Origin: Bacillus pumilus
GTDB taxonomy: Bacteria; Bacillota; Bacilli; Bacillales; Bacillaceae
Reading direction: 5' to 3'
DNA: 64,000 nucleotides
Assembly (NCBI RefSeq): GCF_024498355.1
Contig: NZ_CP101834.1
Coordinates: 1-64,000 of the forward strand
In this document: in pieces, positions 1 to 64,000 of the stretch
How positions within the stretch are numbered: the first letter of the stretch is position 1
Layout of the letters: each line of letters opens with the position of its first letter
The notes under the pieces: model-generated
The model's database searches: none
Told to the model about the DNA's origin: nothing
The model's input: the letters and a program-made list of their open reading frames with translations, nothing else
Made by a program: the position numbers and the translations under genes

Positions 1-1
1 C

Positions 2-262
2 TCACAACGAGTAAGATTATTAGACAAAATCAACGAAGCTGCGAATCAAGAAAAAGTGATTATTATGGATTTAAATCTAAATTCTTCTTCAATTCCAGTT
101 AATTCATCTCAAACCGATTTTGGAGTTGATATAAATCAAAAATTAGACAGCCTAGCTTTCTACTCGAATGGAAAAATGAAAGACGAAATATCACTTGTCA
201 ATATTAAAGATAGTGAAGACTTTCAATCGGTCATTAACTTTATAAAAGCAAACAAAAAATAA
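2..262 (+). CDS. C-terminal part of an unrecognised protein (cut by window start)
   Basis: The frame is open from the first bases of the window, so the first possible GTG (position 56) is probably internal and the gene begins upstream. About 86 residues are visible: a short charged helix-like stretch, then a segment rich in Ser, Asn and Asp, ending in a basic tail. No membrane segment or known motif is seen. It lies 13 bp before the next gene and reads into the mating-channel operon, so it is probably a small transfer-operon protein. The function is not recognised. Confidence 0.55.
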   Translation, partial: SQRVRLLDKINEAANQEKVIIMDLNLNSSSIPVNSSQTDFGVDINQKLDSLAFYSNGKMKDEISLVNIKDSEDFQSVINFIKANKK

Positions 263-275
263 AAAGGAGTAGATC

Positions 276-467
276 ATGAGTATTTCGCCTAAAGATAAAA
301 AATTGACAAGGGAATTGGCAATGCGAATCTTACAAGTAAAAGGTGAAGACCATTCAATATGGCTTCACGAACAATATAAAAACGTTGTAGAAGAAAATCA
401 AGAGGTTATTTTACAGGGACTTAGTTCACTTTCTTCAAATACAGATAAAGGAAAAGAGGAATTTTAG
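276..467 (+). CDS. small hypothetical protein of the transfer operon
   Basis: This is a 63-residue, soluble, charged protein. The start is fixed by an AAAAAGGAGT ribosome binding site about 8 bp upstream of the ATG. Nothing in the sequence identifies a family. It sits 1 bp before the pilin-like gene and is surely co-transcribed with it. Its size and place would fit a small accessory T4SS protein, but that is only inferred from context. Confidence 0.6.
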   Translation: MSISPKDKKLTRELAMRILQVKGEDHSIWLHEQYKNVVEENQEVILQGLSSLSSNTDKGKEEF

Positions 468-468
468 A

Positions 469-747
469 ATGTTAGATCTAATGTTAAACTCACTTAATAA
501 TATGTTACTAGGTGATGCTATGAGTGATCTTGTAAGTTCAGGAAAGAGCTTTTTAAAATGGCTGCAGATCGGTGCTATTGTTGCTTCAGGTATTGCCTTT
601 TGTTTTGGTGGTTATTTGTTAATATTAGGTGGGGCAGGAGGTAGGCAAAAATGTATTCCCTGGTTCATAGGTGGAGCTGTCGGATTAGTTATTGTTATGG
701 GTGCATTAAAGCTAGCACAAGCTGTTGATTCTAATATTAAATTTTAA
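469..747 (+). CDS. VirB2/TrbC-like pilin or small channel membrane protein
   Basis: This 92-residue protein has an amphipathic N-terminal part (residues 1-30). Two hydrophobic segments follow (about 31-52 and 62-83), separated by a short Gly-rich, positively charged loop. This two-helix hairpin with a loop is the layout of VirB2/TrbC pilins. It precedes the coupling protein and VirB6-like genes in a T4SS operon, which supports the call. Gram-positive systems do not always build a pilus, so the protein may instead be a channel component. It is followed at once by a strong hairpin terminator. Confidence 0.55.
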   Translation: MLDLMLNSLNNMLLGDAMSDLVSSGKSFLKWLQIGAIVASGIAFCFGGYLLILGGAGGRQKCIPWFIGGAVGLVIVMGALKLAQAVDSNIKF

Positions 748-776
748 GCTATACCTACGGGTATAGCTTTTTTTAA
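748..776 (+). terminator. rho-independent terminator or attenuator inside the transfer operon
   Basis: The arms AGCTATACC and GGTATAGCT enclose a short loop and are followed by a run of seven T. It lies directly after the pilin-like gene and about 22 bp before the next start. It probably reduces downstream expression so that the pilin-like product is made in excess, as is common for T4SS pilins (inference). Confidence 0.75.
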
Positions 777-797
777 AATTAAAGGAGAGAATATAAG

Positions 798-1439
798 ATG
801 TTATTTGTTCTGCACAGGAACCCTCTAGATAATGAAAGTGGTAATGTTATATCATTTGCTGACGCGGTTTCTGTCACTTCCAGGTATGAAAAAAAATCAA
901 GGGAACAGAAAGAAGAAATAGCTTATGACTTTACGTTACTTAATGAAAATCAAGACGAGTTATATGATGGAACTATGCAGTTGGGGTCCGGTAAAGCAAA
1001 TGATCTGTATGACCATATTGTGAAAAAGCTTAATGAATTTCCTGTTAAGGATGATGAACAAAGGAAAGAAAAGCAAATACTTTTAGAAAAAATGAAGCAG
1101 TGTCTCCCAAATGATTATGAATACGACGCCAATAAGGGAAAGAATTTGGATCTACAAGAAGATAATCAAAGGAAAAAAGTTTTAGGCATATCCTTGATGG
1201 TCATTCAAAAGGTAACACTAATAATGTGTTGTGTTTTGATTGTTTCGCTTATTGGCTTTGCAGTTTATAGCCAGTTTTCATTAATCACCAAGGATAAAAT
1301 CATAACAGACTTAAAAACAGAATTAAGACATGAAAAGAAAAAAGATGATCAACAAAAAAGTCAAAGCGAAAAACTTAACGATTTACAGAATAGACTATCA
1401 AATCTCGAAAAAAACATTCAAAAAAAACAAAATGATTAG
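798..1439 (+). CDS. membrane-anchored coiled-coil protein of the transfer operon
   Basis: This 213-residue protein has a hydrophilic N-terminal domain (1-125). One strong membrane segment follows (about 133-160), then a highly charged C-terminal region (165-213) with heptad-like spacing that should form a coiled coil. The start has an AAAGGAGAG site 9 bp upstream. Its TAG stop directly abuts the coupling-protein gene, so the two are translationally linked. I do not recognise the family. It could be a structural T4SS subunit or a partner of VirD4. Confidence 0.6.
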   Translation: MLFVLHRNPLDNESGNVISFADAVSVTSRYEKKSREQKEEIAYDFTLLNENQDELYDGTMQLGSGKANDLYDHIVKKLNEFPVKDDEQRKEKQILLEKMKQCLPNDYEYDANKGKNLDLQEDNQRKKVLGISLMVIQKVTLIMCCVLIVSLIGFAVYSQFSLITKDKIITDLKTELRHEKKKDDQQKSQSEKLNDLQNRLSNLEKNIQKKQND

Positions 1440-1448
1440 GTGAGTGCC

Positions 1449-3986
1449 TTGGTTAAAAAGGAAATATTAGCACAAAAAAAAGTGCTCATCCCTTTGTGTG
1501 TCTCAGTAAGCTTACTTATCATAATGATTTCGAACTTCCTATTACACATGGTTCTCCAGTTAATTTCTTCTTTAGGGAATATAACCGGGCCTTTAGAGTT
1601 TAATTTATCAGCTGCTTTTTTAATTCAAACACCTGTTTTAAAATATCCGTTTTATTATTTGATCGTAGGCGTGTTTATTTTGATAGTAAACATTAAAGTG
1701 GTATACGACATGAAAACAAATTTTGCAGCAATTGCAACGGATGAAAAAGGGTCACAAAGATTTAGCACTGAAAAAGAACTTAGAGATCAATACAAGAGAG
1801 TTCCATTAAAGAAGGAAAAATATAAAGGTAAAGGTGGAATTGTAATATCGAGAAGTTCAGATGAGCTTCTAATAGATGATGGATCTGTGAATAACTGTAT
1901 AATAGGGACGACAAGAAGTGGTAAAGGTGAATTAGTTGTATTCCCAACAATTGATGTTTATTCAAGGGCTGAACATCAACCGAGTTTAATAATAAATGAT
2001 CCAAAAGGCGAGTTATTCACTGCTTCAAAGAAGACATTGGAAAGTAGAGGGTATCATATTGAAGTCTTGAATCTTTTAGATCAAGATGAATCTATGAGTT
2101 ATAACTTATTACAACTAATCAAAGATGCTTATTTAGCCAGAGATTTTTCAACGGCTCAAATGTTGTGTAAATCTCTTTCTTACTCACTTTATTTTGACCC
2201 AAAGGATCCGAAAAATTTCTGGGCAAGTTCTTCTATGAGTTTATGTAATGCCATAATATTGGCAGTTATAGATAAATGTATTAAAGAATCAACACCTGAA
2301 AAAATAACAATGTACACAGTAGCAAACATGTTGTCATCATTAGGATCTAAAGAATTACCGCCACTACGTAAAGGTGGGGAAACAAGAAACGCTTTGGATG
2401 TTTATTTTCAAAACCTACCAGATGGCCATGTAGCAAAAAATATGTACGCCACAAGTAACTTTGCAAAAGGTAACACAAGGGGAAGCATATTTACAACTGC
2501 AATGGATGGTCTATCATTCTTTACTTTTGATTCAACGGCCAGAATGACCTCTAAGAATTCCATTGATTTAAAAAAAGTTGGATTTGGTAAGATGCTGGAG
2601 GGTGTTGCAGAACCAAGGACTAAAATAAAAGTAACATTTCCTGATGGATCTAAACTAAACGTAAAGGCGAATGTTAGTGGCCGGTGGATATGTAATTTCA
2701 CGCAAAATATTCAGGAAGGCGATATTTTATTAGTCAATGAAAAGAGGTATTTAATAAAAGAGATTAATAAAGACACAGGTGAGACTTCCTATGAAATTCA
2801 ATCTGGTCAAGATAATACTTCAACAAACTTACTTCAGGTAACTTACTTCAATAAGCCGATTGCTATTTTCATGATAACACCTGATTACGATGCTTCTAAT
2901 CATGTAATTGCTTCTATTTTTATAAGGCAGTTATATTTTGTGTTATCTAAAAATGCTTCTTTATCTCGTAGTGGAGAATGCCATAGGGAAGTAGTTTTTC
3001 TCTTAGATGAGTTTGGGAATATGCCGGCAATCGATAACATGGGAAGCATTATAACAGTATGTTTAGGAAGGAATATTCGCTTTAATCTTATAATTCAAGG
3101 ATATGCTCAAGTAAAAAAATTATATGGGGAAGACGCTGACAATATTTTAGGTAACTGTGGTAACCACATCTATATTTTATCAACTGATCAATCAACTGTT
3201 AATAAGTTTTCAGAAATGTTAGGTGAAAAAACATATGTATTATCGTCAAGAAGTGGTCCTGCATTTTCTCTTGATAAATCTATCACACATAGCATAGATG
3301 GAAGGAGACTACTAACTCCTAGTGAATTGTTAGAACTGAAAATGGGGGAAACTGTCGTTATAAGATCTTTAAAAAGGAATGATCAAAAATTTAATCGAGT
3401 ACGACCGAGACCTATATACAATACTGATAAAACAACCATGCCTTACAGATATGAATATTTAGCTGATGATTTTGATACAAATCAATCTATTTTAGATGTA
3501 GATATAAATTCAATTCATTACAATGTTAATCCAATGGATTTACTCATAGATTTCACCGGTGATCTGTATTCAGAAAATTCAGACGAATTCACAGAATTAT
3601 TCAATGCGATTGAGCAAGGTGTTGCTGAACATTTGGCAAGTAAGGATGAAAAAAGGAACATAGCCGATGAACAAACTGAGTCCATAAAGGAAGTTGTACA
3701 ACTAAATAAAGAGCCACATGAAGAACAGGAGAATAAGAATTTATCCCTTTCATTGACTATTGATAATTGGCAAGACTACAATGTTGAACAGTTTTTTGTG
3801 GATGATATTGTAACACTCCAATTAATTGAAAGGATATCTGATCAAAATAATATTGACTTAGTTTCAAGGTCAATGACTGATTTCCAAAACTTGTTGAAGT
3901 TATTGGCTCACTCAGATCGAGTTCAAGGAAACGTTTATAAAGTAATTCGTGGAAAAATTAAAGAAAAGATCGAAAACTTGAAGTAG
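1449..3986 (+). CDS. VirD4/TraG-like type IV coupling protein (TrsK-like ATPase)
   Basis: This coupling protein brings the relaxase-DNA complex to the mating channel using ATP. Two membrane segments (about 10-45 and 70-95) precede a RecA-like ATPase domain. That domain has a Walker A motif GTTRSGKG near residue 153 and Walker B FLLDEFGNMPAI near residue 520. About 80 residues rich in beta structure are inserted between them (around 385-465). The C-terminus (about 740-845) is acidic and helical and may bind substrate. A GTG at 1440 keeps the frame open, but the AGGTGAG site at 1438-1444 fits the TTG at 1449, which I prefer. Confidence 0.9.
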   Translation: MVKKEILAQKKVLIPLCVSVSLLIIMISNFLLHMVLQLISSLGNITGPLEFNLSAAFLIQTPVLKYPFYYLIVGVFILIVNIKVVYDMKTNFAAIATDEKGSQRFSTEKELRDQYKRVPLKKEKYKGKGGIVISRSSDELLIDDGSVNNCIIGTTRSGKGELVVFPTIDVYSRAEHQPSLIINDPKGELFTASKKTLESRGYHIEVLNLLDQDESMSYNLLQLIKDAYLARDFSTAQMLCKSLSYSLYFDPKDPKNFWASSSMSLCNAIILAVIDKCIKESTPEKITMYTVANMLSSLGSKELPPLRKGGETRNALDVYFQNLPDGHVAKNMYATSNFAKGNTRGSIFTTAMDGLSFFTFDSTARMTSKNSIDLKKVGFGKMLEGVAEPRTKIKVTFPDGSKLNVKANVSGRWICNFTQNIQEGDILLVNEKRYLIKEINKDTGETSYEIQSGQDNTSTNLLQVTYFNKPIAIFMITPDYDASNHVIASIFIRQLYFVLSKNASLSRSGECHREVVFLLDEFGNMPAIDNMGSIITVCLGRNIRFNLIIQGYAQVKKLYGEDADNILGNCGNHIYILSTDQSTVNKFSEMLGEKTYVLSSRSGPAFSLDKSITHSIDGRRLLTPSELLELKMGETVVIRSLKRNDQKFNRVRPRPIYNTDKTTMPYRYEYLADDFDTNQSILDVDINSIHYNVNPMDLLIDFTGDLYSENSDEFTELFNAIEQGVAEHLASKDEKRNIADEQTESIKEVVQLNKEPHEEQENKNLSLSLTIDNWQDYNVEQFFVDDIVTLQLIERISDQNNIDLVSRSMTDFQNLLKLLAHSDRVQGNVYKVIRGKIKEKIENLK

Positions 3987-4007
3987 CAGGGGAGGTATAA
4001 ATGTTAA

Positions 4008-6314
4008 ATGAAAGATGAAGAAATTCTTAAAATTCTAAAAAGATTTTCGGATATTTTAGAGGTTAGTAATATCCTAATGGATGTTCTCCGTTGGATAGGT
4101 TGGGCCCTTGTTAGGGGACTATCATGGCTAGTCGATAGTTTAGAAGGTATTACAGACAGTGTGCTTACTCTATCGGGTTTTTTCAAATATAAAGAAATAA
4201 CAGATTTTTTAACCACAATTAAACCTGGTCTGTATATTCTTTTTGCGTTGTCTATTTGTTTTATTGGTTATCAGCTTATGTTCAACAGAAAAGGAAATAG
4301 AGATCAAATTGTGCCGGCTATTGTCATTGGTTTAATAACGGCAGCTTTACTCGGAACGGCCATGAGTAAAACAAATTCTTTTATACAGAAAGGTGTTGAA
4401 GTTGCCAAGTATGAAGAAACAGGATCCACTGCAAATAAAGTCATAAAAAAGAATTTAACCGATGTCTCTCTTTACGATAATAATGGTTGGAAAAGTACAG
4501 AATTAAAGAAAGAAAACAACATTCCTAACAAATATGCAAAAGATATAGACATCAATGAAAGGCTTGATGGGGACTTTCAAATGAATGGTGATGAAAAAAT
4601 ATCAAAGAAAGGCATAAAGGTTCTCGAAAAGAAGATGGCGTTTGACAGCCAAGGTAATCAAAGAATTCAACCATTAGATAGTGGTGTTATGGGATTCTTT
4701 AGTGAAAAGTATTATAGATGGAAGTGGGATTTTCTAAATACTGCAATAACCTTACTTGTTACTGCTGCCACACTTTTATTTGTATCAATAAAATTAGCTC
4801 GACTAGCATTCGAATTGGCATTTAATCATATTTTAGCTTCTATACTAGCACATGCTGATATTGCTTCAGGTGGACAGAAGTTAAAAGAAGTCCTAAAACA
4901 TATATTTAACACATTTGCTGTAATTGTCTTCATCTTTATAAGTTTAAGGCTATACCTTAATTACTCTGATTACATATCGAGTAGATTAGATGGTGTAGCC
5001 TTTTTAATTGCGCTAATTGCAGGGAGTTTAGCCGTAATTGATGGACCTGTTATGTGTGAGAGAGTGTTAGGGATTGATGCTGGATTGAAAAGTGGATGGG
5101 GTACATTAGTTGGCGGTCTTGCAATGGCTAAAGGAGCTTCCAACTTAACCAAAAAAGGAGCTTCTATTTCTAAGAAAGGTGCAAGTATGCTTGCAACAGG
5201 TAGCCTTCAAACAGCAGCAGTCACAGGAGGTGCAATAGCAGGATTAAAAGGACAGAAAAATGGTCCTTCATTAGACGAAGAGATGAAAAAGAATAATAAG
5301 GGTAAACACCCCGCAAAAGATAATCTAAGTAATTCTGTAGACACCCAGCCAAGTCTTCAGTCACAAATGCCGTCAGGAAAACACCAGGAAGGCAATGAAG
5401 CAGCTGGAACGAATGTAGATGCGTCTCCAAGCCTTCAGTCACAGATGCCGTCAGGAAAAGATAAGGAAGGCGATAAAGCAGCTGGAACAAATGTAGACAA
5501 GAAGCCAAGTCTTCAGTCACAAATGCCGTCAGGAAAAGATAAGGAAGGCGATAAAGCAGCTGGAACAAATGTAGACAAGAAGCCAAGCCTTCAGTCACAG
5601 ATGCCGTCAGGAAAAGATAAGGAAGGCGATAAAGCAGCTGGAACAAATGTAGACAAGAAGCCAAGCCTTCAGTCACAGATGCCGTCAGGAAAAGATAAGG
5701 AAGGCGATAAAGCAGCTGGAACAAATGTAGACAAGAAGCCAAGCCTTCAGTCACAGATGCCGTCAGGAAAAGATAAGGAAGGCGATAAAGCAGCTGGAAC
5801 AAATGTAGACAAGAAGCCAAGTCTTCAGTCACAAATGCCGTCAGGAAAACACCAGGAAGGCAATGAAGCAGCTGGAACGAATGTAGATGCGTCTCCAAGC
5901 CTTCAGTCACAGATGCCGTCAGGAAAACACCAGGAAGGCAATGAAGCAGCTGGAACGAATGTAGATGCGTCTCCAAGCCTTCAGTCACAAATGCCGCCAG
6001 CATACAGTGGGGAAAATCAAATTCATTCTAACAGCTATAGCCAACCTCCAACAATTCAGTCTGATGGTGGTACTATTTCTGCTGGAACTACCCCAAAAAC
6101 AAACAGTCCTGTAACTAATCATCAAGTCAATTCAATATCTACTGCGGATATACCATTGACCAACCAAAATAGAACCGAGACTCGTACATTGGGGCAATAT
6201 TTCAAAGAAAGTATTAAAAATAAGGCAGATAAAAATCCAAAGATACAGAATGCTAAACGAACATATCAACTTACTAAGAACACTGTTCAGAGTTTGCGAA
6301 ATAAAAACAAATAG
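4008..6314 (+). CDS. VirB6/TrbL-like polytopic channel protein with a tandem-repeat tail
   Basis: This 768-residue protein has several membrane segments in its first half: about 65-85, 97-115 and a cluster at 235-360. VirB6/TrbL/TrsL inner-membrane channel proteins share this layout. After a Gly/Ala/Lys-rich stretch (365-410), residues 448-663 hold eight copies of a 26-residue hydrophilic repeat beginning PSLQSQMPSGK. A Ser/Thr/Pro-rich and basic tail ends the protein. The start follows a GGGGAGGT site 11-12 bp upstream. The repeat tail is unlike a core channel domain and may be an exposed spacer or a fast-evolving contact surface. Confidence 0.75.
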   Translation: MKDEEILKILKRFSDILEVSNILMDVLRWIGWALVRGLSWLVDSLEGITDSVLTLSGFFKYKEITDFLTTIKPGLYILFALSICFIGYQLMFNRKGNRDQIVPAIVIGLITAALLGTAMSKTNSFIQKGVEVAKYEETGSTANKVIKKNLTDVSLYDNNGWKSTELKKENNIPNKYAKDIDINERLDGDFQMNGDEKISKKGIKVLEKKMAFDSQGNQRIQPLDSGVMGFFSEKYYRWKWDFLNTAITLLVTAATLLFVSIKLARLAFELAFNHILASILAHADIASGGQKLKEVLKHIFNTFAVIVFIFISLRLYLNYSDYISSRLDGVAFLIALIAGSLAVIDGPVMCERVLGIDAGLKSGWGTLVGGLAMAKGASNLTKKGASISKKGASMLATGSLQTAAVTGGAIAGLKGQKNGPSLDEEMKKNNKGKHPAKDNLSNSVDTQPSLQSQMPSGKHQEGNEAAGTNVDASPSLQSQMPSGKDKEGDKAAGTNVDKKPSLQSQMPSGKDKEGDKAAGTNVDKKPSLQSQMPSGKDKEGDKAAGTNVDKKPSLQSQMPSGKDKEGDKAAGTNVDKKPSLQSQMPSGKDKEGDKAAGTNVDKKPSLQSQMPSGKHQEGNEAAGTNVDASPSLQSQMPSGKHQEGNEAAGTNVDASPSLQSQMPPAYSGENQIHSNSYSQPPTIQSDGGTISAGTTPKTNSPVTNHQVNSISTADIPLTNQNRTETRTLGQYFKESIKNKADKNPKIQNAKRTYQLTKNTVQSLRNKNK
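5349..5996 (+). repeat. 78-bp in-frame tandem repeat, eight full units plus a partial ninth
   Basis: Eight 78-bp units encode 26 residues each and fall into two subtypes. Units 1, 7 and 8 carry KHQEGNE and end VDAS. Units 2-6 carry KDKEGDK and end VDKK. Units are nearly identical at the DNA level, with only a few silent changes such as agt/agc, so expansion was recent and copy number is probably unstable. Confidence 0.95.
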
Positions 6315-6339
6315 AGGGATTATTTCTCCCTCCCTCTAT
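6311..6339 (+). other. intercistronic hairpin in the transfer operon
   Basis: The arms ATAGAGGGA and TCCCTCTAT (9 bp, 11-nt loop) start at the VirB6-like stop codon. No T-run follows, so this is more likely an RNA-stability or processing element than a terminator. Confidence 0.45.
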
Positions 6340-6354
6340 TAGTAAGGAGTAAAG

Positions 6355-6639
6355 ATGAGATATAGAATACCAAATGAAATTAATTCAGAATTAAAATTAA
6401 CAAGTGCTTTATTTTTATTCGATTTGTTCTTTTTGATTGGTGTACTTGGTTTTACAAGCTTATGTTCAAATTTTGTGCATGCAAAATTATCAATACCCTT
6501 TTATGTCTTTATGTTAATCGTTGGTGTGATATCGATAATTAGAACACCTCTTAACCCTAAAAAAAGAATGTATGAAGCTCTATTTTTAGCTTTGATCAGG
6601 GATCGAAATAAATATACGTCAATTGATAGAGAGAATTGA
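6355..6639 (+). CDS. VirB3-like / DUF5592-type membrane protein
   Basis: This 94-residue protein has two hydrophobic segments (about 18-38 and 46-64) and a basic cytoplasmic tail. The size, hairpin topology and place just before the TrsD and VirB4-like genes match VirB3-like proteins (TrsC-like, DUF5592) of Gram-positive conjugative plasmids. Those proteins tie the VirB4 ATPase to the membrane. An AAGGAGT site lies 7 bp before the ATG. Confidence 0.65.
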   Translation: MRYRIPNEINSELKLTSALFLFDLFFLIGVLGFTSLCSNFVHAKLSIPFYVFMLIVGVISIIRTPLNPKKRMYEALFLALIRDRNKYTSIDREN

Positions 6640-6650
6640 GGTGATATTCA

Positions 6651-7331
6651 TTGGCTGTATTTAATGAAAGAGAAATGGAGAAAAAGAAGAGTTCTAAAAT
6701 TAAGCTTCCTAAGCTAAAGAAAAAAACAAAAAAATCTCTTGAAAAAAAAGCTGTAACTTCTAAGCAAAAGGTTTTAAAAGAAAAGAAGAAAAGAAACCAA
6801 AAGCTTAGTTATTCAATTGTTGAACTAATGAACGAAAGAGATATTACGGATGAAGGTTATGTTGTTTTAAGTGACGGCAATTATGCTGAAATATTACAAA
6901 TAGAAGGTAAGGACGTTCATTCGCGCAATGAAGAAGAAACTGCGATTGATATAAGCGCGCTGGCCCAATTTTATCGATCTCATCATCAAGGTGTCAAAAT
7001 TATTTCTATGAATTTTCCAGTCAACACAACAATTCAAAAAAATCATGTGAATAAACTGATTGAAAAGTGTGATAACGAAAAATTCTTAAAGCAGCTGCAT
7101 AGAAAAAAATCTGAGCTAGAAACAATAGAGTCAAAGAGAAATAATAGAGAGTATTTTTTGGAGTTGTTCTCTAATTCAAAAGAGACTCTTGAAAGCAAAG
7201 TTGTAAACGCAAAAAGGATCCTTTCGAGATCATTGATGATACATGAAATTAATATTAATAAAAAGATTGACTTGTTATATAAGTTAAATAATTTAAACTC
7301 AAAAGTTGAAAATCGGGGTGATGAAAATTAA
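6651..7331 (+). CDS. TrsD-like conjugation protein
   Basis: This 226-residue protein opens with about 50 very basic residues. A domain follows with the pattern 'DGNYAEILQIEGKDV ... FYRSHHQGVKIISMNFPVN'. I recognise this pattern from TrsD-type proteins that precede VirB4/TrsE in pSK41-like plasmids. It resembles the N-terminal region of VirB4/CagE but lacks the ATPase core, so it is probably a separate VirB4 partner. A TTG start follows AGGTGAT. Its 3' end overlaps the VirB4-like gene, so the two are translationally coupled. Confidence 0.65.
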   Translation: MAVFNEREMEKKKSSKIKLPKLKKKTKKSLEKKAVTSKQKVLKEKKKRNQKLSYSIVELMNERDITDEGYVVLSDGNYAEILQIEGKDVHSRNEEETAIDISALAQFYRSHHQGVKIISMNFPVNTTIQKNHVNKLIEKCDNEKFLKQLHRKKSELETIESKRNNREYFLELFSNSKETLESKVVNAKRILSRSLMIHEININKKIDLLYKLNNLNSKVENRGDEN

Positions 7332-9252
7332 AGTCCTTGAACGATATATACGTCCGAAAAATGATGGAAGTAAACAAGGTTATAACAGCCAATTTATTTC
7401 AAAAATTCAACCACAAGGAGGCATTAAATTCAAGGAAGCTTTCATTAGAAAAGGAGATGGCTTTGAAACCACTATTCATATTTATGAATACCCAAAACTG
7501 GTTAATCGTTTTTGGCTAGAACCGATTATGAATTTTGAAGGAGCAACTACAACCCTGGATATAATAACTGAAGAGAGAAAATCAGTTATTAAAGACATTA
7601 ATAAAAGTTTATCAGAGCAAGAAAATAGATATGAAAATGAAAAGCATCGCGTTTCACAGATGGAAGCAAGACATTCTTATGAAGAGTTAAGTGAGCTTGT
7701 AGAAGACATTTCATTGCATGGAGAAGTTATGAAAAGGGTCCATCTTCGGAGTTTTCTTTCCGCAAAAACAATTGCAGAATTAGAAGACAAAGTTAAAACG
7801 ATACTGGAATATCTTGAAGAATATAAATTCAGGGGCAGCATATTCCTTAATGAACAAGAGTATGAATGGAAGTCAAAAAGTGCTCCTTATGAAACTCAAA
7901 ATAAATACGCGAATAAAAGAAAAGGGAAGCCAATACCAGCCAATGCTTTAGCTGGAGGCTTCCCCTTTCATTTTAGCCAATTATCAGATCCCTATGGATT
8001 CTTCTACGGAACAACTCAGACTTTTGGTAACGTCTTGTTTGATTTGTTTCACAAGGATAAAAAGAGGAAGTCTTATAATGCAATATTGGTTGGTAAAATG
8101 GGCGCAGGGAAATCAACTGTTCTAAAAAAGTTAAGTGTTGATCGTTCTATTCGTAGTGATAAAATAAGAGGATTTGATATCACTGGGGAATATAGAGATG
8201 TTGTAAAAGAGCTTAATGGCCGTATGATTGCACTAGATGGTTCTGATGGTATTATTAATCCACTACAGGTATTTAAGACATCAGAATACGAAAGTGTTAC
8301 TTTTGCTCAACATTTATCTAAGATGACAATCTATTATCGTAATATTGCTCCCGAAGCAAATGGTGATGAGATTAAAGAATTCGAAAATTTGTTAAGAAGG
8401 TTATATGTTATTAGAGGGTTATGGCTTGAAGGAAACAAGGATAATAGAATAAGTTCCTTACCTAAAGAAGAGTACCCAATATTTTCAGATTTTCTAGATC
8501 TGGTTCGCCAAGAATTATATGAAGACTTCGAATCGAAAAAGATGTGGGACAATTTAAGCGTCCCTAGAAAAGAAAGGCTAGAAAGAATAGAGTTAACGAT
8601 AACAAATTTAATTGAGAGCTATGGGGGGCTTTGTAATGGAATCACTAGCATTGAAAACTTTGATGACGAACAAATCGTTTTTTTCTCCATTAGGAACTTA
8701 TTGCAATTAAAACCTGAAATAAGACAAGCTCAACTTTTCAGTGTAATTAATTTAATTTGGGATTCTATGCTGAAACATGGGTATCCACAATTTGAAGCGT
8801 TTAACAAAGGAGAATTGAGTTTTGAGGACGCTATTCGATTCCTCTTTATAATGGACGAAGCGCATCATGTTGTAAATGCGAGAAAGGGTAATCTGGAACT
8901 TCTCAATTATTTATGTATATTTGCTAGAGAAGCGCGAAAGTATTTTGGTGGAATGATTTTTGGTAGTCATATGATTAGAGATTTTGTTCCAGAAGGTAGT
9001 GGTTCAGAAGAAGTAGAAGCAATTAAAACGTTATTCGAATTAGCACAGTACAAGCTAATCATGCAACAAGACAGTAATAACTTAGAACAGCTACAAACCA
9101 TCTTTAATGGGCAATTAAGTAACAGTGAGTTAAATGAAATTCCATTCTTGGAAACAGGAGATATGATCCTTGTTATCCAGGGTGTGCAGAATATTCGTTT
9201 CTCTGTTGAGTGTTCAAGTGAGGAACTTGAACTATTTGGTGGAGGTGCATAA
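7321..9252 (+). CDS. VirB4/TrsE-like conjugation ATPase
   Basis: This cytoplasmic ATPase energises the mating channel. Residues 1-200 match the VirB4/TrsE N-terminal region (pattern 'F...FIRKGDGFETTIHIYEYP'). The ATPase core has Walker A GKMGAGKST near residue 260 and Walker B FLFIMDEAHH near 510. With about 643 residues it is close to full length for TrsE. The ATG at 7321 overlaps the end of the TrsD-like gene. A TTG at 7306 in the same frame has no ribosome site. No frameshift or missing motif is seen. Confidence 0.88.
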   Translation: MKIKVLERYIRPKNDGSKQGYNSQFISKIQPQGGIKFKEAFIRKGDGFETTIHIYEYPKLVNRFWLEPIMNFEGATTTLDIITEERKSVIKDINKSLSEQENRYENEKHRVSQMEARHSYEELSELVEDISLHGEVMKRVHLRSFLSAKTIAELEDKVKTILEYLEEYKFRGSIFLNEQEYEWKSKSAPYETQNKYANKRKGKPIPANALAGGFPFHFSQLSDPYGFFYGTTQTFGNVLFDLFHKDKKRKSYNAILVGKMGAGKSTVLKKLSVDRSIRSDKIRGFDITGEYRDVVKELNGRMIALDGSDGIINPLQVFKTSEYESVTFAQHLSKMTIYYRNIAPEANGDEIKEFENLLRRLYVIRGLWLEGNKDNRISSLPKEEYPIFSDFLDLVRQELYEDFESKKMWDNLSVPRKERLERIELTITNLIESYGGLCNGITSIENFDDEQIVFFSIRNLLQLKPEIRQAQLFSVINLIWDSMLKHGYPQFEAFNKGELSFEDAIRFLFIMDEAHHVVNARKGNLELLNYLCIFAREARKYFGGMIFGSHMIRDFVPEGSGSEEVEAIKTLFELAQYKLIMQQDSNNLEQLQTIFNGQLSNSELNEIPFLETGDMILVIQGVQNIRFSVECSSEELELFGGGA

Positions 9253-9258
9253 GAGAAT

Positions 9259-10296
9259 ATGAAAATCATTCCGAAAAAATGGCTCCTGTTTGGTATAGGG
9301 GCCATTATTTTTTTCCTGATAATTTTGTTTGTTGGAATGTTTTCAGTGCTGTCAGGTGGATTATCAAATAAACAAAACGATTTTTCCTATTCTGAAAGTG
9401 AAGGAAAGGCCAATGTGTCTCCAGAGGTTGAACGTTATAGATCACTTGTTGCTAACTATGCTAAAGAGTATGGGATACATGAACATGTGGATTTGATGCT
9501 CGCGTTAATGATGCAAGAATCAGGAGGGCGTGGGCTGGATCCAATGCAAGCAAGTGAATCGAAATGTGGAAGAATTGGTTGTATAACTAATCCTACTGAG
9601 TCTATAAAATATGGAGTCAAACATTTCAAAAGTGTATTAGAAAAAGCGAAAGGTGATATCAAATTAACACTTCAATCTTATAACTTTGGTGGTGGTTTTA
9701 TAAATTATGTTATGAAGCATGGGGGTAATTATACGAAAGAACTTGCTATAGAATTTTCAAGAATGATGTATCAAAAAGTTAAACACACAGGCAATTATTC
9801 ATGTGTAAGACCAGAGTCAGCAGCTACAGGTGCATGCTACGGAGACATAGGATATGTAGACGCTGTACTTAAATATTTTGTTGGGAATTCTACTCAAGTT
9901 GGAGAATTTAAAAATTCAACGTTAAAACTGATTATGGAAGAAGGATTGAAATATAAAGGACGGCCATATGTATTCGGTGGGTCCAATCCTATTACTGGTT
10001 TTGATTGTTCAGGATTAATGCAATGGATGTTTAATAAAGGTGGCATTTCATTACCGAGAACTGCACAACAACAATACAATGCCAGCAAAAAAATTAGTAG
10101 CAGCGAAGCGAAGCCTGGTGATTTAGTTTTCTTTGAGAAAACCTATAACGCTGGCGTACCAGTAACCCATGTAGGTATTTACTTAGGTGATAATAAATTT
10201 TACAACTCGAATGGTTCAGGTATACAATACTCAACCCTTTCGGGTTATTGGAAAGAACATTTTTATGGATTTGGAAGGATTGCTTCATTTAACTAA
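9259..10296 (+). CDS. CwlT/TrsG-like cell-wall hydrolase (lytic transglycosylase + NlpC/P60)
   Basis: This protein opens the peptidoglycan for the mating channel (VirB1 role). One membrane anchor (about 8-32) precedes a lysozyme-like transglycosylase domain (55-200), with the likely catalytic Glu87 in MMQESGG. An NlpC/P60 endopeptidase domain follows (about 220-345), with Cys250 in FDCSG and a histidine near 303 in THVGIYLG. The order matches CwlT of ICEBs1 (329 residues; here 345). Both catalytic centres look intact. The gene begins 6 bp after the VirB4-like gene. Confidence 0.9.
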   Translation: MKIIPKKWLLFGIGAIIFFLIILFVGMFSVLSGGLSNKQNDFSYSESEGKANVSPEVERYRSLVANYAKEYGIHEHVDLMLALMMQESGGRGLDPMQASESKCGRIGCITNPTESIKYGVKHFKSVLEKAKGDIKLTLQSYNFGGGFINYVMKHGGNYTKELAIEFSRMMYQKVKHTGNYSCVRPESAATGACYGDIGYVDAVLKYFVGNSTQVGEFKNSTLKLIMEEGLKYKGRPYVFGGSNPITGFDCSGLMQWMFNKGGISLPRTAQQQYNASKKISSSEAKPGDLVFFEKTYNAGVPVTHVGIYLGDNKFYNSNGSGIQYSTLSGYWKEHFYGFGRIASFN

Positions 10297-10313
10297 AAGA
10301 GGTGAACAATGAC

Positions 10314-10886
10314 TTGAAAGGGAAAAAAATTCTGTTTTTCTTGCTGGTTGCCATAAGTGTTATTTTTGTTATTAGCAACATATATTTTGGTGCAAAAAGT
10401 GACGGAATTAATTTAAATAGACAACTCAGTGAAGAAATTAAAGCGAAAGACAATGAGATTAGTCAATTGAAGAAAGAGATTAAAAATGCCAAACCAAGTG
10501 AACAAGAAAGAGAAAGAAGGAGTATCCTAGCAATTACACAACGCTTCATTGAACTCTCATATGTCCAAAGCAAAGATGGATATGAAGAAAGAAAAAAAGA
10601 AGCTGAGAAGATTATGGCGAGTGACCTATTAGAAAGGTTTTATCCATCTGATCGGTTCTATCAAGATCACGTTAGCAGCAATGTGAAAAACATAAACACG
10701 TATCTTAAAACAAAACAAAACACAGAGAATAGTATAGATGCAATCGCTGAATTTGATCATATACTTTCTGAAGAGCAAAATGGCACTACTGTAAATACGA
10801 AAATCTACGTCAATGTATCAATTAAGAAAACAAAACAGGGGTGGGTAGTTAATAATTTGAGGGATATTTACTCTCTAGAGGAATAG
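10314..10886 (+). CDS. bitopic T4SS protein, possibly VirB8/TcpC-like
   Basis: A short N-terminus is followed by one membrane segment (about 5-24), a charged coiled-coil-like stretch (35-65) and an extracellular domain of roughly 125 residues with alternating strands. This is the layout of VirB8/TcpC-type proteins, though I see no diagnostic motif. An upstream in-frame GTG (10302) is part of the AAAGAGGTGA ribosome site, so the TTG at 10314 is the better start. It lies between the hydrolase and another membrane protein in the T4SS operon. Confidence 0.55.
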   Translation: MKGKKILFFLLVAISVIFVISNIYFGAKSDGINLNRQLSEEIKAKDNEISQLKKEIKNAKPSEQERERRSILAITQRFIELSYVQSKDGYEERKKEAEKIMASDLLERFYPSDRFYQDHVSSNVKNINTYLKTKQNTENSIDAIAEFDHILSEEQNGTTVNTKIYVNVSIKKTKQGWVVNNLRDIYSLEE

Positions 10887-10907
10887 ATCAAAATTGGAGG
10901 GAAAAAG

Positions 10908-11804
10908 TTGTTTAAGAAATTGAAATCAAGTGATTCATTTAAATTAAACACAAAAAAATCAAATGTTTACTACTCTATTATGCTATTCATTTTCGTGGGT
11001 CTAGCATTTTTTTTTGTCTCAAAACCACTTCTGGGTGAGGATGATCCAATTTTAAATACTACACTAAAAACTGATATCTCAATGAGATCTATGGACACCG
11101 TTTCGATTGAAAATTGGGAGTATGATTCAAAACAAAATTCGATGCGTGTTCAATTAAATTTTAAGCAGGTGAATAACACTTTAATGGATGATATTACTTT
11201 TGAAGCTGTTGAAAAAATTAATCCAGCAAAGTTATTACCCGTTAAAGTAGTGTATAAAGAAACTGAAAACTATATTATTGAAATCAACCATGTTAGTCCA
11301 GATTTTAAAGTTGTAGCATTAGATGTTGTTAACAATTCAGTTGAAGATAGCGATTATGAGATAGACATTAATCAATTTGAAAACAGAGAAGAAACTGATC
11401 AAGAAAATGCAAAAGAGTCCTCTAAATCAATTGAAGTAACATTGTATGCTGATCAAAGAAAAGTGAAGAAGAGCGCCATCAAAAATAAAAATAAAACCGA
11501 ATTTGCTCTAGAAATAATTGATGCAGAACAAGAAAAAATAACAGGGAAAATCAAAGAGATAGATGCAGCATACTTAGCTCTAAAAGATGAAGAAAAAATG
11601 TTGCAGCGAAAAATAAGGGACATTTCAAATGAGATGAAATATCTGGTTGATCAAGAAAAAGAAGAAGCACAATCGAACATTTCGTCAATGAAAGATGAAA
11701 TTAAAAATATAAGCGATAAAGAATTTTTGTTAGAGTCAGACAAGAAAATATTGATCGAAAAAATCGAGAAATTAGAATTGAAAAAAACCGATATTAACAA
11801 ATAA
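10908..11804 (+). CDS. membrane protein with long C-terminal coiled coil, end of T4SS operon
   Basis: This 298-residue protein has a basic N-terminus, one membrane segment (about 23-45), a beta-rich extracytoplasmic part (60-150) and a long charged helical region (185-298) with clear heptads. The TTG start follows an AATTGGAGGGAAA site. It is the last gene before the presumed oriT. The layout suggests a structural or adhesion role at the mating junction. The family is not recognised. Confidence 0.6.
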   Translation: MFKKLKSSDSFKLNTKKSNVYYSIMLFIFVGLAFFFVSKPLLGEDDPILNTTLKTDISMRSMDTVSIENWEYDSKQNSMRVQLNFKQVNNTLMDDITFEAVEKINPAKLLPVKVVYKETENYIIEINHVSPDFKVVALDVVNNSVEDSDYEIDINQFENREETDQENAKESSKSIEVTLYADQRKVKKSAIKNKNKTEFALEIIDAEQEKITGKIKEIDAAYLALKDEEKMLQRKIRDISNEMKYLVDQEKEEAQSNISSMKDEIKNISDKEFLLESDKKILIEKIEKLELKKTDINK

Positions 11805-11810
11805 AAGAGC

Positions 11811-11935
11811 AGTGATTGAGAAGTGGTGTGGGTTTTTGATTAAAAATATATAAGTGATTAGTAAGTGGTCAAGGTAGTGATTAGTAACTGATTAAGCAAA
11901 TTATTGAAGAAAAACGGTAGTGATCGACAAGTGGT
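11811..11935 (+). repeat. four 17-bp iterons of the presumed oriT
   Basis: Copies of AGTGATTNNNAAGTGGT lie at 11811, 11853, 11876 and 11919; the third is degenerate at its 3' end. Start-to-start spacing is 42, 23 and 43 bp, close to 4, 2 and 4 helical turns, so all copies lie on one face of the DNA. They precede a ribbon-helix-helix gene, whose product is the likely binder. Confidence 0.75.
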
Positions 11936-12055
11936 GACAACCTTCTTCATGGGTACTTCGTTTTGCTAGGCACTGCCTAGCTCCACACCTCCGGTGGGGA
12001 CAAAAACCCCTTATGCTCTTACTCACTAGCCCTTTCTATGAAAGTGGAGATGGTA
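11936..12055 (+). other. probable oriT nic region
   Basis: This non-coding stretch lies between the iterons and the accessory/relaxase genes. It contains a perfect 8-1-8 palindrome, GCTAGGCACTGCCTAGC (11965-11981), and a small hairpin CACCTCCGGTG (11986-11996). A C/A-rich unpaired tract (around 11999-12012) follows. Inverted repeats beside a relaxase gene are typical of oriT. The exact nick site and the strand cut cannot be read from the sequence. Confidence 0.6.
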
Positions 12056-12059
12056 AAAA

Positions 12060-12323
12060 ATGAAAGGTGAAATAAAAATTCGAGGATTGGAACCGATTCT
12101 TGTAAAACAAATTGACCTTATAGCAAAAGAAAAAGGACTATCAAGAAATGAATTTTTAAGGCGACATATAGAGAGTTTTCTTTTATTTAGGCATGAAAGT
12201 AAACAGCTGGAGGAAACAAAGGAAATTGTGAGGAAAAACATAATTGTTATGGAGAAAATGACTGATGTAACAGATGAGTTGCGAAACCTCTTAAAGGTAT
12301 TAATAGGTGAGGATGATGACTGA
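12060..12323 (+). CDS. ribbon-helix-helix relaxosome accessory protein
   Basis: This 87-residue protein begins with a beta-strand motif KIRGLEP, a first helix and then GLSRNEFLRRHIE, the typical RHH/CopG pattern. The C-terminal half is a charged helix suited to oligomerisation or relaxase contact. It lies directly downstream of the oriT iterons and overlaps the relaxase gene, so it is very probably the auxiliary protein that binds the iterons and recruits the relaxase. Confidence 0.75.
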   Translation: MKGEIKIRGLEPILVKQIDLIAKEKGLSRNEFLRRHIESFLLFRHESKQLEETKEIVRKNIIVMEKMTDVTDELRNLLKVLIGEDDD

Positions 12324-13479
12324 TACATCTCCAGGAGTCGTTATTGTTTCTAAGTTTGTAACCTCCTCAAAAGACGCGTTCAAAAACTATGTGAATTACA
12401 TCGATAGAGACGAGGCAAAGAGTAATAATAAACAAGTGAACGAAAAAATGTTTTCTATGTATCAAGACTATATGGGTGATGCTGAAAAAACATCGTCACT
12501 GTTTACAAATCACATTGATTCCCTTTCAAAAAATGAATCTAAACAGATAAAAAAACTATTTGAAGAAGCTCAAAAAAATAAGAGTATTATGTGGCAAGAT
12601 GTAATATCATTTGATTCAAATTGGTTAGAAAAACAAGGCATTATTAATCAAAACAGTAACATGATTGATGAGCGAAAAATAAAGGAGGCTACTAGAAAAG
12701 CAGTAAACGCAATGCTGAAAAAAGAAGGTTTAGATAAGAGTGCGATATGGTCAGCTGCAATTCATTACAATACTGATAATATCCATGTACATGTTGCAAC
12801 TGTTGAGCCAACGCCAACACGCGAAAGAGGTAAAAGAAAACCACTTAGTATTGCAGCCATGAAGTCTAGTGTCATTAATGAACTGTTAGACAGAGATAGC
12901 CAAAGGAAATTATTGAACGATTTGGTTCGAAAACAAATTGTGAATGGCAAAAAGAAAAATAATACTTTGGCATGGCGAAATAAAGAGATGAAACCACTAT
13001 TCATGTTTATTTATAATCATTTGCCTGAAGACAAAAGACATTGGCAATACAACTATAATACTCTAAAACCATTAAGGCCTTATATAGATGAACTGAGTAA
13101 AAAGTATATTGAGAAACACCACAAAGAAGAATTTGACCTGTTCAACAAAGAATTAAACGAAGAAGTTGATCAATTAAAAGCTGCTTATGGTACTGGCAAA
13201 AATGCCAAATATGAAGAATATAGAGAAAACAAAATAAATGACCTTTATACAAGAATGGGTAACTCCTTTTTAAAGGAAATGAAAGAGTATGACAAACAAC
13301 AAGAAAGAATCAAAAAAAATGTCATGCCGAATAAAAACAAAAATCTACGTTCGGAATATAGGATGCAATTTGCTTTGAAAAAAGTCGAACGTGCTTTTCG
13401 TAATGAATATGAAGACTGGAAAAATCAAAGGCACTATGAAAAACTTCAACAACAAATTGAGTACGGTATGGAGAGATGA
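12307..13479 (+). CDS. MobP2-type conjugative relaxase
   Basis: This enzyme nicks oriT and stays linked to the transferred strand. The three-histidine metal motif is visible as HYNTDNIHVHVA (about residues 152-163). A candidate catalytic Tyr lies in the N-terminal KNYVNYIDRDEA segment (about 25-35). The remainder (220-390) is basic and helical. Size (390) and motif spacing suit MobP2 relaxases of Firmicutes. The GTG at 12307 and ATGs at 12313 and 12316 all lie inside or just after an AGGTGAGG site; the true start is probably one of the ATGs. Confidence 0.85.
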   Translation: MRMMTDTSPGVVIVSKFVTSSKDAFKNYVNYIDRDEAKSNNKQVNEKMFSMYQDYMGDAEKTSSLFTNHIDSLSKNESKQIKKLFEEAQKNKSIMWQDVISFDSNWLEKQGIINQNSNMIDERKIKEATRKAVNAMLKKEGLDKSAIWSAAIHYNTDNIHVHVATVEPTPTRERGKRKPLSIAAMKSSVINELLDRDSQRKLLNDLVRKQIVNGKKKNNTLAWRNKEMKPLFMFIYNHLPEDKRHWQYNYNTLKPLRPYIDELSKKYIEKHHKEEFDLFNKELNEEVDQLKAAYGTGKNAKYEEYRENKINDLYTRMGNSFLKEMKEYDKQQERIKKNVMPNKNKNLRSEYRMQFALKKVERAFRNEYEDWKNQRHYEKLQQQIEYGMER

Positions 13480-13892
13480 TATGGATGTTTGTTCGTAGAC
13501 AATTGGTAATGAAAGAGGATGTTGATGATTACATTCGTGAGGTTATGGATGAGAACAAGATTAAAAGTTATCGAGATGCTATTGGTCTGATTTGTGCCGA
13601 GCATGAGAAATTAAAAGGAACCGAATGGTCTATTTCATATGTAACAAAAGAAGTAATTCAGGCCCTATCTGTTACTCTAAACAGTGAGTTAAATAAAATC
13701 AAATTGGGCGTGAATAGTGCAGATAAGAATACTCAAATTCTTCTAGAAATTATGAATGGGATCATGTACGCCCAAGAGATACCAGACATTGTAACAACGG
13801 ATGATATTGAAACCGATGGATTTAAAACTGCTTCACAAAAAGTAACTAAAAGAATTACAGATATGCGCCAGAATAAACTGAATAAACAATGA
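13476..13892 (+). CDS. hypothetical protein coupled to the relaxase
   Basis: This 138-residue, mostly helical soluble protein overlaps the relaxase stop by 4 bp. An internal ATG (residue 12) would give a 127-residue form. No membrane segment or known motif is present. Being translationally coupled to the relaxase, it is likely a relaxosome or mobilisation accessory protein, but I do not recognise the family. Confidence 0.6.
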   Translation: MIWMFVRRQLVMKEDVDDYIREVMDENKIKSYRDAIGLICAEHEKLKGTEWSISYVTKEVIQALSVTLNSELNKIKLGVNSADKNTQILLEIMNGIMYAQEIPDIVTTDDIETDGFKTASQKVTKRITDMRQNKLNKQ

Positions 13893-13911
13893 AGGGGGGT
13901 GAAGATGAAGT

Positions 13912-14211
13912 ATGGAATCGAGAAATGAAAATCAAAAGATATTATGCCTATTCTCAGCTGATGTAGAATTGGGATTGATTAAAGAAGTGGGCGATAATGA
14001 TTTGATAGTTGAAATTGATAATCGTACGTATGTGATTAATTTAACTCCTGAAGAACATATGCAAATTTTAACTCACATATCAAATCAAGAAAATTTATTA
14101 GCTCCAGTCAATACAAGAACCGGTGAATTAGTGCTACTGAACACACTGGAAGATGATTATGGTTTAGATAAACTAATAATGAAGAAAGACGAGGTGAAAA
14201 CAAATATATAA
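13912..14211 (+). CDS. small hypothetical protein upstream of the ArdC-like gene
   Basis: This 99-residue acidic protein has a beta-rich N-terminal half. It has a strong GGGGGGTGAAG site upstream of the ATG. It is embedded between the relaxase-linked gene and the ArdC-like polyvalent gene in one transcript. The function is not recognised. Confidence 0.6.
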   Translation: MESRNENQKILCLFSADVELGLIKEVGDNDLIVEIDNRTYVINLTPEEHMQILTHISNQENLLAPVNTRTGELVLLNTLEDDYGLDKLIMKKDEVKTNI

Positions 14212-14221
14212 CGAGGCAGAG

Positions 14222-16297
14222 TTGAAGATATTTAGTGACCAGTTCAATCAGTTAATAATTGATTATTTCTCTTCAAGTGAATCATTTAAGAAATACCTAG
14301 ACTTTAAAGCTAAAATGTTTAGGTTTACGCCATTCAACACAGAATTAATTAAATCACAACTAAGAGATGCTACAAATGTGGGTAGCATTAATCATTGGAA
14401 AAAGTTAGGGTTTGATATTAAGAAAGAGAGAATGAAGGAGGGTGCAACCATAATTGTGCCTCAATTGGAAGATGATCAATATGAATATAAGAAAGACAGC
14501 TGGCGAGCATTAAGCAACGCAACAGAAAAAGAATTAAGATTGATAAAAGACGGCCTTTTAAAAACAAAAAAAGGCCGTCTTTCATTTATTCCTGGTGTTG
14601 TTTATGACATCGAACAAACAAATGCATCTACAAAGGAAATAAAAAAGTTTAGAGAAGCGTCTTCTCCTTCCTTGAAAAAAAATATTGATATAACCCTAAA
14701 AAAATCTGTTGAAAAAATTGCTGAACTCAATGGAATTGAGGGACCTTTTGATGAATCAAAACAATATGACTTAATCAATAAAATAGCGAGTAAAGCTATC
14801 GAAAATAGTAAGGAGTATAAACTATACAACAATGAAGAAAAAACATTTATTTCTGATGTTGTTTCTTATTCGACCTGTCAGGCTCTTGGATTAGAAATGG
14901 GTAAAGAAGGTTTTCAGCAGCTTGATCAGTTTAGAAAGAACAAAAATCCTGAAGATGTTAAAAATGTTCTTAGTCATATTCATGAGACATCTTTGAAGTT
15001 AATTAATTCTATAAACAGTTATCAAAAGCAACTGAACAATTCCAAAACTAGAGATAATGGAGATGTGAGAATGAAAAAGACAGTAGCAGAAAACAAAAAA
15101 GAAGCAAAAAAGAATAAAGATTTTGTTTTTATTGAATACAGGGACGATAAACTTGTAGTTGAAGAAGCTACCTTATCCGCGGTGAAGAAGGATCTTGATT
15201 ATAATAAAAGTAAGAGCCTTTCACCCAAATTAATTAAAGAATATAACGAAAAATTTTCCGGCAAAAAGCTGCTTTTATCTACCAAAGAATTAAAGGCACC
15301 TCATCTTTTAATTGCAAGCTCTGAAAATGATTCATTAAAACCTTTAGAATTTTTACCTTTTGAGCAAGGGAATGAAGTTATTTCAGACTTAATTGAACAA
15401 AGAAAAGGTAGCGCAGGTTATGATCGAACAAAATATCATCTTGTATATCAAAAGAATGGTGAACTAAACATCCAGCATGGAAATACAATTGACATTGGTG
15501 ATGGTCTTTATGATTCCATTTATGAACAATTGAAAGAGGAAAAAAAGCTGCCAAAGGAAATAGAAAAGGCGTTAGTCAATTCGAATTCGCAAGGAAAAGA
15601 AAGTGAACATTTCAAACAGAACTTCAAAAAAGAAGTAGAAGCAGAAATTCTATCAAGTGAAGATATTGAAATCAGTGATCCGAAGGTTTTAAAACGACAA
15701 AATGGTGGTTATTTTATTGGAACTGAAAAAACATATCCGAATGGAAAAACAGAAATTCAAGAGAGGATTACCGGTTATTTTAGCAGAAAAGAAGACGCAG
15801 AAAATTTGTTGGAGTCCCTTAATAATCATGACAAAGAAAATCATGCTGCAATTGAGAGAGAAGATCCAGTAATTGAACAGGAAGAAAAAAAGTCTGGTTT
15901 ATTAAAAGGAATGATGAAAAATTTGTTAGCGCGGGAATCTGACTCTTCTCGCTCAAATATCAATAAAAGCCAAGCTGAGTTCAAAAAAGTGTACAAGGAA
16001 GAAGTTAAAACGGTTATTTATTCTGAAAGTAGGGACCAACAAGTTAAAGACGAAGAAAGAGACAAGAGACGAGCTGAAATACGTAAATTTGAACAGAAAC
16101 ATCCTTATGAAGAAGTCTATAAGCTGAAGAAGGCAGTCTTAAATGAATTGAAACAAGAAGAAATGCCGGAGTTTGCAAAAGAAAGATTGAAACTTTTAGA
16201 AGCAGCATTAGATAAGGAAAAAAATGAATACGTTAAGGAGCAATCCAAAGGTAAAGACAAAGGTTTAAAGCCTGCTGCTAATGAAGTAGAAAGGTAA
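14222..16297 (+). CDS. polyvalent protein with ArdC-like N-terminal domain
   Basis: Residues 1-140 resemble the ArdC N-terminal ssDNA-binding domain: 'FTPFNTELIKSQ', 'W..LGFDIK...KEGATIIVPQ' and 'PGVVYDIEQTN' occur in the expected order. The following helical part (150-260) resembles the ArdC peptidase-like region, but no HExxH is visible, so protease activity is doubtful. Residues about 380-460 look like a large-polyvalent-protein domain ('YHLVYQKNGELNIQHG...IDIGDGLYDSI'). The C-terminus is long and charged. Such proteins can travel with transferred DNA and counter restriction. A TTG start is used. A perfect 14-bp inverted repeat lies inside the gene (14545-14581). Confidence 0.65.
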   Translation: MKIFSDQFNQLIIDYFSSSESFKKYLDFKAKMFRFTPFNTELIKSQLRDATNVGSINHWKKLGFDIKKERMKEGATIIVPQLEDDQYEYKKDSWRALSNATEKELRLIKDGLLKTKKGRLSFIPGVVYDIEQTNASTKEIKKFREASSPSLKKNIDITLKKSVEKIAELNGIEGPFDESKQYDLINKIASKAIENSKEYKLYNNEEKTFISDVVSYSTCQALGLEMGKEGFQQLDQFRKNKNPEDVKNVLSHIHETSLKLINSINSYQKQLNNSKTRDNGDVRMKKTVAENKKEAKKNKDFVFIEYRDDKLVVEEATLSAVKKDLDYNKSKSLSPKLIKEYNEKFSGKKLLLSTKELKAPHLLIASSENDSLKPLEFLPFEQGNEVISDLIEQRKGSAGYDRTKYHLVYQKNGELNIQHGNTIDIGDGLYDSIYEQLKEEKKLPKEIEKALVNSNSQGKESEHFKQNFKKEVEAEILSSEDIEISDPKVLKRQNGGYFIGTEKTYPNGKTEIQERITGYFSRKEDAENLLESLNNHDKENHAAIEREDPVIEQEEKKSGLLKGMMKNLLARESDSSRSNINKSQAEFKKVYKEEVKTVIYSESRDQQVKDEERDKRRAEIRKFEQKHPYEEVYKLKKAVLNELKQEEMPEFAKERLKLLEAALDKEKNEYVKEQSKGKDKGLKPAANEVER

Positions 16298-16326
16298 AAA
16301 GGGAAGCGTAATACGCTTTCCTTTTT
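16296..16326 (+). terminator. rho-independent terminator after the ArdC-like gene
   Basis: A 13-bp stem (AAAAAGGGAAGCG with CGCTTTCCTTTTT) has a 5-nt loop and ends in T5. It separates the relaxosome/ArdC genes from topB. Confidence 0.8.
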
Positions 16327-16349
16327 ATGTTTTAAAGGAGGATGAAATC

Positions 16350-18506
16350 ATGACATCTAAAATTGTGATTCTAGCAGAAAAGCCATCACAAGCAGAAGAT
16401 TTTGCGAAAGTATTTACTTCATATCAAAAAAAGCAAGGATATATTGAAGTAACTGATAACGATTTTTTTGGTGGTGAAGTATTGATCACATGGGCAGTGG
16501 GCCATCTTCTAGAATTAAAAGATCCTGCTCATTACAGGAGTGATTGGGGAAAAGCCTGGACACTCGAAAGCCTCCCTATCATGCCAAAAAATATTGAGTT
16601 TGAAGTTCAGCCTGAAAGAAGAAAACAGTTCAATATTGTAAAGCGATTACTAAGAAGCGCAACTGAAATAATTATTGGCACTGATACCGGACGCGAGGGA
16701 GAGAATATAGCATGGTCCATTATTCATCATGCCGGGGTTTCAGGAAAGTCAATTAAACGACTATGGTTCAATTCTTTACAAAAAAAAGAGTTGGTCAGAG
16801 CGTTTAAAGCCTTAGATCCTGGAGATAGGAGGTATCCACTTTATAAAGAGGCTCAAACTAGGCAAATTGCTGATTGGCTAGTTGGGCTAAATGCTACAAG
16901 GTTATATACATTGATTTTGAAACAAAAGGGTATACACGGTGTTTATTCAGTTGGGAGGGTTCAAACACCGACATTATTTTTAGTTTATCAGAGGGAACAA
17001 GATATTAAAAACTTCAAAGAGAAGCCTTATTTCGAGTTATGTGGTACAGCAATTAAAGGTAAAGATGTATTTAACATAAAAGTAAAAGAAAGATTTGAAG
17101 ACAAAGCCATGATCCAATCAGTCTGTTCAAAATATAATCTGAAGAAAGAAAATGAAGGTGTAGTTACTTTTTGTGAGACTGAAGAGAAGAATACTACTGC
17201 ACCTAGTTTATTTTCATTGAGTGGCATACAAGAGTATGCCAATAAAAAGTGGAAGTACAGCCCGATAGAAGTAAAAGACATTGTGCAAGTATTGTATGAG
17301 AAACACAAAATTTTGAGTTATCCAAGAACTGATTGCTCATTTATAACAGAGCACGAATTTCAATATTTAAAAGATAATATTGCTGCTTATCAAAAAATTA
17401 TAGGTGACAGTCAAACATTAACTAATTTACAACCCAGAAATAAATATGTAAATACAACAAAAGTTAAAGATCATTATGCGATTGTGCCAACTGAAAACAT
17501 ACCTGATCAAGAAATGATGGGCATGTTAAATCAAAAAGAAAAGAATATATACGATGCTGTATTAAGGAGAACAATTGGCATGTTTGCAGCCGATCATCTT
17601 TATGAAGAAACACAAGTCGTTGTAGATGTTAATGGACTAAATTCATTTGAAACTTCAGGTAAGGTTGTGAAGTTAGAAGGATGGAAAGCCTTATATGATG
17701 ATGCTGAATCTGACCCCAAAAAAGAATATCAAACTTTACCAAGCTTGAATGTTGGGGATATTTTGAAAGTTAGTGTCTTTGTTAAGGAAGGATTGACAAA
17801 GCCGCCGAAATTGTTAACCCAGGGCCAGCTTATAAATAGAATGACCAATATTGGACGGTATGTTGAAGATGAAAACCATAAAAAGATTCTAAATTCAGTA
17901 GAAGGAATAGGAACAGAAGCAACCCGCGCCAACATTTTAGCCGATCTTGTAAATAAAAAGAAATTAAAGATAGAGAAAAACAGAGTGAATTTGACCCCCC
18001 AAGGGTTGATTCTTTGTGAAGCTATCCAGAATAGTCTTGAATTACTTTCTAAACCTGAAATGACTGCTAAATGGGAAAAGTATTTGCTTACAATAGGGCA
18101 GGGTAAAGGAAAACAAAGTGTATTTATAAACAATGTTGAAAAGTTCATAGAACACATGCTGGAAGTGGTGCCAGCTAAACTGATGAACCATGATTTTTCG
18201 ATTCCTACGAATGAAGTTAATTCCGTAAATCAAAAAGGTGAAAAAATCGTTAAATGTCCATTATGCAAATCGGGAGATATAAGAGACGTTGGAAAATTGT
18301 ACGGTTGTTCTAATTATCAAAACGGTTGCAAATGCTCATTTCCAAAAGAATTTGCAGGGAAAAAGTTAAGTCAAAACATGGTGAAATCTTTAGCGACAAA
18401 AGGGGAAACGAGTAAGTTGAAAGGTTTTGTATCAAAGAAAAAGAAAAACAAATTTGAAGCAAAGCTAATCTTTAAAGAAAACAAGATTCAATTTAGTTTT
18501 GATTAA
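16350..18506 (+). CDS. topB: DNA topoisomerase III (conjugative plasmid type)
   Basis: This type IA topoisomerase passes single strands to resolve plasmid DNA during transfer or replication. The TOPRIM domain is intact, with LAEKPSQAEDF at the N-terminus and DTGREGENIAW near residue 112. The catalytic tyrosine is in ILSYPRTDCSF near residue 324. GVYSVGRVQTPT lies near 193. A C-terminal zinc ribbon (CPLC ... CSNYQNGC, about 635-660) is present. At 718 residues it is the usual length. TopB genes are standard cargo of pSK41 and pLS20-like plasmids. The ATG has a strong AAAGGAGGATG site. Confidence 0.92.
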   Translation: MTSKIVILAEKPSQAEDFAKVFTSYQKKQGYIEVTDNDFFGGEVLITWAVGHLLELKDPAHYRSDWGKAWTLESLPIMPKNIEFEVQPERRKQFNIVKRLLRSATEIIIGTDTGREGENIAWSIIHHAGVSGKSIKRLWFNSLQKKELVRAFKALDPGDRRYPLYKEAQTRQIADWLVGLNATRLYTLILKQKGIHGVYSVGRVQTPTLFLVYQREQDIKNFKEKPYFELCGTAIKGKDVFNIKVKERFEDKAMIQSVCSKYNLKKENEGVVTFCETEEKNTTAPSLFSLSGIQEYANKKWKYSPIEVKDIVQVLYEKHKILSYPRTDCSFITEHEFQYLKDNIAAYQKIIGDSQTLTNLQPRNKYVNTTKVKDHYAIVPTENIPDQEMMGMLNQKEKNIYDAVLRRTIGMFAADHLYEETQVVVDVNGLNSFETSGKVVKLEGWKALYDDAESDPKKEYQTLPSLNVGDILKVSVFVKEGLTKPPKLLTQGQLINRMTNIGRYVEDENHKKILNSVEGIGTEATRANILADLVNKKKLKIEKNRVNLTPQGLILCEAIQNSLELLSKPEMTAKWEKYLLTIGQGKGKQSVFINNVEKFIEHMLEVVPAKLMNHDFSIPTNEVNSVNQKGEKIVKCPLCKSGDIRDVGKLYGCSNYQNGCKCSFPKEFAGKKLSQNMVKSLATKGETSKLKGFVSKKKKNKFEAKLIFKENKIQFSFD

Positions 18507-18541
18507 CAATAGGAACCTATTTTAATTTAGGGGGAGTATCG

Positions 18542-19621
18542 ATGGAAGAAACAATCGATGAACAGCAAAGTGGCCAGAAGAAGATTGTTTTGTATGAAAG
18601 ACGAAATGGAGGAGGAAAAAAAAGAGTGAGTCCTGAAGAAATCGAAAAGGCGAGAAATATTGACCTGATAGATTATCTTGAAAAAAAGGGCGAAAAATTA
18701 ATAAGAAAAGGGAAAAATTATATCCATGCAGACCATGACAGCCTTGTTATAAAGGAAAATGGTCTTTTTTATTGGAATTCAAGGCAAAAGGGTGGTACTA
18801 ATGCTATAGATTTTTGCAGGATTTATTATGGCCTTAGTTTTGTTGATGCTGTTAATGAGTTGAATAGCAGTGATTACTCTGCGATTAGTGAAATCAAAAG
18901 GGAAACAAAAAAGACTCCACCTTTTTCCTATGAAAAGCAAAGGAAATTAGAAGTCCAAGATACAAGTAGGATTAGACATTATCTTATCAATGAAAGAAAA
19001 ATTGAACCTAAGGTAGTTGATTGGTTAATCAAAAAGGGGCTGATAGCCCAAGATAAAAGAAACAATGTCATCTTTAAATGGATTAAAGATGGAGAAATCG
19101 TAGGTTTCGACCTTCAGGGAACGACACCCATGAAAGGACAGAAAAGAGCATTCAAATACATTTGTCCCAATGATAAGCCACATAATGGTTTCACAGTTGA
19201 TATTGGGAAACCAAAGAGTATCGCGTTTTTTGAATCGCCAATAGATCTTTTGTCTTTTTGGAGCATAAAGAAAGGCAGTCTGAAAGACGTTAGACTTAAA
19301 TCTATGAACGGTCTAAAAAAACAAACTGTCAGCACCGCGATCATCGAGGCTTTAAGAGATGACAAGTTGCCATTAACTCATATTAGTATTAACACTGACA
19401 ATGATGCAGGATCTCTTGTCTTTATAAACGAAATGAAAAGACTGATTAATCGGGATGTAGTGAAAGTCAACATTCCGGAAAAAGAAGGATTTGATTGGAA
19501 TGATGTACTAAAGGACCTTAGAAAGAAATTGGATAAACGTAAAGAACAAGAATTGATTGAGAATATCAAGCATGATCGCTTTAATAAACCATCGCAAAGA
19601 CAAGTTCAATTTAGAGAATAG
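18542..19621 (+). CDS. DUF3991/TOPRIM primase-like protein
   Basis: This 359-residue protein has a CHC2-like N-terminal fold (about 30-110: 'IDLIDYLEKKGEKL', 'FYWNSRQKGGTNAIDFCRIYYG') without zinc ligands. A DUF3991-like segment follows (140-200: 'IRHYLINERKIEP'). The TOPRIM-type core reads AFFESPIDLLSF (about 227-238) and HISINTDNDAGS (near 280-291). Such proteins act as plasmid primases or primase relatives that start complementary-strand synthesis after transfer. It lies directly after topB, in keeping with a DNA-processing operon. Confidence 0.75.
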   Translation: MEETIDEQQSGQKKIVLYERRNGGGKKRVSPEEIEKARNIDLIDYLEKKGEKLIRKGKNYIHADHDSLVIKENGLFYWNSRQKGGTNAIDFCRIYYGLSFVDAVNELNSSDYSAISEIKRETKKTPPFSYEKQRKLEVQDTSRIRHYLINERKIEPKVVDWLIKKGLIAQDKRNNVIFKWIKDGEIVGFDLQGTTPMKGQKRAFKYICPNDKPHNGFTVDIGKPKSIAFFESPIDLLSFWSIKKGSLKDVRLKSMNGLKKQTVSTAIIEALRDDKLPLTHISINTDNDAGSLVFINEMKRLINRDVVKVNIPEKEGFDWNDVLKDLRKKLDKRKEQELIENIKHDRFNKPSQRQVQFRE

Positions 19622-19660
19622 CAAACAATTAACGAATCGAAAAAGAAGGGTTGATGAATT

Positions 19661-20281
19661 ATGAAAAAGAAAAATTATAAAAAATTGATTGTTACAATGG
19701 CGACTTTGGTTACTTTATTTGTTGGCAATACAGTATTAGCAGCTGAAGGATCAGATGATGGAAAATCATCGGCTACTACTAAGGGTAGCATTGAAATCCA
19801 AGGAGGATCGTTTAATGTAGCTTTTTTAAGCAATAAAGAAAAAATCTTTGATTTTGTTAATTTAAACAACTCATTTACATCAAATGTACCATTAGGGGGT
19901 TTGTTGGTAACGGATTTCAGTGGGACTGGAAACGGATATGAAGTTACTTTAAAAGCCACTCAATTTAAGAATGTGTCCTCTGATAAAAAAATTCCTACAG
20001 GGTCTTTGAAATTAAATAGTGTACCTATAGGTCAACCGGAAGGATCTTACATGAATCCGAACGCGACTGCACCAAAAAATATTGGCGAGAATATTATTTT
20101 AGATGGTTCAGAATCAGGAACTGGAGGCGTTATTATTTCAGCTGATAAAGGTGAAGGTATGGGGCAATTCAAGTATGTTTTTAAAAAGGACGATTTAACT
20201 TTCTCTGCTAATAGAGATGGTATCTACAAAGGGACGTATGAAACAGTGATTACGGCCGATATGCATGTTCCGGTAAAGTAG
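19661..20281 (+). CDS. secreted WxL-like surface protein
   Basis: This 206-residue protein has a clear signal peptide (about 1-28, ending VLAAE). A beta-rich domain follows with the WxL-family framework: a GSI..QGG start, a 'LLVTDFSGTGNGYEVTL' core and a C-terminal 'YKGTYETVITADM'. The expected tryptophans are replaced by Tyr or lost, so it is a divergent WxL protein. WxL proteins bind peptidoglycan non-covalently. The next two genes are of the partner types usually found with them. It may serve surface adhesion or mating-pair contact. Confidence 0.7.
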   Translation: MKKKNYKKLIVTMATLVTLFVGNTVLAAEGSDDGKSSATTKGSIEIQGGSFNVAFLSNKEKIFDFVNLNNSFTSNVPLGGLLVTDFSGTGNGYEVTLKATQFKNVSSDKKIPTGSLKLNSVPIGQPEGSYMNPNATAPKNIGENIILDGSESGTGGVIISADKGEGMGQFKYVFKKDDLTFSANRDGIYKGTYETVITADMHVPVK

Positions 20282-20321
20282 ACTGTTGAACATGCAAAAG
20301 CCTACAGAAGAATAGTTATTG

Positions 20322-20350
20322 AAGAGCCTATTATAAAATAGGCTCTTTTA
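20322..20350 (+). terminator. rho-independent terminator after the WxL-like gene
   Basis: The arms AAGAGCCTAT and ATAGGCTCTT with a 6-nt loop are followed by T4. It probably gives the WxL-like protein a higher dose than the anchors encoded downstream. Confidence 0.8.
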
Positions 20351-20389
20351 AATTCAGGGTGAAATCCCCTTCTATTGAAAGGAGAAAGT

Positions 20390-21409
20390 ATGAAGAAGTA
20401 TATAAGTATCTTTGTATTGTTTTTCATTATGTTTAGTATTTCATCAGCAGTAGGTTCTCAAAGTAATATTGCTTCAGCAGCAGTTAATGAGGATCTGCAA
20501 CTAATACCATTGTTTCCTCAAAGTCAACTAAATAATAATGATTCTTATATTGATTTTAATATGAAGAACCATAGTTCTGAGAAAATTTCAGTCAAAATAA
20601 AAAACAATTCTTCTGTTGTAAAGCACGTTTTGATAAAACCTGTGAATGCTACCTCAACCGTAACAGGAATTGTTTATCAAAATGGAAATAGTGATCGAGT
20701 ACAAGAGAAAGCAAAATTAACAAATATTGCTACTGTCAACACGCCTTCAATTACAATTGGTCCAAAAACAACCAAAACAATTTATGCTCTTATCAAGACT
20801 GATAATCATTCAGGTCATATTCTGGGCGGCTTACAAGTGAGTGAAATTAGAGATCACAAGAGTAATAACAAGAAACCTATTGAATCTACCGCAATACGAC
20901 TTGAAACAACAAAAACACTGCCTGTTCATATTCGTATAAGTAATCCTAATAAGAAAGGAGTTACATTCCAGAATGCTTTCTTTGAGGGATCTGCAAACGG
21001 TGCATTTGTTGTAGTGAATATGAAAAATGAAAAGAATGCAATCATGAATGATATTGCTTTGACTTATGATTTGATTAATAAGGATAAAGAAGAAAAAGTG
21101 TTTTCAGGCAAAATAGAAGAGTTTCAAATGGCACCACAAAGTGCGTTTCCATTATATATTAAATGGAATTCTTCAAAGCTCGAACCTGGTTCATACGTTC
21201 TTCATGTAAAAGCAGAAGGGCAGAAAAGACAGCTTATAAATTTTGAGATTAAAAATAACGAAATTGCTGAGTACGGAAAAAAGGCGGATCTCACGCCTTC
21301 AATTTCAATCGTAATTCCTCTATGGACTTTTATTTGTGTAGGTACCTTGATTTTTATTCTTGTGTTTTTATTCTTGAAAAGAAAAAAGAAAAGGGAAGAA
21401 AAAAGATAG
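20390..21409 (+). CDS. WxL-interacting membrane protein (DUF916-DUF3324 type)
   Basis: A signal peptide (about 1-30) is followed by two beta-rich extracellular domains. These match the DUF916-like (about 40-165) and DUF3324-like (170-290) pair, with 'FNMKN', 'HSGHILGGLQVSE' and 'LPVHIRI' signatures. One C-terminal membrane segment (305-328) and a Lys/Arg-rich tail follow. This architecture anchors WxL proteins to the cell surface. The ATG follows GAAAGGAGAAAG; an in-frame TTG at 20375 overlaps that site and is unlikely. The order WxL, this protein, large secreted protein is the normal gene set. Confidence 0.78.
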   Translation: MKKYISIFVLFFIMFSISSAVGSQSNIASAAVNEDLQLIPLFPQSQLNNNDSYIDFNMKNHSSEKISVKIKNNSSVVKHVLIKPVNATSTVTGIVYQNGNSDRVQEKAKLTNIATVNTPSITIGPKTTKTIYALIKTDNHSGHILGGLQVSEIRDHKSNNKKPIESTAIRLETTKTLPVHIRISNPNKKGVTFQNAFFEGSANGAFVVVNMKNEKNAIMNDIALTYDLINKDKEEKVFSGKIEEFQMAPQSAFPLYIKWNSSKLEPGSYVLHVKAEGQKRQLINFEIKNNEIAEYGKKADLTPSISIVIPLWTFICVGTLIFILVFLFLKRKKKREEKR

Positions 21410-21421
21410 AAAGGTGAATTC

Positions 21422-23809
21422 ATGGGGCAAACAAATAAAAACATTCTATTAATAATCATACTTTTATTAACAACTTTTATTTTGGGACAAGAGGTTGTAA
21501 CAGCTGCAGCTAATCCAGTTTTATCTGCAAAACCACATTCTTCAGGTGAATATATTGAACTGAGTTGGACAAAACCCGACTCCAGCCAACCATATAGTTA
21601 TAGAGTATTTTCAAAGAACAAAAATGAATCCCAATTTCAGAGCATACCGACAAAAGAAAAGGTGAAAGTTTTAAATGTATATCCAGATGCCAGAAACATA
21701 CCAGAAGCCGGGCTTGAATCTTTTAAGAATTGGAAAGGTGAAACACATAAATTCTTAAAGTCTGCCTCAGTTAAAAAATGGATGGAAGAACCTAATTCAG
21801 AGAACCCCAAAGGCTATGGCAAGGGGTTGATTGAGGTTGATATAGTATCAATTACTGATTTCAATAACGCACCTATGAAGTACCTTATGGCAAATAACCA
21901 ATATAAATATGATGTTATTTTTGCGGGTACATGGGATACAAATGCTAGGCAGGACCTTTCTGATGCTGCAGAAAAAGCAATTGAGGATTTCATTCAAACT
22001 GGAAGGGGATTTCTTGCAGGACATGATACGATCACAGAATACCATAACCTAAAAAACTTTGTGAAATTATCGAAGTTTTTGAATGTAAAGACATACTCTT
22101 TTACCAACAATATATATAAAGCAAATAGCACATATATACAAATGCCCTGGATTGGATCTGAGATGATTACGATTAGAAAGAAGGGTCTTTTAACAAGTTA
22201 TCCATGGGATATTGGTGAAGTAGGGAATAATCTAAAAACACCTTATAGTCATACAAATTCGCAAGTTGCACTAGGCGATGTATGGATGTCATATAAAAAT
22301 TGGAGAAGTGACTTTTCGGATACCACAGTTGGTGTTGGTCCAGAAAAGGGAGATGGATCGGGACAAGGCACCAATAACGTATATTTAACAACATGGAATA
22401 ATACTGCAATGATTCAGACCGGCCACTCTAATGGGGCTGCCACTCCAGATGAACAGAAGGTACTAGCCAATACTTTGTTTTATCTTGCCCAGGTATCTGA
22501 AAATACAAGTTGGAATGACAGGAAAGCCCAGGATATTGAGGCGCCGGATAAGCCACAAATTGAATCAATAAAGCTTCAGCAAGATAACCTTGATTTAATG
22601 CTAGAGTCAAAAGATAATGCAGCAGTGTATAACTATTATGTTGAAGCTACGGGAGCTAGAAGTGGGAGATACGTATCAAAAACGATAGCAGCTGATATTG
22701 AATCCGGTTTAAAGGGGTTTGCGGTTACTGTTGATCATATTGGTGATACTGATCCGGGATTTAAAGTCAATTATAAAGAGAAAAACGCGAGAGTCAGCTT
22801 ACCTAATAATTATTTGAAGACGGGATTTTATTTGCATGTCAGAGCTATCGATAATGCTGGAAATGGATCGGAAGTTGAACATATAAGACTTGAGCCACCA
22901 GAAATTAAGGTGAAAGGTTTGCAATCTAATAAGTGGACGCAATTTGTTGATTTAGAGGTAGCACCAGTTTCGATGAATCCACATTCAAATATAGTTGAAA
23001 TCGAGATTAATGGAGAAAAAAGAGAAGTTAAAAATTTAAAGAAAAGAATCGAAAAAAACGGACAGTATAAAATATTGGTTAAAGATTCATTGGGATTTAT
23101 TACTGAAAAGACTATTTCGATAAGCAATATCGATAAAGAGATACCTAAAATAGATATTGAAATGGATCCTAAAACAGCCAGATCAGAGATGTATAAAGGT
23201 AGGGTTATTACTGCAGCTGCAAGTGGAATAGAAGACATAAGGATAGCAAAAGGAAAGAAGAGTCTGGAAAATATGAGGAATGAAAAAAGTATATCCACTG
23301 AGGGAACATTTGAAGTGAATGATAACGGACTGTACACATTCTATGTTAAAAGTGGAAGTGGGATAGAAAACATTAAAACAATAAATATTGAAGGAATGAT
23401 AGGTCAACTGGATATTGTAGACGTACCTGAAAACTTATCTCTCATAACCATACTAGGTTCTAACAAAAACATGGTAACAGTTGATGCTGCAAAAGAAGAT
23501 ATAGTTATTCAAGATACTTTAAGGAATCAAAATGATTCCTGGGTACTAAAAGCCAGATTGATCGAAAAACCAATCTTCTTTTCTTTTTTTGTTAGTCCAA
23601 TCATTAACAAGAATAATATAGATGCGCTAATACGCCATGATGAATTCGATGAAAATTGGAAAGTGTTATACCAATCCTCTCCTGGTAATCCAAAAGGTTT
23701 TTGTAAGATACCTATAGAGGACCTAAATATCCAATTAAATTATCCAAATGATATTGTTGCGGAAAACTACAATTTTCAAATTGATTGGAAATTGGAGATT
23801 GTAAAATAA
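21422..23809 (+). CDS. large secreted protein of the WxL cluster
   Basis: This 795-residue protein has a signal peptide (about 1-33), a fibronectin-III-like strand region (35-75) and a domain (80-370) beginning KVLNVYPD, with 'FIQTGRGFLAGHDTI'. I associate that pattern with DUF5057-like surface proteins. Several Ig-like beta segments follow. No LPXTG motif or C-terminal anchor is seen, so retention at the surface may depend on the WxL-interacting protein. It starts 12 bp after that gene and is co-transcribed. It is a likely adhesin or mating-surface component. Confidence 0.65.
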   Translation: MGQTNKNILLIIILLLTTFILGQEVVTAAANPVLSAKPHSSGEYIELSWTKPDSSQPYSYRVFSKNKNESQFQSIPTKEKVKVLNVYPDARNIPEAGLESFKNWKGETHKFLKSASVKKWMEEPNSENPKGYGKGLIEVDIVSITDFNNAPMKYLMANNQYKYDVIFAGTWDTNARQDLSDAAEKAIEDFIQTGRGFLAGHDTITEYHNLKNFVKLSKFLNVKTYSFTNNIYKANSTYIQMPWIGSEMITIRKKGLLTSYPWDIGEVGNNLKTPYSHTNSQVALGDVWMSYKNWRSDFSDTTVGVGPEKGDGSGQGTNNVYLTTWNNTAMIQTGHSNGAATPDEQKVLANTLFYLAQVSENTSWNDRKAQDIEAPDKPQIESIKLQQDNLDLMLESKDNAAVYNYYVEATGARSGRYVSKTIAADIESGLKGFAVTVDHIGDTDPGFKVNYKEKNARVSLPNNYLKTGFYLHVRAIDNAGNGSEVEHIRLEPPEIKVKGLQSNKWTQFVDLEVAPVSMNPHSNIVEIEINGEKREVKNLKKRIEKNGQYKILVKDSLGFITEKTISISNIDKEIPKIDIEMDPKTARSEMYKGRVITAAASGIEDIRIAKGKKSLENMRNEKSISTEGTFEVNDNGLYTFYVKSGSGIENIKTINIEGMIGQLDIVDVPENLSLITILGSNKNMVTVDAAKEDIVIQDTLRNQNDSWVLKARLIEKPIFFSFFVSPIINKNNIDALIRHDEFDENWKVLYQSSPGNPKGFCKIPIEDLNIQLNYPNDIVAENYNFQIDWKLEIVK

Positions 23810-23816
23810 AAGAAAA

Positions 23817-23848
23817 CACTTGCACACGATGTAAGCAAGTGGTAAAAT
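23817..23848 (+). promoter_or_regulatory. sigma-A promoter with palindromic operator upstream of ssb
   Basis: The -35 TTGCAC (23820-23825), a 17-bp spacer and the -10 TAAAAT (23843-23848) form the promoter. An inverted repeat, CACTTGC (23817-23823) and GCAAGTG (23835-23841), covers the -35 box and spacer. The same design recurs at 25813 and, decayed, at 24391. Confidence 0.75.
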
Positions 23849-23883
23849 AAAAGTATAAAAATAACATTTATGGAGTGATTCAA

Positions 23884-24369
23884 ATGATTAATAGAACAGT
23901 TTTAATTGGTAGACTTACAAAAGATCCCGAGCTTCGTTATACACCAAATGGTGCAGCTGTAGCGACTTTTACTTTAGCTGTGAATCGTACATTTACAAAT
24001 CAATCTGGAGAGCGTGAAGCAGATTTTATTAATTGTGTTACTTGGAAAAAACAAGCCGAGAACGTAGCTAACTACTTGAAAAAAGGAAGCCTTGCCGGTG
24101 TGGACGGTCGTTTGCAGACAAGAAACTATGAAAATCAACAAGGTCAACGTGTATTTGTGACCGAGGTTGTGGCTGAAAGTGTTCAATTTCTAGAGCCTAA
24201 AGAAAAGAGAGAAAATGCAGGATATGGTGGTAATCAATATCCAAATAGCCAGCAACGTAATAATAACTATAACAACAACCAACCTGATCAGAACAGTAAC
24301 TTTAGAAATGATCCTTTTGCAAACGATGGAAAGCCAGTTGATATTTCTGATGACGATCTTCCTTTTTAA
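23884..24369 (+). CDS. ssb: single-stranded DNA-binding protein
   Basis: A classical SSB: an N-terminal OB fold (about 1-108, starting [18 protein letters not shown]), a Gln/Asn-rich flexible linker and the acidic tip DDDLPF that recruits replication proteins. It protects ssDNA during transfer and replication and is a frequent leading-region gene of conjugative plasmids. The ATG at 23884 follows GGAGTGATT; the in-frame GTG at 23875 lies inside that site. It has its own regulated promoter and begins a new transcription unit after the WxL cluster. Confidence 0.95.
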
Positions 24370-24390
24370 ATTCTAATAGGGAAGATGCTC

Positions 24391-24421
24391 ACTTGCTTAA
24401 ATGGTAAGCGTGTGGTAGAGT
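24391..24421 (+). promoter_or_regulatory. degenerate relative of the ssb promoter/operator
   Basis: TTGCTT (24393-24398), a 17-bp spacer ending GTGTGG, and TAGAGT (24416-24421) align with the promoters at 23820 and 25815. CACTTGC is kept, but the right arm of the palindrome has decayed. It should be weaker or differently controlled. It drives the tandem RHH gene. Confidence 0.55.
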
Positions 24422-24451
24422 CATCATGAAAAAACAAGTGAGGTCGATAAC

Positions 24452-24769
24452 ATGGCTAATTCAGATGTATCCAATACTGGAATTAGAGTAAACATAAAAA
24501 CACATGAATTTTTGAGAGAATTTGCGTATCAGAATAGAACTAGCATTAAAGAAGCAATTACATTCATTATTACAAAGCTGAAGAGTGAAATTGAAGAAGG
24601 GAAAATTCATTTTCCGAAATATAAGAAAGTCGTTGGAGAAGAAACGAAGAATGTCAGGATCTCTGAAACTGACCGGTTGTTTCTTGAAAGTTTAGCTTTT
24701 CACAAGCACACAAAAATAAAAAACGCTCTTGAAATCATAGCAAGTGAGTATGAAAAAAGAAATAACTAA
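24452..24769 (+). CDS. tandem ribbon-helix-helix-like DNA-binding protein
   Basis: This 105-residue protein consists of two similar halves. Residues 11-40 run IRVN..THEFLREFAYQN.TSIKEAI and residues 68-97 run VRIS..DRLFLESLAFHK.TKIKNAL. Each has the strand-helix-turn-helix pattern of an RHH protomer, so a single chain could form a complete DNA-binding unit. It is preceded by a variant of the operator found at ssb and at 25813, which makes it a candidate autoregulatory repressor of all three promoters (inference). It has a GTGAGG-type ribosome site. Confidence 0.6.
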   Translation: MANSDVSNTGIRVNIKTHEFLREFAYQNRTSIKEAITFIITKLKSEIEEGKIHFPKYKKVVGEETKNVRISETDRLFLESLAFHKHTKIKNALEIIASEYEKRNN

Positions 24770-24809
24770 TAAGAGACTTGTGTAATTCAAAAAGTAGGAG
24801 GGAATCATA

Positions 24810-25037
24810 TTGAAGGTTAAAACATTAATACATTTGATATTGTTTATACTTTTCGTACTTATGTTAATTAAGTATAAGGCCATTCTTTTTGGATTATTGC
24901 AAGTCTTATTATTAGTCGTTATTTTATTTATTGGGTTAGTTATTGTAGGAAGGTTTGCTTTGGGATTGATAGCCTTTATTGCAACAGTGTTCGGTATATT
25001 CGCAGTATTCGGTATATTTGTCACTTACTTCGTATAA
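24810..25037 (+). CDS. small hydrophobic membrane protein
   Basis: This 75-residue protein is almost wholly hydrophobic, with two or three membrane segments (6-25, 26-48, 50-74). The TTG start follows a strong AGGAGGGAA site. It lies between the RHH protein and the serine recombinase and may share the RHH transcript. No family is recognised. Immunity or surface exclusion would be conceivable but is not supported by sequence. Confidence 0.55.
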   Translation: MKVKTLIHLILFILFVLMLIKYKAILFGLLQVLLLVVILFIGLVIVGRFALGLIAFIATVFGIFAVFGIFVTYFV

Positions 25038-25050
25038 AAATATTTCTTGG

Positions 25051-25126
25051 TGTTCAATTTGGGTATACCTCAAATTAACAACTGTAATCACAGATTCAAT
25101 AAGGGTTCAATATGTTCATTTTGGGT
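25051..25126 (+). promoter_or_regulatory. possible res site or operator upstream of the serine recombinase
   Basis: Direct repeats TGTTCAATTTGGGT (25051-25064) and TGTTCATTTTGGGT (25113-25126) lie 62 bp apart, with a GGTATACC palindrome after the first and further TTCAAT copies between. Resolvases usually bind subsites just upstream of their own gene, so this is the natural place for a res site. The crossover point is not identified. Confidence 0.45.
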
Positions 25127-25150
25127 TGTTCATTAAACAGGAGGTAATTT

Positions 25151-25768
25151 ATGATTTTTGGCTATGCGCGTGTGAGTAGCTCGGATCAAAATTTAGATCG
25201 GCAGGTACAAGATCTTAAAAAAAAGAATTGTGACAAGATTTACGTGGAAAAAATTTCAGGAAAAAATTTCAATCGTCCTCAATTTACAGAAATGAGAAAT
25301 AAAATGAGATTTGGCGACTTATTAATAGTTCATGATCTTTCTCGTTTTGGAAGGAACAAAGAAGAGATTATGAATGAATGGAAGAAACTAATTGATGATG
25401 AAATTGATATTGAAGTTCTTGATATGCCTATTTTAAATACTAGGCAATATAAAGACTTACCTGGTGTCGGCAAACTGGTGTCAGATTTAGTTTTGACGTT
25501 ATTGGCTTGGGCCGTTGAGGATGAAAGGAAAAGAAATCGAAAAGCTCAGAGGGAAGGAATTGAGATTGCAAAGGAAAAGGGTAAATACAAGGGGCAGGAG
25601 AGGAAGTATCATGCAAATGCAACAGGAAGAAATAAGCTAATATTTGACGAAGTGGTTAGAGGATTGAATGCTCATGAATCTGTTATGGATATACATAGAA
25701 AAACTGGATTATCAAGAAATACAATATATAAAATTAAATACGAAATCAATAATAACGTAGAGATGTAA
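25151..25768 (+). CDS. serine recombinase (resolvase/invertase family)
   Basis: This 205-residue small serine recombinase has its catalytic serine in YARVSSSDQNLDRQ (about 9-10). The arginine motif DLSRFGRNKEE lies near residue 64-74, a long E helix follows, and a C-terminal helix-turn-helix (about 160-198, ending GLSRNTIYKI) is intact. It has a strong AGGAGGTAA site. On a plasmid it probably resolves multimers, but inversion is possible. It could also act on the long repeats at 40-62 kb, though no shared core site was found there. Confidence 0.85.
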   Translation: MIFGYARVSSSDQNLDRQVQDLKKKNCDKIYVEKISGKNFNRPQFTEMRNKMRFGDLLIVHDLSRFGRNKEEIMNEWKKLIDDEIDIEVLDMPILNTRQYKDLPGVGKLVSDLVLTLLAWAVEDERKRNRKAQREGIEIAKEKGKYKGQERKYHANATGRNKLIFDEVVRGLNAHESVMDIHRKTGLSRNTIYKIKYEINNNVEM

Positions 25769-25790
25769 AGCTTCAGTAGAAGCTTTTTTT
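25767..25790 (+). terminator. terminator after the serine recombinase
   Basis: AAGCTTC, a 4-nt loop and GAAGCTT are followed by a T-run of about seven. Confidence 0.8.
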
Positions 25791-25812
25791 ATTTGAAAAA
25801 AATAACATGTTT

Positions 25813-25843
25813 ACTTGCACACGACGTGAGCAAGTGGTATAAT
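25813..25843 (+). promoter_or_regulatory. sigma-A promoter with the ssb-type palindromic operator
   Basis: TTGCAC (25815-25820), a 17-bp spacer and a perfect TATAAT (25838-25843) form the promoter. ACTTGC and GCAAGT arms cover it. It matches the ssb promoter at nearly all positions from -37 to -7, so one regulator should control both. Confidence 0.8.
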
Positions 25844-25876
25844 AAAGAAGAACAAAGAGTAGGAGGTAATTGTGGT

Positions 25877-26203
25877 ATGGAATTAAGTCTAAGAGATTAT
25901 TTTTGTATTAGAAAAAACCAATTTGATGATGAAAGGTTACAAAATGTTTTGTGTTCTGAAAAAACAACCACTGTAGATCATTTGGTTAAAAGGCATGATT
26001 TTGATCAGGATTTTGTCAATAGTCAATTGAAAGATTTGACAAGGTTAGGGAAGATTCGTGTGGAAAGAGGAATAATAAAGGTGAATAGGGTCGAAAAGCA
26101 TAGAAGGGATCAAATTAAAGTCAATATTTTTACTGCGTTTGGTGCCAGCGTATTCTTCTTTTTCATTGCGATTTTCCCAGCTTTAGTTGAGGTGTTTTTT
26201 TAA
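25877..26203 (+). CDS. small winged-helix-like protein with C-terminal membrane anchor
   Basis: This protein of about 108 residues has a helical N-terminal region (1-75) of winged-helix character (VDHLVKRHDFDQDFVNSQLK, then LTRLGKIRVERGII). One membrane segment (about 86-105) ends the protein. A longer frame opens at 25793, but it runs across the promoter at 25815-25843, so the ATG at 25877 behind GTAGGAGGT is the real start. A membrane-tethered DNA-binding protein is a reasonable guess. Sharing the ssb operator suggests expression at the same moment. Confidence 0.55.
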   Translation: MELSLRDYFCIRKNQFDDERLQNVLCSEKTTTVDHLVKRHDFDQDFVNSQLKDLTRLGKIRVERGIIKVNRVEKHRRDQIKVNIFTAFGASVFFFFIAIFPALVEVFF

Positions 26204-26376
26204 TGAGGTCAATTCAAGCTATAAGAGAACTTTTGAAAATGAAGGGTATCAAGACGGATGTTGTTAATAAAAAAAATATAATGACAGAGAGGGATTCATT
26301 TGAATGTATTATTTACAGCTTCGAAGTTGATGAAGGCCAAAGATGTGAAGCGATGGTGCCAGAAGAACAGAAATAG
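26203..26376 (+). CDS. possible 57-residue coupled small ORF
   Basis: The ATG overlaps the preceding stop in a TAATG junction, so it would be translated by coupling. The product is charged, with no motif. It overlaps in another frame with the candidate TTG-started ORF at 26300, and at most one of them need be real. Confidence 0.3.
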   Translation: MRSIQAIRELLKMKGIKTDVVNKKNIMTERDSFECIIYSFEVDEGQRCEAMVPEEQK

Positions 26377-26521
26377 CCTGGCATTTAACTTAGTTATTGA
26401 GTTTGAATCAAAAGAAAAGCTAATGCGTATGAAAAATTCACTGACTTTAAAAAGATCCAAACAAGAAAAAAGCCAAGTCCGTGGCGCGAACTTGGTTTCT
26501 CTAAGAAAAAGTTGTTGTTAA
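26300..26521 (+). CDS. possible basic small protein
   Basis: This 73-residue frame has a TTG start behind AGAGAGGG. The product is very basic (Lys/Arg-rich) with no recognised family. It overlaps the coupled ORF at 26203. It ends near an inverted repeat (AAGCCAAGT/ACTTGGTTT at 26470-26500). Weak evidence only. Confidence 0.3.
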   Translation: MNVLFTASKLMKAKDVKRWCQKNRNSLAFNLVIEFESKEKLMRMKNSLTLKRSKQEKSQVRGANLVSLRKSCC

Positions 26522-26547
26522 GTGTAACAATATAAATATACCATTAT

Positions 26548-26581
26548 TCATTCAGCATAGCAAATTTTGCATGCTGAATGA
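26548..26581. repeat. 34-bp near-perfect palindrome
   Basis: Arms TCATTCAGCAT and ATGCTGAATGA (11 bp, perfect) enclose a second short palindrome, GCAAATTTTGC. It lies 25 bp before the zinc-ribbon gene start and could be a terminator-like hairpin or an operator. No T-run follows. Confidence 0.6.
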
Positions 26582-26606
26582 CCTATTTATTTGGAGGCGT
26601 GATTTC

Positions 26607-27140
26607 ATGAAACCTAACAAGACCTGTCCTTACTGTGCTACTAAAGTAAGTGAAGAGAAAGAGAAATTTTATTGTGATTTTTGTGATATCTATTTAAAAA
26701 TTGACCAGGTATCCAGTGATGGTGTAAGAGTTCAGGTACCTCGTCATAGATCGACAGTAGATCCAGAAGAATTAAAAAAAACCACGTCCGAACTAATGTT
26801 GTATCCAACATGGGAATTGATTTTGTTACTTAAAGAGGCAAGGAAAAACAGAACGTATTTTTATAAAAGGCTGTATGACGTTAGGAAATCAAATCGCGGC
26901 TTAGCTGATAAGCAAAGAGGTGATGAGATCTTAGCTGCGTATAAAGATGCAACAAAAAGGATGTATGTCGTGGAAAATTTGATAAAGGTTCGTATTGGTT
27001 ATATTCCAGATAACTTAAATGACAGTTATATGAAAGACTATGAAAAGAGAATGAACAACAAAAAAACTAATTCTGTAATGGAAATGTGGGATGAAAGTGA
27101 TGGATCTGGTTCAAGAAGACAAGTTGATTTTCGCGAATAG
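26607..27140 (+). CDS. zinc-ribbon hypothetical protein
   Basis: This 177-residue protein starts with a four-cysteine zinc ribbon (CPYC at about residues 7-10 and CDFC at about 22-25), followed by a helical charged body. The ATG at 26607 has a GGAGGCG site; the longer frame from 26571 would run through the palindrome. The family is not recognised. The ribbon suggests nucleic-acid or protein binding. Confidence 0.55.
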   Translation: MKPNKTCPYCATKVSEEKEKFYCDFCDIYLKIDQVSSDGVRVQVPRHRSTVDPEELKKTTSELMLYPTWELILLLKEARKNRTYFYKRLYDVRKSNRGLADKQRGDEILAAYKDATKRMYVVENLIKVRIGYIPDNLNDSYMKDYEKRMNNKKTNSVMEMWDESDGSGSRRQVDFRE

Positions 27141-27239
27141 CATTAGATTCCTAAATCGCAAGCAAATTAAAGCCATGCTTTTTTTATTTGAAAGTCAAAT
27201 CGATGCTGCTACTTTGGGTATAAGATCTGAGGTCCAAAT

Positions 27240-27776
27240 ATGAAGCTGTTATGCAAACTTTTCGTTTTATTCCTTGTTTTTTTCATATCGGGATGTAATT
27301 CATATTACGCGAATCAAACACCAGCTAGAGAAGAAGCTAGATTATTAAAAGTGATAGATGGAGATACGATTAAAGTTCTTTATAAGGGAAAGAAAACATC
27401 TGTCAGATTGCTTCTAATAGATACACCTGAAACTAAAAGTCCAAAAACCTGTGTGCAGCCGTATGGACTTGAAGCATCTAAAAGGCTTCAGGAATTATTA
27501 AAAGATGATTTAGTTGAATTAGAGTTTGAGCCTGAAGAGGATGAAAAAAAAGATAAATATGGTCGTTTACTTGCTTATGTCTATAGTGATGGAAAACTAA
27601 TTCAGAAGCAGTTGTTAGAAGAGGGATATGCTAGACTTGCTTATATTTTCAAAAGTAACTATCTACATTTAGAGCAGTTGAAAAAATCGGAAAGCATAGC
27701 CAAAAATAAACAGATAAACATTTGGAGTACACCAAATTATGTGACATCGAGGGGTTTCAGCTATTGTGAACTTTAG
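27240..27776 (+). CDS. thermonuclease-like (SNase) lipoprotein
   Basis: This 178-residue protein has a lipoprotein signal (lipobox FISGC, Cys at about 19) and a staphylococcal-nuclease fold. Motifs are KVIDGDTIKV, VRLLLIDTPE with the catalytic Arg, and DKYGRLLAYV. It is close in layout to YncB/YokF-type Bacillus nucleases. Being anchored outside the membrane, it would degrade extracellular DNA, which may limit competing uptake or supply nucleotides. All catalytic residues appear present. Confidence 0.85.
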   Translation: MKLLCKLFVLFLVFFISGCNSYYANQTPAREEARLLKVIDGDTIKVLYKGKKTSVRLLLIDTPETKSPKTCVQPYGLEASKRLQELLKDDLVELEFEPEEDEKKDKYGRLLAYVYSDGKLIQKQLLEEGYARLAYIFKSNYLHLEQLKKSESIAKNKQINIWSTPNYVTSRGFSYCEL

Positions 27777-27803
27777 AAATTGTTGATTCTGGAGGTAGCA
27801 AAA

Positions 27804-29192
27804 ATGGAATATTTAAATTTGAATTTATTTCGTGAAATTGTTGTTGATAACTTTGCAGGAGGCGGCGGAGCAAGCACTGGAATCGAGCTTGCGACAGGTT
27901 TATCCGTTGATATTGCTATTAATCATGATCCAGATGCAATTGCGATGCACAAAACAAACCATCCTGATACAGAGCATTACTGCGAAAGTGTATGGGATGT
28001 AGATCCGAAAGAGGCTGTTAAGGGACGAAAAGTTGGACTTGCATGGTTTTCACCTGATTGTAAGCATTTTTCGAAAGCAAAAGGTGGTAAACCGAAGGAT
28101 AAACAGGTTCGAGGATTAGCATGGATTGCAGTGAAATGGGCTATTGCAGTACGTCCACGAGTGATCATGTTAGAAAACGTTGAAGAGTTTCAGACGTGGT
28201 GTCCGTTAGATGCTGATGGTTATCCAATTAAAGAAAAAAAGGGTGAAACCTTCAAATCTTTTGTGAAATCACTTGAAGCATTGGGATACAAGGTTCAATT
28301 CAAAGAATTGAGGGCTTGTGACTATGGTGCGCCTACTACTAGAAAACGTTTTTTTATGGTAGCTCGTTGTGATGGTAAACCGATTGTTTGGCCTGCACCT
28401 ACACATGGTGATCCAAATAGTCTAACCGTACAAGTTGGTAAGCTGTTACCTTGGAGGACAGCCGCAGAAGTCATTGATTGGAGCCTAGAAATTCCATCAA
28501 TATTTACAAGGAAAAGACCTCTTGCAGAAAACACAATGAGGAGGATAGCGCGTGGTGTTCAACGATTCGTGCTTAATAACCCAACCCCATTTATCGTGAG
28601 AATTGGTCAAACAGGTTTTGCCGGTGATCGGCTGCAATATGAATTGAATAAGCCGTTAACCACTATAACAACTAAGCAAGAACATTGTTTGATAGCACCG
28701 ACAATTATGGTTAATACCACAGGCCATTCAGGAAGTAGAATTGATGAGCCGATTAAAACCATAACAACAGGTGGACAGCATGCATTAGTAACATCTGTTC
28801 TTTCAGCAAGTTTGAAAAACAGAAGCCAATCTGTTTATGCATTTCTAAGCAAATATTATGGTTCCGAAATTGGACAGAGTATAAATGGTCCTTTACATAC
28901 CATTACAACCAAAGACCGTTTTGCTTTGGTGACTGTTAAGGGTCAGGATTACCAAATTGTAGACATAGGTATGAGGATGTTGCAGCCACATGAGTTGTTC
29001 AACGCACAAGGTTTCCCTTCAAACTATGTAATAAATAGAGACTGTTATGGAAATGTTTATTCCAAAGTAAAACAAGTCGCTAGATGTGGGAACTCGGTTC
29101 CGCCACCATTTGCGGAACAACTGGTAAGAGCCAATCTTCCAGAAATGTGTGTACCTGAACATATGACCAAATATTATGGGAAGGCAAATTAG
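27804..29192 (+). CDS. orphan DNA cytosine-C5 methyltransferase
   Basis: The SAM-binding motif I is FAGGGGASTGIE (about 14-25). The catalytic loop is FSPDCKHFSKAKGG (about 82-95), with the nucleophile Cys in PDC rather than the common PCQ. Motif VI is MLENVEEF near 125, and CGNSVPPPFAEQL closes the protein. This variant is common in phage- and plasmid-borne methylases. No restriction gene is adjacent, so it probably protects the element from host restriction. The start is ATG 27804 behind CTGGAGGTAG; the frame's TTG at 27780 has no site. Confidence 0.88.
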   Translation: MEYLNLNLFREIVVDNFAGGGGASTGIELATGLSVDIAINHDPDAIAMHKTNHPDTEHYCESVWDVDPKEAVKGRKVGLAWFSPDCKHFSKAKGGKPKDKQVRGLAWIAVKWAIAVRPRVIMLENVEEFQTWCPLDADGYPIKEKKGETFKSFVKSLEALGYKVQFKELRACDYGAPTTRKRFFMVARCDGKPIVWPAPTHGDPNSLTVQVGKLLPWRTAAEVIDWSLEIPSIFTRKRPLAENTMRRIARGVQRFVLNNPTPFIVRIGQTGFAGDRLQYELNKPLTTITTKQEHCLIAPTIMVNTTGHSGSRIDEPIKTITTGGQHALVTSVLSASLKNRSQSVYAFLSKYYGSEIGQSINGPLHTITTKDRFALVTVKGQDYQIVDIGMRMLQPHELFNAQGFPSNYVINRDCYGNVYSKVKQVARCGNSVPPPFAEQLVRANLPEMCVPEHMTKYYGKAN

Positions 29193-29205
29193 GAGGAAAC
29201 GGAAA

Positions 29206-29625
29206 ATGCCAAAACCTGAACAGCTAAAAAGAATAATTGACATAAACGAGCTGATCCAGCTCATAGCAAGCATTGATCATAGAACATTTTATTACGAATC
29301 AAAAAATTCGGTTGCCTGCTTTATATTTGGAAAGCGAGGGAAATTATTCTTCGTAGACGATTACACAGGGGAATGGGTCTATCCATATGAATTAGGGCAT
29401 GGCCCAGCAAAAGGATTCTCACATGGAGGGAACATGTGGCAGCTGGTCAACAGCATGAGGGAATTCATCATCACTGGTCAATATGGCGATCTTAGAGACT
29501 ATAAAGAAATTTGGGCTTATAGTCATGAAGGCTGTCAAAAGATTCGCCAAAAGGCGAAGGAAATCGGATTTATTGAAACGGTTGATTATCCATACAGTTT
29601 CAGAGAATGGGAGTTGGCGAAATGA
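29206..29625 (+). CDS. hypothetical protein next to the methylase
   Basis: This is a 139-residue soluble protein with a strong AGGAGGAAA site before ATG 29206. It has an aromatic-rich centre (DDYTGEWVYPYELGHGP) and a mixed alpha/beta character. The 3' end overlaps the next gene by 4 bp. It resembles phage-type orphans, but no family is assigned. Confidence 0.55.
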   Translation: MPKPEQLKRIIDINELIQLIASIDHRTFYYESKNSVACFIFGKRGKLFFVDDYTGEWVYPYELGHGPAKGFSHGGNMWQLVNSMREFIITGQYGDLRDYKEIWAYSHEGCQKIRQKAKEIGFIETVDYPYSFREWELAK

Positions 29626-30077
29626 ATTTACATGAATACTTTTGTGAAGAGTGTAGTGAACGAACATATATAAAAGAGTTAACGTATGGTCATGATTTAT
29701 ACTGCGCTTTTTGTGGTCAAAAAGAATTATCTATGTCTGGTGAAGATATGTTGTTATTGGAATACGGTCCAAGAGAAGTGATGAAGCAGAACAATAAAAT
29801 CCCTATGGCAGAAGCAGAATTATCTCTTTTAAAGATGTGGAAAAGCGCTGGTATTGAATCTGTTTATAAATACAAAGGGAGAATTAGTGAGTTTCGTCAG
29901 GGGGTATCTGATATTAGCTCGATATATGATGTGTCAAGCCTTCTTTTATATGACTTGTCTGGTGTTATGTTTGAAAACCTTGAAGACATTGCCAATGGCA
30001 ATCACAAAAATTTTAGGCTGGAAGATTTCGCAGTGCGGCTTGAAGATATTCTCAGGGAACAAGAACAGATATTTTGA
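29622..30077 (+). CDS. zinc-ribbon hypothetical protein
   Basis: This 151-residue protein has an N-terminal four-cysteine ribbon (CEEC at about residues 8-11, CAFC at about 28-31) and an acidic helical remainder. The ATG overlaps the preceding TGA, so the genes are translationally coupled. Function unknown. Confidence 0.55.
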   Translation: MNLHEYFCEECSERTYIKELTYGHDLYCAFCGQKELSMSGEDMLLLEYGPREVMKQNNKIPMAEAELSLLKMWKSAGIESVYKYKGRISEFRQGVSDISSIYDVSSLLLYDLSGVMFENLEDIANGNHKNFRLEDFAVRLEDILREQEQIF

Positions 30078-30135
30078 AATGACAGTAAGAGGAAAGACAA
30101 GAGAGCTAATGATTCTATAGGAAAGGAGGATGAAG

Positions 30136-30600
30136 ATGAAACGCATTATAAAGTCTATTAAAAAGACTTATAACCTTTATAAACAACCGTTACAAATTGG
30201 AGATCTGATGGAGGTTAAGAAAGAAAATTGGATCATCATAGGCATAGAAGAAGTTTCAATCACATATAGCCAGCTTGAAATTGTATACACATGTCAAAAC
30301 ACAGCTGAAAAAATACTGTACCAGCCAGACACATTTAATCTTGGTGAATATAAAACAGTGGACATTGTAGCAAGAATCAGAACAGGTAAAGAACACATAT
30401 TGAAAAAAATACAACTTGGAAAACTCGTATGGATTGAGGACAAACCATATCAATCAGTAGGGTATACAGATGTCAGCATTGAATTTACCGATGTTGTTGT
30501 TTCCTTTCTTGGAAGACCTGTAAGGCCAATTCCAGTGAAAGAGGTCAAAGCAAAATTATTGGAAGAACGGAAAAAAGCACTCAATTTACAGCTTATATAA
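30136..30600 (+). CDS. hypothetical protein
   Basis: This 154-residue protein has a basic N-terminal helix (1-18) and then a strongly beta-patterned body (25-135) suggesting a small barrel. ATG 30136 follows AAAGGAGGATGAAG. No motif, membrane segment or partner is recognised. Confidence 0.55.
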   Translation: MKRIIKSIKKTYNLYKQPLQIGDLMEVKKENWIIIGIEEVSITYSQLEIVYTCQNTAEKILYQPDTFNLGEYKTVDIVARIRTGKEHILKKIQLGKLVWIEDKPYQSVGYTDVSIEFTDVVVSFLGRPVRPIPVKEVKAKLLEERKKALNLQLI

Positions 30601-30619
30601 GCTTAGGAGGAATTATAGG

Positions 30620-30829
30620 ATGCCATATGACGATAATCAGGGTAAATTAGTTGATCCTAAAGTCAGTGATGTTATTAAAGCGTTACAAGATCAACTTGAA
30701 ATCTATGGTGACACTCCATTGAGATTCACAATTGATGGAAGAGAAACCGAAAAAGAGATCCAACTAGACTTTTATAAAAACATTTTGTTGCTGCATTTGG
30801 AGGAAAGGATAACTGATGATGAACATTGA
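30620..30829 (+). CDS. small hypothetical protein
   Basis: This 69-residue acidic protein has the pattern 'IKALQDQLEIYGDTPLRFTIDGRETE'. Similar short proteins with an 'L...GD.P+.........' pattern occur in phages and plasmids. AGGAGGAATT lies upstream. The 3' end overlaps the next gene. Confidence 0.5.
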   Translation: MPYDDNQGKLVDPKVSDVIKALQDQLEIYGDTPLRFTIDGRETEKEIQLDFYKNILLLHLEERITDDEH

Positions 30830-31139
30830 GCTAGGAGCATTTTATGCCGATGATCACGTACGACCTGATGGTGTAACTGAGACGAATATAATGCTTGTTT
30901 TGGAAAAAAGAAAAAACAGGTTTTTTGAAATAGAATCAGATTTCTATATATCTGAAACTATGGAAATGGTAGATGGAAAATTTGATGCTATGTATATAAA
31001 CGATTGGTTACCACAAGCCTTTGAAAGAGAAGCAACACCACATGAAATAGAAGAATTTAAACGTCATAGAGAGTTATACACGAATCTAAAGTCATGGAAA
31101 GAACTAATTTTTGAGGCGTTTTCGAGGCAAGCTCATTAA
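30819..31139 (+). CDS. small hypothetical protein
   Basis: A 106-residue soluble protein; its ATG at 30819 lies within the end of the previous gene and follows GGAGGAAAGG. It is mixed alpha/beta and acidic, with no recognised motif. It is translationally coupled to the preceding ORF. Confidence 0.5.
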   Translation: MNIELGAFYADDHVRPDGVTETNIMLVLEKRKNRFFEIESDFYISETMEMVDGKFDAMYINDWLPQAFEREATPHEIEEFKRHRELYTNLKSWKELIFEAFSRQAH

Positions 31140-31187
31140 ATAGCTGCTGGAAGGATAAATAAATACAAATCGAAGGGTTGATGAATA

Positions 31188-31592
31188 ATGAAAAAGAAAT
31201 TATTAGTATTACTTATTACTGCAATGGCGATTATGGCTGGCTGTAGTGAAGCTGATGTAGTCTCTGAAAACATTTCAAAATCCTCTGACTCATTCGAGGT
31301 TCAAAGAAGAATTGTTTTCTTCAACGGCATTACTGACAAATACTTACTAACAGTAGAGGGCCTTTGTGCTTTGGGTAATGACGATACTGATCTAAGAATG
31401 ACAGTAACGTGCAAAGTCGGAAAAGACGAATACAAAAAGCACTATCTTGGTTTAAGTGATAATGTGAGTTTTTTTGCTGAACAACTTGAACCTAACAAGG
31501 AAGATCCCTTCCATTACAAGATTTTATTCAGACCGCAGACCATCATTCCAGATATTGAATTACAGACAAGTAAAACAAAAAAAGGAGAATGA
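31188..31592 (+). CDS. small lipoprotein
   Basis: This 134-residue protein has a type II signal peptide with lipobox MAGC (Cys about 19). A beta-rich extracellular domain follows. Its leader (GAAGGGTTGATGAAT, then MKKK) is nearly identical to that of the WxL-like gene at 19661, although the mature proteins differ. The role is unknown; surface exclusion or adhesion would fit a plasmid lipoprotein, but nothing shows it. Confidence 0.6.
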   Translation: MKKKLLVLLITAMAIMAGCSEADVVSENISKSSDSFEVQRRIVFFNGITDKYLLTVEGLCALGNDDTDLRMTVTCKVGKDEYKKHYLGLSDNVSFFAEQLEPNKEDPFHYKILFRPQTIIPDIELQTSKTKKGE

Positions 31593-31633
31593 ACACCAAA
31601 TGATTATTATTGATATTAGAACGGAGAGAGAAG

Positions 31634-32284
31634 ATGGCTAAGTCCTCTCTTACATTAAAACTTGAAAATCAAATCCATGCACATACAAAAGAAAAAGGTG
31701 TGTTTAGTTGCTTTGAAGTGACTATTGGTTACGACAAAGCTAGAGCTGGCTACGAGAGAATTGATTTTCTTACTTTAGATAGAAAGGGTATCTGGAGATG
31801 TTATGAAATTAAAGTATCACTGTCAGACTTTCGATCAAGCTCGAAAAAAAGTTTTGTTGGTCACTATAATTATTTTGTTCTGACAAAGGAACTTTACGAA
31901 TTAGTAAAAGATGAGATTCCTAATCACATTGGTGTTTACATCGGAGGTACTAGTTGTGTGAAAAAAGCAAAAAAACAGGAATTGAAGGAGAGTTCCGATA
32001 CTTTAATGTTCTCAATGATCCGCGCTGCAACGCGGGATGCAAGTAAATTATATGAAAGCACAAATTCATTTATTATCAATGACTATAGAAGGCAGATCCG
32101 GCAATTAGAGCAACAATTGTTTAATAAAAATCCAAATTTGCCTGATGCACAAATTAATTATGAATTAAGAGAAGAAAATTTTCGTTTGAAACACCTTTTA
32201 AGTAAACATGGAGTGGATTTTCTCATAGGAGAGAATGAGTCTATGTCTAATCCAAAAGGAGATGACAAGCGTGTGGTTGAATGA
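31634..32284 (+). CDS. PD-(D/E)XK-like (MmcB-type) nuclease-fold protein
   Basis: This 216-residue protein has an N-terminal domain with 'ERIDFLTLDRKGIWRCYEIK' followed by VSLSDF (about 38-63). That gives the Asp ... Glu-x-Lys arrangement of the PD-(D/E)XK fold, as in MmcB-like DNA repair proteins. The C-terminal part (140-216) is a coiled-coil-like helix. Upstream, a 13-codon ORF (31600-31641) with its own AAAGGAG site overlaps the start and may couple translation. Confidence 0.55.
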   Translation: MAKSSLTLKLENQIHAHTKEKGVFSCFEVTIGYDKARAGYERIDFLTLDRKGIWRCYEIKVSLSDFRSSSKKSFVGHYNYFVLTKELYELVKDEIPNHIGVYIGGTSCVKKAKKQELKESSDTLMFSMIRAATRDASKLYESTNSFIINDYRRQIRQLEQQLFNKNPNLPDAQINYELREENFRLKHLLSKHGVDFLIGENESMSNPKGDDKRVVE

Positions 32285-32723
32285 TTTCCTCGAAAACTTT
32301 AAACGATTTACACTTTTAGCAGTGCCTCTAGGTATAATGCTGGTTATTTTAGCGAACGTAGTGCTTCCTCTAGGCATTGATATGCTTGAAGATATTACAG
32401 GATATGAAGAACAAGCTTCATCAAAAAATGAAAGTGTGGAAGTCGAGGGTCTAATAGTTGATAAAAAAATGAATATATTAACTAACAATAAAATAGATAT
32501 AATGCCTCTTCCAGCCATGATGATAGGCAGTGGTTCGTTAGGTTTGGCTTTAACACCAGTATCACGTACTACTAAAGAAAGAACAGAGTTTACACTTCGA
32601 GTATATGCAGAGGAAAAGACCTCGACAATCGTTGTTAATGAAAAAACTTATCATACCTATATGAAAGGCGATAAAGTGTCGATACGAATGAAAAACAACA
32701 AATTTGAACTTGAAGGGGAATAA
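32271..32723 (+). CDS. membrane-anchored small hypothetical protein
   Basis: This protein of about 150 residues has one N-terminal membrane segment (about 12-36) and a beta-rich outer part. The GTG at 32271 is placed by AAAAGGAGAT and overlaps the previous gene; earlier ATGs lie before or inside that site. Family not recognised. Confidence 0.5.
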   Translation: MWLNDFLENFKRFTLLAVPLGIMLVILANVVLPLGIDMLEDITGYEEQASSKNESVEVEGLIVDKKMNILTNNKIDIMPLPAMMIGSGSLGLALTPVSRTTKERTEFTLRVYAEEKTSTIVVNEKTYHTYMKGDKVSIRMKNNKFELEGE

Positions 32724-32737
32724 TGGGGGAATAGTGA

Positions 32738-33139
32738 ATGAAATTATTTGAGATATCCTATCCATATTATTCATTGATAAGAGCAAGAAATATGGATAAG
32801 GCATTGAAGATGTACAATGAAGCTCTTCTTGAAAGTAATTTAGTTGAAAGTGATCATGACAATGTAATTAGAGAAATCTCAAAAAAGCAGGCAGTACGTT
32901 CTTTTCTTTCTATAGTGGGTTTCGAGAAAGGATGCCACTTGAAAGATGTGATTCTAGAAGGCAAAAAAGAAGGAGTAATTGTTTTGGATCATAATAGGCA
33001 ATCAAGGCAATACAAAGGATCCAGAAGATCCAGAATTGCTTTAGAAAGAGTAAATTCTTTAATCCTTCTTTATGCAATAATTACATGCTTTTTACTTGCG
33101 AAAATCATTGGAGATTTTTTGTTGGTGTATCTTAAATAG
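32738..33139 (+). CDS. hypothetical protein with C-terminal membrane segment
   Basis: A 133-residue protein with a helical soluble part (1-105) and one C-terminal hydrophobic segment (about 108-130), giving tail-anchored topology. A GGGGGAATAG site precedes the ATG. No homologue is recognised. Confidence 0.5.
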   Translation: MKLFEISYPYYSLIRARNMDKALKMYNEALLESNLVESDHDNVIREISKKQAVRSFLSIVGFEKGCHLKDVILEGKKEGVIVLDHNRQSRQYKGSRRSRIALERVNSLILLYAIITCFLLAKIIGDFLLVYLK

Positions 33140-33181
33140 CTATTAAGACTATTGAATTCAATAAGGACATGGAGTGGATAG

Positions 33182-33373
33182 GTGGTTTTATCTTTGTTGA
33201 AAACGTTTTATTTTGTTGTTATTGCGATTGTTTCTTGTATTTTTATTAACGTTCTCTTGTTTTTTTTGTTGGGTGTGACTTCAACATTTAAAATGCTGAC
33301 GCAACTTTTGCAAATAACAGCTTTGTCTGCTGGCATAACTATTATTCTTATGCGACATGGCGAAGAAGATTGA
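33182..33373 (+). CDS. small membrane protein
   Basis: A 63-residue protein of two membrane segments (about 6-32 and 38-57) with a GTG start behind GGAGTGGATAG. The 120 bp after it contain only a possible 10-codon ORF with a ribosome site (33433-33465). Confidence 0.45.
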   Translation: MVLSLLKTFYFVVIAIVSCIFINVLLFFLLGVTSTFKMLTQLLQITALSAGITIILMRHGEED

Positions 33374-33497
33374 TTTTCCTGGAGCAATTAAAGATGCTTT
33401 TTTCTAGTTTTGATATTAAGGAGTGATCTTTTATGAACCATGTGCTTACTGAGGATCATCAATAAAGACCAATATATAAATAAAGGGGAAGAGAATT

Positions 33498-33962
33498 TTG
33501 AGAAAAGAAATAGACAATTTAAAGAATGAACTAAGAGAAATAGAAGAAGCTTTAAGAAATGCAAAGAGTAATACAGTGAAAAACATACTTCAGGAAGCAA
33601 TTGAACAACGAGCGAACGAACTTGAAAAACATAAAGCTCAGGGCGTGGTGATGCTGGATGTAAAGCTGAAAGACGGTAGAGAGCTAAAAAGATGTTCATT
33701 ATATTCAGTATCAGACAGTGCGGGATCCTACGCTGTAACCGATTTGAAGGAAGCAGCCACAATGTTACAGTTTGAAGAGGAAGTATATCTTCAGCAGGAC
33801 GTAGAAAAATTTGGTGACTTTGCAGGGGAGATATTTGTATCTGAGATCGATTCATTTTACCCTTATAAAGTTTTGGATATTAATGATCTAGACTCTTATA
33901 CAGTTAGGAATCCTAAAATTGAAGCTTTCAAAAACATACAGGCAAAAGGAGAATTGAAATAA
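33498..33962 (+). CDS. hypothetical protein with N-terminal coiled coil
   Basis: This 154-residue protein has a coiled-coil helix (1-50, regular Leu/Glu heptads) followed by a compact alpha/beta domain. The TTG start follows AAAGGGGAAGAG. No family recognised. Confidence 0.55.
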   Translation: MRKEIDNLKNELREIEEALRNAKSNTVKNILQEAIEQRANELEKHKAQGVVMLDVKLKDGRELKRCSLYSVSDSAGSYAVTDLKEAATMLQFEEEVYLQQDVEKFGDFAGEIFVSEIDSFYPYKVLDINDLDSYTVRNPKIEAFKNIQAKGELK

Positions 33963-34019
33963 TGAAGATTCCATTTGAAACTCATAAAATATTCGTCTGC
34001 AAATTAAGGGGGCCTTACG

Positions 34020-34481
34020 ATGAATAAGAATGATTTAAAAGTTCCAAAAGATCCAAAAGACATGGTGAATATGGAGCTGTTAGAGGCATATAGCGCATAT
34101 AGCGCAAAAGGGTTTCGAACGATAGAAGAACAAAATTACTTGGGGCAGCTGCGTCAAGTAATTTTGGAACGGATGAGTGAAAAGGAATGCGCTAACTGCG
34201 GTTCACCAAGAAGTAAAGCACAAAAAGAAGAAAAGGAGAATGAAAAAGTGATTACAAATATTGATAAAGATAAACTTTATAGAACCTTCCTTAAATTTCT
34301 ATTAGAGAACGGAGAATATCGATTATCTAATCATGGTCTATGTAACGATGACATAGATGAATTCATTGAAAATGCTATTGATGATCCATTCTTTCATGAG
34401 GAATTAGAAGATTTTATCAAAGATTTCATACGTAAGAATGGAGAAGTCTATGGAATGTTATTGAATCCGAATTTTCGATAA
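34020..34481 (+). CDS. hypothetical protein with CxxC motif
   Basis: A 153-residue acidic helical protein with one CANC pair (about residues 61-64) in a flexible middle. Start behind AAGGGGGCC. No recognised family. Confidence 0.5.
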   Translation: MNKNDLKVPKDPKDMVNMELLEAYSAYSAKGFRTIEEQNYLGQLRQVILERMSEKECANCGSPRSKAQKEEKENEKVITNIDKDKLYRTFLKFLLENGEYRLSNHGLCNDDIDEFIENAIDDPFFHEELEDFIKDFIRKNGEVYGMLLNPNFR

Positions 34482-34501
34482 TCAATCAAATAAAGGAGGT
34501 C

Positions 34502-34614
34502 ATGCTAAATATATATTTGATTTAATCAAGAATGACTATGGAGAAAATAGAGGTCAACCAGAATGCACAGTTGATCTCATGAATGAAGGGGTAATATTAG
34601 AAGATTTTCTTTGA
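34502..34614 (+). pseudogene. frameshifted small gene
   Basis: A perfect AAAGGAGGT site and an ATG (34502) are present, but that frame stops after seven codons. The frame that continues coding-like (about 34 codons from AAATATATA to the TGA at 34612) has no start of its own. A one-base indel just after the ATG explains both. The open part ends in TTGA, overlapping the TTG of the next ORF. Confidence 0.4.
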
Positions 34615-34763
34615 CTCGTAAGCAAGTAGATAAGATTATCTCAAAACTTCCAACATACGAAATTCTTGCTAAAATTGATGCTAGTCCAAACCGTGAATTT
34701 GATGATTTCAGCCAATTTATGTATTTCTTCCCTACCAATGAAAGAAACAGAAAGGAACTTTGA
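34611..34763 (+). CDS. small hypothetical protein, possibly coupled
   Basis: This 50-residue basic protein starts at a TTG that overlaps the TGA of the frameshifted frame upstream. It has no independent ribosome site beyond a weak TTAGAAG, so its translation may have relied on coupling and may now be lost. Confidence 0.35.
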   Translation: MTRKQVDKIISKLPTYEILAKIDASPNREFDDFSQFMYFFPTNERNRKEL

Positions 34764-34765
34764 CA

Positions 34766-35059
34766 ATGAGTAGATTAGATCAAAAATTCAACTGGACTTG
34801 TCCAAAATGCAATCATACAAACACAAATGACTTATATTCCAACGAAATTGAACCGTCACGTTGCTCAAATTGTGATGTTCTATGTGATGTATACATAAAC
34901 ATTCAAATTCAAGTAACTAAGGTTGTTTCATATCAAAAGACAGAGACAGATGAAGATGAAAACGAAACTCATCAGTTTCATATTTTAGATGAAATGAATC
35001 AGATACCCACATCATTTATAGATCATGAATACAAGAGAAGAAAAGCAAACAATGAGTAG
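34766..35059 (+). CDS. zinc-ribbon hypothetical protein
   Basis: This 97-residue protein has a four-cysteine ribbon (CPKC at about 12-15, CSNC at about 33-36), a beta stretch and an acidic C-terminal half. The ATG at 34766 follows AAAGGAACTT. Many small ribbon proteins occur in this region; none is assigned a function. Confidence 0.5.
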   Translation: MSRLDQKFNWTCPKCNHTNTNDLYSNEIEPSRCSNCDVLCDVYINIQIQVTKVVSYQKTETDEDENETHQFHILDEMNQIPTSFIDHEYKRRKANNE

Positions 35060-35280
35060 ATTATTGATTAGCAAAAATGAATTCGAAAACGAGAAACAGG
35101 GACCTTTAATTTGTTGTTAGAACGACCGTTTCTATAATAATGGACCCTTATTCATGTACCTGTACAACAATTGTTCAAAATAAAAATGTAAACTAGGTTA
35201 AATTTTCACTCAGTTTACATAATCTTTATTCTCGGAAGTTGTGTGTCAACCCCCAAACTGATGTTCAAGGAGGATAAGAA
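35060..35280 (+). other. non-coding gap with stem-loop
   Basis: No credible gene is seen. The clearest element is a hairpin with arms ATGTAAACT (35186-35194) and AGTTTACAT (35212-35220). A palindromic AACAATTGTT (35167-35176) precedes it. They may form an operator or leader for the small membrane gene at 35281. Confidence 0.4.
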
Positions 35281-35406
35281 ATGATTTGGTATATATGTTT
35301 TTTCTTTGTGTTGTATTTGTATTGGACTATTGTTGACATTATTGTTGAGACTGGTAGCAGCATGATAAAACGAACAGTAGCAGAAAAAGAAGATAAATTT
35401 AACTAA
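35281..35406 (+). CDS. 41-residue membrane protein
   Basis: One hydrophobic segment (about 2-24) is followed by a charged tail. The ATG follows a perfect AAGGAGGATAAGAA site, which is the main support for this short ORF. It starts the group of small membrane proteins to 37.1 kb. Confidence 0.5.
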   Translation: MIWYICFFFVLYLYWTIVDIIVETGSSMIKRTVAEKEDKFN

Positions 35407-35411
35407 GAAGG

Positions 35412-35660
35412 ATGATGAAAATGATTTTTAGCCAACATCCCGAAAACATATTAGAAACTATAAAAAAATTGGAGTACATTATCAGCACCTCTACTAATAC
35501 ACATCCAAGAATAGAACAAAAGCCTGATCCTGAGTTCATTGTTGATGAATATGCTCTTGCACTTACGTTAATAAGACCAGAAAGACAACAGGCTCAAAAG
35601 GAACTGAATGAAGCGATCCAAAGGATCAGAAAGGAAAAACAAAATGCAAAAAATAAATAA
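35412..35660 (+). CDS. small hypothetical protein
   Basis: This 79-82 residue helical, charged protein has three candidate ATGs (35412, 35415 and 35421); AAGAAGG fits the last best. Its end overlaps the start of the next gene. No recognised family. Confidence 0.45.
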   Translation: MMKMIFSQHPENILETIKKLEYIISTSTNTHPRIEQKPDPEFIVDEYALALTLIRPERQQAQKELNEAIQRIRKEKQNAKNK

Positions 35661-36207
35661 TCTAGAGTATTTGAGCGATTCGATAATAAAATTCCGAACA
35701 AAAATGATTCTGACTATTGGATGTCTTCTCATCCTTGCTTTAGTCATAGCACCGATTATCATGTTTAACTCTAGTTTAATTTATGTTGTCCTATTAATTA
35801 CTGCAATAATTGTCCTCTCTAGATACTTATCGGAAATAATTGGTATCTATGGCATGCTTACAAAAGCAAAAAAATTGTGTGATCATATTCTTGAAGAAGA
35901 CAGTAAATTTAGTAAGGAAACACTTAACGATTTTATAGATTTACTTTTGCTAAGACAAGAGCTTGCGGACCGATTTAAATCTACCATTTCACCAAGTACA
36001 CTAGACAAAATTGCTATTACTGATAAGAAGCTTGACGACTTTGTAGAAAATGTGTTTTATCAACATGAAAAATCTAAGTTTTCTTATACTTATAAAGTTA
36101 GATCAATGTTTGAACTGCATTCTAAGGTTAGGATGTATCTATATGCTGCATTTGATATAGGAGCTAAACGCAGATACTTTGAGAAATGGTACTCTGAGAG
36201 CGAATAA
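35644..36207 (+). CDS. membrane protein, paralogue of the protein at 36494
   Basis: This 187-residue protein has an N-terminal soluble helix, two membrane segments (about 20-42 and 45-65) and a helical cytoplasmic domain. It shares layout and motifs with the 205-residue protein at 36494: a 'F..YL....I..R.K.I' start, 'LD.IA..D..LDDFV' and an 'AFD...K..YF.KW' end. ATG 35644 lies behind AGAAAGGA. Function unknown. Confidence 0.55.
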   Translation: MQKINNLEYLSDSIIKFRTKMILTIGCLLILALVIAPIIMFNSSLIYVVLLITAIIVLSRYLSEIIGIYGMLTKAKKLCDHILEEDSKFSKETLNDFIDLLLLRQELADRFKSTISPSTLDKIAITDKKLDDFVENVFYQHEKSKFSYTYKVRSMFELHSKVRMYLYAAFDIGAKRRYFEKWYSESE

Positions 36208-36276
36208 TCATGATATGCCCTCTTCTGTGTATGATGTGATGTAACATCTAAAATATATGTTCAAAGGAGAATCAAA

Positions 36277-36471
36277 ATGAGAAATGCAATGAAGGCCCCC
36301 TCTTTCTGGATAACATTCTTTATCTATTGCGCCCTATACTTTGCTTTTCTTGCTGCTGCTGGTGGTAATAGTTTTGTGGCATTCATAGGTGCATTTACCT
36401 CAGTAATCGTTGGAATTTATGTGCGGCTCTATTTTGTAAAGAGAAGAAAAGTAAGCAGAAAAGGAAGATAA
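36277..36471 (+). CDS. small membrane protein
   Basis: A 64-residue protein with two hydrophobic segments (about 10-28 and 30-52) and a basic tail. It has an AAAGGAGAA site. It lies between the two paralogous membrane proteins. Confidence 0.5.
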   Translation: MRNAMKAPSFWITFFIYCALYFAFLAAAGGNSFVAFIGAFTSVIVGIYVRLYFVKRRKVSRKGR

Positions 36472-36493
36472 ACTTAATTAGACGGAGGACAAA

Positions 36494-37111
36494 ATGAATA
36501 AAGAATTTTCGCACTTAGATTATTTAAACAAGCTCGTTGTTGAGATGAGGATAAAAGTAATTGCAGCATTTGTCTTTCTATTCCTGCTCATACTCGGTTA
36601 TGGCCTTTATGGAAACTCAATCCTTCTAGATGGTTACAGATTGTTTAATATAAGCATTTTTATCTTTTTATCTATTATTGCTCTTGCTGTATATGCGTCA
36701 GAAAATCGTCGTTTTTTGATGCTCCTAGAAGTAGCGAAATCAAAGTCTAAGGATGTAGTTAACCATGATGAACCACCATCAAAAGAAAAGATAAACGAGT
36801 TTATCAATTTAGGTTTCAAGAGATATCGAGCAGTGACATATTTTAAATTAAATTATAAAAAGACATCACTAGATGCTATTCATAAAATTGATAGTGAACT
36901 TGATGATTTTGTATTACATCAAGACAAAGACTTGAATTTTCATTTCACAGGTGAGCTTTTGACGGCTATGGAATGTTTATATGAAGCATTTGATGCTAAG
37001 GATATATTCTCAAAGAACAAATATAAATATTTCAAAAAATGGACTGGTACTCAAAAGAGGCTTGAATGGGAAAAACATCAAGAAGAAAGGAAGAACAACA
37101 AAAGGAAATGA
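36494..37111 (+). CDS. membrane protein, paralogue of the protein at 35644
   Basis: This 205-residue protein has two membrane segments (about 20-42 and 48-68), a helical domain and a very basic C-terminal tail (185-205) that the paralogue lacks. ATG behind ACGGAGG. Duplicated membrane proteins side by side suggest entry exclusion, immunity or a two-part complex, none of which is shown by sequence. Confidence 0.55.
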   Translation: MNKEFSHLDYLNKLVVEMRIKVIAAFVFLFLLILGYGLYGNSILLDGYRLFNISIFIFLSIIALAVYASENRRFLMLLEVAKSKSKDVVNHDEPPSKEKINEFINLGFKRYRAVTYFKLNYKKTSLDAIHKIDSELDDFVLHQDKDLNFHFTGELLTAMECLYEAFDAKDIFSKNKYKYFKKWTGTQKRLEWEKHQEERKNNKRK

Positions 37112-37119
37112 ACATAATG

Positions 37120-37152
37120 CACCCCCTTCTATCACGTATGAAGGGGGTTTTA
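37120..37152 (+). terminator. terminator between converging transcripts
   Basis: Arms CCCCCTTC and GAAGGGGG with T4 follow the small-gene cluster and reach the end of the oppositely oriented UvrX gene. Confidence 0.75.
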
Positions 37153-38415
37153 CCCCATATGACCGCCAACCAAATTAGATCGATGAATCATGGTTCCGGC
37201 ATTAGTATATGATGCTGCGCGCATGATTGCGGTATGACCAAATTTGTTGTTGATTGCATCCATTACATGGCCCAACCGACTAACCTTTTCTTGATCAGGA
37301 TTAAAGAGATCTAGCTGCATGTAGTTGGCCGGATCTACTTTTGAAAGAGAAATGGCAATTGATCTTACTGTCCCATGAGAGTGAAATTGATCAAAGAGGG
37401 CTTCGCACACCCTGAAAATATCCATAGTCACATTAGTCGGCTGGTCAATCGTTTTAGCGCGGTTGAATCCTCCCCCACCCTCTTTTACGCTGTAACCTAT
37501 AGAGAGTGACACAGTTCTTCCTGCTTTATGTGCTTTTCTTGCTCTGCTTGCAACTGCTTCAGCTATTTCTAAAATGACGGTTTTTATGGCAGCTATGTCT
37601 CGGTCTGTCTCACCAGGATAGTCTCTCAACAAGATCTGGCTCGTTCCGAAAGAAATGTTTTCAGGAAGATCCTGATGATTGATCTCACTTGTATCGATTC
37701 CGTTAGCATGATAGTGCAGCTGCAGCCCCATTACACCGAATTTTTTCTGTAACAATTCTTTTGGGTAGTTAGCCAGCTGGCCAACTGTAGAAATGCCCAT
37801 GCCATTCAAATTACGTTCCATACGTCTTCCTATGCCCCACATTTTAGATAATGGTCTAACAGGCCACAACTTCTCTTTTATATCGGTTACAGTCCACTCA
37901 GCGATTCCTGAAGGGCTCTTCTTGCTTTCGAGATCCATAGCAAGCTTAGACAGCAGCATATTGTCGCCAATTCCAATGGTCACTGTCAATCCAAATTGCC
38001 TTAGAATAGATTCTTTTATTTTTACGGCCATGTCCTTTGGGCTGCCCCACAGACGCGATGAACGCCATCTTATAAACGATTCATCGATGCTATAGACATA
38101 AACATCTTCAGGAGGCGCAAAACTGTAAAATAGCTCTGTTAATGCGGTTGATATGTCAATAAACTTCCTCATCTGTGGATTCACAATGTGAATTCTAGGG
38201 TCTGAAGGGACTTCATACAAACGAGATCCAGTCTTGATATTGTAGTCGCGTTTTAAAGCCGGTGATGCAGCTAAAACTACGCTACCAGAACGATCCTTGT
38301 TACCGACTACAGCAAGGTAGCAAGTTAACGGATCAAGATCCATCATTATGGCGGCAGCACTCGCATAAAAACTTTTCACGTCAACGGCCAAGAACTTTTT
38401 ATTTTGATGGTTCAT
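37150..38415 (-). CDS. uvrX: Y-family DNA polymerase, UvrX/UmuC type
   Basis: This translesion polymerase (421 residues) has the catalytic motifs AVDVKSFYAS (about 10-19) and YVYSIDESFI (about 105-114), a thumb with helix-hairpin-helix (MWGIGRRMERNLNGMGIST, about 190-210) and a little-finger domain. It matches UvrX of SPbeta and plasmid relatives in size. Its ATG overlaps the stop of the YolD-like gene (ATGA), so the pair is co-translated. Control by LexA is indicated by the SOS box upstream. Confidence 0.9.
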   Translation of the reverse strand: MNHQNKKFLAVDVKSFYASAAAIMMDLDPLTCYLAVVGNKDRSGSVVLAASPALKRDYNIKTGSRLYEVPSDPRIHIVNPQMRKFIDISTALTELFYSFAPPEDVYVYSIDESFIRWRSSRLWGSPKDMAVKIKESILRQFGLTVTIGIGDNMLLSKLAMDLESKKSPSGIAEWTVTDIKEKLWPVRPLSKMWGIGRRMERNLNGMGISTVGQLANYPKELLQKKFGVMGLQLHYHANGIDTSEINHQDLPENISFGTSQILLRDYPGETDRDIAAIKTVILEIAEAVASRARKAHKAGRTVSLSIGYSVKEGGGGFNRAKTIDQPTNVTMDIFRVCEALFDQFHSHGTVRSIAISLSKVDPANYMQLDLFNPDQEKVSRLGHVMDAINNKFGHTAIMRAASYTNAGTMIHRSNLVGGHMG

Positions 38416-38744
38416 AGAGCCGCACTGTTTGCATCAACAATATCATTAAAGTTAATTGTCATCTGGTCTTCGTCATTTTTTAATGTTACCTGGTGGTTTT
38501 GAGCTGATATTGAAATTAGATGACCTTTTTTCTTTTCGTTAAATCCATTATGATGCGTGGTTATTTCAATCAATGTATTGTTATAGAGTGCTTCATACAA
38601 GTTTAAGGAAATGTACTCCTGGTGTTGTTCATCGAGTATTGGTTTATCGGTTTTTTCAAATGTCAATCTTAGTTTGTTGAGCGAGTCCCTATGCTCCGGC
38701 ATCATAAGAGAAGTTCCCCACTTCTTACTAAACCCTCGATCCAT
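38412..38744 (-). CDS. YolD-like protein
   Basis: A 110-residue protein of the YolD-like family, which in Bacillus regularly pairs with UvrX/YqjW polymerases. The start is set by AAGGAGGAATACAGC before the ATG at 38744; the frame continues upstream through the promoter, which is not coding. It ends in a 4-bp overlap with uvrX. It probably modulates or stabilises the polymerase. Confidence 0.75.
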   Translation of the reverse strand: MDRGFSKKWGTSLMMPEHRDSLNKLRLTFEKTDKPILDEQHQEYISLNLYEALYNNTLIEITTHHNGFNEKKKGHLISISAQNHQVTLKNDEDQMTINFNDIVDANSAAL

Positions 38745-38775
38745 GCTGTATTCCTCCTTAGAAATCATTACACTT

Positions 38776-38804
38776 ATTTTAACCGAACTTACGTTCTTAT
38801 CCAA
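38776..38804 (-). promoter_or_regulatory. SOS promoter with LexA (DinR) box for yolD-uvrX
   Basis: On the minus strand, the -35 TTGGAT (38799-38804), a 17-bp spacer and the -10 TAAAAT (38776-38781) form the promoter. The spacer holds CGAACTTACGTTCT (+ strand, 38784-38797). This differs by one base from the Bacillus LexA consensus CGAACNNNNGTTCG. LexA would block RNA polymerase directly. Confidence 0.85.
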
Positions 38805-38949
38805 CAAGAAGTTTTTTCCGGTAAATTGAAACACTCTATTAATGATTAAGGTTATTGTTTGGAAGTATTAGAAGGATATATTTTCATTTGCCCTTTAAAA
38901 TATGATAATCTTTTTTTAATTACTTTATTTAGGAAGGAGAAGTTTTTTC

Positions 38950-39414
38950 ATGGGAAAAAGGATTGATTTGAAAGGAAAAGTCTTTGGAGAACTGAAAGTC
39001 ATAAAGTTAAGTGATAAAACCACTAAAAACAATACACGTTTGTGGGAATGTGAGTGTGTTTGCGGAAATCTAGTCTATGTGTTGGGGATAAGTTTACGGG
39101 CAGGATATTACAAAAGCTGTGGTTGTAAACGCTCCGAAAAACGTGATCAAGGATTAGAGGAGTATTTACATCGAGATGCTATTGATGGCACAAGAAAAAG
39201 TGCTCTTACATCAAAACTACATAAAAATAATAAAAGTGTACATAAAGGTGTGCGCTGGAACGAATCTCGCAGCAAATGGGCGGTAACTATAGGATTTCAA
39301 CGGAAACAAATTTTCTTAGGGAACTATGACATTTTAGACGACGCTGTCGAAGCTAGAAAAAAAGCAGAAGAAAAATACCATCTACCATATTTAGGAGGAC
39401 AAGAAAATGAATAA
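38950..39414 (+). CDS. AP2-domain DNA-binding protein
   Basis: This 154-residue protein has an N-terminal cysteine cluster (CECVCG, KSCGC; about 33-57), likely zinc-binding. A C-terminal AP2 domain (about 95-147: 'KGVRWNESRSKWAVTI', 'IFLGNYDILDDAVEAR') follows. This pairing is typical of phage and plasmid proteins related to HNH-AP2 endonucleases. Here no HNH catalytic core is seen, so DNA binding or regulation is likelier than cutting. It has an AGGAAGGAGAAG site. Confidence 0.75.
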   Translation: MGKRIDLKGKVFGELKVIKLSDKTTKNNTRLWECECVCGNLVYVLGISLRAGYYKSCGCKRSEKRDQGLEEYLHRDAIDGTRKSALTSKLHKNNKSVHKGVRWNESRSKWAVTIGFQRKQIFLGNYDILDDAVEARKKAEEKYHLPYLGGQENE

Positions 39415-39625
39415 AGAAGAAATTAAAAAATGGATGGAACAGAACTTGGTTGGAACAGATGAGGCAAGGGAAATTACAGGTCAATCAAGATCCGCCTTTA
39501 ATCAAGCATTAGAAACAAAAAGAATTATTCCCTTTTTCTCTACCGGCGAAGGCACAGGGAAAAGAAATCTATACTTGAAAAGCGACCTCGAAGAATATTA
39601 TAAAAATAAGAAAAAAATCAAATGA
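39407..39625 (+). CDS. small helix-turn-helix-like protein
   Basis: This 72-residue protein overlaps the AP2 gene by 8 bp. It carries an excisionase/MerR-like pattern: 'LVGTDEAREITGQSRSAFNQ', then 'IIPFF...GKRNLYLKSDLEEY'. It is probably a small DNA-binding regulator or excisionase-like protein coupled to the AP2 gene. Confidence 0.55.
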   Translation: MNKEEIKKWMEQNLVGTDEAREITGQSRSAFNQALETKRIIPFFSTGEGTGKRNLYLKSDLEEYYKNKKKIK

Positions 39626-39638
39626 ACTATTTACTAAC

Positions 39639-39662
39639 CTCTGTTTATAACAGAGTTTTTTT
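39639..39662 (+). terminator. terminator after the HTH gene
   Basis: CTCTGTT, a 3-nt loop and AACAGAG are followed by T7. Confidence 0.8.
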
Positions 39663-39733
39663 GCGATGATTTAAAGGAAAGAGTAGATGAATCGCTCATA
39701 CCGAATTACTACACCTCAACTCAAAGTACAACG

Positions 39734-40294
39734 TTGCTGCCTAACACAAGCAACTCATCAAATGATGAGTTAGACATGAATAAATATCTTGATGACAACC
39801 TTGCTCTAGGGCAGTTCGAAAGCCACTCAATCAATGATAACCTTACAATTATCACTACAAATAGTCCTGTCTTTTACATCCACCAAACAACGGCCGAAGA
39901 AACTCCTGAAGAGAATGGAGATTTCAAAGCTACTGCTGCTAAATACAAAAACACTAAAACCTTCACCAGCTGGTACACAGCAAAAAACTTTCTCAATATG
40001 AAGCTTTTCACCGTCAAGACAAAGGGTTACTTCCAATATAATGGTAGTGACGTTAAGGCAAAATTAAATGATGCCTGGTATACAAAAGCATTCCTTTCCA
40101 TCTGGCAAGTCTCCAACTGGAAGAAAGGGACCTATAAAAAGGGTAAGAATTATGCTGAAGTGTACGGAAGAGGAAATTTCCACTTTGGTCTTGAAATAAA
40201 AGGATATGGCTTGGTCGTACAAGACCAGTACATCAAGGTTTATTTGACGGCCAACAAAAAAGGAACCGTATGGAAGAAATGGAGCGTTAAATAA
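39734..40294 (+). CDS. C-terminal remnant of an exported-type protein (probable pseudogene)
   Basis: The frame is open from the terminator at 39660 without any start that has a ribosome site; the first possible start is a TTG at 39734. A better-placed ATG (39688, behind AAAGGAAAGAG) is in a different frame and stops after 28 codons. The encoded part is hydrophilic, Thr/Asn/Lys-rich and beta-patterned, with 'YFQYNGSD' and 'GYGLVVQDQYIKVYLTANK', as in secreted Bacillus proteins, but no signal peptide remains. It probably lost its 5' end or carries a frameshift. Confidence 0.45.
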   Translation: MLPNTSNSSNDELDMNKYLDDNLALGQFESHSINDNLTIITTNSPVFYIHQTTAEETPEENGDFKATAAKYKNTKTFTSWYTAKNFLNMKLFTVKTKGYFQYNGSDVKAKLNDAWYTKAFLSIWQVSNWKKGTYKKGKNYAEVYGRGNFHFGLEIKGYGLVVQDQYIKVYLTANKKGTVWKKWSVK

Positions 40295-40332
40295 ACTGTA
40301 AGCAACAGGTTCCATTGAAAGGTGGTGAGAAT

Positions 40333-40530
40333 TTGAAAAGATTCTTCATATCAAAATCCTTTATGATCTCATTCTTTGTAACGCTTCTCTTCTTTGGCAT
40401 TCAAATTAACAAAGAAGGAGCCAACTTCACAGTTTTTGCTAACCTCCTGATCACAAGCTTTATAGTAGGTGTTCTGGTTGCTGCTATCGTCAGATTGTTC
40501 ACAAGACGAAAAGCATCAACAAGCTCTTAA
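40333..40530 (+). CDS. small membrane protein
   Basis: This 65-residue protein has two membrane segments (about 8-22 and 28-52) and a basic tail. The TTG at 40333 is set by AAAGGTGGTGAG. It lies just before the first, truncated copy of the structured repeat. Possibly an immunity-type protein for the preceding remnant; this is speculation from pairing alone. Confidence 0.45.
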   Translation: MKRFFISKSFMISFFVTLLFFGIQINKEGANFTVFANLLITSFIVGVLVAAIVRLFTRRKASTSS

Positions 40531-40550
40531 CATTTACCTTTGAAATGTTT

Positions 40551-40747
40551 TAAGCAGGCTTCAGCCTGCACGCAGTCGTCCGCGCGTAAAGAACGATGGA
40601 GGAACAATGCAGCTGTTGCAGCTGGTGACAACCAGGTGCTTACAGATGTTTGTTATCCCATGGTTTAGCGTGGAGCGAGATACCACGAAATGTTGGCCGG
40701 TGTTTTGTACCGGCTTACAGTTCGTGAGTAGACCCGAAGGGCAGCCC
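40551..40747 (+). ncRNA. structured element module 1, copy A (3' half only)
   Basis: It matches the last ~200 bp of the other seven module-1 copies and lacks the pseudoknot half. It carries informative changes: the terminal helix is CACGAA/TTCGTG where others have CATGAA/TTCATG, a double change that keeps pairing. Confidence 0.7.
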
Positions 40748-40750
40748 TGA

Positions 40751-40780
40751 TTGTCATTTGATTTGCATATCAGTTATAAT
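40751..40780 (+). promoter_or_regulatory. predicted sigma-A promoter in the copy A spacer
   Basis: TTGTCA (40751-40756), an 18-bp spacer and TATAAT (40775-40780). Only this spacer has both a good promoter and a terminator before module 2. Confidence 0.5.
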
Positions 40781-40786
40781 CTTTAC

Positions 40787-40914
40787 AACCCATCAATCCA
40801 TTAAGGATGCATACGCATTCTAACAATGTACAATATGGCTGATCAACTACATGGTCAATCATTGTATAGTATTAAAGAGAGACTTGCCCAAGCATAAGGG
40901 AAGTCTCTTTTTTT
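40787..40914 (+). ncRNA. possible ~128-nt small RNA
   Basis: This is the interval from the predicted start after the TATAAT box to a strong terminator. The terminator stem is AGAGACTT-CCC with GGG-AAGTCTCT (40878-40908), followed by T7. An internal inverted repeat (TACAAT ... ATTGTA) is present. Only an 11-codon ORF lies inside, so a regulatory or antisense RNA is plausible. Confidence 0.4.
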
Positions 40915-40922
40915 ATGTTTAG

Positions 40923-41052
40923 GTGCTGCGATGTGAACGAAGTGAACATGCAGCACAGTCTTTTTTCTTTTGCAGCGTTAGCTGCCGAAGCAGGCTCGAT
41001 GCCTGCGTTTTAATAAAAGGAAAGCTACAGCTTTCCTACCAAGCGTAAGCGC
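40923..41052 (+). ncRNA. structured element module 2, copy A
   Basis: A hairpin series: GTGCTGC/GCAGCAC replaces the GCTATGC/GCATAGC of the other copies (several compensated changes). CAGCGTTAGCTG, GCAGGC/GCCTGC and GGAAAGC/GCTTTCC hairpins follow. Confidence 0.65.
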
Positions 41053-41074
41053 AATTCATTTACTTTTGAGAAAA

Positions 41075-41100
41075 GAAAAAACCGCGTTTATGCGGTTTTA
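41075..41100 (-). terminator. terminator of the first minus-strand operon (bidirectional)
   Basis: AAACCGC, a short loop and GCGGTTT with T-runs on both sides. It overlaps the stop codon of the 53-residue ORF. Confidence 0.75.
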
Positions 41101-41249
41101 AATAAAGTCACATCTATAATGTCATCTAAATCACACAAGCGACTACATAAAGCTCTTTCTAGGTCGTCACCTGTAACGCCCTTTCTAATGAGTGCGTCCT
41201 TGATTTTTTGAATATCACTCTTTTCTAAGCAATAAATATATTGATTCAT
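41088..41249 (-). CDS. 53-residue cysteine-containing protein
   Basis: This small acidic helical protein has three cysteines. It starts at an ATG behind AGAGGGGGTTCAC, 15 bp after the methylase stop, and ends in the operon terminator. The pattern 'SDIQKIKDALIRKGVTGDDLERAL' suggests a compact helical fold. No family is known to me. Confidence 0.55.
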   Translation of the reverse strand: MNQYIYCLEKSDIQKIKDALIRKGVTGDDLERALCSRLCDLDDIIDVTLFKTA

Positions 41250-41263
41250 TGTGAACCCCCTCT

Positions 41264-42808
41264 TCACACTTGCACCAAGTGTGGGTGTTTGTTAAAACTG
41301 TTTATAGCTTTTTTGATCACTTTAGCAATCGCTTTTCCGATCTCAACTGGCACAGCGTTTGCTATTTGTTGTTGCATTGATGACAGGGACCCCTTGAATA
41401 CGAATGAATCTTTTAAACCAAATAGTCTCGCGCATTCCCGTACACTTAAAATGCGATTTTCTATCGGGTGAGTGATTAGACTTTTTCTTGGATTTGCTAT
41501 CGTGATCGATGGCTCATCCATATTAAGTCTTTTATAAACCGAACTATGTGTATTGCCACTCAACATCCTAGCATTTTTCAAATAATCTGGAATAGAAGTC
41601 CAGTTCTCCCCCTGCTTCACATACCGCATTCTTTCAATCGTATCTTCCCTACTCTTTGATATATCTGTTTGATTGGGAACCCAATCATATAGATTTTCAA
41701 ATGCTTCTCGTACTGTTTTATATTTAGAAGTATTGGGTTTCGGAAGTTCGATCGGTCCAATTTTTGAACCAATAAAAATTGCACGTTTTCGTTTTTGTGC
41801 GGAACCCATATCAACGGCATTAATTACTCCATATGAAATGGTGAACTCGGACAATTCTTTTACAATCTCATCTTTAAATTGACCATTCCCTGCCGTTAGG
41901 ATTTCCGGCACGTTTTCTAGGACAAACACCTTACAATGCTTGTTTGCTTTCACTGCTTCAATATATTTTTTTACTAATAAGTTATTTGGATTTTCAAGGA
42001 ATGATGTTTTTCTGTTCGAGCTTGAAAATCCTTGACATGGGCTACCTCCAATCATGATAGGAGCCTTAATGTCATTGAATATTGAGAAGTCAAAGTTTGT
42101 TAGATCGGCTTGCTGAATATGACTCCCCAAATTAGCTTTATACGTTTGAATTGCCTCTGCATCCTTTTCTAACGCCAATTTTACAGTGAACCCTTCTTCA
42201 ACAAAGCCCTGGTCGAAGATCCCAGCACCACTAAATAGACTAATTATCTGTAGTGGTAATTTATGCTGATTGACCAAATTTGTTGTGATAGCGTTGTTTT
42301 CAACGCGATTTGTACCGGCATCCAAGTAGTCGAATATAGAAAATTGCTGGTAGCTGTCTCCGACTACTTGATCCAGTTGCTTTCTTGAAAGCAATACTTC
42401 TAGTCTGTTTTTTTGCTTGAAGACCTTCTTCTCTTTCTTTTTGAAAGAGAAGAAATCCTTGAGCTGACCTAGCTTGTTAGATAATGCTGTTTTTTTTTTG
42501 ATTCCACGAATAAGGATTTGATCATCAAAGATCTCGATTTCTAATTGATCAACACCTGCGAATCCTTGCAAAGCATCCTTTTTACGAATATCAATCACAG
42601 GCTTATAACTTCCGTTATAGGCTCTTTTTGATACGGTGTTTCTAGTTTGTTCCGCAGGCACAATTGTTACTGTATTGCTCTTAGGATCAATGATGTAGTC
42701 AAAGTTTTTACCTACTTCAAATTGTGTTTGAAGTAGTTGGGCATCCTGGATGTAAATGCCTCTTTTGCTGGGTTTCGCTGTTCTCTTTTTAATCAACAAT
42801 CTCATCAC
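41264..42808 (-). CDS. DNA cytosine-C5 methyltransferase with N-terminal extension
   Basis: The methylase domain spans about residues 180-510. Motif I is SLFSGAGIFDQGF, catalytic motif IV is IGGSPCQGFSSSN, motif VI is VLENVPEI, and QQQIANAVPVEIGKAIA closes it. About 170 residues precede it, beta-rich and basic, with no counterpart in stand-alone methylases. They may target the enzyme or be a separate anti-restriction module. No restriction enzyme gene is beside it, so it is an orphan methylase, likely protective. It follows two small genes in a minus-strand operon behind copy B of the repeat. Confidence 0.88.
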   Translation of the reverse strand: MMRLLIKKRTAKPSKRGIYIQDAQLLQTQFEVGKNFDYIIDPKSNTVTIVPAEQTRNTVSKRAYNGSYKPVIDIRKKDALQGFAGVDQLEIEIFDDQILIRGIKKKTALSNKLGQLKDFFSFKKKEKKVFKQKNRLEVLLSRKQLDQVVGDSYQQFSIFDYLDAGTNRVENNAITTNLVNQHKLPLQIISLFSGAGIFDQGFVEEGFTVKLALEKDAEAIQTYKANLGSHIQQADLTNFDFSIFNDIKAPIMIGGSPCQGFSSSNRKTSFLENPNNLLVKKYIEAVKANKHCKVFVLENVPEILTAGNGQFKDEIVKELSEFTISYGVINAVDMGSAQKRKRAIFIGSKIGPIELPKPNTSKYKTVREAFENLYDWVPNQTDISKSREDTIERMRYVKQGENWTSIPDYLKNARMLSGNTHSSVYKRLNMDEPSITIANPRKSLITHPIENRILSVRECARLFGLKDSFVFKGSLSSMQQQIANAVPVEIGKAIAKVIKKAINSFNKHPHLVQV

Positions 42809-43034
42809 GCCCCAGATCCACTGGAATAAGATCAGTTGCGTATGCTTGGATCGTTATTCCCTTTTCTTTGCTGAAAGCCTCATATATGTGAATCTCATCG
42901 TCCAAAATGATTTGTGTAATTTCAAAAACATCACTGCCATTGCTATTCAAGCCTAGCTCTTTTCTTGTAATATCATCTAAGTCAATTTGCACAGCCAGTC
43001 CAATATTAAATTCAAATACCTCGTTCTTATTCAT
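42789..43034 (-). CDS. small hypothetical protein
   Basis: This acidic 81-residue protein overlaps the methylase start by about 20 bp. ATG 43034 is favoured over an ATG two codons earlier because of the spacing from AAAGGAGAAATG. No motif recognised. Confidence 0.5.
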   Translation of the reverse strand: MNKNEVFEFNIGLAVQIDLDDITRKELGLNSNGSDVFEITQIILDDEIHIYEAFSKEKGITIQAYATDLIPVDLGRDEIVD

Positions 43035-43055
43035 TGTCATTTCTCCTTTTGATAA

Positions 43056-43271
43056 TTAGTAGATTTTTGGTAAGTCCAATTGTTTTTCGATTTCTTCTCG
43101 AACGTTTGAGATTTTTTCAATATCCCAAGAGAATTCGGGTAACACTTCTTTCGATGTTGCGCTATAAATTTGATACATTTCGACTAACATATTGAAAATC
43201 ACATTGTCGATATTATCTTGCGTTTCAATATGTCTTTTTGTTTGATAGTTGTCTTTGTATTGATTTGTCAT
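43056..43271 (-). CDS. small hypothetical protein, first gene of cassette B operon
   Basis: A 71-residue helical, charged protein; its start codon is about 36 bp from the end of module 1 copy B, with GGGAAATGAGG upstream. It leads the operon with the 81-residue protein, the methylase and the 53-residue protein. Confidence 0.5.
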   Translation of the reverse strand: MTNQYKDNYQTKRHIETQDNIDNVIFNMLVEMYQIYSATSKEVLPEFSWDIEKISNVREEIEKQLDLPKIY

Positions 43272-43306
43272 ATGACGTTCCTCATTTCCCTTTTATTTGT
43301 CTTTTT

Positions 43307-43903
43307 ACCTCCGAAGGGGTTGGTCCCCATAGGGGATGAATTTTCCCTTTTGACATGTAGAACGGACAACTGAGGATAGACGCATGACAAGAGGGCCGCA
43401 GGCATCGCGGTAGCGACAAGTGCTGATTTGCCTTTAGGTAGCGTAACCGTTGCTTCAGGAATGTTTAGCATAGGCTCTACTGCTAAACATTTCTGAGGCT
43501 TACGAGTTACGACTGATCAGCATTTGCTCTTGTCATGTGGCTTGCCGTCTTATCAAAAAGTGTGGTAAAGAGCCGCAGGCGCAAACTTTGGCACGCTTTT
43601 TGATTAGCCGGCCCCGAATGTTGTACGCTTCGGAGGTCAAAAGGGAAATGTTATTTCAATGGCAGCCGTAGGCTGGCTACCGATGGTTTTAGGAAGCTTC
43701 AGCTTCCGTCAAGCAGGCTCTAGCCTGCACGCAGTCGGCCGCGCGTGAAGAACGATGGAGGAACAATGCAGCTGTTGTCCTGGTGCAGCCAGGGCTTACA
43801 GATGTTTGTTATCCCATGGTTTAGCGTGGAGCGAGATACCATGAAATGTTGGCCGGTGTTGTGTACCGGCTTACAGTTCATGAGTAGACCCACAGGGCAG
43901 CCC
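43307..43903 (+). ncRNA. structured element module 1, copy B
   Basis: A complete ~597-bp copy. Its 19-bp stem at 43452-43470/43481-43499 differs from the other copies at four paired positions, yet every change leaves a Watson-Crick or G.T pair when read on the + strand. Confidence 0.75.
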
Positions 43904-44041
43904 TAAACAGGTTTTAATGAGTTAATGATCATTAATACAGGGGTTCAATCTCAAACTTAAACAGTGATGAGATAAGAAGGATAAGAGCGTGTAAGATGGA
44001 GTAAGAGAGCCACTGGAATCAAGCTGATACAAAATAAAAAA

Positions 44042-44177
44042 GCTATGCGATGACAACGAAGTTGGCAGAGCATAGCAAAGAATTTGTCTTTTGGGCAGCG
44101 TTAGCTGACCCAGCAGGCTCGATGCCTGCGTTTTAATAAAAGGAAAGCTTCAGCTTTCCATCCAAGCGTAGCGCAAT
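44042..44177 (+). ncRNA. structured element module 2, copy B
   Basis: Carries the GCTATGC/GCATAGC stem, CAGCGTTAGCTG, GCAGGC/GCCTGC and GGAAAGC/GCTTTCC hairpins. The spacer before it (43904-44041) shows no promoter or gene. Confidence 0.65.
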
Positions 44178-44179
44178 AA

Positions 44180-44206
44180 GAAAACCGCACTTTTGCGGTT
44201 TTCTTT
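44180..44206 (-). terminator. bidirectional terminator
   Basis: AAAACCGCA and TGCGGTTTT arms, T-rich on both flanks, lie after the minus-strand operon of cassette C and after module 2 copy B. Confidence 0.75.
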
Positions 44207-44209
44207 GGT

Positions 44210-44617
44210 TTAATCTATATCGCAAGGACAAATTAAATCATCTTGTATTACCTTGCCCTTTACAATGTTAACTTTTTGGACGTAATCCGATGGGGTATTT
44301 GCCCGAATTGCAATATCTATATTAAATTGTTTAGAAATGGATTCTAGCAGCTGCGTGTCGATTTCAAACGCTGCGGAAAATTGACATTCTATCACTTGGC
44401 ATTTTTGATGATCCATCGTGATATTATGACATGAAAGATAATGCCTATCAGAATCCACTATAAGATAATCACTATCTGGTGTTAGCATTTCAAACTTCGA
44501 TTTACTGTTTCTAATTTCAATCGAATTTCCCATTGGTATTAAACCATTTAAGAGAAACTGAATCAAATTAGAACGAAACCCACTTAACTGAATATTCCCC
44601 TCTACCCAATCAGCCAT
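44210..44617 (-). CDS. YubB/Api92-like ferredoxin-fold protein, paralogue 1
   Basis: This 135-residue protein begins 'MADWVEGNIQLSGFRSNLIQ', the strand-helix opening of YubB/Api92-like proteins, and ends 'VNIVKGKVIQDDLI'. It is clearly paralogous to the proteins at 44653 and 48444. Relatives are frequent in leading regions of conjugative plasmids, with no known biochemical activity. Confidence 0.55.
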   Translation of the reverse strand: MADWVEGNIQLSGFRSNLIQFLLNGLIPMGNSIEIRNSKSKFEMLTPDSDYLIVDSDRHYLSCHNITMDHQKCQVIECQFSAAFEIDTQLLESISKQFNIDIAIRANTPSDYVQKVNIVKGKVIQDDLICPCDID

Positions 44618-44652
44618 AACATTTGTACCTCTCTCTCGTCAGTAGTCTTTTT

Positions 44653-45072
44653 TTAATCATTATCAACTAATGTGAAAACATCATCTCTTATGATTTGTCC
44701 GTTCTTAATGGAAATGTTCTGTTGGAAGTAATCAACCGTTTCTTCCCCTGAAGCATTTATGTTCAGGTTATATTTTTGAGCGATGTCCAAAAGTTCACTC
44801 GATTGGATTTTCCATTTGCATGTTAATTCCATGCGAACGGTGTAAATGTCATCACGTACTATTTCAAGGGGAATGTCATCACCCCAAGAATGGACTACGA
44901 GACTTGTATCAATCATTAATAATGCTGCCCCTGTATCTTTGAGACATTGATCTTCTTCGTCTAGTGTTGGCGGAACACCATTTGATTCAGTCACTAACCC
45001 TTGAAGAATAAACTTCTTCAAGTTCGTATATTTACCAGTTACAGCGATTCTTCCTTCAACATAATTCGCCAT
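44653..45072 (-). CDS. YubB/Api92-like ferredoxin-fold protein, paralogue 2
   Basis: This 139-residue protein has the same opening (MANYVEGRIAVTGKYTNLKK) and a matching end (ISIKNGQIIRDDV) as its neighbour at 44210. Tandem duplication within one operon is evident. GGAGGAATAG precedes the ATG. Confidence 0.55.
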   Translation of the reverse strand: MANYVEGRIAVTGKYTNLKKFILQGLVTESNGVPPTLDEEDQCLKDTGAALLMIDTSLVVHSWGDDIPLEIVRDDIYTVRMELTCKWKIQSSELLDIAQKYNLNINASGEETVDYFQQNISIKNGQIIRDDVFTLVDND

Positions 45073-45090
45073 GTCTATTCCTCCTTTAGT

Positions 45091-45831
45091 TCAAAAATTG
45101 GTAATATCATCGTCAATCGTTTGTTTCAAATAATCCATCTGTTCCCCCTCTTTACGACCTCTATGATAAGCCTCTACCTCACCAATTGATGGAGTTTTTA
45201 CCGGCTTTGCCTTACCCGAAAAGCCCTTTGCTAGATCATTGTAAGCCCTCGAAACTTCTTTAGGGGTTATGACCATTAAGCCAAACTCTTGTTCCATTTC
45301 TTTAACTTGCTTTTCAAATTTTTCACTCAGTCCAGTTAGAAATCCTAACATATATGAATTTTTAAGTTCTTTTGTTTTCTCTTTCGTTCTAATTACAAAG
45401 GCATCTCTCTGATAATAGTTTTTGACGAATCTTGTGCTGTACTTACTTATAGCATCATAAGCAAGCACGTACATTTCTTTAGCTAAATTCACATCATTTT
45501 CGAAACCAAAGAAAATAATACTACTCTTCCTCCTTTTTTCACCGTTTAAAAATCTATTATGATAGTAGAATTTTACTCTGAAATTATTTGCTATTATTCC
45601 GGCTAATTGTCTTTCCCACCAAAATAATTTTTTATATGCAACAGCCTGTCCTTTAATAATTTCTTGCTTTTCATCTCTAGTTGTTTCTACATCACTCTGC
45701 TGAATATCATGTTTGATCATTAGCTTTTGAGCTAATAAGAAAGCACTTTGGGATTCCTCATCATTTTTTGAGTCATCCGCAATTGCCAGTAAACCTTTTA
45801 TCTTCTTTATAATCGATTCATTTCTGTTCAT
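45091..45831 (-). CDS. DUF2786-like protein
   Basis: This 246-residue protein has an N-terminal motif 'IIKKIKGLLAIADDSKNDEESQSAFLLAQKLM' style opening (residues 6-37) characteristic of DUF2786. A basic alpha/beta region follows (70-220). The ATG at 45831 lies behind AAGGAGGGTG; the longer frame overlaps the previous gene. DUF2786 proteins are common on phages and plasmids; the function is unknown. Confidence 0.65.
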   Translation of the reverse strand: MNRNESIIKKIKGLLAIADDSKNDEESQSAFLLAQKLMIKHDIQQSDVETTRDEKQEIIKGQAVAYKKLFWWERQLAGIIANNFRVKFYYHNRFLNGEKRRKSSIIFFGFENDVNLAKEMYVLAYDAISKYSTRFVKNYYQRDAFVIRTKEKTKELKNSYMLGFLTGLSEKFEKQVKEMEQEFGLMVITPKEVSRAYNDLAKGFSGKAKPVKTPSIGEVEAYHRGRKEGEQMDYLKQTIDDDITNF

Positions 45832-45844
45832 GTTTTCACCCTCC

Positions 45845-46444
45845 TTAGAAAATCTCTTCGAATCTAATACTTTCAATTGCAATGATTTCTTCTATAATTC
45901 TATGTTTTTCATTTTGGAGGAAATTTTGTGGACCTGTATAATCCCAATTGGCTACACATGTGTCTGACAACTGAATCATTATTCTGGTTGCTCGACCTAC
46001 AGCCTCTTTTAAGAATGTTTCTGAATCATAGAAGGGGTTTGTTAGAATTCCTTCGTCATAAGCGTAAATCCAATAATCAAGCAATTCTTCTGCCCATGCT
46101 TTTTTCAACTGCTCTTGCTGATCTTTGTCTTCAGGAATGCACACATTTTCTGAAATGTACAATCCGAGGTCGTAACCTGAAGTAATTTGTTTATCTGTTT
46201 CATTTAAAATTCGTTTGATTTCTCCCTTGCAATACTTATCAAACACGAAAGTGTTAGATTCTGTGACTTGCATCAATTCGTCCTGAATTTCATTAATCAA
46301 TACTGGCAAGGCTTTTGAAGAACAGTATCTTTTTACATTATTTAATACCGCATAACCTGTTATATAAGAACCCTGTTTAATTTGTTCAATTGCTTCAAGG
46401 ACATTTTCTACATCATTTTGTTTTTGTTCGATGTTACTGATCAT
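45845..46444 (-). CDS. hypothetical protein related to the N-terminal domain of the 477-residue protein
   Basis: A 199-residue helical protein. Its C-terminal half ('LKKAWAEEL', 'ILTNPF', 'IIEEIIAIESIRFEE') aligns with residues 45-135 of the fused protein at 58835. ATG 46444 follows AAAGGAGCTAG. The apparent 64-residue extension runs into repeat copy C and is not coding. First gene of the cassette C operon. Confidence 0.55.
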   Translation of the reverse strand: MISNIEQKQNDVENVLEAIEQIKQGSYITGYAVLNNVKRYCSSKALPVLINEIQDELMQVTESNTFVFDKYCKGEIKRILNETDKQITSGYDLGLYISENVCIPEDKDQQEQLKKAWAEELLDYWIYAYDEGILTNPFYDSETFLKEAVGRATRIMIQLSDTCVANWDYTGPQNFLQNEKHRIIEEIIAIESIRFEEIF

Positions 46445-46472
46445 TGTTCTAGCTCCTTTGTTTTTCATTTTT

Positions 46473-47068
46473 ACCTCCGAAGGGGTACGCCCCTTCAGGG
46501 TGAATTTTTCCCTTTTGACAGGTAGAACGGACAACTGAGGATAGACGCATGACAAGAGGGCCGCAGGCATCGCGTTAGCGACAAGTGCTGATTTGCCTTT
46601 AGGTAGCGTAACCGTTGCTTCAGGGATGTTTAGCATAGGCTCTACTGCTAAACATTCCTGGGGCTTACGAGTTACGACTGATCAGCATTTGCTCTTGTCA
46701 TGTGGCTTGCCGTCTTATCAAAAAGTGTGGTAAAGAGCCGGAGGCGCAAACTTTGGCACGCTTTTTGATTAGCCGGCCCCGAATGTTGTACGCTTCGGAG
46801 GTCAAAAGGGAAATGTCACTTTAACGGCAGCCGGAGGCTGGCTACCGATGGTTTTAGGAAGCTTCAGCTTCCGTCAAGCAGGCTCTAGCCTGCACGCAGT
46901 CGGCCGCGCGTGAAGAACGATGGAGGAACAATGCAGCTGTTGTCCTGGTGTAGCCAGGGCTTACAGATGTTTGTTATCCCATGGTTTAGCGTGGAGCGAG
47001 ATACCATGAAATGTTGGCCGGTGTTTTGTACCGGCTTACAGTTCATGAGTAGACCCGCAGGGCAGCCC
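46473..47068 (+). ncRNA. structured element module 1, copy C (reference copy)
   Basis: Two crossing long-range helices close the 5' domain. ACCTCCGAAG (46473) pairs with CTTCGGAGGT (46793), and TTTCCCTTTTGAC (46507) pairs with GTCAAAAGGGAAA (46801), an H-type pseudoknot around ~270 nt. Inside are the 19-bp stem with GTTTAGCA/TGCTAAAC and a ~20-bp stem with ATCAAAAAGTGTG/CACGCTTTTTGAT. The 3' domain holds short hairpins and a final helix, CATGAA/TTCATG around GCCGG/CCGGC. No ribosome site or conserved coding frame was found on the + strand. It may act as RNA or as single-stranded DNA. Confidence 0.75.
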
Positions 47069-47133
47069 GGATCTCGTAGTCAATAAAATGTTTTTAGAAT
47101 ATAATTGTGCTTTATTGAAAGGAGCAATATTTC

Positions 47134-47331
47134 ATGCAAACTGAGCGTATAATCGCTGTTATAAAGAACGATACAGAATTACCATTGAATAAAAGAAGAA
47201 TTCCATTCAAACCTGCTATTATGGTGGACGGTGAAGTAGAGGAAGTACACATGGAAGAGTTATCAGAGCTAGAAAAAGAAAAGTATTTTTCGATTCTCAA
47301 TAAAGTATTAGAACAGAATGGTGCATCATAG
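47134..47331 (+). CDS. small protein encoded in the copy C spacer
   Basis: A 65-residue acidic protein on the + strand, opposite to the cassette operons. GAAAGGAGCAAT precedes the ATG. A possible promoter (TAGTCA, 17 bp, TATAAT at about 47077-47105) lies in the spacer. Module 2 begins 10 bp after its stop, so module 2 would be its 3' untranslated region. Confidence 0.55.
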   Translation: MQTERIIAVIKNDTELPLNKRRIPFKPAIMVDGEVEEVHMEELSELEKEKYFSILNKVLEQNGAS

Positions 47332-47340
47332 TTATAGATC

Positions 47341-47490
47341 GCTATGCGATGACAACGTAGTTGGCAGAGCATAGCAAAGGTTTTGACTTTTGGGCAGCGT
47401 TAGCTGACCCAGCAGGCTCGATGCCTGCGTTTTAATAAAAGGAAAGCTATAGCTTTCCTACCATGCGTAGGCCAGCGATAGGCTGGACAA
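47341..47490 (+). ncRNA. structured element module 2, copy C
   Basis: Same hairpin order as copy B, plus a GCCAGC/GGCTGG hairpin at the end. It directly follows the 65-residue ORF and is followed by a terminator. Confidence 0.65.
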
Positions 47491-47494
47491 CGCA

Positions 47495-47525
47495 AGAAAC
47501 CACTAGGGTACTCCCCTAGTGGTTT
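47495..47525 (-). terminator. bidirectional terminator
   Basis: ACCACTAGGG and CCCTAGTGGT arms with TTTT on the + side and TTTCTT on the minus side. It ends the minus operon starting at 49457. Confidence 0.7.
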
Positions 47526-47914
47526 TATTCGAATCGTTTTAATACATCCGTTGACAGATCAAACAAGTCATCATTGTAAGTGAGTAATCTGATATATTCT
47601 ATTACGGTAAGGGCTTGCTGATCTCCCTCTTTTAATTTCTGAATGGCTTTATCTAAGTATTTCAATTCAGTTTCAAGACCGTCTCGATTAAATATAGAAA
47701 TATCTTTTAAAGCTTTAATCCGACTTTGGACACCAACCAGTTTTTCATTCATTTGAATAGTATTCAGTTCATTATGAATCTCTCTTACATCAGCTTCTAT
47801 AGAGCCGTATGCAATAAGTTCAGAAATATCTTGTATCCCTTCTTCTTTTGCTTCTTGATGAGAAGTAGAACTAACTTCTACTGCAATTGTCACTGAATAT
47901 TGCTTGTTGTTCAT
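47525..47914 (-). CDS. hypothetical helical protein
   Basis: A 129-residue helical, acidic protein with coiled-coil-like stretches (45-100). ATG 47914 follows AAAAGGGGAG. Last gene of the cassette D operon; the previous gene ends 13 bp upstream. No known motif. Confidence 0.5.
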   Translation of the reverse strand: MNNKQYSVTIAVEVSSTSHQEAKEEGIQDISELIAYGSIEADVREIHNELNTIQMNEKLVGVQSRIKALKDISIFNRDGLETELKYLDKAIQKLKEGDQQALTVIEYIRLLTYNDDLFDLSTDVLKRFE

Positions 47915-47927
47915 ACGATCTCCCCTT

Positions 47928-48431
47928 TTAATTCCACTCAACTATGTAGAATTTTTCTTTCATTCGATTTACTATTTCATCCACTGAGCTTATAGAGCCA
48001 TCCAAGATGATAGACCCAGTGTCGATGTGAATTACAGCAAAGTGAAGCATTTCTCCCTCATCATTTGCTTTGTTAATTAAGTAATCTTCATACCATTCTG
48101 TTAAGGTTATAGTCTCGACCTTTTGAATTGTCACTTTAACCTCAAATGAATCTTTGAATTGGTCATATGTCATAACTTTTGGTCTGTTGCAAATGGCTAA
48201 AAGTTCAGATCCTAAGTGTGCAGCACCGGCTTTCAAACACCGGTGTTCAACAAGAGACTCGACAAAAATGCGTCCCTCTTCTTGCAACAATTTCACCTTT
48301 TGTAAGGCTGACTTTAAAAGTTCAGCCCCGCGTAAGTCCTCACCTTGATAATGAGAACAGTCTTTTGCATAGTCATTTAACTTGTGTTCATAATTTTCAA
48401 TTTCTTTACTAAACAACTCTTTTTTCTTCAT
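47928..48431 (-). CDS. hypothetical protein
   Basis: This 167-residue protein has a helical N-terminal half with Cys/His residues (KDCSHYQGEDL, EHRCLKAGAAHLG) and a beta-rich C-terminal half (105-165). CTAGGAGAG precedes the ATG. Not recognised. Confidence 0.5.
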   Translation of the reverse strand: MKKKELFSKEIENYEHKLNDYAKDCSHYQGEDLRGAELLKSALQKVKLLQEEGRIFVESLVEHRCLKAGAAHLGSELLAICNRPKVMTYDQFKDSFEVKVTIQKVETITLTEWYEDYLINKANDEGEMLHFAVIHIDTGSIILDGSISSVDEIVNRMKEKFYIVEWN

Positions 48432-48443
48432 TTTCCCACTCTC

Positions 48444-48821
48444 CTAGTGAATTTTTTCATCTTTTTCATATTGCTTTATTTCTTTATGAAGCTGACCCTC
48501 GCAGATCAGCAGGCGAATATCTGTTAAATCGGCAAGGCAGTGTACTTCTATTTCAAACGTCAGTTTAAATTGTTTAGACAAATGAGTAAGAAGTTTTTCA
48601 TCAACACCTCTCGCGGCTTCAAACGGAAGTGATATTTTAGTAGTGTCTTTATATGAAATATCGCTTGTTTGAATAAAGTTGGCATTGCTGCCCTTTATCC
48701 TAGTAAACACTTTTCCTTCACGATCAGATTCATCAGATTCATGAAAATTCACACAATAAGCAAGGAAAAAAGGAATCTGATCGCCAGTTATTTTGATTCG
48801 ACCTTTACAAAAATTAGTCAT
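48444..48821 (-). CDS. YubB/Api92-like ferredoxin-fold protein, paralogue 3
   Basis: This 125-residue protein starts 'MTNFCKGRIKITGDQIPFFL' and ends 'DIRLLICEGQLHKEI', matching the plan of the paralogues at 44210 and 44653. It lies in a different cassette, so the family has spread between cassettes as well as by tandem duplication. Confidence 0.5.
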   Translation of the reverse strand: MTNFCKGRIKITGDQIPFFLAYCVNFHESDESDREGKVFTRIKGSNANFIQTSDISYKDTTKISLPFEAARGVDEKLLTHLSKQFKLTFEIEVHCLADLTDIRLLICEGQLHKEIKQYEKDEKIH

Positions 48822-48866
48822 TTTTTGCATCCCCCATTCCTCTTTAATAGTGCAAAGAATCCCCCT

Positions 48867-49457
48867 TTACAGTTTTTCATTATAAAAAATCAATTCTCCG
48901 TTCAAGTCAAACATAATGTCTAATAATGTTTTGACTTGTAAATCTCTATCAACCATACTACTTTCAGTCTCTATGCTAAATTCGTCTATCAGTGTTCCTT
49001 TCTCTACAATGATACTCAAATAGTCATAAGAACTAACATCTACTACTTCAATTCCTCCACTATAGTCTAAGTTCCAATAACCATCACCATTTAACAAAAT
49101 AAAAATTTCAATTCGTTTTTCCTTGATATCCCTAATTGACCAGTCATTACAGTTAATCGGATTCGGAAACGGTTGATCCATGTAATTATCTAAATGTCCG
49201 TTCACTAAAGATGCTAAGATTAAATAAGTATCATAATCTCTTGAAGTGAAGTCCTTTTCTTTTGTTAAAAATTCGAGCATATCTTCCTTATAGAGTGGTA
49301 AATCTCTAACGTCAAAACTCTTATCTTCAAACGAATAAAGACCAAGTTTGTTTTCGATATAAACAGTTACAATTTTGTGGTAACAATCTGAAATTGAAAA
49401 TAATACTTTTTTATTGCAGAAGATATCTGCTGGTACTTCTACTTCTTTATATGGCAT
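48867..49457 (-). CDS. ILASI-GH family protein
   Basis: This 196-residue protein is one of five copies of a domain confined in this window to the cassette array. Shared marks are an acidic beta region, 'VRDLPLYKED', 'YLILASLVNGHLDNYM', then 'GDGYWNLDYSGGIEVVDVSSYDYL' and a C-terminal 'ESSMVDRDLQVKTLLDIMF'. It leads the cassette D operon, about 26 bp from module 1. The function is unknown. Being shuffled and fused elsewhere suggests a selected interaction role rather than housekeeping. Confidence 0.6.
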   Translation of the reverse strand: MPYKEVEVPADIFCNKKVLFSISDCYHKIVTVYIENKLGLYSFEDKSFDVRDLPLYKEDMLEFLTKEKDFTSRDYDTYLILASLVNGHLDNYMDQPFPNPINCNDWSIRDIKEKRIEIFILLNGDGYWNLDYSGGIEVVDVSSYDYLSIIVEKGTLIDEFSIETESSMVDRDLQVKTLLDIMFDLNGELIFYNEKL

Positions 49458-49483
49458 ATTTTTTTCTCTCCTTTTTTCTTTTT

Positions 49484-50079
49484 ACCTCCGAAGGGGTACG
49501 CCCCTTCAGGGTGAATTTTTCCCTTTTGACAGGTAGAACGGACAACTGAGGATAGACGCATGACAAGAGGGCCGCAGGCATCGCGTTAGCGACAAGTGCT
49601 GATTTGCCTTTAGGTAGCGTAACCGTTGCTTCAGGGATGCTTAGCATAAGCTCTACTGCTAAACATCCCTGGGGCTTACGAGTTACGACTGATCAGCATT
49701 TGCTCTTGTCATGTGGCTTGCAGTCTTATCAAAAAGTGTGGTAAAGAGCCGGAGGCGCAAACTTTGGCACGCTTTTTGATTAGCCGGCCCCGAATGTTGT
49801 ACGCTTCGGAGGTCAAAAGGGAAATGTCACTTTAACGGCAGCCGTAGGCTGGCTACCGATGGTTTTAGGAAGCTTCAGCTTCCGTCAAGCAGGCTCTAGC
49901 CTGCACGCAGTCGGCCGCGCGTGAAGAACGATGGAGGAACAATGCAGCTGTTGTCCTGGTTCAGCCAGGACTTACAGATGTTTGTTATCCCATGGTTTAG
50001 CGTGGAGCGAGATACCATGAAATGTTGGCCGGTGTCTTGTACCGGCTTACATTTCATGAGTAGACCCGGAGGGCAGCCC
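49484..50079 (+). ncRNA. structured element module 1, copy D
   Basis: A full copy. Helix changes include CATGAAATGT/ACATTTCATG (fully paired only here), GGGATG/CATCCC in the 19-bp stem and GTCCTGG/CCAGGAC. One position (C.A in the 19-bp stem) breaks a pair. Confidence 0.75.
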
Positions 50080-50223
50080 GACAAAAGAATTTAAGGGTTT
50101 GGGAGAAGAAACTAAAAGAGTATAAGGACCATGCTGAAGATCAGTGAAAAGAATAAAGAGGTCATGATATTGCAGGAGGTACTAATGACGAGAGAATTTA
50201 AAACTGAAGGATATCACTATGCA

Positions 50224-50375
50224 GCTATGCGATGACAACGAAGTTGGCAGAGCATAGCAAAGGTTTTGTCTTTTGGGCAGCGTTAGCTGACCCAGCAGGC
50301 TCGATGCCTGCGTTTCTATAAATGGAAAGCTAAAGCTTTCCTACCATGCGTGGGCCAGCTGTAAGCTGGACAAGC
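50224..50375 (+). ncRNA. structured element module 2, copy D
   Basis: Standard hairpin set. The spacer before it (50080-50223) is purine-rich, resembles the spacers of copies E and F, and holds no convincing gene. Confidence 0.65.
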
Positions 50376-50385
50376 GTTAAAAAAC

Positions 50386-50412
50386 CACTAGGGCTTATCC
50401 TAGTGGTTGCTT
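50386..50412 (-). terminator. bidirectional terminator
   Basis: ACCACTAGG/CCTAGTGGT arms with T6 on the minus-strand reading, directly after the 52-residue gene. Confidence 0.75.
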
Positions 50413-50413
50413 T

Positions 50414-50572
50414 TTATTTAGTTAATGTGTAAATATCAGTTGTTTTCAACCCTTGATCTAAAGCTAGAAGTTCTTTTGTTGATTGAATCTCATCAGGGAA
50501 TGTACCCTCTATCGTTATTCTAGACAACTCTTCATCTGTGTTCTTATTATAAAATATTATCCATTCTTTCAA
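50414..50572 (-). CDS. 52-residue hypothetical protein
   Basis: An acidic, mixed alpha/beta small protein. The TTG start at 50572 follows TAAGAGGTGAT. It lies 25 bp after the LPD11-like gene and ends at the operon terminator. Not recognised. Confidence 0.5.
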   Translation of the reverse strand: MKEWIIFYNKNTDEELSRITIEGTFPDEIQSTKELLALDQGLKTTDIYTLTK

Positions 50573-50596
50573 CCGTATCACCTCTTATCTCTATTT

Positions 50597-50845
50597 TTAG
50601 CCGATCATTTTGACTTCAAGGGCTAAAATATCTTCCCATGTCAACCATTCCGGCTTATCATCTATTGAAAAACTGTTCCATAATTTTTTCATTGTGTTAA
50701 TGTGTCTTTTTTCATCTCCTGCCCATAATTTTTTTTTGTTCCTGCCTCCGTTTCCTAAATAGTAACGACAATCTGATTGTAAACGGCTCAATAATTGGTA
50801 TCTAAATGTGTCACTGTATTCTAAAATATCTCTTTGTTTTGCCAT
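50597..50845 (-). CDS. stand-alone LPD11-like domain protein
   Basis: This 82-residue protein is almost entirely a pattern I recognise from large-polyvalent-protein domain 11: 'YQLLSRLQSDCRYYLGNGGR', 'LWAGDEKRHINTMKKLW' and 'KPEWLTWEDI'. Such domains usually sit inside huge phage or conjugative polyvalent proteins; here it is free-standing. The start overlaps the stop of the preceding gene. Confidence 0.7.
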   Translation of the reverse strand: MAKQRDILEYSDTFRYQLLSRLQSDCRYYLGNGGRNKKKLWAGDEKRHINTMKKLWNSFSIDDKPEWLTWEDILALEVKMIG

Positions 50846-51375
50846 TATCTTAAATCCCCTTCTGAATAAGTTGAGAAAAGTACATGAAAAAACTTTTCAA
50901 TGTCTGAATCTTCTTGTACAGGGAATTTCAACATTTCTACATCATCTTCATTGCATAGGACTAGAGATTTATAATAAGGATTGTCAACACAACCTATACC
51001 AAAGTTAGGAACCCATTCACTTTCAGCTTCGAATGAGACATATACCTTCAATTTGTGACCTAGATCATTAGGTGTGTAAGAGGCAAATTCTTTAGCGAAT
51101 TTAAAAGGTTCAATCATAGCAAAATCTAAATCTCCTCTTGCAATGGAGGCTATGATTAAATGACGATGATAATCTTCCCTAAATTCGTATAAATTTTGAT
51201 CTTCATCAAAAAGTGGAAGTCTACTAACTTCAAATTCATCAGCTTCATACCATGAAAGTGAATAAACCTCTTCTTTTAAATAATCATACCTCTCATCGCG
51301 ATAAGCATAATAAATTTCAATATCATTCACTTTTAAAAAAATCTCGGCTGGCACTTCAATATCTTTATAAGGCAT
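50845..51375 (-). CDS. ILASI-GH family protein
   Basis: This 176-residue paralogue of the 48867 protein has the same opening (MPYKDIEVPAEIF), 'VSRLPLFDED', 'HLIIASIARGDLDFAM' and beta-rich C-terminal half. The GH of the signature is GD here. AAAGGAGAAG precedes the ATG. First gene of cassette E operon. Confidence 0.6.
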   Translation of the reverse strand: MPYKDIEVPAEIFLKVNDIEIYYAYRDERYDYLKEEVYSLSWYEADEFEVSRLPLFDEDQNLYEFREDYHRHLIIASIARGDLDFAMIEPFKFAKEFASYTPNDLGHKLKVYVSFEAESEWVPNFGIGCVDNPYYKSLVLCNEDDVEMLKFPVQEDSDIEKFFHVLFSTYSEGDLR

Positions 51376-51403
51376 TTGAACTTCTCCTTTAATTTTTCTT
51401 TTT

Positions 51404-52000
51404 ACCTTCGAAGGGGTTAGTCCCCTTCAGGGTGAATTTTTCCCTTTTGACAGGTAGAACGGACAACTGAGGATAGACGCATGACAAGAGGGCCGCAGGC
51501 ATCGCTTTAGCGACAAGTGCTGATTTGCCTTTAGGTAGCGTAACCGTTGCCCCAGGGATGTTTAGCATAGGCTCTACTGCTAAACATTCCTGGGGCTTAC
51601 GAGTTACGACTGATCAGCATTTGCTCTTGTCATGTGGCTTGCCGTCTTATCAAAAAGTGTGGTAAAGAGCCGGAGGCGCAAACTTTGGCACGCTTTTTGA
51701 TTAGCCGGCCCCGAATGTTGTACGCTTCGGAGGTCAAAAGGGAAATGTCACTTTAACGGCAGCCGGAGGCTGGCTACCGATGGTTTTAGGAAGCTTCAGC
51801 TTCCGTCAAGCAGGCTTTAGCCTGCACGCAGTCGGCCGCGCGTGAAGAACGATGGAGGAACAATGCAGCTGTTGTCCTGGTGCAACCAGGGCTTACAGAT
51901 GTTTGTTATCCCATGGTTTAGCGTGGAGCGAGATACCATGAAATGTTGGCCGGTGTCTTGTACCGGCTTACAGTTCATGAGTAGACCCACAGGGCAGCCC
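51404..52000 (+). ncRNA. structured element module 1, copy E
   Basis: A full copy. The 5' pseudoknot strand is ACCTTCGAAG, a C-to-T change that gives a G.T pair with CTTCGGAGGT on the + strand. The 19-bp stem starts GCCCCAGG/CCTGGGGC, all Watson-Crick, where others use T.G pairs. Confidence 0.75.
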
Positions 52001-52143
52001 GACAAAAGAATTTAAGGGTTTGAGAGAAGAAACTAAAAAAGTGTAGGGACCTTACTGAAGAACATGAAGATACATAAGATAGAAGAATTCATATAGAGGA
52101 TGAACGTAATGAGAGGATCTAAAATCGTGTAGTTGCACCAGGC

Positions 52144-52298
52144 AGCTATGCGATGACAACGTAGTTGGCAGAGCATAGTAAAGGTTTTGTCTTTTGGGCA
52201 GCGTCAGCTGACCCAGCAGGCTCGATGCCTGCGTTTTAATAAAAGGAAAGCTTCAGCTTTCCTACCATGCGTAACGCCAGCGAATTGCTGGTGTTACG
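52144..52298 (+). ncRNA. structured element module 2, copy E
   Basis: The closing pair of the first stem is G.T here (GCTATGC/GCATAGT). The terminal hairpin is extended to GTAACGCCAGC/GCTGGTGTTAC. No T-run terminator follows. Confidence 0.65.
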
Positions 52299-52305
52299 CC
52301 CCCTT

Positions 52306-55300
52306 TCAGGAGCATTTAGAAAACTTTTGATCTCCCCAGGCAATGTAGGTTTTTCCGTCCTTGTCTTGCTCTTTGGTCAAGAGCATGTCGAGAATGTCAC
52401 CATCAAGCCCAAAACGCTCATTAATTTCTGAGCTATCAAGATCCTCATTCTTCATGAAACAATTTATCTTTTCTTTGCTCATGACCAGCTGTAACATGTT
52501 TGATTCTATGCTGTTTTCAACGGTCAAAAAGTGGATTTCTTTTTGATCCGTTGACGTATAACGGACAAAGCGTCCGAAAAATTGTTGCATGGCTGAGAAA
52601 TTCCACTGCATTTCTAGCAATAGAACACGATTGACAAAATCAATGTTCATGCTGCTTGGAAGGGATTGCTGGGTGCAAATTAAAATACCGTTTTCTGTAT
52701 TCTTTAAATTTTTGACGATCTGTTTTCTTTGTTCAAATGACGCTTTATCTCCTGTGATGACAAACACAGGACGATCAGGAAAATGATCTTTTATATAACT
52801 GGCATATCGGTTTACAGCTTCTACATGAGTGCAACCGATGGCAACTTTATCATGCTGCCATTCTTTCAAAAGGTTAATCGTTTCAATCGCTTTAGACGGC
52901 ATTACGTTTGCGCTATGCTCTTTGAAACTATTAGGAAGGACACAGGCTTTTAAAAGGCTGTTTAATTGGTTGATGATCATTAGCAGTGAATCTTTTCTTG
53001 TGTTCCCTGTGCTTTTATAAAGGTTAGTCATTCTATAAAATTCTTTCATGATGGTGCTATACAGATCCTTTTCGCTTGAATTAAACTGACAAAAATTCTG
53101 TTTTATTTCATAGATCGCCTTTCCTGCTACTTCTTCAAATGTACGTGTAATCATTGACCGATCAATCAAGCTTTTAAGATGATCGCTATTGTATATCGAT
53201 TGATCATGTTTACCGATCCCGAAGACTGTTACTTTTTCAGGTGAAAAGCATTGCTTGAACAAGCGATGCCCTTTTTTATATGCCGGAAAAGGCTTGTTGT
53301 AATGCTTATTTTCTTTTTGTCCAAGCTGTTTGGTCTTTCGGTCCTCTTCGTATAGCGTTTCACACTTACAAAGAAAATTGACCGAATTGTTATACATCAA
53401 TTCAAATGCTGTGAAGGCTTCTGAAACATTGTTTCTTGTGCTGGTGGCACTTAATAAGACTTTATATTTAACGCGTCTGAAGCAATTTAAAACGGCTTTT
53501 GTGCGTTTTGATGAAGGATTAGAAATGTTGTCGGCTTCATCCAGTACAAGCATGACTTTTTGTGATTGTCTCTTGATGTACCGTTTTATAAATCTTTCGT
53601 ACTTTGTCAGCATGTTAAATGTCATGATGACGATTTGTCCTTGTTCAATAGTTTCAATGTCTTTCATGCTTTTGATCTGTTTCACATTGAAACCATAACT
53701 TATCAAGATATCGTGCCAGTTGTTATTAATCGCGATAGCAGGCGCAACGATAAAAACGTTTTTGATGTTGCTGTGTTGTTGCCTGTACATGATTTGCGCT
53801 ATAGCTGAAATGCTCTTTCCTGATCCTGTTCCCCACTGAAGATATGCATGATCTTTCATGAGTAGTTTTCCAGTATCGGTTTTTTGAATGTCATTCAGCT
53901 TAATAACATTTTGATTCTCTGAATCATGAATCTCTAATTGATCCAGAAAGCTTGTTATTTGTTCGGTCGGCTTGATCTCCGTCAATTTCTTTTGTGCTAG
54001 TGTGTACGTTCTCTGTTTCTTCAGGAACAGCTTTAAAAAACGTTTATCCTGAAAAGGATAATAACCATCACGCAGCAAGTCCGAAAAATCCGTGCTTTTT
54101 GTTCCTTTCTGCATATTTAACAGCCGTTTTTCTTTATAACTGTATGCTTTCAGTTTCAAACCGTATCTTGTTTTCACAAGTGCGGTTCTTTTATCCTTGG
54201 GCTTTCCATGTTGTTCTTTTAAGACTCTTTTTAAATAATTCAGTACCTTTTTTTCGGTTAGCTTCTTTTTGTTCCATTCCTCCATGTCCATTTCATGCGG
54301 TTTTGATTGTGTGAAATAGCGTTCCACATATTGCTCACATTTTGCGGCTTTATGGCTAATTGCCGGATGCCTCTTTATATCAAAAAGAAGCTTGTTCACC
54401 TTGTCTAAAAATCCTTTTTTACTTTCGTGAAGTTCCGCAAGCTCAGATCGTATTTTATGCCGGACTTGTTCTTTTTGCTGAAGCGCAGGATGAACAAAAT
54501 TTTCATAGATGAATTGTGAATCTAGCCCTTCTGTGTAATTGATTTCATATGGAACATTTGGAAGGTGTTCACTTTTGTTTTGAAAGATCATTACTTTTGT
54601 TTCATAATGATCAACGCCCATTTGTTTAAAGGCGTTTGTCGGCAAGGCAAGCTGACAAATAAAATTAAATGAATCATTTACTTCATTTATCATGCCAGTG
54701 TAAAAGTCATCATTCAAAAAGCTATTAGGTACAATGAGAGCTAATATGCCCCCTGGCTTCAACAATGTGCTTGCTTTTTGGACGTAAAATAATTGACTTA
54801 AAATTTCATTGCTGTTGACTTTCCACCTTAAATTGAAAGGAGGGTTGCCCACTATGAAATCAAATTTCATGTCTGGACTATAGAAACGTATATCCTCATT
54901 TGAAAGATTAGCGTTAGGGTACAAATGGCGCGCCACTTTAAACGCCTTTATATCAAGCTCATTACCGTACACGTTTTCTTGATTAGGGCAATAGTTGAAG
55001 AAATTACCCATGCCACATGTTAGATCCGCAATTAAATCTTTTTCAGTCGGTTTTAAACACTCCAACAAGAACCTTGAAAGCTCATGAGGCGTAAAGAATT
55101 GACCATTTTCAATTTCCTTTTTTGCTTCTGAATAAAGGTGATAATTTTCGAAGGAAGAAAAGGAAAGACCATGAAGCCCCCCTTCTCCTGTATAAGAGTT
55201 GAAAATGTCCTCCTTTGTGATTTGCATATCCTCGCATTTGTTGTTTTCAATAAGATATAAAATCTTCTCGTTGATTGCTTTTCTTTGTTCAAACGGTATG

Positions 55301-55323
55301 ATTTGACTTATTGTTTTGTACAT
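52306..55323 (-). CDS. DarB-like fusion of N6-type DNA methylase and SF2 helicase
   Basis: This 1005-residue protein has a methylase domain (about 60-270) with GQFFTPHELSRF, the SAM motif DLTCGMGNFF and catalytic VGNPPFNLRW near 158. A basic helical linker follows. An SF2 helicase then shows Walker A QWGTGSGKS near 500, DEAD in VLDEADNIS near 596, motif III SATS near 627 and motif VI FFGRFVRYT near 918. Fused methylase-helicases are known in P1 DarB and other polyvalent antirestriction proteins. No restriction nuclease domain is visible, which favours counter-defence over a type I/III system. It follows the DUF4942-like gene by 17 bp. Confidence 0.75.
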   Translation of the reverse strand: MYKTISQIIPFEQRKAINEKILYLIENNKCEDMQITKEDIFNSYTGEGGLHGLSFSSFENYHLYSEAKKEIENGQFFTPHELSRFLLECLKPTEKDLIADLTCGMGNFFNYCPNQENVYGNELDIKAFKVARHLYPNANLSNEDIRFYSPDMKFDFIVGNPPFNLRWKVNSNEILSQLFYVQKASTLLKPGGILALIVPNSFLNDDFYTGMINEVNDSFNFICQLALPTNAFKQMGVDHYETKVMIFQNKSEHLPNVPYEINYTEGLDSQFIYENFVHPALQQKEQVRHKIRSELAELHESKKGFLDKVNKLLFDIKRHPAISHKAAKCEQYVERYFTQSKPHEMDMEEWNKKKLTEKKVLNYLKRVLKEQHGKPKDKRTALVKTRYGLKLKAYSYKEKRLLNMQKGTKSTDFSDLLRDGYYPFQDKRFLKLFLKKQRTYTLAQKKLTEIKPTEQITSFLDQLEIHDSENQNVIKLNDIQKTDTGKLLMKDHAYLQWGTGSGKSISAIAQIMYRQQHSNIKNVFIVAPAIAINNNWHDILISYGFNVKQIKSMKDIETIEQGQIVIMTFNMLTKYERFIKRYIKRQSQKVMLVLDEADNISNPSSKRTKAVLNCFRRVKYKVLLSATSTRNNVSEAFTAFELMYNNSVNFLCKCETLYEEDRKTKQLGQKENKHYNKPFPAYKKGHRLFKQCFSPEKVTVFGIGKHDQSIYNSDHLKSLIDRSMITRTFEEVAGKAIYEIKQNFCQFNSSEKDLYSTIMKEFYRMTNLYKSTGNTRKDSLLMIINQLNSLLKACVLPNSFKEHSANVMPSKAIETINLLKEWQHDKVAIGCTHVEAVNRYASYIKDHFPDRPVFVITGDKASFEQRKQIVKNLKNTENGILICTQQSLPSSMNIDFVNRVLLLEMQWNFSAMQQFFGRFVRYTSTDQKEIHFLTVENSIESNMLQLVMSKEKINCFMKNEDLDSSEINERFGLDGDILDMLLTKEQDKDGKTYIAWGDQKFSKCS

Positions 55324-55339
55324 TGCCGGATCTCCTTTC

Positions 55340-56134
55340 TTACTTTTTTAGATATGTGTTGGCAAACTCATTTGCAAACTCCATTGAATGAAATTCGATA
55401 GACACTTTGCCATTTTTGAACGCCTTGAAGCTTTTAATTTTATTGAAATTTTCCATTTCATATTTATCAAAAATAGGAGCCTTTCTTGAACCTTCCCGCA
55501 TTTCTTTTTCAATCGATACAAATTTATTAATTTTTGTTGGCTCTCCATTTTCAAACAGTGATAGAGCATCAAATAACTTATCTAATTTTTCTTCACTTCT
55601 ATAATAAATTCTTAAATTTCCGTACCAGTCATCTTCAATGTGTAGATAATTGGGTAAGTGCAAAGTGTGTTTTTTGACTTCAAATTTATATACGGCATCT
55701 TTTATTTTGTTCTTTATTTGCTCGTTTGCCATTTCTGCAAAAGAGTAGCCGCCTAATTGTTCAAATAAATGTTCTAGCACCTCTTCAAACGTGATGAATT
55801 GTTCAAAAGAGTAACTTTTATAAATAAATGAATAATCAAATTCAACATTGTATTTCTTTGAAAAATATTGTGTAATCGCTTCTGTAAATGCATCATTACA
55901 TTCTTGTTGAGCTTTTTCTATTTCATTAACCACGCCATATTTCCGAATATATTTTTCCTTAATCGAATCGACTAACAGTAATGTATTTACACTCTTATAA
56001 GCTTGTTCCAAGGCTTTCCTTGCTACTTTATAAGACTCTTCCTCTTTTAAACAAAATTGTTCATCTTCTTGTGAAATGCGGCTAGTGTTATCAATTGTGA
56101 CTTCTTCAAAACGTTGTAATAGGTTTAGGTTCAT
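55340..56134 (-). CDS. DUF4942-like protein, paralogue 1
   Basis: A 264-residue helical protein ending 'IKSFKAFKNGKVSIEFHSMEF', the closing pattern of DUF4942 domains ('K.FKNGN.H+.F'). In proteobacterial elements DUF4942 is often joined to a methylase; here it directly precedes the methylase-helicase gene, supporting a functional link. The last ~90 bp are almost identical to the paralogue at 57083 while the rest has diverged. Confidence 0.6.
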   Translation of the reverse strand: MNLNLLQRFEEVTIDNTSRISQEDEQFCLKEEESYKVARKALEQAYKSVNTLLLVDSIKEKYIRKYGVVNEIEKAQQECNDAFTEAITQYFSKKYNVEFDYSFIYKSYSFEQFITFEEVLEHLFEQLGGYSFAEMANEQIKNKIKDAVYKFEVKKHTLHLPNYLHIEDDWYGNLRIYYRSEEKLDKLFDALSLFENGEPTKINKFVSIEKEMREGSRKAPIFDKYEMENFNKIKSFKAFKNGKVSIEFHSMEFANEFANTYLKK

Positions 56135-56166
56135 TTTTGTTTTGCTCCTTTAGTTTTTTTATTTTT

Positions 56167-56762
56167 GACCTCCGAAGGGCTTTGCCCTTCAGGGTGAATT
56201 TTTCCCTTTTGACAGGTAGAACGGACAACTGAGGATAGACGCATGACAAGAGGGCCGCAGGCATCGCGTTAGCGACAAGTGCTGATTTGCCTTTAGGTAG
56301 CGTAACCGTTGCCTCAGGAATGTTTAGCATAGGCTCTACTGCTAAACATTCCTGGGGCTTACGAGTTACGACTGATCAGCATTTGCTCTTGTCGTGTGGC
56401 TGGCCGTCTTATCAAAAAGTGTGGTAAAGAGCCGCAGGCGCAAACTTTGGCACGCTTTTTGATTAGACGGCCCCGAATGTTGTACGCTTCGGAGGTCAAA
56501 AGGGAAATGTCACTTCAATGGCAGCCGTAGGCTGGCTACCGATGGGTTTAGGAAGCTTCGGCTTCCGTTAAGCAGGCTTTAGCCTGCACGCAGTCGTCCG
56601 CGCGTAAAGAACGATGGAGGAACAATGCAGCTGTTGTCCTGGTGGAACCAGGGCTTACAGATGTTTGTTATCCCATGGTTTAGCGTGGAGCGAGATGCCA
56701 TGAAATGTTGGCCGGTGTCTTGTGCCGGCTTACAATTCATGAGTAGACCCGGAGGGCAGCCC
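56167..56762 (+). ncRNA. structured element module 1, copy F
   Basis: A full copy. GGCCGTC/GACGGCC is fully paired in this copy, where others carry GCCGGCC on the 3' side. The 5' hairpin is GAAGGGC/GCCCTTC. ATGCCATG gives a T.G pair with CATGGT. Confidence 0.75.
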
Positions 56763-56894
56763 GACAAAAGAATTTAGGAGAAGAAAATAAAAAAGCGATA
56801 AGGATCGTGCTGAAGATCATTAGAAAGAATAAAAAGGTCATTGAAGTTCGTACTAATAACAAAAGGTTTCAAAACTGATGGATTCCACTATGCA

Positions 56895-57044
56895 GCTATG
56901 CGATGACAACGTAGTTGGCAGAGCATAGCAAAGATTTTGTCTTTTGGGCAGCGTTAGCTGACCCAGCAGGCTCGATGCCTGCGTTTTAATAAAAGGAAAG
57001 CTTCAGCTTTCCTACCATGCGTAGGCCAGCGATTAGCTGGCCAA
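56895..57044 (+). ncRNA. structured element module 2, copy F
   Basis: The standard hairpin set, ending with GCCAGC/GCTGGC. The spacer 56763-56894 is purine-rich with no gene. Confidence 0.65.
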
Positions 57045-57045
57045 A

Positions 57046-57078
57046 AGTGAAAAAACCACTAGGGATTTCCCAAGTGGT
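57046..57078 (-). terminator. bidirectional terminator
   Basis: AACCACTAGGG and CCCAAGTGGTT arms are flanked by A6 and T6. It abuts the stop of the DUF4942-like gene. Confidence 0.75.
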
Positions 57079-57082
57079 TTTT

Positions 57083-57868
57083 TCACTTACTGAGATATGT
57101 GTTAGCAAATTCATTTGCAAACTCCATTGAATGAAATTCGATAGACACTTTGCCATTTTTGAACGCCTTGAAGCTTTTGATTTTTCGAAATATATCAAAG
57201 CTATATTTTTCAAAAATAGCGTGGTGCTTTGAACCTTCTCCCATTTCATATTTAATCTGATTCAAAGCATTTGTTTCGATTGGCGAACCATTTTCAAATA
57301 ACATCAAGGCATCGAATAATTTTTCTAGTTTTCCTTTGCTTTGATAGAAGATTTTAAAAGATTCGAACCATTCTTCAATATAGAGAAAATTTGGTAAGTG
57401 CAACGTGTGTTTTTTTACTTCGAATCTATATACGGATTTTTTTATTTTTTCTTTTATTTGCTCGTTTGCCATTTCAACAAACGTAAAGCCACCTAATTCC
57501 GCGAATAAATGGTCTAACACCTCATCAAGCGTGATTAATTGTTGATATGAGAATTTTTGATCAAGTTTTGAGTAATCAAAATCAACATTGTATTTTTTTG
57601 AAAAATATTGGGTTATTGCTCTAATAAAATTATAACCACAATTTACCTTGGCTTCTTTTATTTTAGAAATCACATCATTTGTATGAATATATCTTTCTTT
57701 AAGCGTTGACCCTGACCACAATTCATTTATGACTTTGTATGCTTTATCTATGGCTTTCCAAGCTTCATCATAAGAGTGTTGCTCATTTAAACAAAATTGT
57801 TCATCCTCTTGTGAAATGCGACTTGTGTGATTAATTTCAACAGTTTCTAATTTTTGTAATAGGTCCAT
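57083..57868 (-). CDS. DUF4942-like protein, paralogue 2
   Basis: This 261-residue protein shares 'SRISQEDEQFCL' at the N-terminus, 'LLDEVLDHLF..LGGFTFVEMANEQIK' style middle and an almost identical end with the protein at 55340. Here it is the only gene of its cassette, without a methylase partner. AAGGAGCAAAAG lies upstream. Confidence 0.6.
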   Translation of the reverse strand: MDLLQKLETVEINHTSRISQEDEQFCLNEQHSYDEAWKAIDKAYKVINELWSGSTLKERYIHTNDVISKIKEAKVNCGYNFIRAITQYFSKKYNVDFDYSKLDQKFSYQQLITLDEVLDHLFAELGGFTFVEMANEQIKEKIKKSVYRFEVKKHTLHLPNFLYIEEWFESFKIFYQSKGKLEKLFDALMLFENGSPIETNALNQIKYEMGEGSKHHAIFEKYSFDIFRKIKSFKAFKNGKVSIEFHSMEFANEFANTYLSK

Positions 57869-57900
57869 TTTTCTTTTGCTCCTTTTGTTTTTTTATTTTT

Positions 57901-58499
57901 GACCTCCGAAGGGGTATGCCCCTTCAGGGTGAATTTTTCCCTTTTGACATGTAGAACGGACAACTGAGGATAGACGCATGACAAGAGGGCCGCAGGCATC
58001 GCGTTAGCGACAAGTGCTGATTTGCCTTTAGGTAGCGTAACCGTTGCTTCAGGGATGTTTAGCATAGGCTCTACTGCTAAACATTCCTGGGGCTTACGAG
58101 TTACGACTGATCAGCATTTGCTCTTGTCATGCGGCTGGCCGTCTTATCAAAAAGTGTGGTAAAGAGCCGCAGGCGCAAACTTTGGCACGCTTTTTGATTA
58201 GCCGGCCCCGAATGTTGTACGCTTCGGAGGTCAAAAGGGAAATGTCACTTTAACGGCAGCCGTAGGCTGGCTACCGATGGGTTTAGGAAGCTTCAGCTTC
58301 CGTCAAGCAGGCTCTAGCCTGCACGCAGTCGGCCGCGCGTAAAGAACGATGGAGGAACAATGCAGCTGTTGTCCTGGGTGAAAGCCAGGGCTTACAGATG
58401 TTTGTTATCCCATGGTTTAGCGTGGAGCGAGATACCATGAAATGTTGGCCGGTGTTCTGTACCGGCTTACAGTTCATGAGTAGACCCGGAGGGCAGCCC
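57901..58499 (+). ncRNA. structured element module 1, copy G
   Basis: A full copy, closest to copies C and H. The loop near 58378 is longer (CCTGGGTGAAAGCCAGGGC), a length change confined to a hairpin loop. Confidence 0.75.
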
Positions 58500-58646
58500 T
58501 AAGTAGTTGGAATGCAATTTTTATAGAAGGAATATAAGATGTCTTTTCTAAAACAATGGAATTGCTGTTAGATGGACCTATAAGGCTTTATTACGTCCAT
58601 AGAAGGCATAATGAGGGTGATGTCGTTAAAACTTAGGAGAAGGAAC

Positions 58647-58802
58647 GCTATGCGATGACAACGTAGTTGGCAGAGCATAGCAAAGGTTTTGTCTTTTGGG
58701 CAGCGTTAGCTGACCCAGCAGGCTCGATGCCTGCGTTTCAATCAGAGGAAAGCTTTAGCTTTCCTACCATGCGAACGCCAGCGAAAAGCTGGTGCTTCGC
58801 AA
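58647..58802 (+). ncRNA. structured element module 2, copy G
   Basis: The standard hairpin set. The last hairpin has CCAGC/GCTGG with a GAAAA loop. The spacer 58500-58646 holds only a 10-codon ORF. Confidence 0.65.
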
Positions 58803-58803
58803 C

Positions 58804-58832
58804 AAAAAAGGCTAGGTTCCCCTAGCCTTTCG
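58804..58832 (-). terminator. bidirectional terminator
   Basis: AAAGGCTAGG/CCTAGCCTTT arms with T6 on the minus reading. It ends the operon of the 477- and 183-residue proteins. Confidence 0.8.
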
Positions 58833-58834
58833 CT

Positions 58835-60268
58835 TTAATATTGGTCTATTAACTTGCCCTTAAAGTTGAACATGATATCAAAGAGTGTCCTCATCTGCAT
58901 ATCTTTGTCAACCACACTACTTTCACTTTCAAGTTCATATTCAACTAGCAGTTCGTCATCTAAAATTATAGTTGACTTGATATATGAATAAATGTCTACT
59001 CCATCAATTGATCCTCCATCACTGACATTCCAAAACCCATCACCATATATCTCCATGACGACCTTTAATCTGTCACTGCTGTCACTGAAATCATCTATTG
59101 AAAAATCGCGAACATCGATAACATGATGAAATGGCGCTTGCATGTATTGATCTAAATGACCATTCACAATTGAGGCTAAAATAAGATAAGAGTGATATTC
59201 TTCAATGTTAAACCCTTTCTCGCTTGTGATTTCAACCGTATCTTTGTCATACAAAGGTAATTCTCTTACATCAAAAATCTTCCCATTCATTTTTTCAAAT
59301 GAATAATGATTGGGACCTTCAATATAAACACATTTGTATGAATCTTGGTCGCGATAATGGAGAAACGCCTTTCGTTCTTTGAATTCTCCCCTATTCAATA
59401 GAATATGAGGAAATGCCCTCAATTCATTATCAGATTCAACCGTCATATGCAAGAAGATTTGACCATCCACAATCAAATTGAAATGATGAAAGGAATCAAC
59501 TTTTACTTGATCAACTTGCCCACCAAAGGATAAATTTCCCTTGCCATAAAATTTCGTTTCAATTTTAGCCCTTTCTTTAAATTCTTCTAGTGACCAATTC
59601 ATAAAATCATATGAATCATTACTTTCTAGGTAATCATTGAAATGCCCATGAGCTATTGAAGCCAAAATTAATAGACGATGATATTCGTTTTCTTTCAGCA
59701 TCAAAGCAGACGCTAATTCAGGATTATACAAAGGTAATTCCTTAATGTTGAATTCATGTCCCTTCTTACTAAACAACGTATATATTCCTTCTCCTGCCTC
59801 ATATACACGTTTAAATGAAGTTTGATCACCAAACTCTAAAAATTCTGATCTGTGAACATATTCTTCATCGATATCCAATTCTTCATGAAAGTTAATGCAC
59901 TCAACCGCACTAATTTCTTTGATCATTTGATCTGCAATATCACCTAGATCAATTGGATTATCCCAATGTTTTTTTGCAATTGGTGATTGACGTAACAGAT
60001 ACGTCATACCAAAGCTAATGGCTTCAAATGCAAATTTTTTAAAATTAGAAAATGGATTTGTATAGATGAATCCGTAAGTGTTCACATGGACAAAGAATAA
60101 ATTCAATTCGTCTTCCCATGCTTTTCGCATGAGCTGAACCTGTTTAACATACAATTGAATATTTTCTGTCGTTTGCAGATTTAGTGTAGACGTATCCATA
60201 TGGATTGACCTTTTCTCTTGTATGACCTCAATCAAGTTTTCTATACAAAATAAAGTAAATGTTTTCAT
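58835..60268 (-). CDS. mosaic three-domain protein of the ILASI-GH family
   Basis: This 477-residue protein joins three parts. Residues 1-24 match the N-terminus of the neighbour at 60336. Residues 45-140 align with the 199-residue protein at 45845 ('MRKAWEDEL', 'IYTNPF', 'ISAVECINFHEE'). Two tandem ILASI-GH domains follow (about 145-300 with ILASIAHGHFNDYL; 305-477 with ILASIVNGHLDQYM). The first resembles the 60336 protein and the second the 48867 protein. AAAAGGAGC precedes the ATG. It looks like the result of recombination between cassettes. Confidence 0.65.
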   Translation of the reverse strand: MKTFTLFCIENLIEVIQEKRSIHMDTSTLNLQTTENIQLYVKQVQLMRKAWEDELNLFFVHVNTYGFIYTNPFSNFKKFAFEAISFGMTYLLRQSPIAKKHWDNPIDLGDIADQMIKEISAVECINFHEELDIDEEYVHRSEFLEFGDQTSFKRVYEAGEGIYTLFSKKGHEFNIKELPLYNPELASALMLKENEYHRLLILASIAHGHFNDYLESNDSYDFMNWSLEEFKERAKIETKFYGKGNLSFGGQVDQVKVDSFHHFNLIVDGQIFLHMTVESDNELRAFPHILLNRGEFKERKAFLHYRDQDSYKCVYIEGPNHYSFEKMNGKIFDVRELPLYDKDTVEITSEKGFNIEEYHSYLILASIVNGHLDQYMQAPFHHVIDVRDFSIDDFSDSSDRLKVVMEIYGDGFWNVSDGGSIDGVDIYSYIKSTIILDDELLVEYELESESSVVDKDMQMRTLFDIMFNFKGKLIDQY

Positions 60269-60335
60269 GGTTTTTTGCTCCTTTTTTCTTTTTTATCTAC
60301 GAAAATTTAACGTCACATTCAGGATCATCTTAAAT

Positions 60336-60884
60336 TTAATTATTTAATAAAATTTTAATAAATGCCCACAATTCATTATTGGTTTCAGCCGTAGAAGTGA
60401 GTATAGTTTGATCGTCCACTATCAATTTAAAATGATGGAATGAATCTACAAGTACATTTTCTATTTCGTTATCAATATAGGATTCAGCTGTCAATGTTCC
60501 TTTACCGTAAAAGTACGTTTCAACCCTTGCTCTTCTTGAAAAATCTTCATTGGTCCAATTTAAATACTCATACGATTTAAAAGGCGTAGCCAGCAAATGA
60601 TCTAAATGCCCATGGGCAATTGAAGCCAAGATTAATAATCGGTGAAATTCGCTTTCCATCAGCCCCAATTTTGAAGCTAGTTCAGAGTTATACAAAGGTA
60701 ATTCCTGAATGAAAATATCTTTTCCTTTGCCAGTAGACAGCGTGTATTTCCCTTCACCACTCTCATATACTCTCTTGATCGACATGTGATCCCCAAACTC
60801 CAAAAACTCTGATCTGTGGATTGAGTTTTTTCCATGAATGACTCCAATCAATTTTTCTTTACAGAACGCAATGAATGTTTTCAA
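60336..60884 (-). CDS. ILASI-GH family protein
   Basis: A 182-residue protein with the domain marks 'HRSEFLEFGD', 'IQELPLYNSEL', 'RLLILASIAHGHLDHLL' and 'VDSFHHFKLIVDDQ', nearest to the middle domain of the 477-residue protein. The TTG at 60884 follows AAAAAGGAGCAAAAC; the ATG at 60905 is upstream of that site. It leads the cassette H operon. Confidence 0.6.
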   Translation of the reverse strand: MKTFIAFCKEKLIGVIHGKNSIHRSEFLEFGDHMSIKRVYESGEGKYTLSTGKGKDIFIQELPLYNSELASKLGLMESEFHRLLILASIAHGHLDHLLATPFKSYEYLNWTNEDFSRRARVETYFYGKGTLTAESYIDNEIENVLVDSFHHFKLIVDDQTILTSTAETNNELWAFIKILLNN

Positions 60885-60909
60885 TTGTTTTGCTCCTTTT
60901 TTCATTTTT

Positions 60910-61508
60910 ACCTCCGAAGGGGTTTGTCCCCTTCAGGGGATTAATTTTCCCTTTTGACAGGTAGAACGGACAACTGAGGATAGACGCATGACAAGAGGGC
61001 CGCAGGCATCGCGGTAGCGACAAGTGCTGATTTGCCTTTAGGTAGCGTAATCGTTGCTTCAGGGATGTTTAGCATAGGCTCTACTGCTAAACATTCCTGG
61101 GGCTTACGAGTTACGACTGATCAGCATTTGCTCTTGTCGTGTGGCTTGCCGTCTTATCAAAAAGTGTGGTAAAGAGCCGCAGGCGCAAACTTTGGCACGC
61201 TTTTTGATTAGCCGGCCCCGAATGTTGTACGCTTCGGAGGTCAAAAGGGAAATGTCACTTTAACGGCAGCCGTAGGCTGGCTACCGATGGGTTTAGGAAG
61301 CTTCAGCTTCCGTCAAGCAGGCTTTAGCCTGCACGCAGTCGTCCGCGCGTAAAGAACGATGGAGGAACAATGCAGCTGTTGTCCTGGGTGAAACCAGGGC
61401 TTACAGATGTTTGTTATCCCATGGTTTAGCGTGGAGCGAGATACCATGAAGTGTTGGCCGGTGTTTTTTACCGGCTTACACTTCATGAGTAGACCCGCAG
61501 GGCAGCCC
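60910..61508 (+). ncRNA. structured element module 1, copy H
   Basis: A full copy. The final helix is CATGAAGTGT/ACACTTCATG, a double change that turns an A.G mismatch into a G-C pair (61445-61487). Confidence 0.75.
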
Positions 61509-61564
61509 AAATATAATTTCTGATGTTATAATAAGGAAAAAGATTCAAAGGAGATCATGAATAC

Positions 61565-61750
61565 ATGTGCGGAAAAGTAATCGGATCAGAAGATCTTTCA
61601 TACATAAACGGATATAAAGATGAAGGAATAGAGACGTTAAAAAAGGAATTAGAAAAACTAATGGATATAAGGTTTAAAAACAAAAGAGTTTACACTGAAG
61701 AAAGTACACTTGCACATAGAGTCAGTGAGCTTGAAGACCGACTCAAATAA
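61565..61750 (+). CDS. small protein encoded in the copy H spacer
   Basis: A 61-residue charged protein with a C-terminal amphipathic helix, on the + strand. AAAGGAGATC precedes the ATG. Module 2 starts 4 bp after its stop, as with the copy C spacer gene, although the two proteins are not alike. Confidence 0.5.
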   Translation: MCGKVIGSEDLSYINGYKDEGIETLKKELEKLMDIRFKNKRVYTEESTLAHRVSELEDRLK

Positions 61751-61754
61751 AAAA

Positions 61755-61902
61755 GCTATGCGATGACAACGAAGTTGGCAGAGCATAGCAAAGGTTTTGT
61801 CTTTTGCAGCGTTAGCTGCCCAAGCAGGCTCGATGCCTGCGTTTCAATAAGAGGAAAGCTTCAGCTTTCCTTCCATGCGAATGCAAGCGAAAAGCTGGTG
61901 GT
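61755..61902 (+). ncRNA. structured element module 2, copy H
   Basis: Hairpin set as in the other copies, with the shorter GCAGCGTTAGCTGC form also seen in copy A. Confidence 0.65.
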
Positions 61903-61905
61903 CAA

Positions 61906-61934
61906 AAAAAATAAGCCCTTAGAGGCTTATTTTT
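61906..61934 (+). terminator. terminator after the last module 2
   Basis: AAATAAGCC, a 6-nt loop and GGCTTATTT with T5. With no minus-strand gene close by on the right, this one most clearly serves + strand transcripts of module 2. Confidence 0.75.
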
Positions 61935-62040
61935 AATCTCGTGTAGTAAGGAAATTCAATCAATGGTACTATATTGAAAAGATACATAAATATTCAATCC
62001 ATTAAGATACAGACAAATTGCATTTTAGGAGGGGTTTTAT

Positions 62041-62178
62041 ATGTTTATTGTGGGCATTGCGATTTTAATCATGTTGTTCGTTTGTTCTTCCATGGTTGAA
62101 AGGACATTAAAGAACATGGAGAAGCAAAACGAAACAATTATTAGACTGCTAGAAGAATTGAATCATAAAAACAAATAG
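62041..62178 (+). CDS. 45-residue membrane protein
   Basis: One membrane segment (about 2-18) is followed by a charged helix (19-45). The ATG is preceded by a strong AGGAGGGG site, and the gene ends just before a strong terminator. Single-pass micropeptides of this kind can be regulators or toxins; nothing more can be said. Confidence 0.55.
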   Translation: MFIVGIAILIMLFVCSSMVERTLKNMEKQNETIIRLLEELNHKNK

Positions 62179-62187
62179 CATCAAGAA

Positions 62188-62232
62188 AAAAAGGCCGTAA
62201 GACAACCATATGGACAGCTTACGGCCTTTTTA
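62188..62232. terminator. strong bidirectional terminator
   Basis: AAAAAGGCCGTAAG and CTTACGGCCTTTTT arms (14 bp) lie between the + strand micropeptide and the converging minus-strand secreted-protein gene. Confidence 0.9.
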
Positions 62233-62234
62233 GT

Positions 62235-62960
62235 TTAGTAGTAATTTAACCTTGCAAACATCTTATCCTTCTGTGCATACAGTGTTAAAGTCCTCGACAC
62301 TGTATACAATCCCAATTTGTGTGTAAATTGGTTAGTATAATCAGCTCTTGCGGCGTACTTCTTCGTTTCAGTCTTCCGAGTTATTTTGAATTTTTTTTCA
62401 GAAACATTATAAAAGACTGCATCAACAGCCTGTTTGTTGATTTTTGTGATACTGTCATATCCGCCGAAGGCGGTACTCACTTTTCCCTCAAAGCGTACAT
62501 CCCAGATACCATCATGATATCTTGCTTTTACTCGGCAATTTCTATAACCTGACCCAGATGTACAGGATAATTTTGAGACAGTTCCAGTCGCATAATCAAA
62601 TGCGGTGAATGGAGGTGGCTCTTCTTCGCCTTCTTCCACTGAAAGCATGATGCGTGATCCGTCATCAAATTCAATATATTTCTCTTTGTTATCTGTACTA
62701 ACTGTTAACTGATCGGCACGCTTTGCTACTTCGCTTTCTTTTTGCGCGTCAACCATTTCCCCCTTGGCAACCTTTTGAGTAAGCTTTTCGGCAGTTTTTT
62801 CATCAATGCCGATTTTCATGAAATTCTCTTTTTGCTGCTGTAAATCTTCTTTTGTGATTGTGTTTTCACTCGCCTGAGATATTTCGGTATTTACAAAATA
62901 GAGTATACAGCCCAAAATCAAAGTCGCAGCAACTTTTGAAACAACCTTAAAATTTAACAT
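62235..62960 (-). CDS. secreted protein of unknown function
   Basis: This 241-residue protein has a signal peptide (about 1-31, ending SQA), a charged helical segment (35-85), then a beta-rich domain (110-241) with one Cys pair (SCTSGSGYRNC, about 133-143) that could form a disulphide. GGGGGATG lies upstream. A surface or immunity role is possible; the family is not recognised. Confidence 0.6.
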   Translation of the reverse strand: MLNFKVVSKVAATLILGCILYFVNTEISQASENTITKEDLQQQKENFMKIGIDEKTAEKLTQKVAKGEMVDAQKESEVAKRADQLTVSTDNKEKYIEFDDGSRIMLSVEEGEEEPPPFTAFDYATGTVSKLSCTSGSGYRNCRVKARYHDGIWDVRFEGKVSTAFGGYDSITKINKQAVDAVFYNVSEKKFKITRKTETKKYAARADYTNQFTHKLGLYTVSRTLTLYAQKDKMFARLNYY

Positions 62961-63096
62961 TTCCCACTAACATCCCCCTTTTATGTAAACGCATTCATAT
63001 TATGGCATATTTAGTCATTACAGTCTAGTGGTGGCAAAATAATGACACAAAAAATTCCTATCCAAACATTCTTAAAAGGTGGAACTTTATTATGGC

Positions 63097-63125
63097 AAAA
63101 AAAAAAAGACCCCTATGGGATCTTT
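63097..63125 (-). terminator. terminator after phr
   Basis: On the minus strand, GATCCC-ATA-GGGGTC is followed by a T-run of 11. It ends the rap-phr unit. Confidence 0.8.
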
Positions 63126-63137
63126 CAACGTAAGGCA

Positions 63138-63284
63138 TTATAATATTATGTCTTCTTTTCCAACACTTGAAGTGATCACTTTATCAGCTACTTGATGATG
63201 TGTTTGCGTTACATTAGATTGAACCATAGGTAGCACAAGTGCAGCAGCTACTAAAATGATGGGAAAAATAATTTTACTCTTCAT
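63138..63284 (-). CDS. phr: Phr signalling-peptide precursor
   Basis: This 48-residue precursor overlaps the end of rap by 11 bp, the usual rap-phr junction. An export signal (about 3-28) is followed by a hydrophilic C-terminal part. Mature Phr peptides are 5-6 residues with a basic second residue; DKVIT (34-38) fits this best. The processed peptide would be re-imported by Opp and bind the Rap protein. Confidence 0.8.
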   Translation of the reverse strand: MKSKIIFPIILVAAALVLPMVQSNVTQTHHQVADKVITSSVGKEDIIL

Positions 63285-64000
63285 TTAACAATTCCCCTCT
63301 CTGAATGAGCGACCTAGCATGGTCTGCTCTTTCATAAAATACGACAGCATTTTCCAACTGCCCACTTTTATTATAATAGCGCGCTGCTTCAATTGCCAGC
63401 TCATATACATCTTCATGAAGATTCTGACTTTGAATCACATCAAGCCACTTCTTCAGATCAGATGCGGAATCGGAATCATTAGAGTGAAAATAAAGGTGAT
63501 ATAGAAACTTCATTTCAGTTTCGTATACTTTATCACCTAGATCCTGTGCAGCTGCTACCCCTCTTTGGTATGCTTCCGTTGCTGGGCCGACTTGTCCTAA
63601 TCTCAACAGTGTGTGCAGCTTGTTGAAATAAGCTTTTGGCGTGTGACGCGTTTCATTTTTTTCAAATAAATCTACTGCTGTGTCAAAGTACGTTAAAGCT
63701 TCTGTGAATTTTTCTAAGTGGAAATAACATTTACCCAGGTTTAAAATTGTTGAAGTGATGAGGTATTGCTTTGTAGTAACTTGTGCGTGTGAGTGGGACT
63801 TGTTGAAGTAGTTTAAAGCATCATCATACTGCATCTTGCTTAGATAGTTACCAGCAATAACTGAATAACACCAGGCTATTTTCTCGTCCATTAATGGCTG
63901 TTCTGAGAAAAATCCCAACGCCTTTGATGCATACTTAACCGATATTTGATATTGATCTATGTGATAGTAGACTTCGGCTAACTTGTAGTAAAATTCACCT
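63274..64000 (-). CDS. Rap-family TPR regulator (C-terminal part, cut by window end)
   Basis: The frame stays open to the window edge, so about 242 C-terminal residues are seen. Successive TPR motifs are visible (GEFYYKLAEVYYHIDQY, YLISTSTILNLGKCYFH-like, EALTYFDTAVDLF). They match Rap proteins, which either dephosphorylate Spo0F or bind response regulators and transfer repressors, and are inhibited by their Phr peptide. On pLS20 a Rap-Phr pair controls conjugation, so this pair may set transfer by cell density. The N-terminal effector domain lies outside the window. Confidence 0.85.
   Translation of the reverse strand, partial: GEFYYKLAEVYYHIDQYQISVKYASKALGFFSEQPLMDEKIAWCYSVIAGNYLSKMQYDDALNYFNKSHSHAQVTTKQYLITSTILNLGKCYFHLEKFTEALTYFDTAVDLFEKNETRHTPKAYFNKLHTLLRLGQVGPATEAYQRGVAAAQDLGDKVYETEMKFLYHLYFHSNDSDSASDLKKWLDVIQSQNLHEDVYELAIEAARYYNKSGQLENAVVFYERADHARSLIQRGELLNEE

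Follow-up and report, generated by a model that had tools for sequence, protein, structure and literature searches.

What is the large element that recurs between the operons of this Bacillus plasmid, and how might it act on them? The window (the whole stretch of 64,000 nucleotides analysed, part of an 85-kb contig with a MobL relaxase) holds eight repeats in a single orientation, with seven left and eight right halves of module 1 and eight copies of module 2. The left halves (n = 7) are 87-100% identical to the reference copies, the right halves (n = 8) are 92-100% identical within a 120-nt family, and module 2 is 90-100% identical in six copies and 63-64% (ungapped) in the two outermost. In the sense of the operons, which lie on the minus strand, the right half of module 1 is the 5' domain and the left half the 3' domain. 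Searched with one copy as query, the genome as a whole yielded the same eight places and one short inverse match within a copy. Seven copies are complete and each stands right before a minus-strand operon; the eighth, copy A, is a remnant without an operon (Table 1). The initial annotation had described an eight-fold array of module 1, spacer and module 2 in one orientation, and the repeat and profile searches recover it; copy A does lack half of module 1, the left one, and the cassettes between the copies do differ, with the exception of the paralogues 55340-56134 and 57083-57868 (76% and 85% over two stretches).

Table 1. Features of the array; the lettered copies are those assigned, with high probability, to EGeRS1.
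Feature	Position	Strand	Description	Basis
Remnant copy A	40550-40747	-	consists of the 5' domain; 3' domain and following minus-strand operon both missing	repeats, profile
Copy b	43313-43903	-	3' domain 43313-43648, 5' domain 43707-43903	repeats, profile
Copy c	46479-47068	-	3' domain 46479-46813, 5' domain 46872-47068	search reference copy
Copy d	49490-50079	-	3' domain 49490-49824, 5' domain 49883-50079	repeats, profile
Copy e	51412-52000	-	3' domain 51412-51745, 5' domain 51804-52000	repeats, profile
Copy f	56177-56762	-	3' domain 56177-56507, 5' domain 56566-56762	repeats, profile
Copy g	57908-58499	-	3' domain 57908-58242, 5' domain 58301-58499	repeats, profile
Copy h	60916-61508	-	3' domain 60916-61252, 5' domain 61311-61508	repeats, profile
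Module 2, remnant copy A	40922-41051	-		profile
Module 2, copy b	44040-44174	-	terminator-like, both strands	profile, scan
Module 2, copy c	47340-47476	-	terminator-like, both strands	profile, scan
Module 2, copy d	50222-50359	-	terminator-like, + strand	profile, scan
Module 2, copy e	52143-52277	-	terminator-like, both strands	profile, scan
Module 2, copy f	56893-57030	-	terminator-like, both strands	profile, scan
Module 2, copy g	58645-58782	-		profile
Module 2, copy h	61753-61888	-	tandem hairpins	repeats, profile
Small open frame, 65 aa	47134-47331	+	copy c spacer; possibly part of the unit	
Operon behind copy b	41264-43040	-	includes C5 cytosine methyltransferase	
Operon behind copy c	44210-46444	-	includes DUF2786/DUF7168 protein; first-gene start taken as 46444	
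Operon behind copy d	47525-49457	-	four small proteins, none with a Pfam family above cut-off	
Operon behind copy e	50597-51375	-	176 aa + LPD11 protein (82 aa)	
Operon behind copy f	52306-56134	-	264 aa protein + 1005 aa N6 methylase-DEAD helicase fusion	
Operon behind copy g	57083-57868	-	261 aa, paralogue of 55340-56134	
Operon behind copy h	58835-60905	-	477 aa + 189 aa, no Pfam family	
MobL relaxase	12307-13479	+	context, outside the element	

Identity and anatomy of the element

A protein-coding element is not supported, since each of the six frames holds 7-12 stops over 586-593 bp in all seven complete copies, the longest stop-free run being 71 codons. An insertion sequence or transposon was likewise rejected: every frame has stops, and Pfam scanning of 20 ORFs of the array turned up neither a transposase nor a recombinase family. 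A resolvase lies in the window away from the array, at 25151-25768. The Rfam search returned no match among 4227 families for the whole window at gathering thresholds and none for one copy up to E = 1, and an Rfam RNA family was rejected as the identity. The initial annotation's large, structured, apparently non-coding element, present in multiple copies between different minus-strand operons, therefore stands, with no frame open and with covarying helices (below), and the check for a transposon that it proposed met no transposase family; the likeness it saw to GOLLD, ROOL, OLE or the Bacillus-plasmid RNA is not borne out as membership by the Rfam searches, and EGeRS1 takes the place of a large-RNA family.

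The array very probably consists of EGeRS1 elements, cis-acting control regions of which seven lie directly before establishment (anti-defence) operons of a MobL conjugative plasmid. EGeRS1, the establishment gene regulatory sequence type 1, was described on Bacillus conjugative plasmids directly upstream of such operons and, in the accessible passages, without a mechanism (Val-Calvo 2021; PMC8708921); in open-access full texts no description of EGeRS1 by name was found beyond that paper. As with the published elements, seven of the eight copies are 400-750 bp long, clustered and directly upstream of an operon RBS, the eighth being the remnant. Leaving aside the two near-identical plasmids, identity to pLS20-type EGeRS1, for which more than 60% was expected, is about 68-80% over the parts that match. 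The elements contain many inverted repeats and their G+C exceeds that of the plasmid (49-53% in the domain alignments of all relatives versus 31-46% per kb in the window), and the operons include methyltransferase genes (C5 MTase, N6 MTase-helicase). The plasmids of PMC8708921 contain both domains, and two of them, pLS20 and pBS72, have the same arrangement as the window. Judged from sequence, a cargo of C5 methyltransferase, N6 methylase-helicase and LPD11 protein fits establishment operons, whose genes presumably protect the plasmid once it has entered a new host. Among 72,556 plasmid records the 600-nt copy c matched 46, of which 45 are from Bacillus, and the EGeRS1-B region of pLS20 matched 64; copy c matched none of 50,697 phage records. 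Given these relatives and the strong covariation, the repeats are not due to chance.

EGeRS1 itself is modular: a common 5' domain of ~200 nt is joined to a 3' domain, of which there are three types or more. In the profile search module 2 lies upstream of 53 of 53 alpha and beta 3' domains, on 11 plasmids, and of neither of the two gamma 3' domains, both in L019, which upholds the earlier view that module 2 belongs to the element; remnant copies without an operon also occur. Module 2 has no mention in the accessible passages of PMC8708921 and in pLS20-B it is located beyond the 338 bp tested there; this conserved part, outside the published EGeRS1-B reporters, is a new addition to the description of the element. 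On the + strand it reads as a G+C hairpin followed by a T-rich tail. Of 36 rows chosen from nine plasmids 34 had a match, and 33 of these 34 have 3 T or more in 6 on the + strand, compared with 10 on the sense side. By eye, a hairpin with a T-run is also seen at the domain junction of several relatives. Three further observations are not built upon. A recurrent GTAAG/CAAC internal-loop motif is merely noted, its strict pattern having 8 sense hits in the window, 4 of them in elements, and none in L013 or L014. TAGCGT, the CS-6 sequence of ssoA origins, was seen by eye in the window copies but not in the relatives compared, and was dropped. Sequestration of the SD by a long-range stem is not claimed, because relatives carry a further RBS downstream (by eye).

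Covarying helices and the strand that folds

The helices of EGeRS1 covary. In the 5' domain 17 of 43 pairs have changes on both sides, the two-sided-change cells number 80 against 23.2 +/- 4.3 in shuffles, and 92% of cells are paired, compared with 30-43% when slid. The alignment holds 48 sequences from 60 profile rows, after removal of small-locus copies, rows of fewer than 180 model positions and two identical rows. For the beta 3' domain 33 kept rows became 29 on removal of four antisense hits, a length rule having cut other opposite-strand rows, and for the alpha 3' domain 24 of 29 rows were used, the five from small loci being omitted.

In all three domains it is the operon's template strand that folds better, the window + strand, on which the initial annotation had read the element; in three of three control RNAs it is the known functional strand that folds better. 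With DNA parameters the strand difference goes beyond dinucleotide shuffles (z 0.7-6.0, positive in all 18 sequences, chosen from 101), while with RNA parameters z runs from -0.7 to 3.3 and is below 2 in 14 of the 18. Composition explains part of the strand difference and, under RNA parameters, most of it. The 1x1 mismatches that would be G.T number 11 on the template strand and 1 on the sense strand (binomial about 0.015, with rough composition and sites treated as independent). G-U pairs make up 5.7-7.4% on the favoured strand and 0.5-2.2% on the sense strand of the 3' domains, compared with 3.5-7.9% on the non-functional and 11.6-13.2% on the functional strands of the control RNAs. The 5' domain alone tells no strand apart, given that its wobble is nearly absent (one one-sided change in 900 cells) and its G-U nearly equal on both strands (5.7 and 5.2%), and it is the 3' domains and the energies that carry the strand argument. 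Taken as predictions of folding, these comparisons suggest that it is the operon template strand that folds. In the Frpo2 control of F, one sequence with analyst-set bounds, the difference was 7.5 against 3.8 +/- 3.4 in shuffles, ~1 SD.

Transferred strand and mechanism

Homology, position, modular anatomy, covarying helices and the better-folding template strand are established by computation. As to their role, the elements probably hold the operons silent while the plasmid is settled and double-stranded, and permit a short burst of expression after transfer; that establishment genes are expressed transiently is presumed in PMC8708921. The mechanism we prefer, at a probability of about 0.35, is that EGeRS1 acts through its template strand, folded as single-stranded DNA, and makes expression depend on the single-stranded state. 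Exposed during conjugation, the template strand would fold, as in the Frpo promoters of F, and this fold, of DNA rather than RNA, might recruit RNA polymerase; once the DNA is made double-stranded, the promoter would vanish and the operon fall silent. Module 2 may act in both directions to isolate the unit from the one next to it. Still more tentative is the wider proposal that module 2, 5' domain and 3' domain together form a Gram-positive single-stranded-DNA switch, whose unrelated 3' domains would have converged on one strand and one function.

A single-stranded-DNA promoter had been set aside earlier on three grounds: which strand of pLS20 is nicked, how long the element is, and that no promoter is visible in it. 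In pLS20 the nick was mapped to the opposite strand, so that what is transferred is, for the EGeRS1 operons, the non-template strand (PMC5313138, in the part accessible). The MobL relaxase of the window is about 40% identical to that of pLS20 and has the same relative orientation; the putative oriT of the window lies at about 11.8-12.05 kb. Among the matches listed, however, are five MobQ plasmids with EGeRS1 in which a nic-like motif makes the transferred strand the template strand, and in these the strand objection would not apply. The relaxase cross-match covered 40 listed of 2165 MobQ records and 60 listed of 603 MobL records, plus the annotated relaxases of retrieved records. What carries weight is that in all five plasmids, which belong to two sequence groups, the motif follows an inverted repeat and lies a short way upstream of mobQ, and not the nic consensus, which alone is at chance level (one one-mismatch hit in L011; chance 1.5 for up to two mismatches) and did not occur in the parts of L012 and L017 searched, parts without a relaxase. 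If both polarities are right, that of the MobQ plasmids is opposite to that of pLS20 and one transferred-strand rule cannot serve both groups.

In favour of folded DNA are the template fold in three of three domains, the excess over shuffles with DNA parameters, the G.T mismatches, the size and direction of strand bias of Frpo2 in F and the transferred strand of the five MobQ plasmids. Counted against it are the nick of pLS20 on the other strand together with the orientation of the window MobL, the share of composition in the RNA-parameter difference, a favoured-strand G-U not above that of non-functional control strands, the difference of only ~1 SD in the Frpo2 control and the inferred polarities, by which other parts of the plasmid enter ahead of the arrays. 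Also counted against it is the operon-proximal stem, in which no -35/-10 pair is visible by eye; sigma-70-like sites in 42900-62200 are at chance level (55 versus 51.7 +/- 6.7).

The reporter results of PMC8708921, as far as its passages are accessible, also bear on two other readings. In plasmid-free B. subtilis double-stranded EGeRS1-B had no promoter activity in either orientation; it blocked read-through in the native direction only, for which the 3' 215 bp suffice, and in reverse orientation gave moderate to high read-through. It is possible, if rather doubtful, that a structured RNA antisense to the operon (window +) runs from near the operon start through both domains to a terminator in module 2 and, being almost identical from copy to copy, represses all operons in trans, such that the operons of a new plasmid, which has no RNA, fire until it accumulates. 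Such an RNA would explain the better folding of the + strand, the + strand hairpin and T-rich tail of module 2 and the reverse read-through, and is indifferent to the transferred strand, hence fits MobQ and MobL plasmids alike; the absence of promoter activity in the reporters, the little room, by eye, for a conserved promoter between element and operon and a G-U content half that of the control RNAs all speak against it, and module 2 may serve only small + strand genes in some spacers. The native-direction block is instead what would be expected if the element, as 5' leader of the operon mRNA, were a terminator or attenuator that antitermination, perhaps by way of module 2, overcomes in the recipient. 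This is unlikely, given that the sense strand folds worse in all three domains, that its G-U is so low in the 3' domains and that no promoter was identified, even though pLS20 plasmids have ConAn1/conAn2 antitermination in the conjugation operon (PMC8955417, accessible passages), several relatives have the junction hairpin with its T-run and module 2 was not part of the published EGeRS1-B constructs.

It is improbable that the elements are mainly recombination or single-strand replication-start sites that exchange operons as cassettes. Copies in the same orientation do bound variable cassettes and are near-identical within a plasmid, the cassette content of pONU554 and pSHB9 differs (as read from gene tables), and there are the remnants without operons; yet all seven complete window copies abut an operon start, homologous recombination between near-identical copies would suffice without a dedicated site, and the array ORFs scanned include no recombinase, though the window has its resolvase elsewhere. 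With a folding strand suggested, five MobQ plasmids to which the strand objection would not apply and a conserved part beyond the published EGeRS1-B reporters, it becomes directly testable by what means Gram-positive plasmids confine the expression of anti-defence genes to a new host. EGeRS1 and its place before establishment operons were already known; new here are the modular anatomy, module 2, the covarying helices with their better-folding strand and the MobQ transferred-strand inference.

Comparison with known systems

The 5' domain is about 73-75% identical to that of EGeRS1 on pLS20 and the window 3' domain about 73-74% identical to that of pBgl, being of the pBgl/pBli type and not the pLS20 type. 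The position before the RBS, the cargo types, the clustered copies and a conjugative Bacillus plasmid as host are shared with pLS20 and pBS72; the window differs in holding eight copies, on a contig of 85 kb that encodes a MobL relaxase, and its conserved module 2 adds to the published description. EGeRS2, the p576 type, shares the role before establishment genes of related plasmids but consists of a short promoter that a protein repressor controls (for ardC of p576, about 140 bp; PMC8708921, accessible passages), in contrast to the large, structured EGeRS1, promoterless in reporters. GOLLD, ROOL, OLE and the Bacillus-plasmid RNA, to which the initial annotation likened the element, are alike in size and dense helices, whereas the array element has the position of an operon leader and no Rfam match. 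A parallel in anatomy and fold is offered by Frpo/ssi of F and ColIb-P9. EGeRS1 differs from these in that no -10/-35 stem was found by eye and in a transferred-strand polarity that fits the five MobQ plasmids and not pLS20. As in EGeRS1, the Frpo/ssi regions are repeated, G+C-rich and structured, several hundred nucleotides long and placed before establishment operons (PMC9849209, PMC11541004, in the parts accessible); double-stranded EGeRS1-B is likewise without promoter activity in reporters, and Frpo2 of F is of comparable size (two copies, 458 nt, 89%) with a strand bias, if weak, in the same direction.

Identity and arrangement of the element

On its sequence, the element repeated in the window is EGeRS1, the establishment gene regulatory sequence type 1 of Val-Calvo et al. 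2021 (PMC8708921). With a 600-nt window copy as query, matches were found in 46/72,556 plasmid records and in none of 50,697 phage records, and the pLS20 EGeRS1-B region matched 64/72,556 plasmid records. The passages of PMC8708921 on EGeRS1 describe copies of 420-751 bp, of higher G+C and with many inverted repeats, that precede establishment operons; they report that EGeRS1-B reporters lacked promoter activity in either orientation and that EGeRS1-B blocks read-through in its native orientation only, and they describe the mechanism as unknown. A word search of open-access full texts did not find the name EGeRS1 beyond this paper. A covariance model built from the 5' domain, searched with filters able to miss weak matches, matched 6/80 genomes of the family, all of the window's genus (5/77 when good-quality genomes alone are counted). 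One weak 5' domain match lies on a 4.3-Mb single-contig genome and is probably chromosomal.

The initial annotation proposed eight copies in one orientation between minus-strand cassettes, and the repeats of the G+C-rich element at 40.5 to 62 kb bear this out. In the direction of the operons, a unit opens with module 2 and a spacer, continues with a 5' domain (~200 nt) and a 3' domain (~335 nt), and leads into a ribosome-binding site and the operon; seven of the eight are complete. Copy A, already noted as incomplete, retains module 2 and the 5' domain only, with no minus-strand operon behind it, and the two nearest plasmids, pONU554 and pSHB9 (B. pumilus), carry six complete units apiece and the same kind of remnant. 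The window covers the first 64,000 bases of a plasmid contig of 85,178 bp in a two-contig genome, and its left part holds plus-strand conjugation genes, including those for a VirD4-type coupling protein, a lysozyme/NlpC protein, a topoisomerase and an SSB. A PADLOC scan of ten array proteins gave clear matches for two, a C5 methyltransferase and an N6 methylase-helicase, both against defence-system components, methylases and helicases, a marginal match for a third (E 5.7e-4) and none for the other seven; such cargo fits a putative protection of incoming DNA. Two adjoining cassettes encode paralogous proteins, the second without a methylase-helicase partner, and a B. licheniformis SRCM103529 plasmid carries the methylase/helicase cassette twice, annotated in several pieces.

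Coordinates of features in the window and in related records
Feature	Record	Position	Strand
MobL relaxase, conjugation gene region	window	12307-13479	+
Beta 3' domain (example)	window	46479-46813	
Promoter-like site	window	47077-47105	
Open frame, spacer of copy c	window	47134-47331	+
Annotated gene	pLS20	46614-46844	+
Paralogous cassettes	window	55340-56134; 57083-57868	
Methylase/helicase cassettes	SRCM103529 plasmid (L014)	22910-25937; 38869-40375	
Weak 5' domain match (L042)	G036:C1	662860-663017	
GTAAG../..(C)AAC loops	window	61479; 50050; 49975; 40643	
GTAAG../..(C)AAC loops	gamma-type plasmid (L019)	9983; 13909	
GTAAG../..(C)AAC loop	L015	18264	

Domain types and module 2

When the window, pLS20, ten more plasmid records (several in part) and congener loci were compared by BLAST and profiles, all element types proved to have the 5' domain in common, and two main 3' domain types emerged with no detectable similarity to each other: alpha (pLS20, pBS72, pBatNRS213, pBamB1895, pMr12, pID-A02) and beta (window, pONU554, pSHB9, pBgl, pBli and one pID-A02 copy). 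By profile matches, the 5' domain accompanies 45/53 alpha/beta 3' domains. A third type, gamma, was distinguished by eye in B. licheniformis FDAARGOS_923 and is related to beta over the operon-proximal 80 nt (one weak profile match, E 3.9e-7). In a single congener, five equal-score gamma-type matches are spread over two contigs and both strands, with the same downstream gene behind at least three of them. Compared with its own reverse complement, the beta 3' domain gives a match spanning most of the sequence (E ~1e-38 to 1e-46 for the majority of full copies), and is thus nearly one large imperfect palindrome.

Module 2, which had been noted to recur with the element, does so consistently: it lies within ~1.3 kb upstream of 53/53 alpha/beta 3' domains on 11 plasmids, all five pLS20 EGeRS1 included, each with a profile match already at E < 1e-3, and neither of the two gamma copies matched. 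Module 2 was also matched in the three remnants (window, pONU554, pSHB9) and, once, ahead of a partial pBli 3' domain, and there were partial matches where the 5' and 3' domains meet. Its core, as seen in 36 rows, one of them empty, from nine plasmids, is a run of short hairpins, of which one shows a compensatory change, GCAGGC..GCCTGC to GCCGG..CCGGC. At least three T within 6 nt follow this hairpin on the + strand in 33/34 rows and on the sense side in 10/34, two of the 36 rows being without a match, and another hairpin has its T-rich tail on the sense side. In a scan, five window copies had a terminator-like + strand hairpin and four a terminator-like sense hairpin, and module 2 is read as a putative back-to-back terminator or insulator. 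Given that module 2 of pLS20-B lies >560 bp upstream and the published constructs include 338 bp only, the published reporters left it untested; the word 'terminator' is absent from the main text of PMC8708921. The spacer of copy c contains a 65-aa open frame with an RBS-like sequence, preceded by a promoter-like site and followed by module 2, and an annotated pLS20 gene occupies a comparable place.

Favoured strand and models of expression

For the 5' domain, aligned over 21 sequences, 43 pairs had 92.4% of cells paired (84.5% in shuffles), with two-sided changes at 17 pairs (shuffles 11.4) and in 80 cells (shuffles 23.2); pair types were no more numerous than in shuffles (22 vs 26.4). RNAalifold favoured the antisense (template) strand in the 5' domain (-128.6 vs -111.4), the beta 3' domain (-250.6 vs -203.9) and the alpha 3' domain (-181.0 vs -161.9), as did default scoring in all three. 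An internal loop, GTAAG../..(C)AAC, is found repeatedly, both in 5' domain hairpins and in those of differing 3' domains; its strict pattern has eight sense matches in the window, four within elements.

In five EGeRS1 plasmids with a MobQ relaxase (CP060800, CP011023, CP032856, CP035396, CP066502), the template strand of the relaxase gene carries, directly upstream of the gene, an inverted repeat and after it ATAAGTGCGCCAT. By the nic consensus and its polarity this is a putative nic-like site, and given that relaxase and EGeRS1 operons run in the same direction in all five, it is the operons' template strand that would be transferred. The MobL/MobP2 relaxase of pLS20, the window, CP035233, CP035229 and CP066338 is opposite in direction to the operons, and the published pLS20 nick is in their non-template strand, as PMC8708921 also states. 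If both polarities are right, a single transferred-strand rule cannot serve both groups, a conflict that lowers the ssDNA-promoter model and raises the RNA models.

Expression dependent on ssDNA is ranked first, tentatively, at a probability of about 0.35: the template strand, as folded single-stranded DNA, would drive expression of the establishment operons. PMC8708921, in the passages concerned, argues against ssDNA promoters on three grounds: how long the element is, that no promoter can be recognised, and which strand of pLS20 is nicked; the last is no general objection. A structured antisense RNA, ranked second and rather unlikely, would share the favoured strand, and a sense attenuator, unlikely and ranked third, would act from the other; recombination or unlisted mechanisms take the remainder. 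Counting against a template-strand reading, the G-U share of the favoured strand is 5.7-7.4%, against 11.6-13.2% for the functional and 3.5-7.9% for the non-functional strands of control RNAs, which may reflect DNA rather than RNA, or less strand selection. Among 1x1 mismatches between Watson-Crick pairs, sense A.C (template G.T) occurs 11 times, sense G.T once and others 13 times. Against dinucleotide shuffles, DNA parameters give the strand difference a z of 0.7-6.0 and RNA parameters one of -0.7 to 3.3 (18 sequences of our choice, 8/48, 5/29 and 5/24, with 30 shuffles each); the choice of strand is thus partly composition.

The RNAalifold pipeline used for the domains favoured the known functional strand in 3/3 control RNAs from congeners, RNase P, tmRNA and the lysine riboswitch (29, 30 and 28 distinct sequences). 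For the single positive ssDNA control, Frpo2, the ssDNA promoter region of F, with bounds set by us from the gene map and passages of PMC9849209, the direction was the same but weak, with a difference of 7.5 against 3.8 +/- 3.4 in shuffles.
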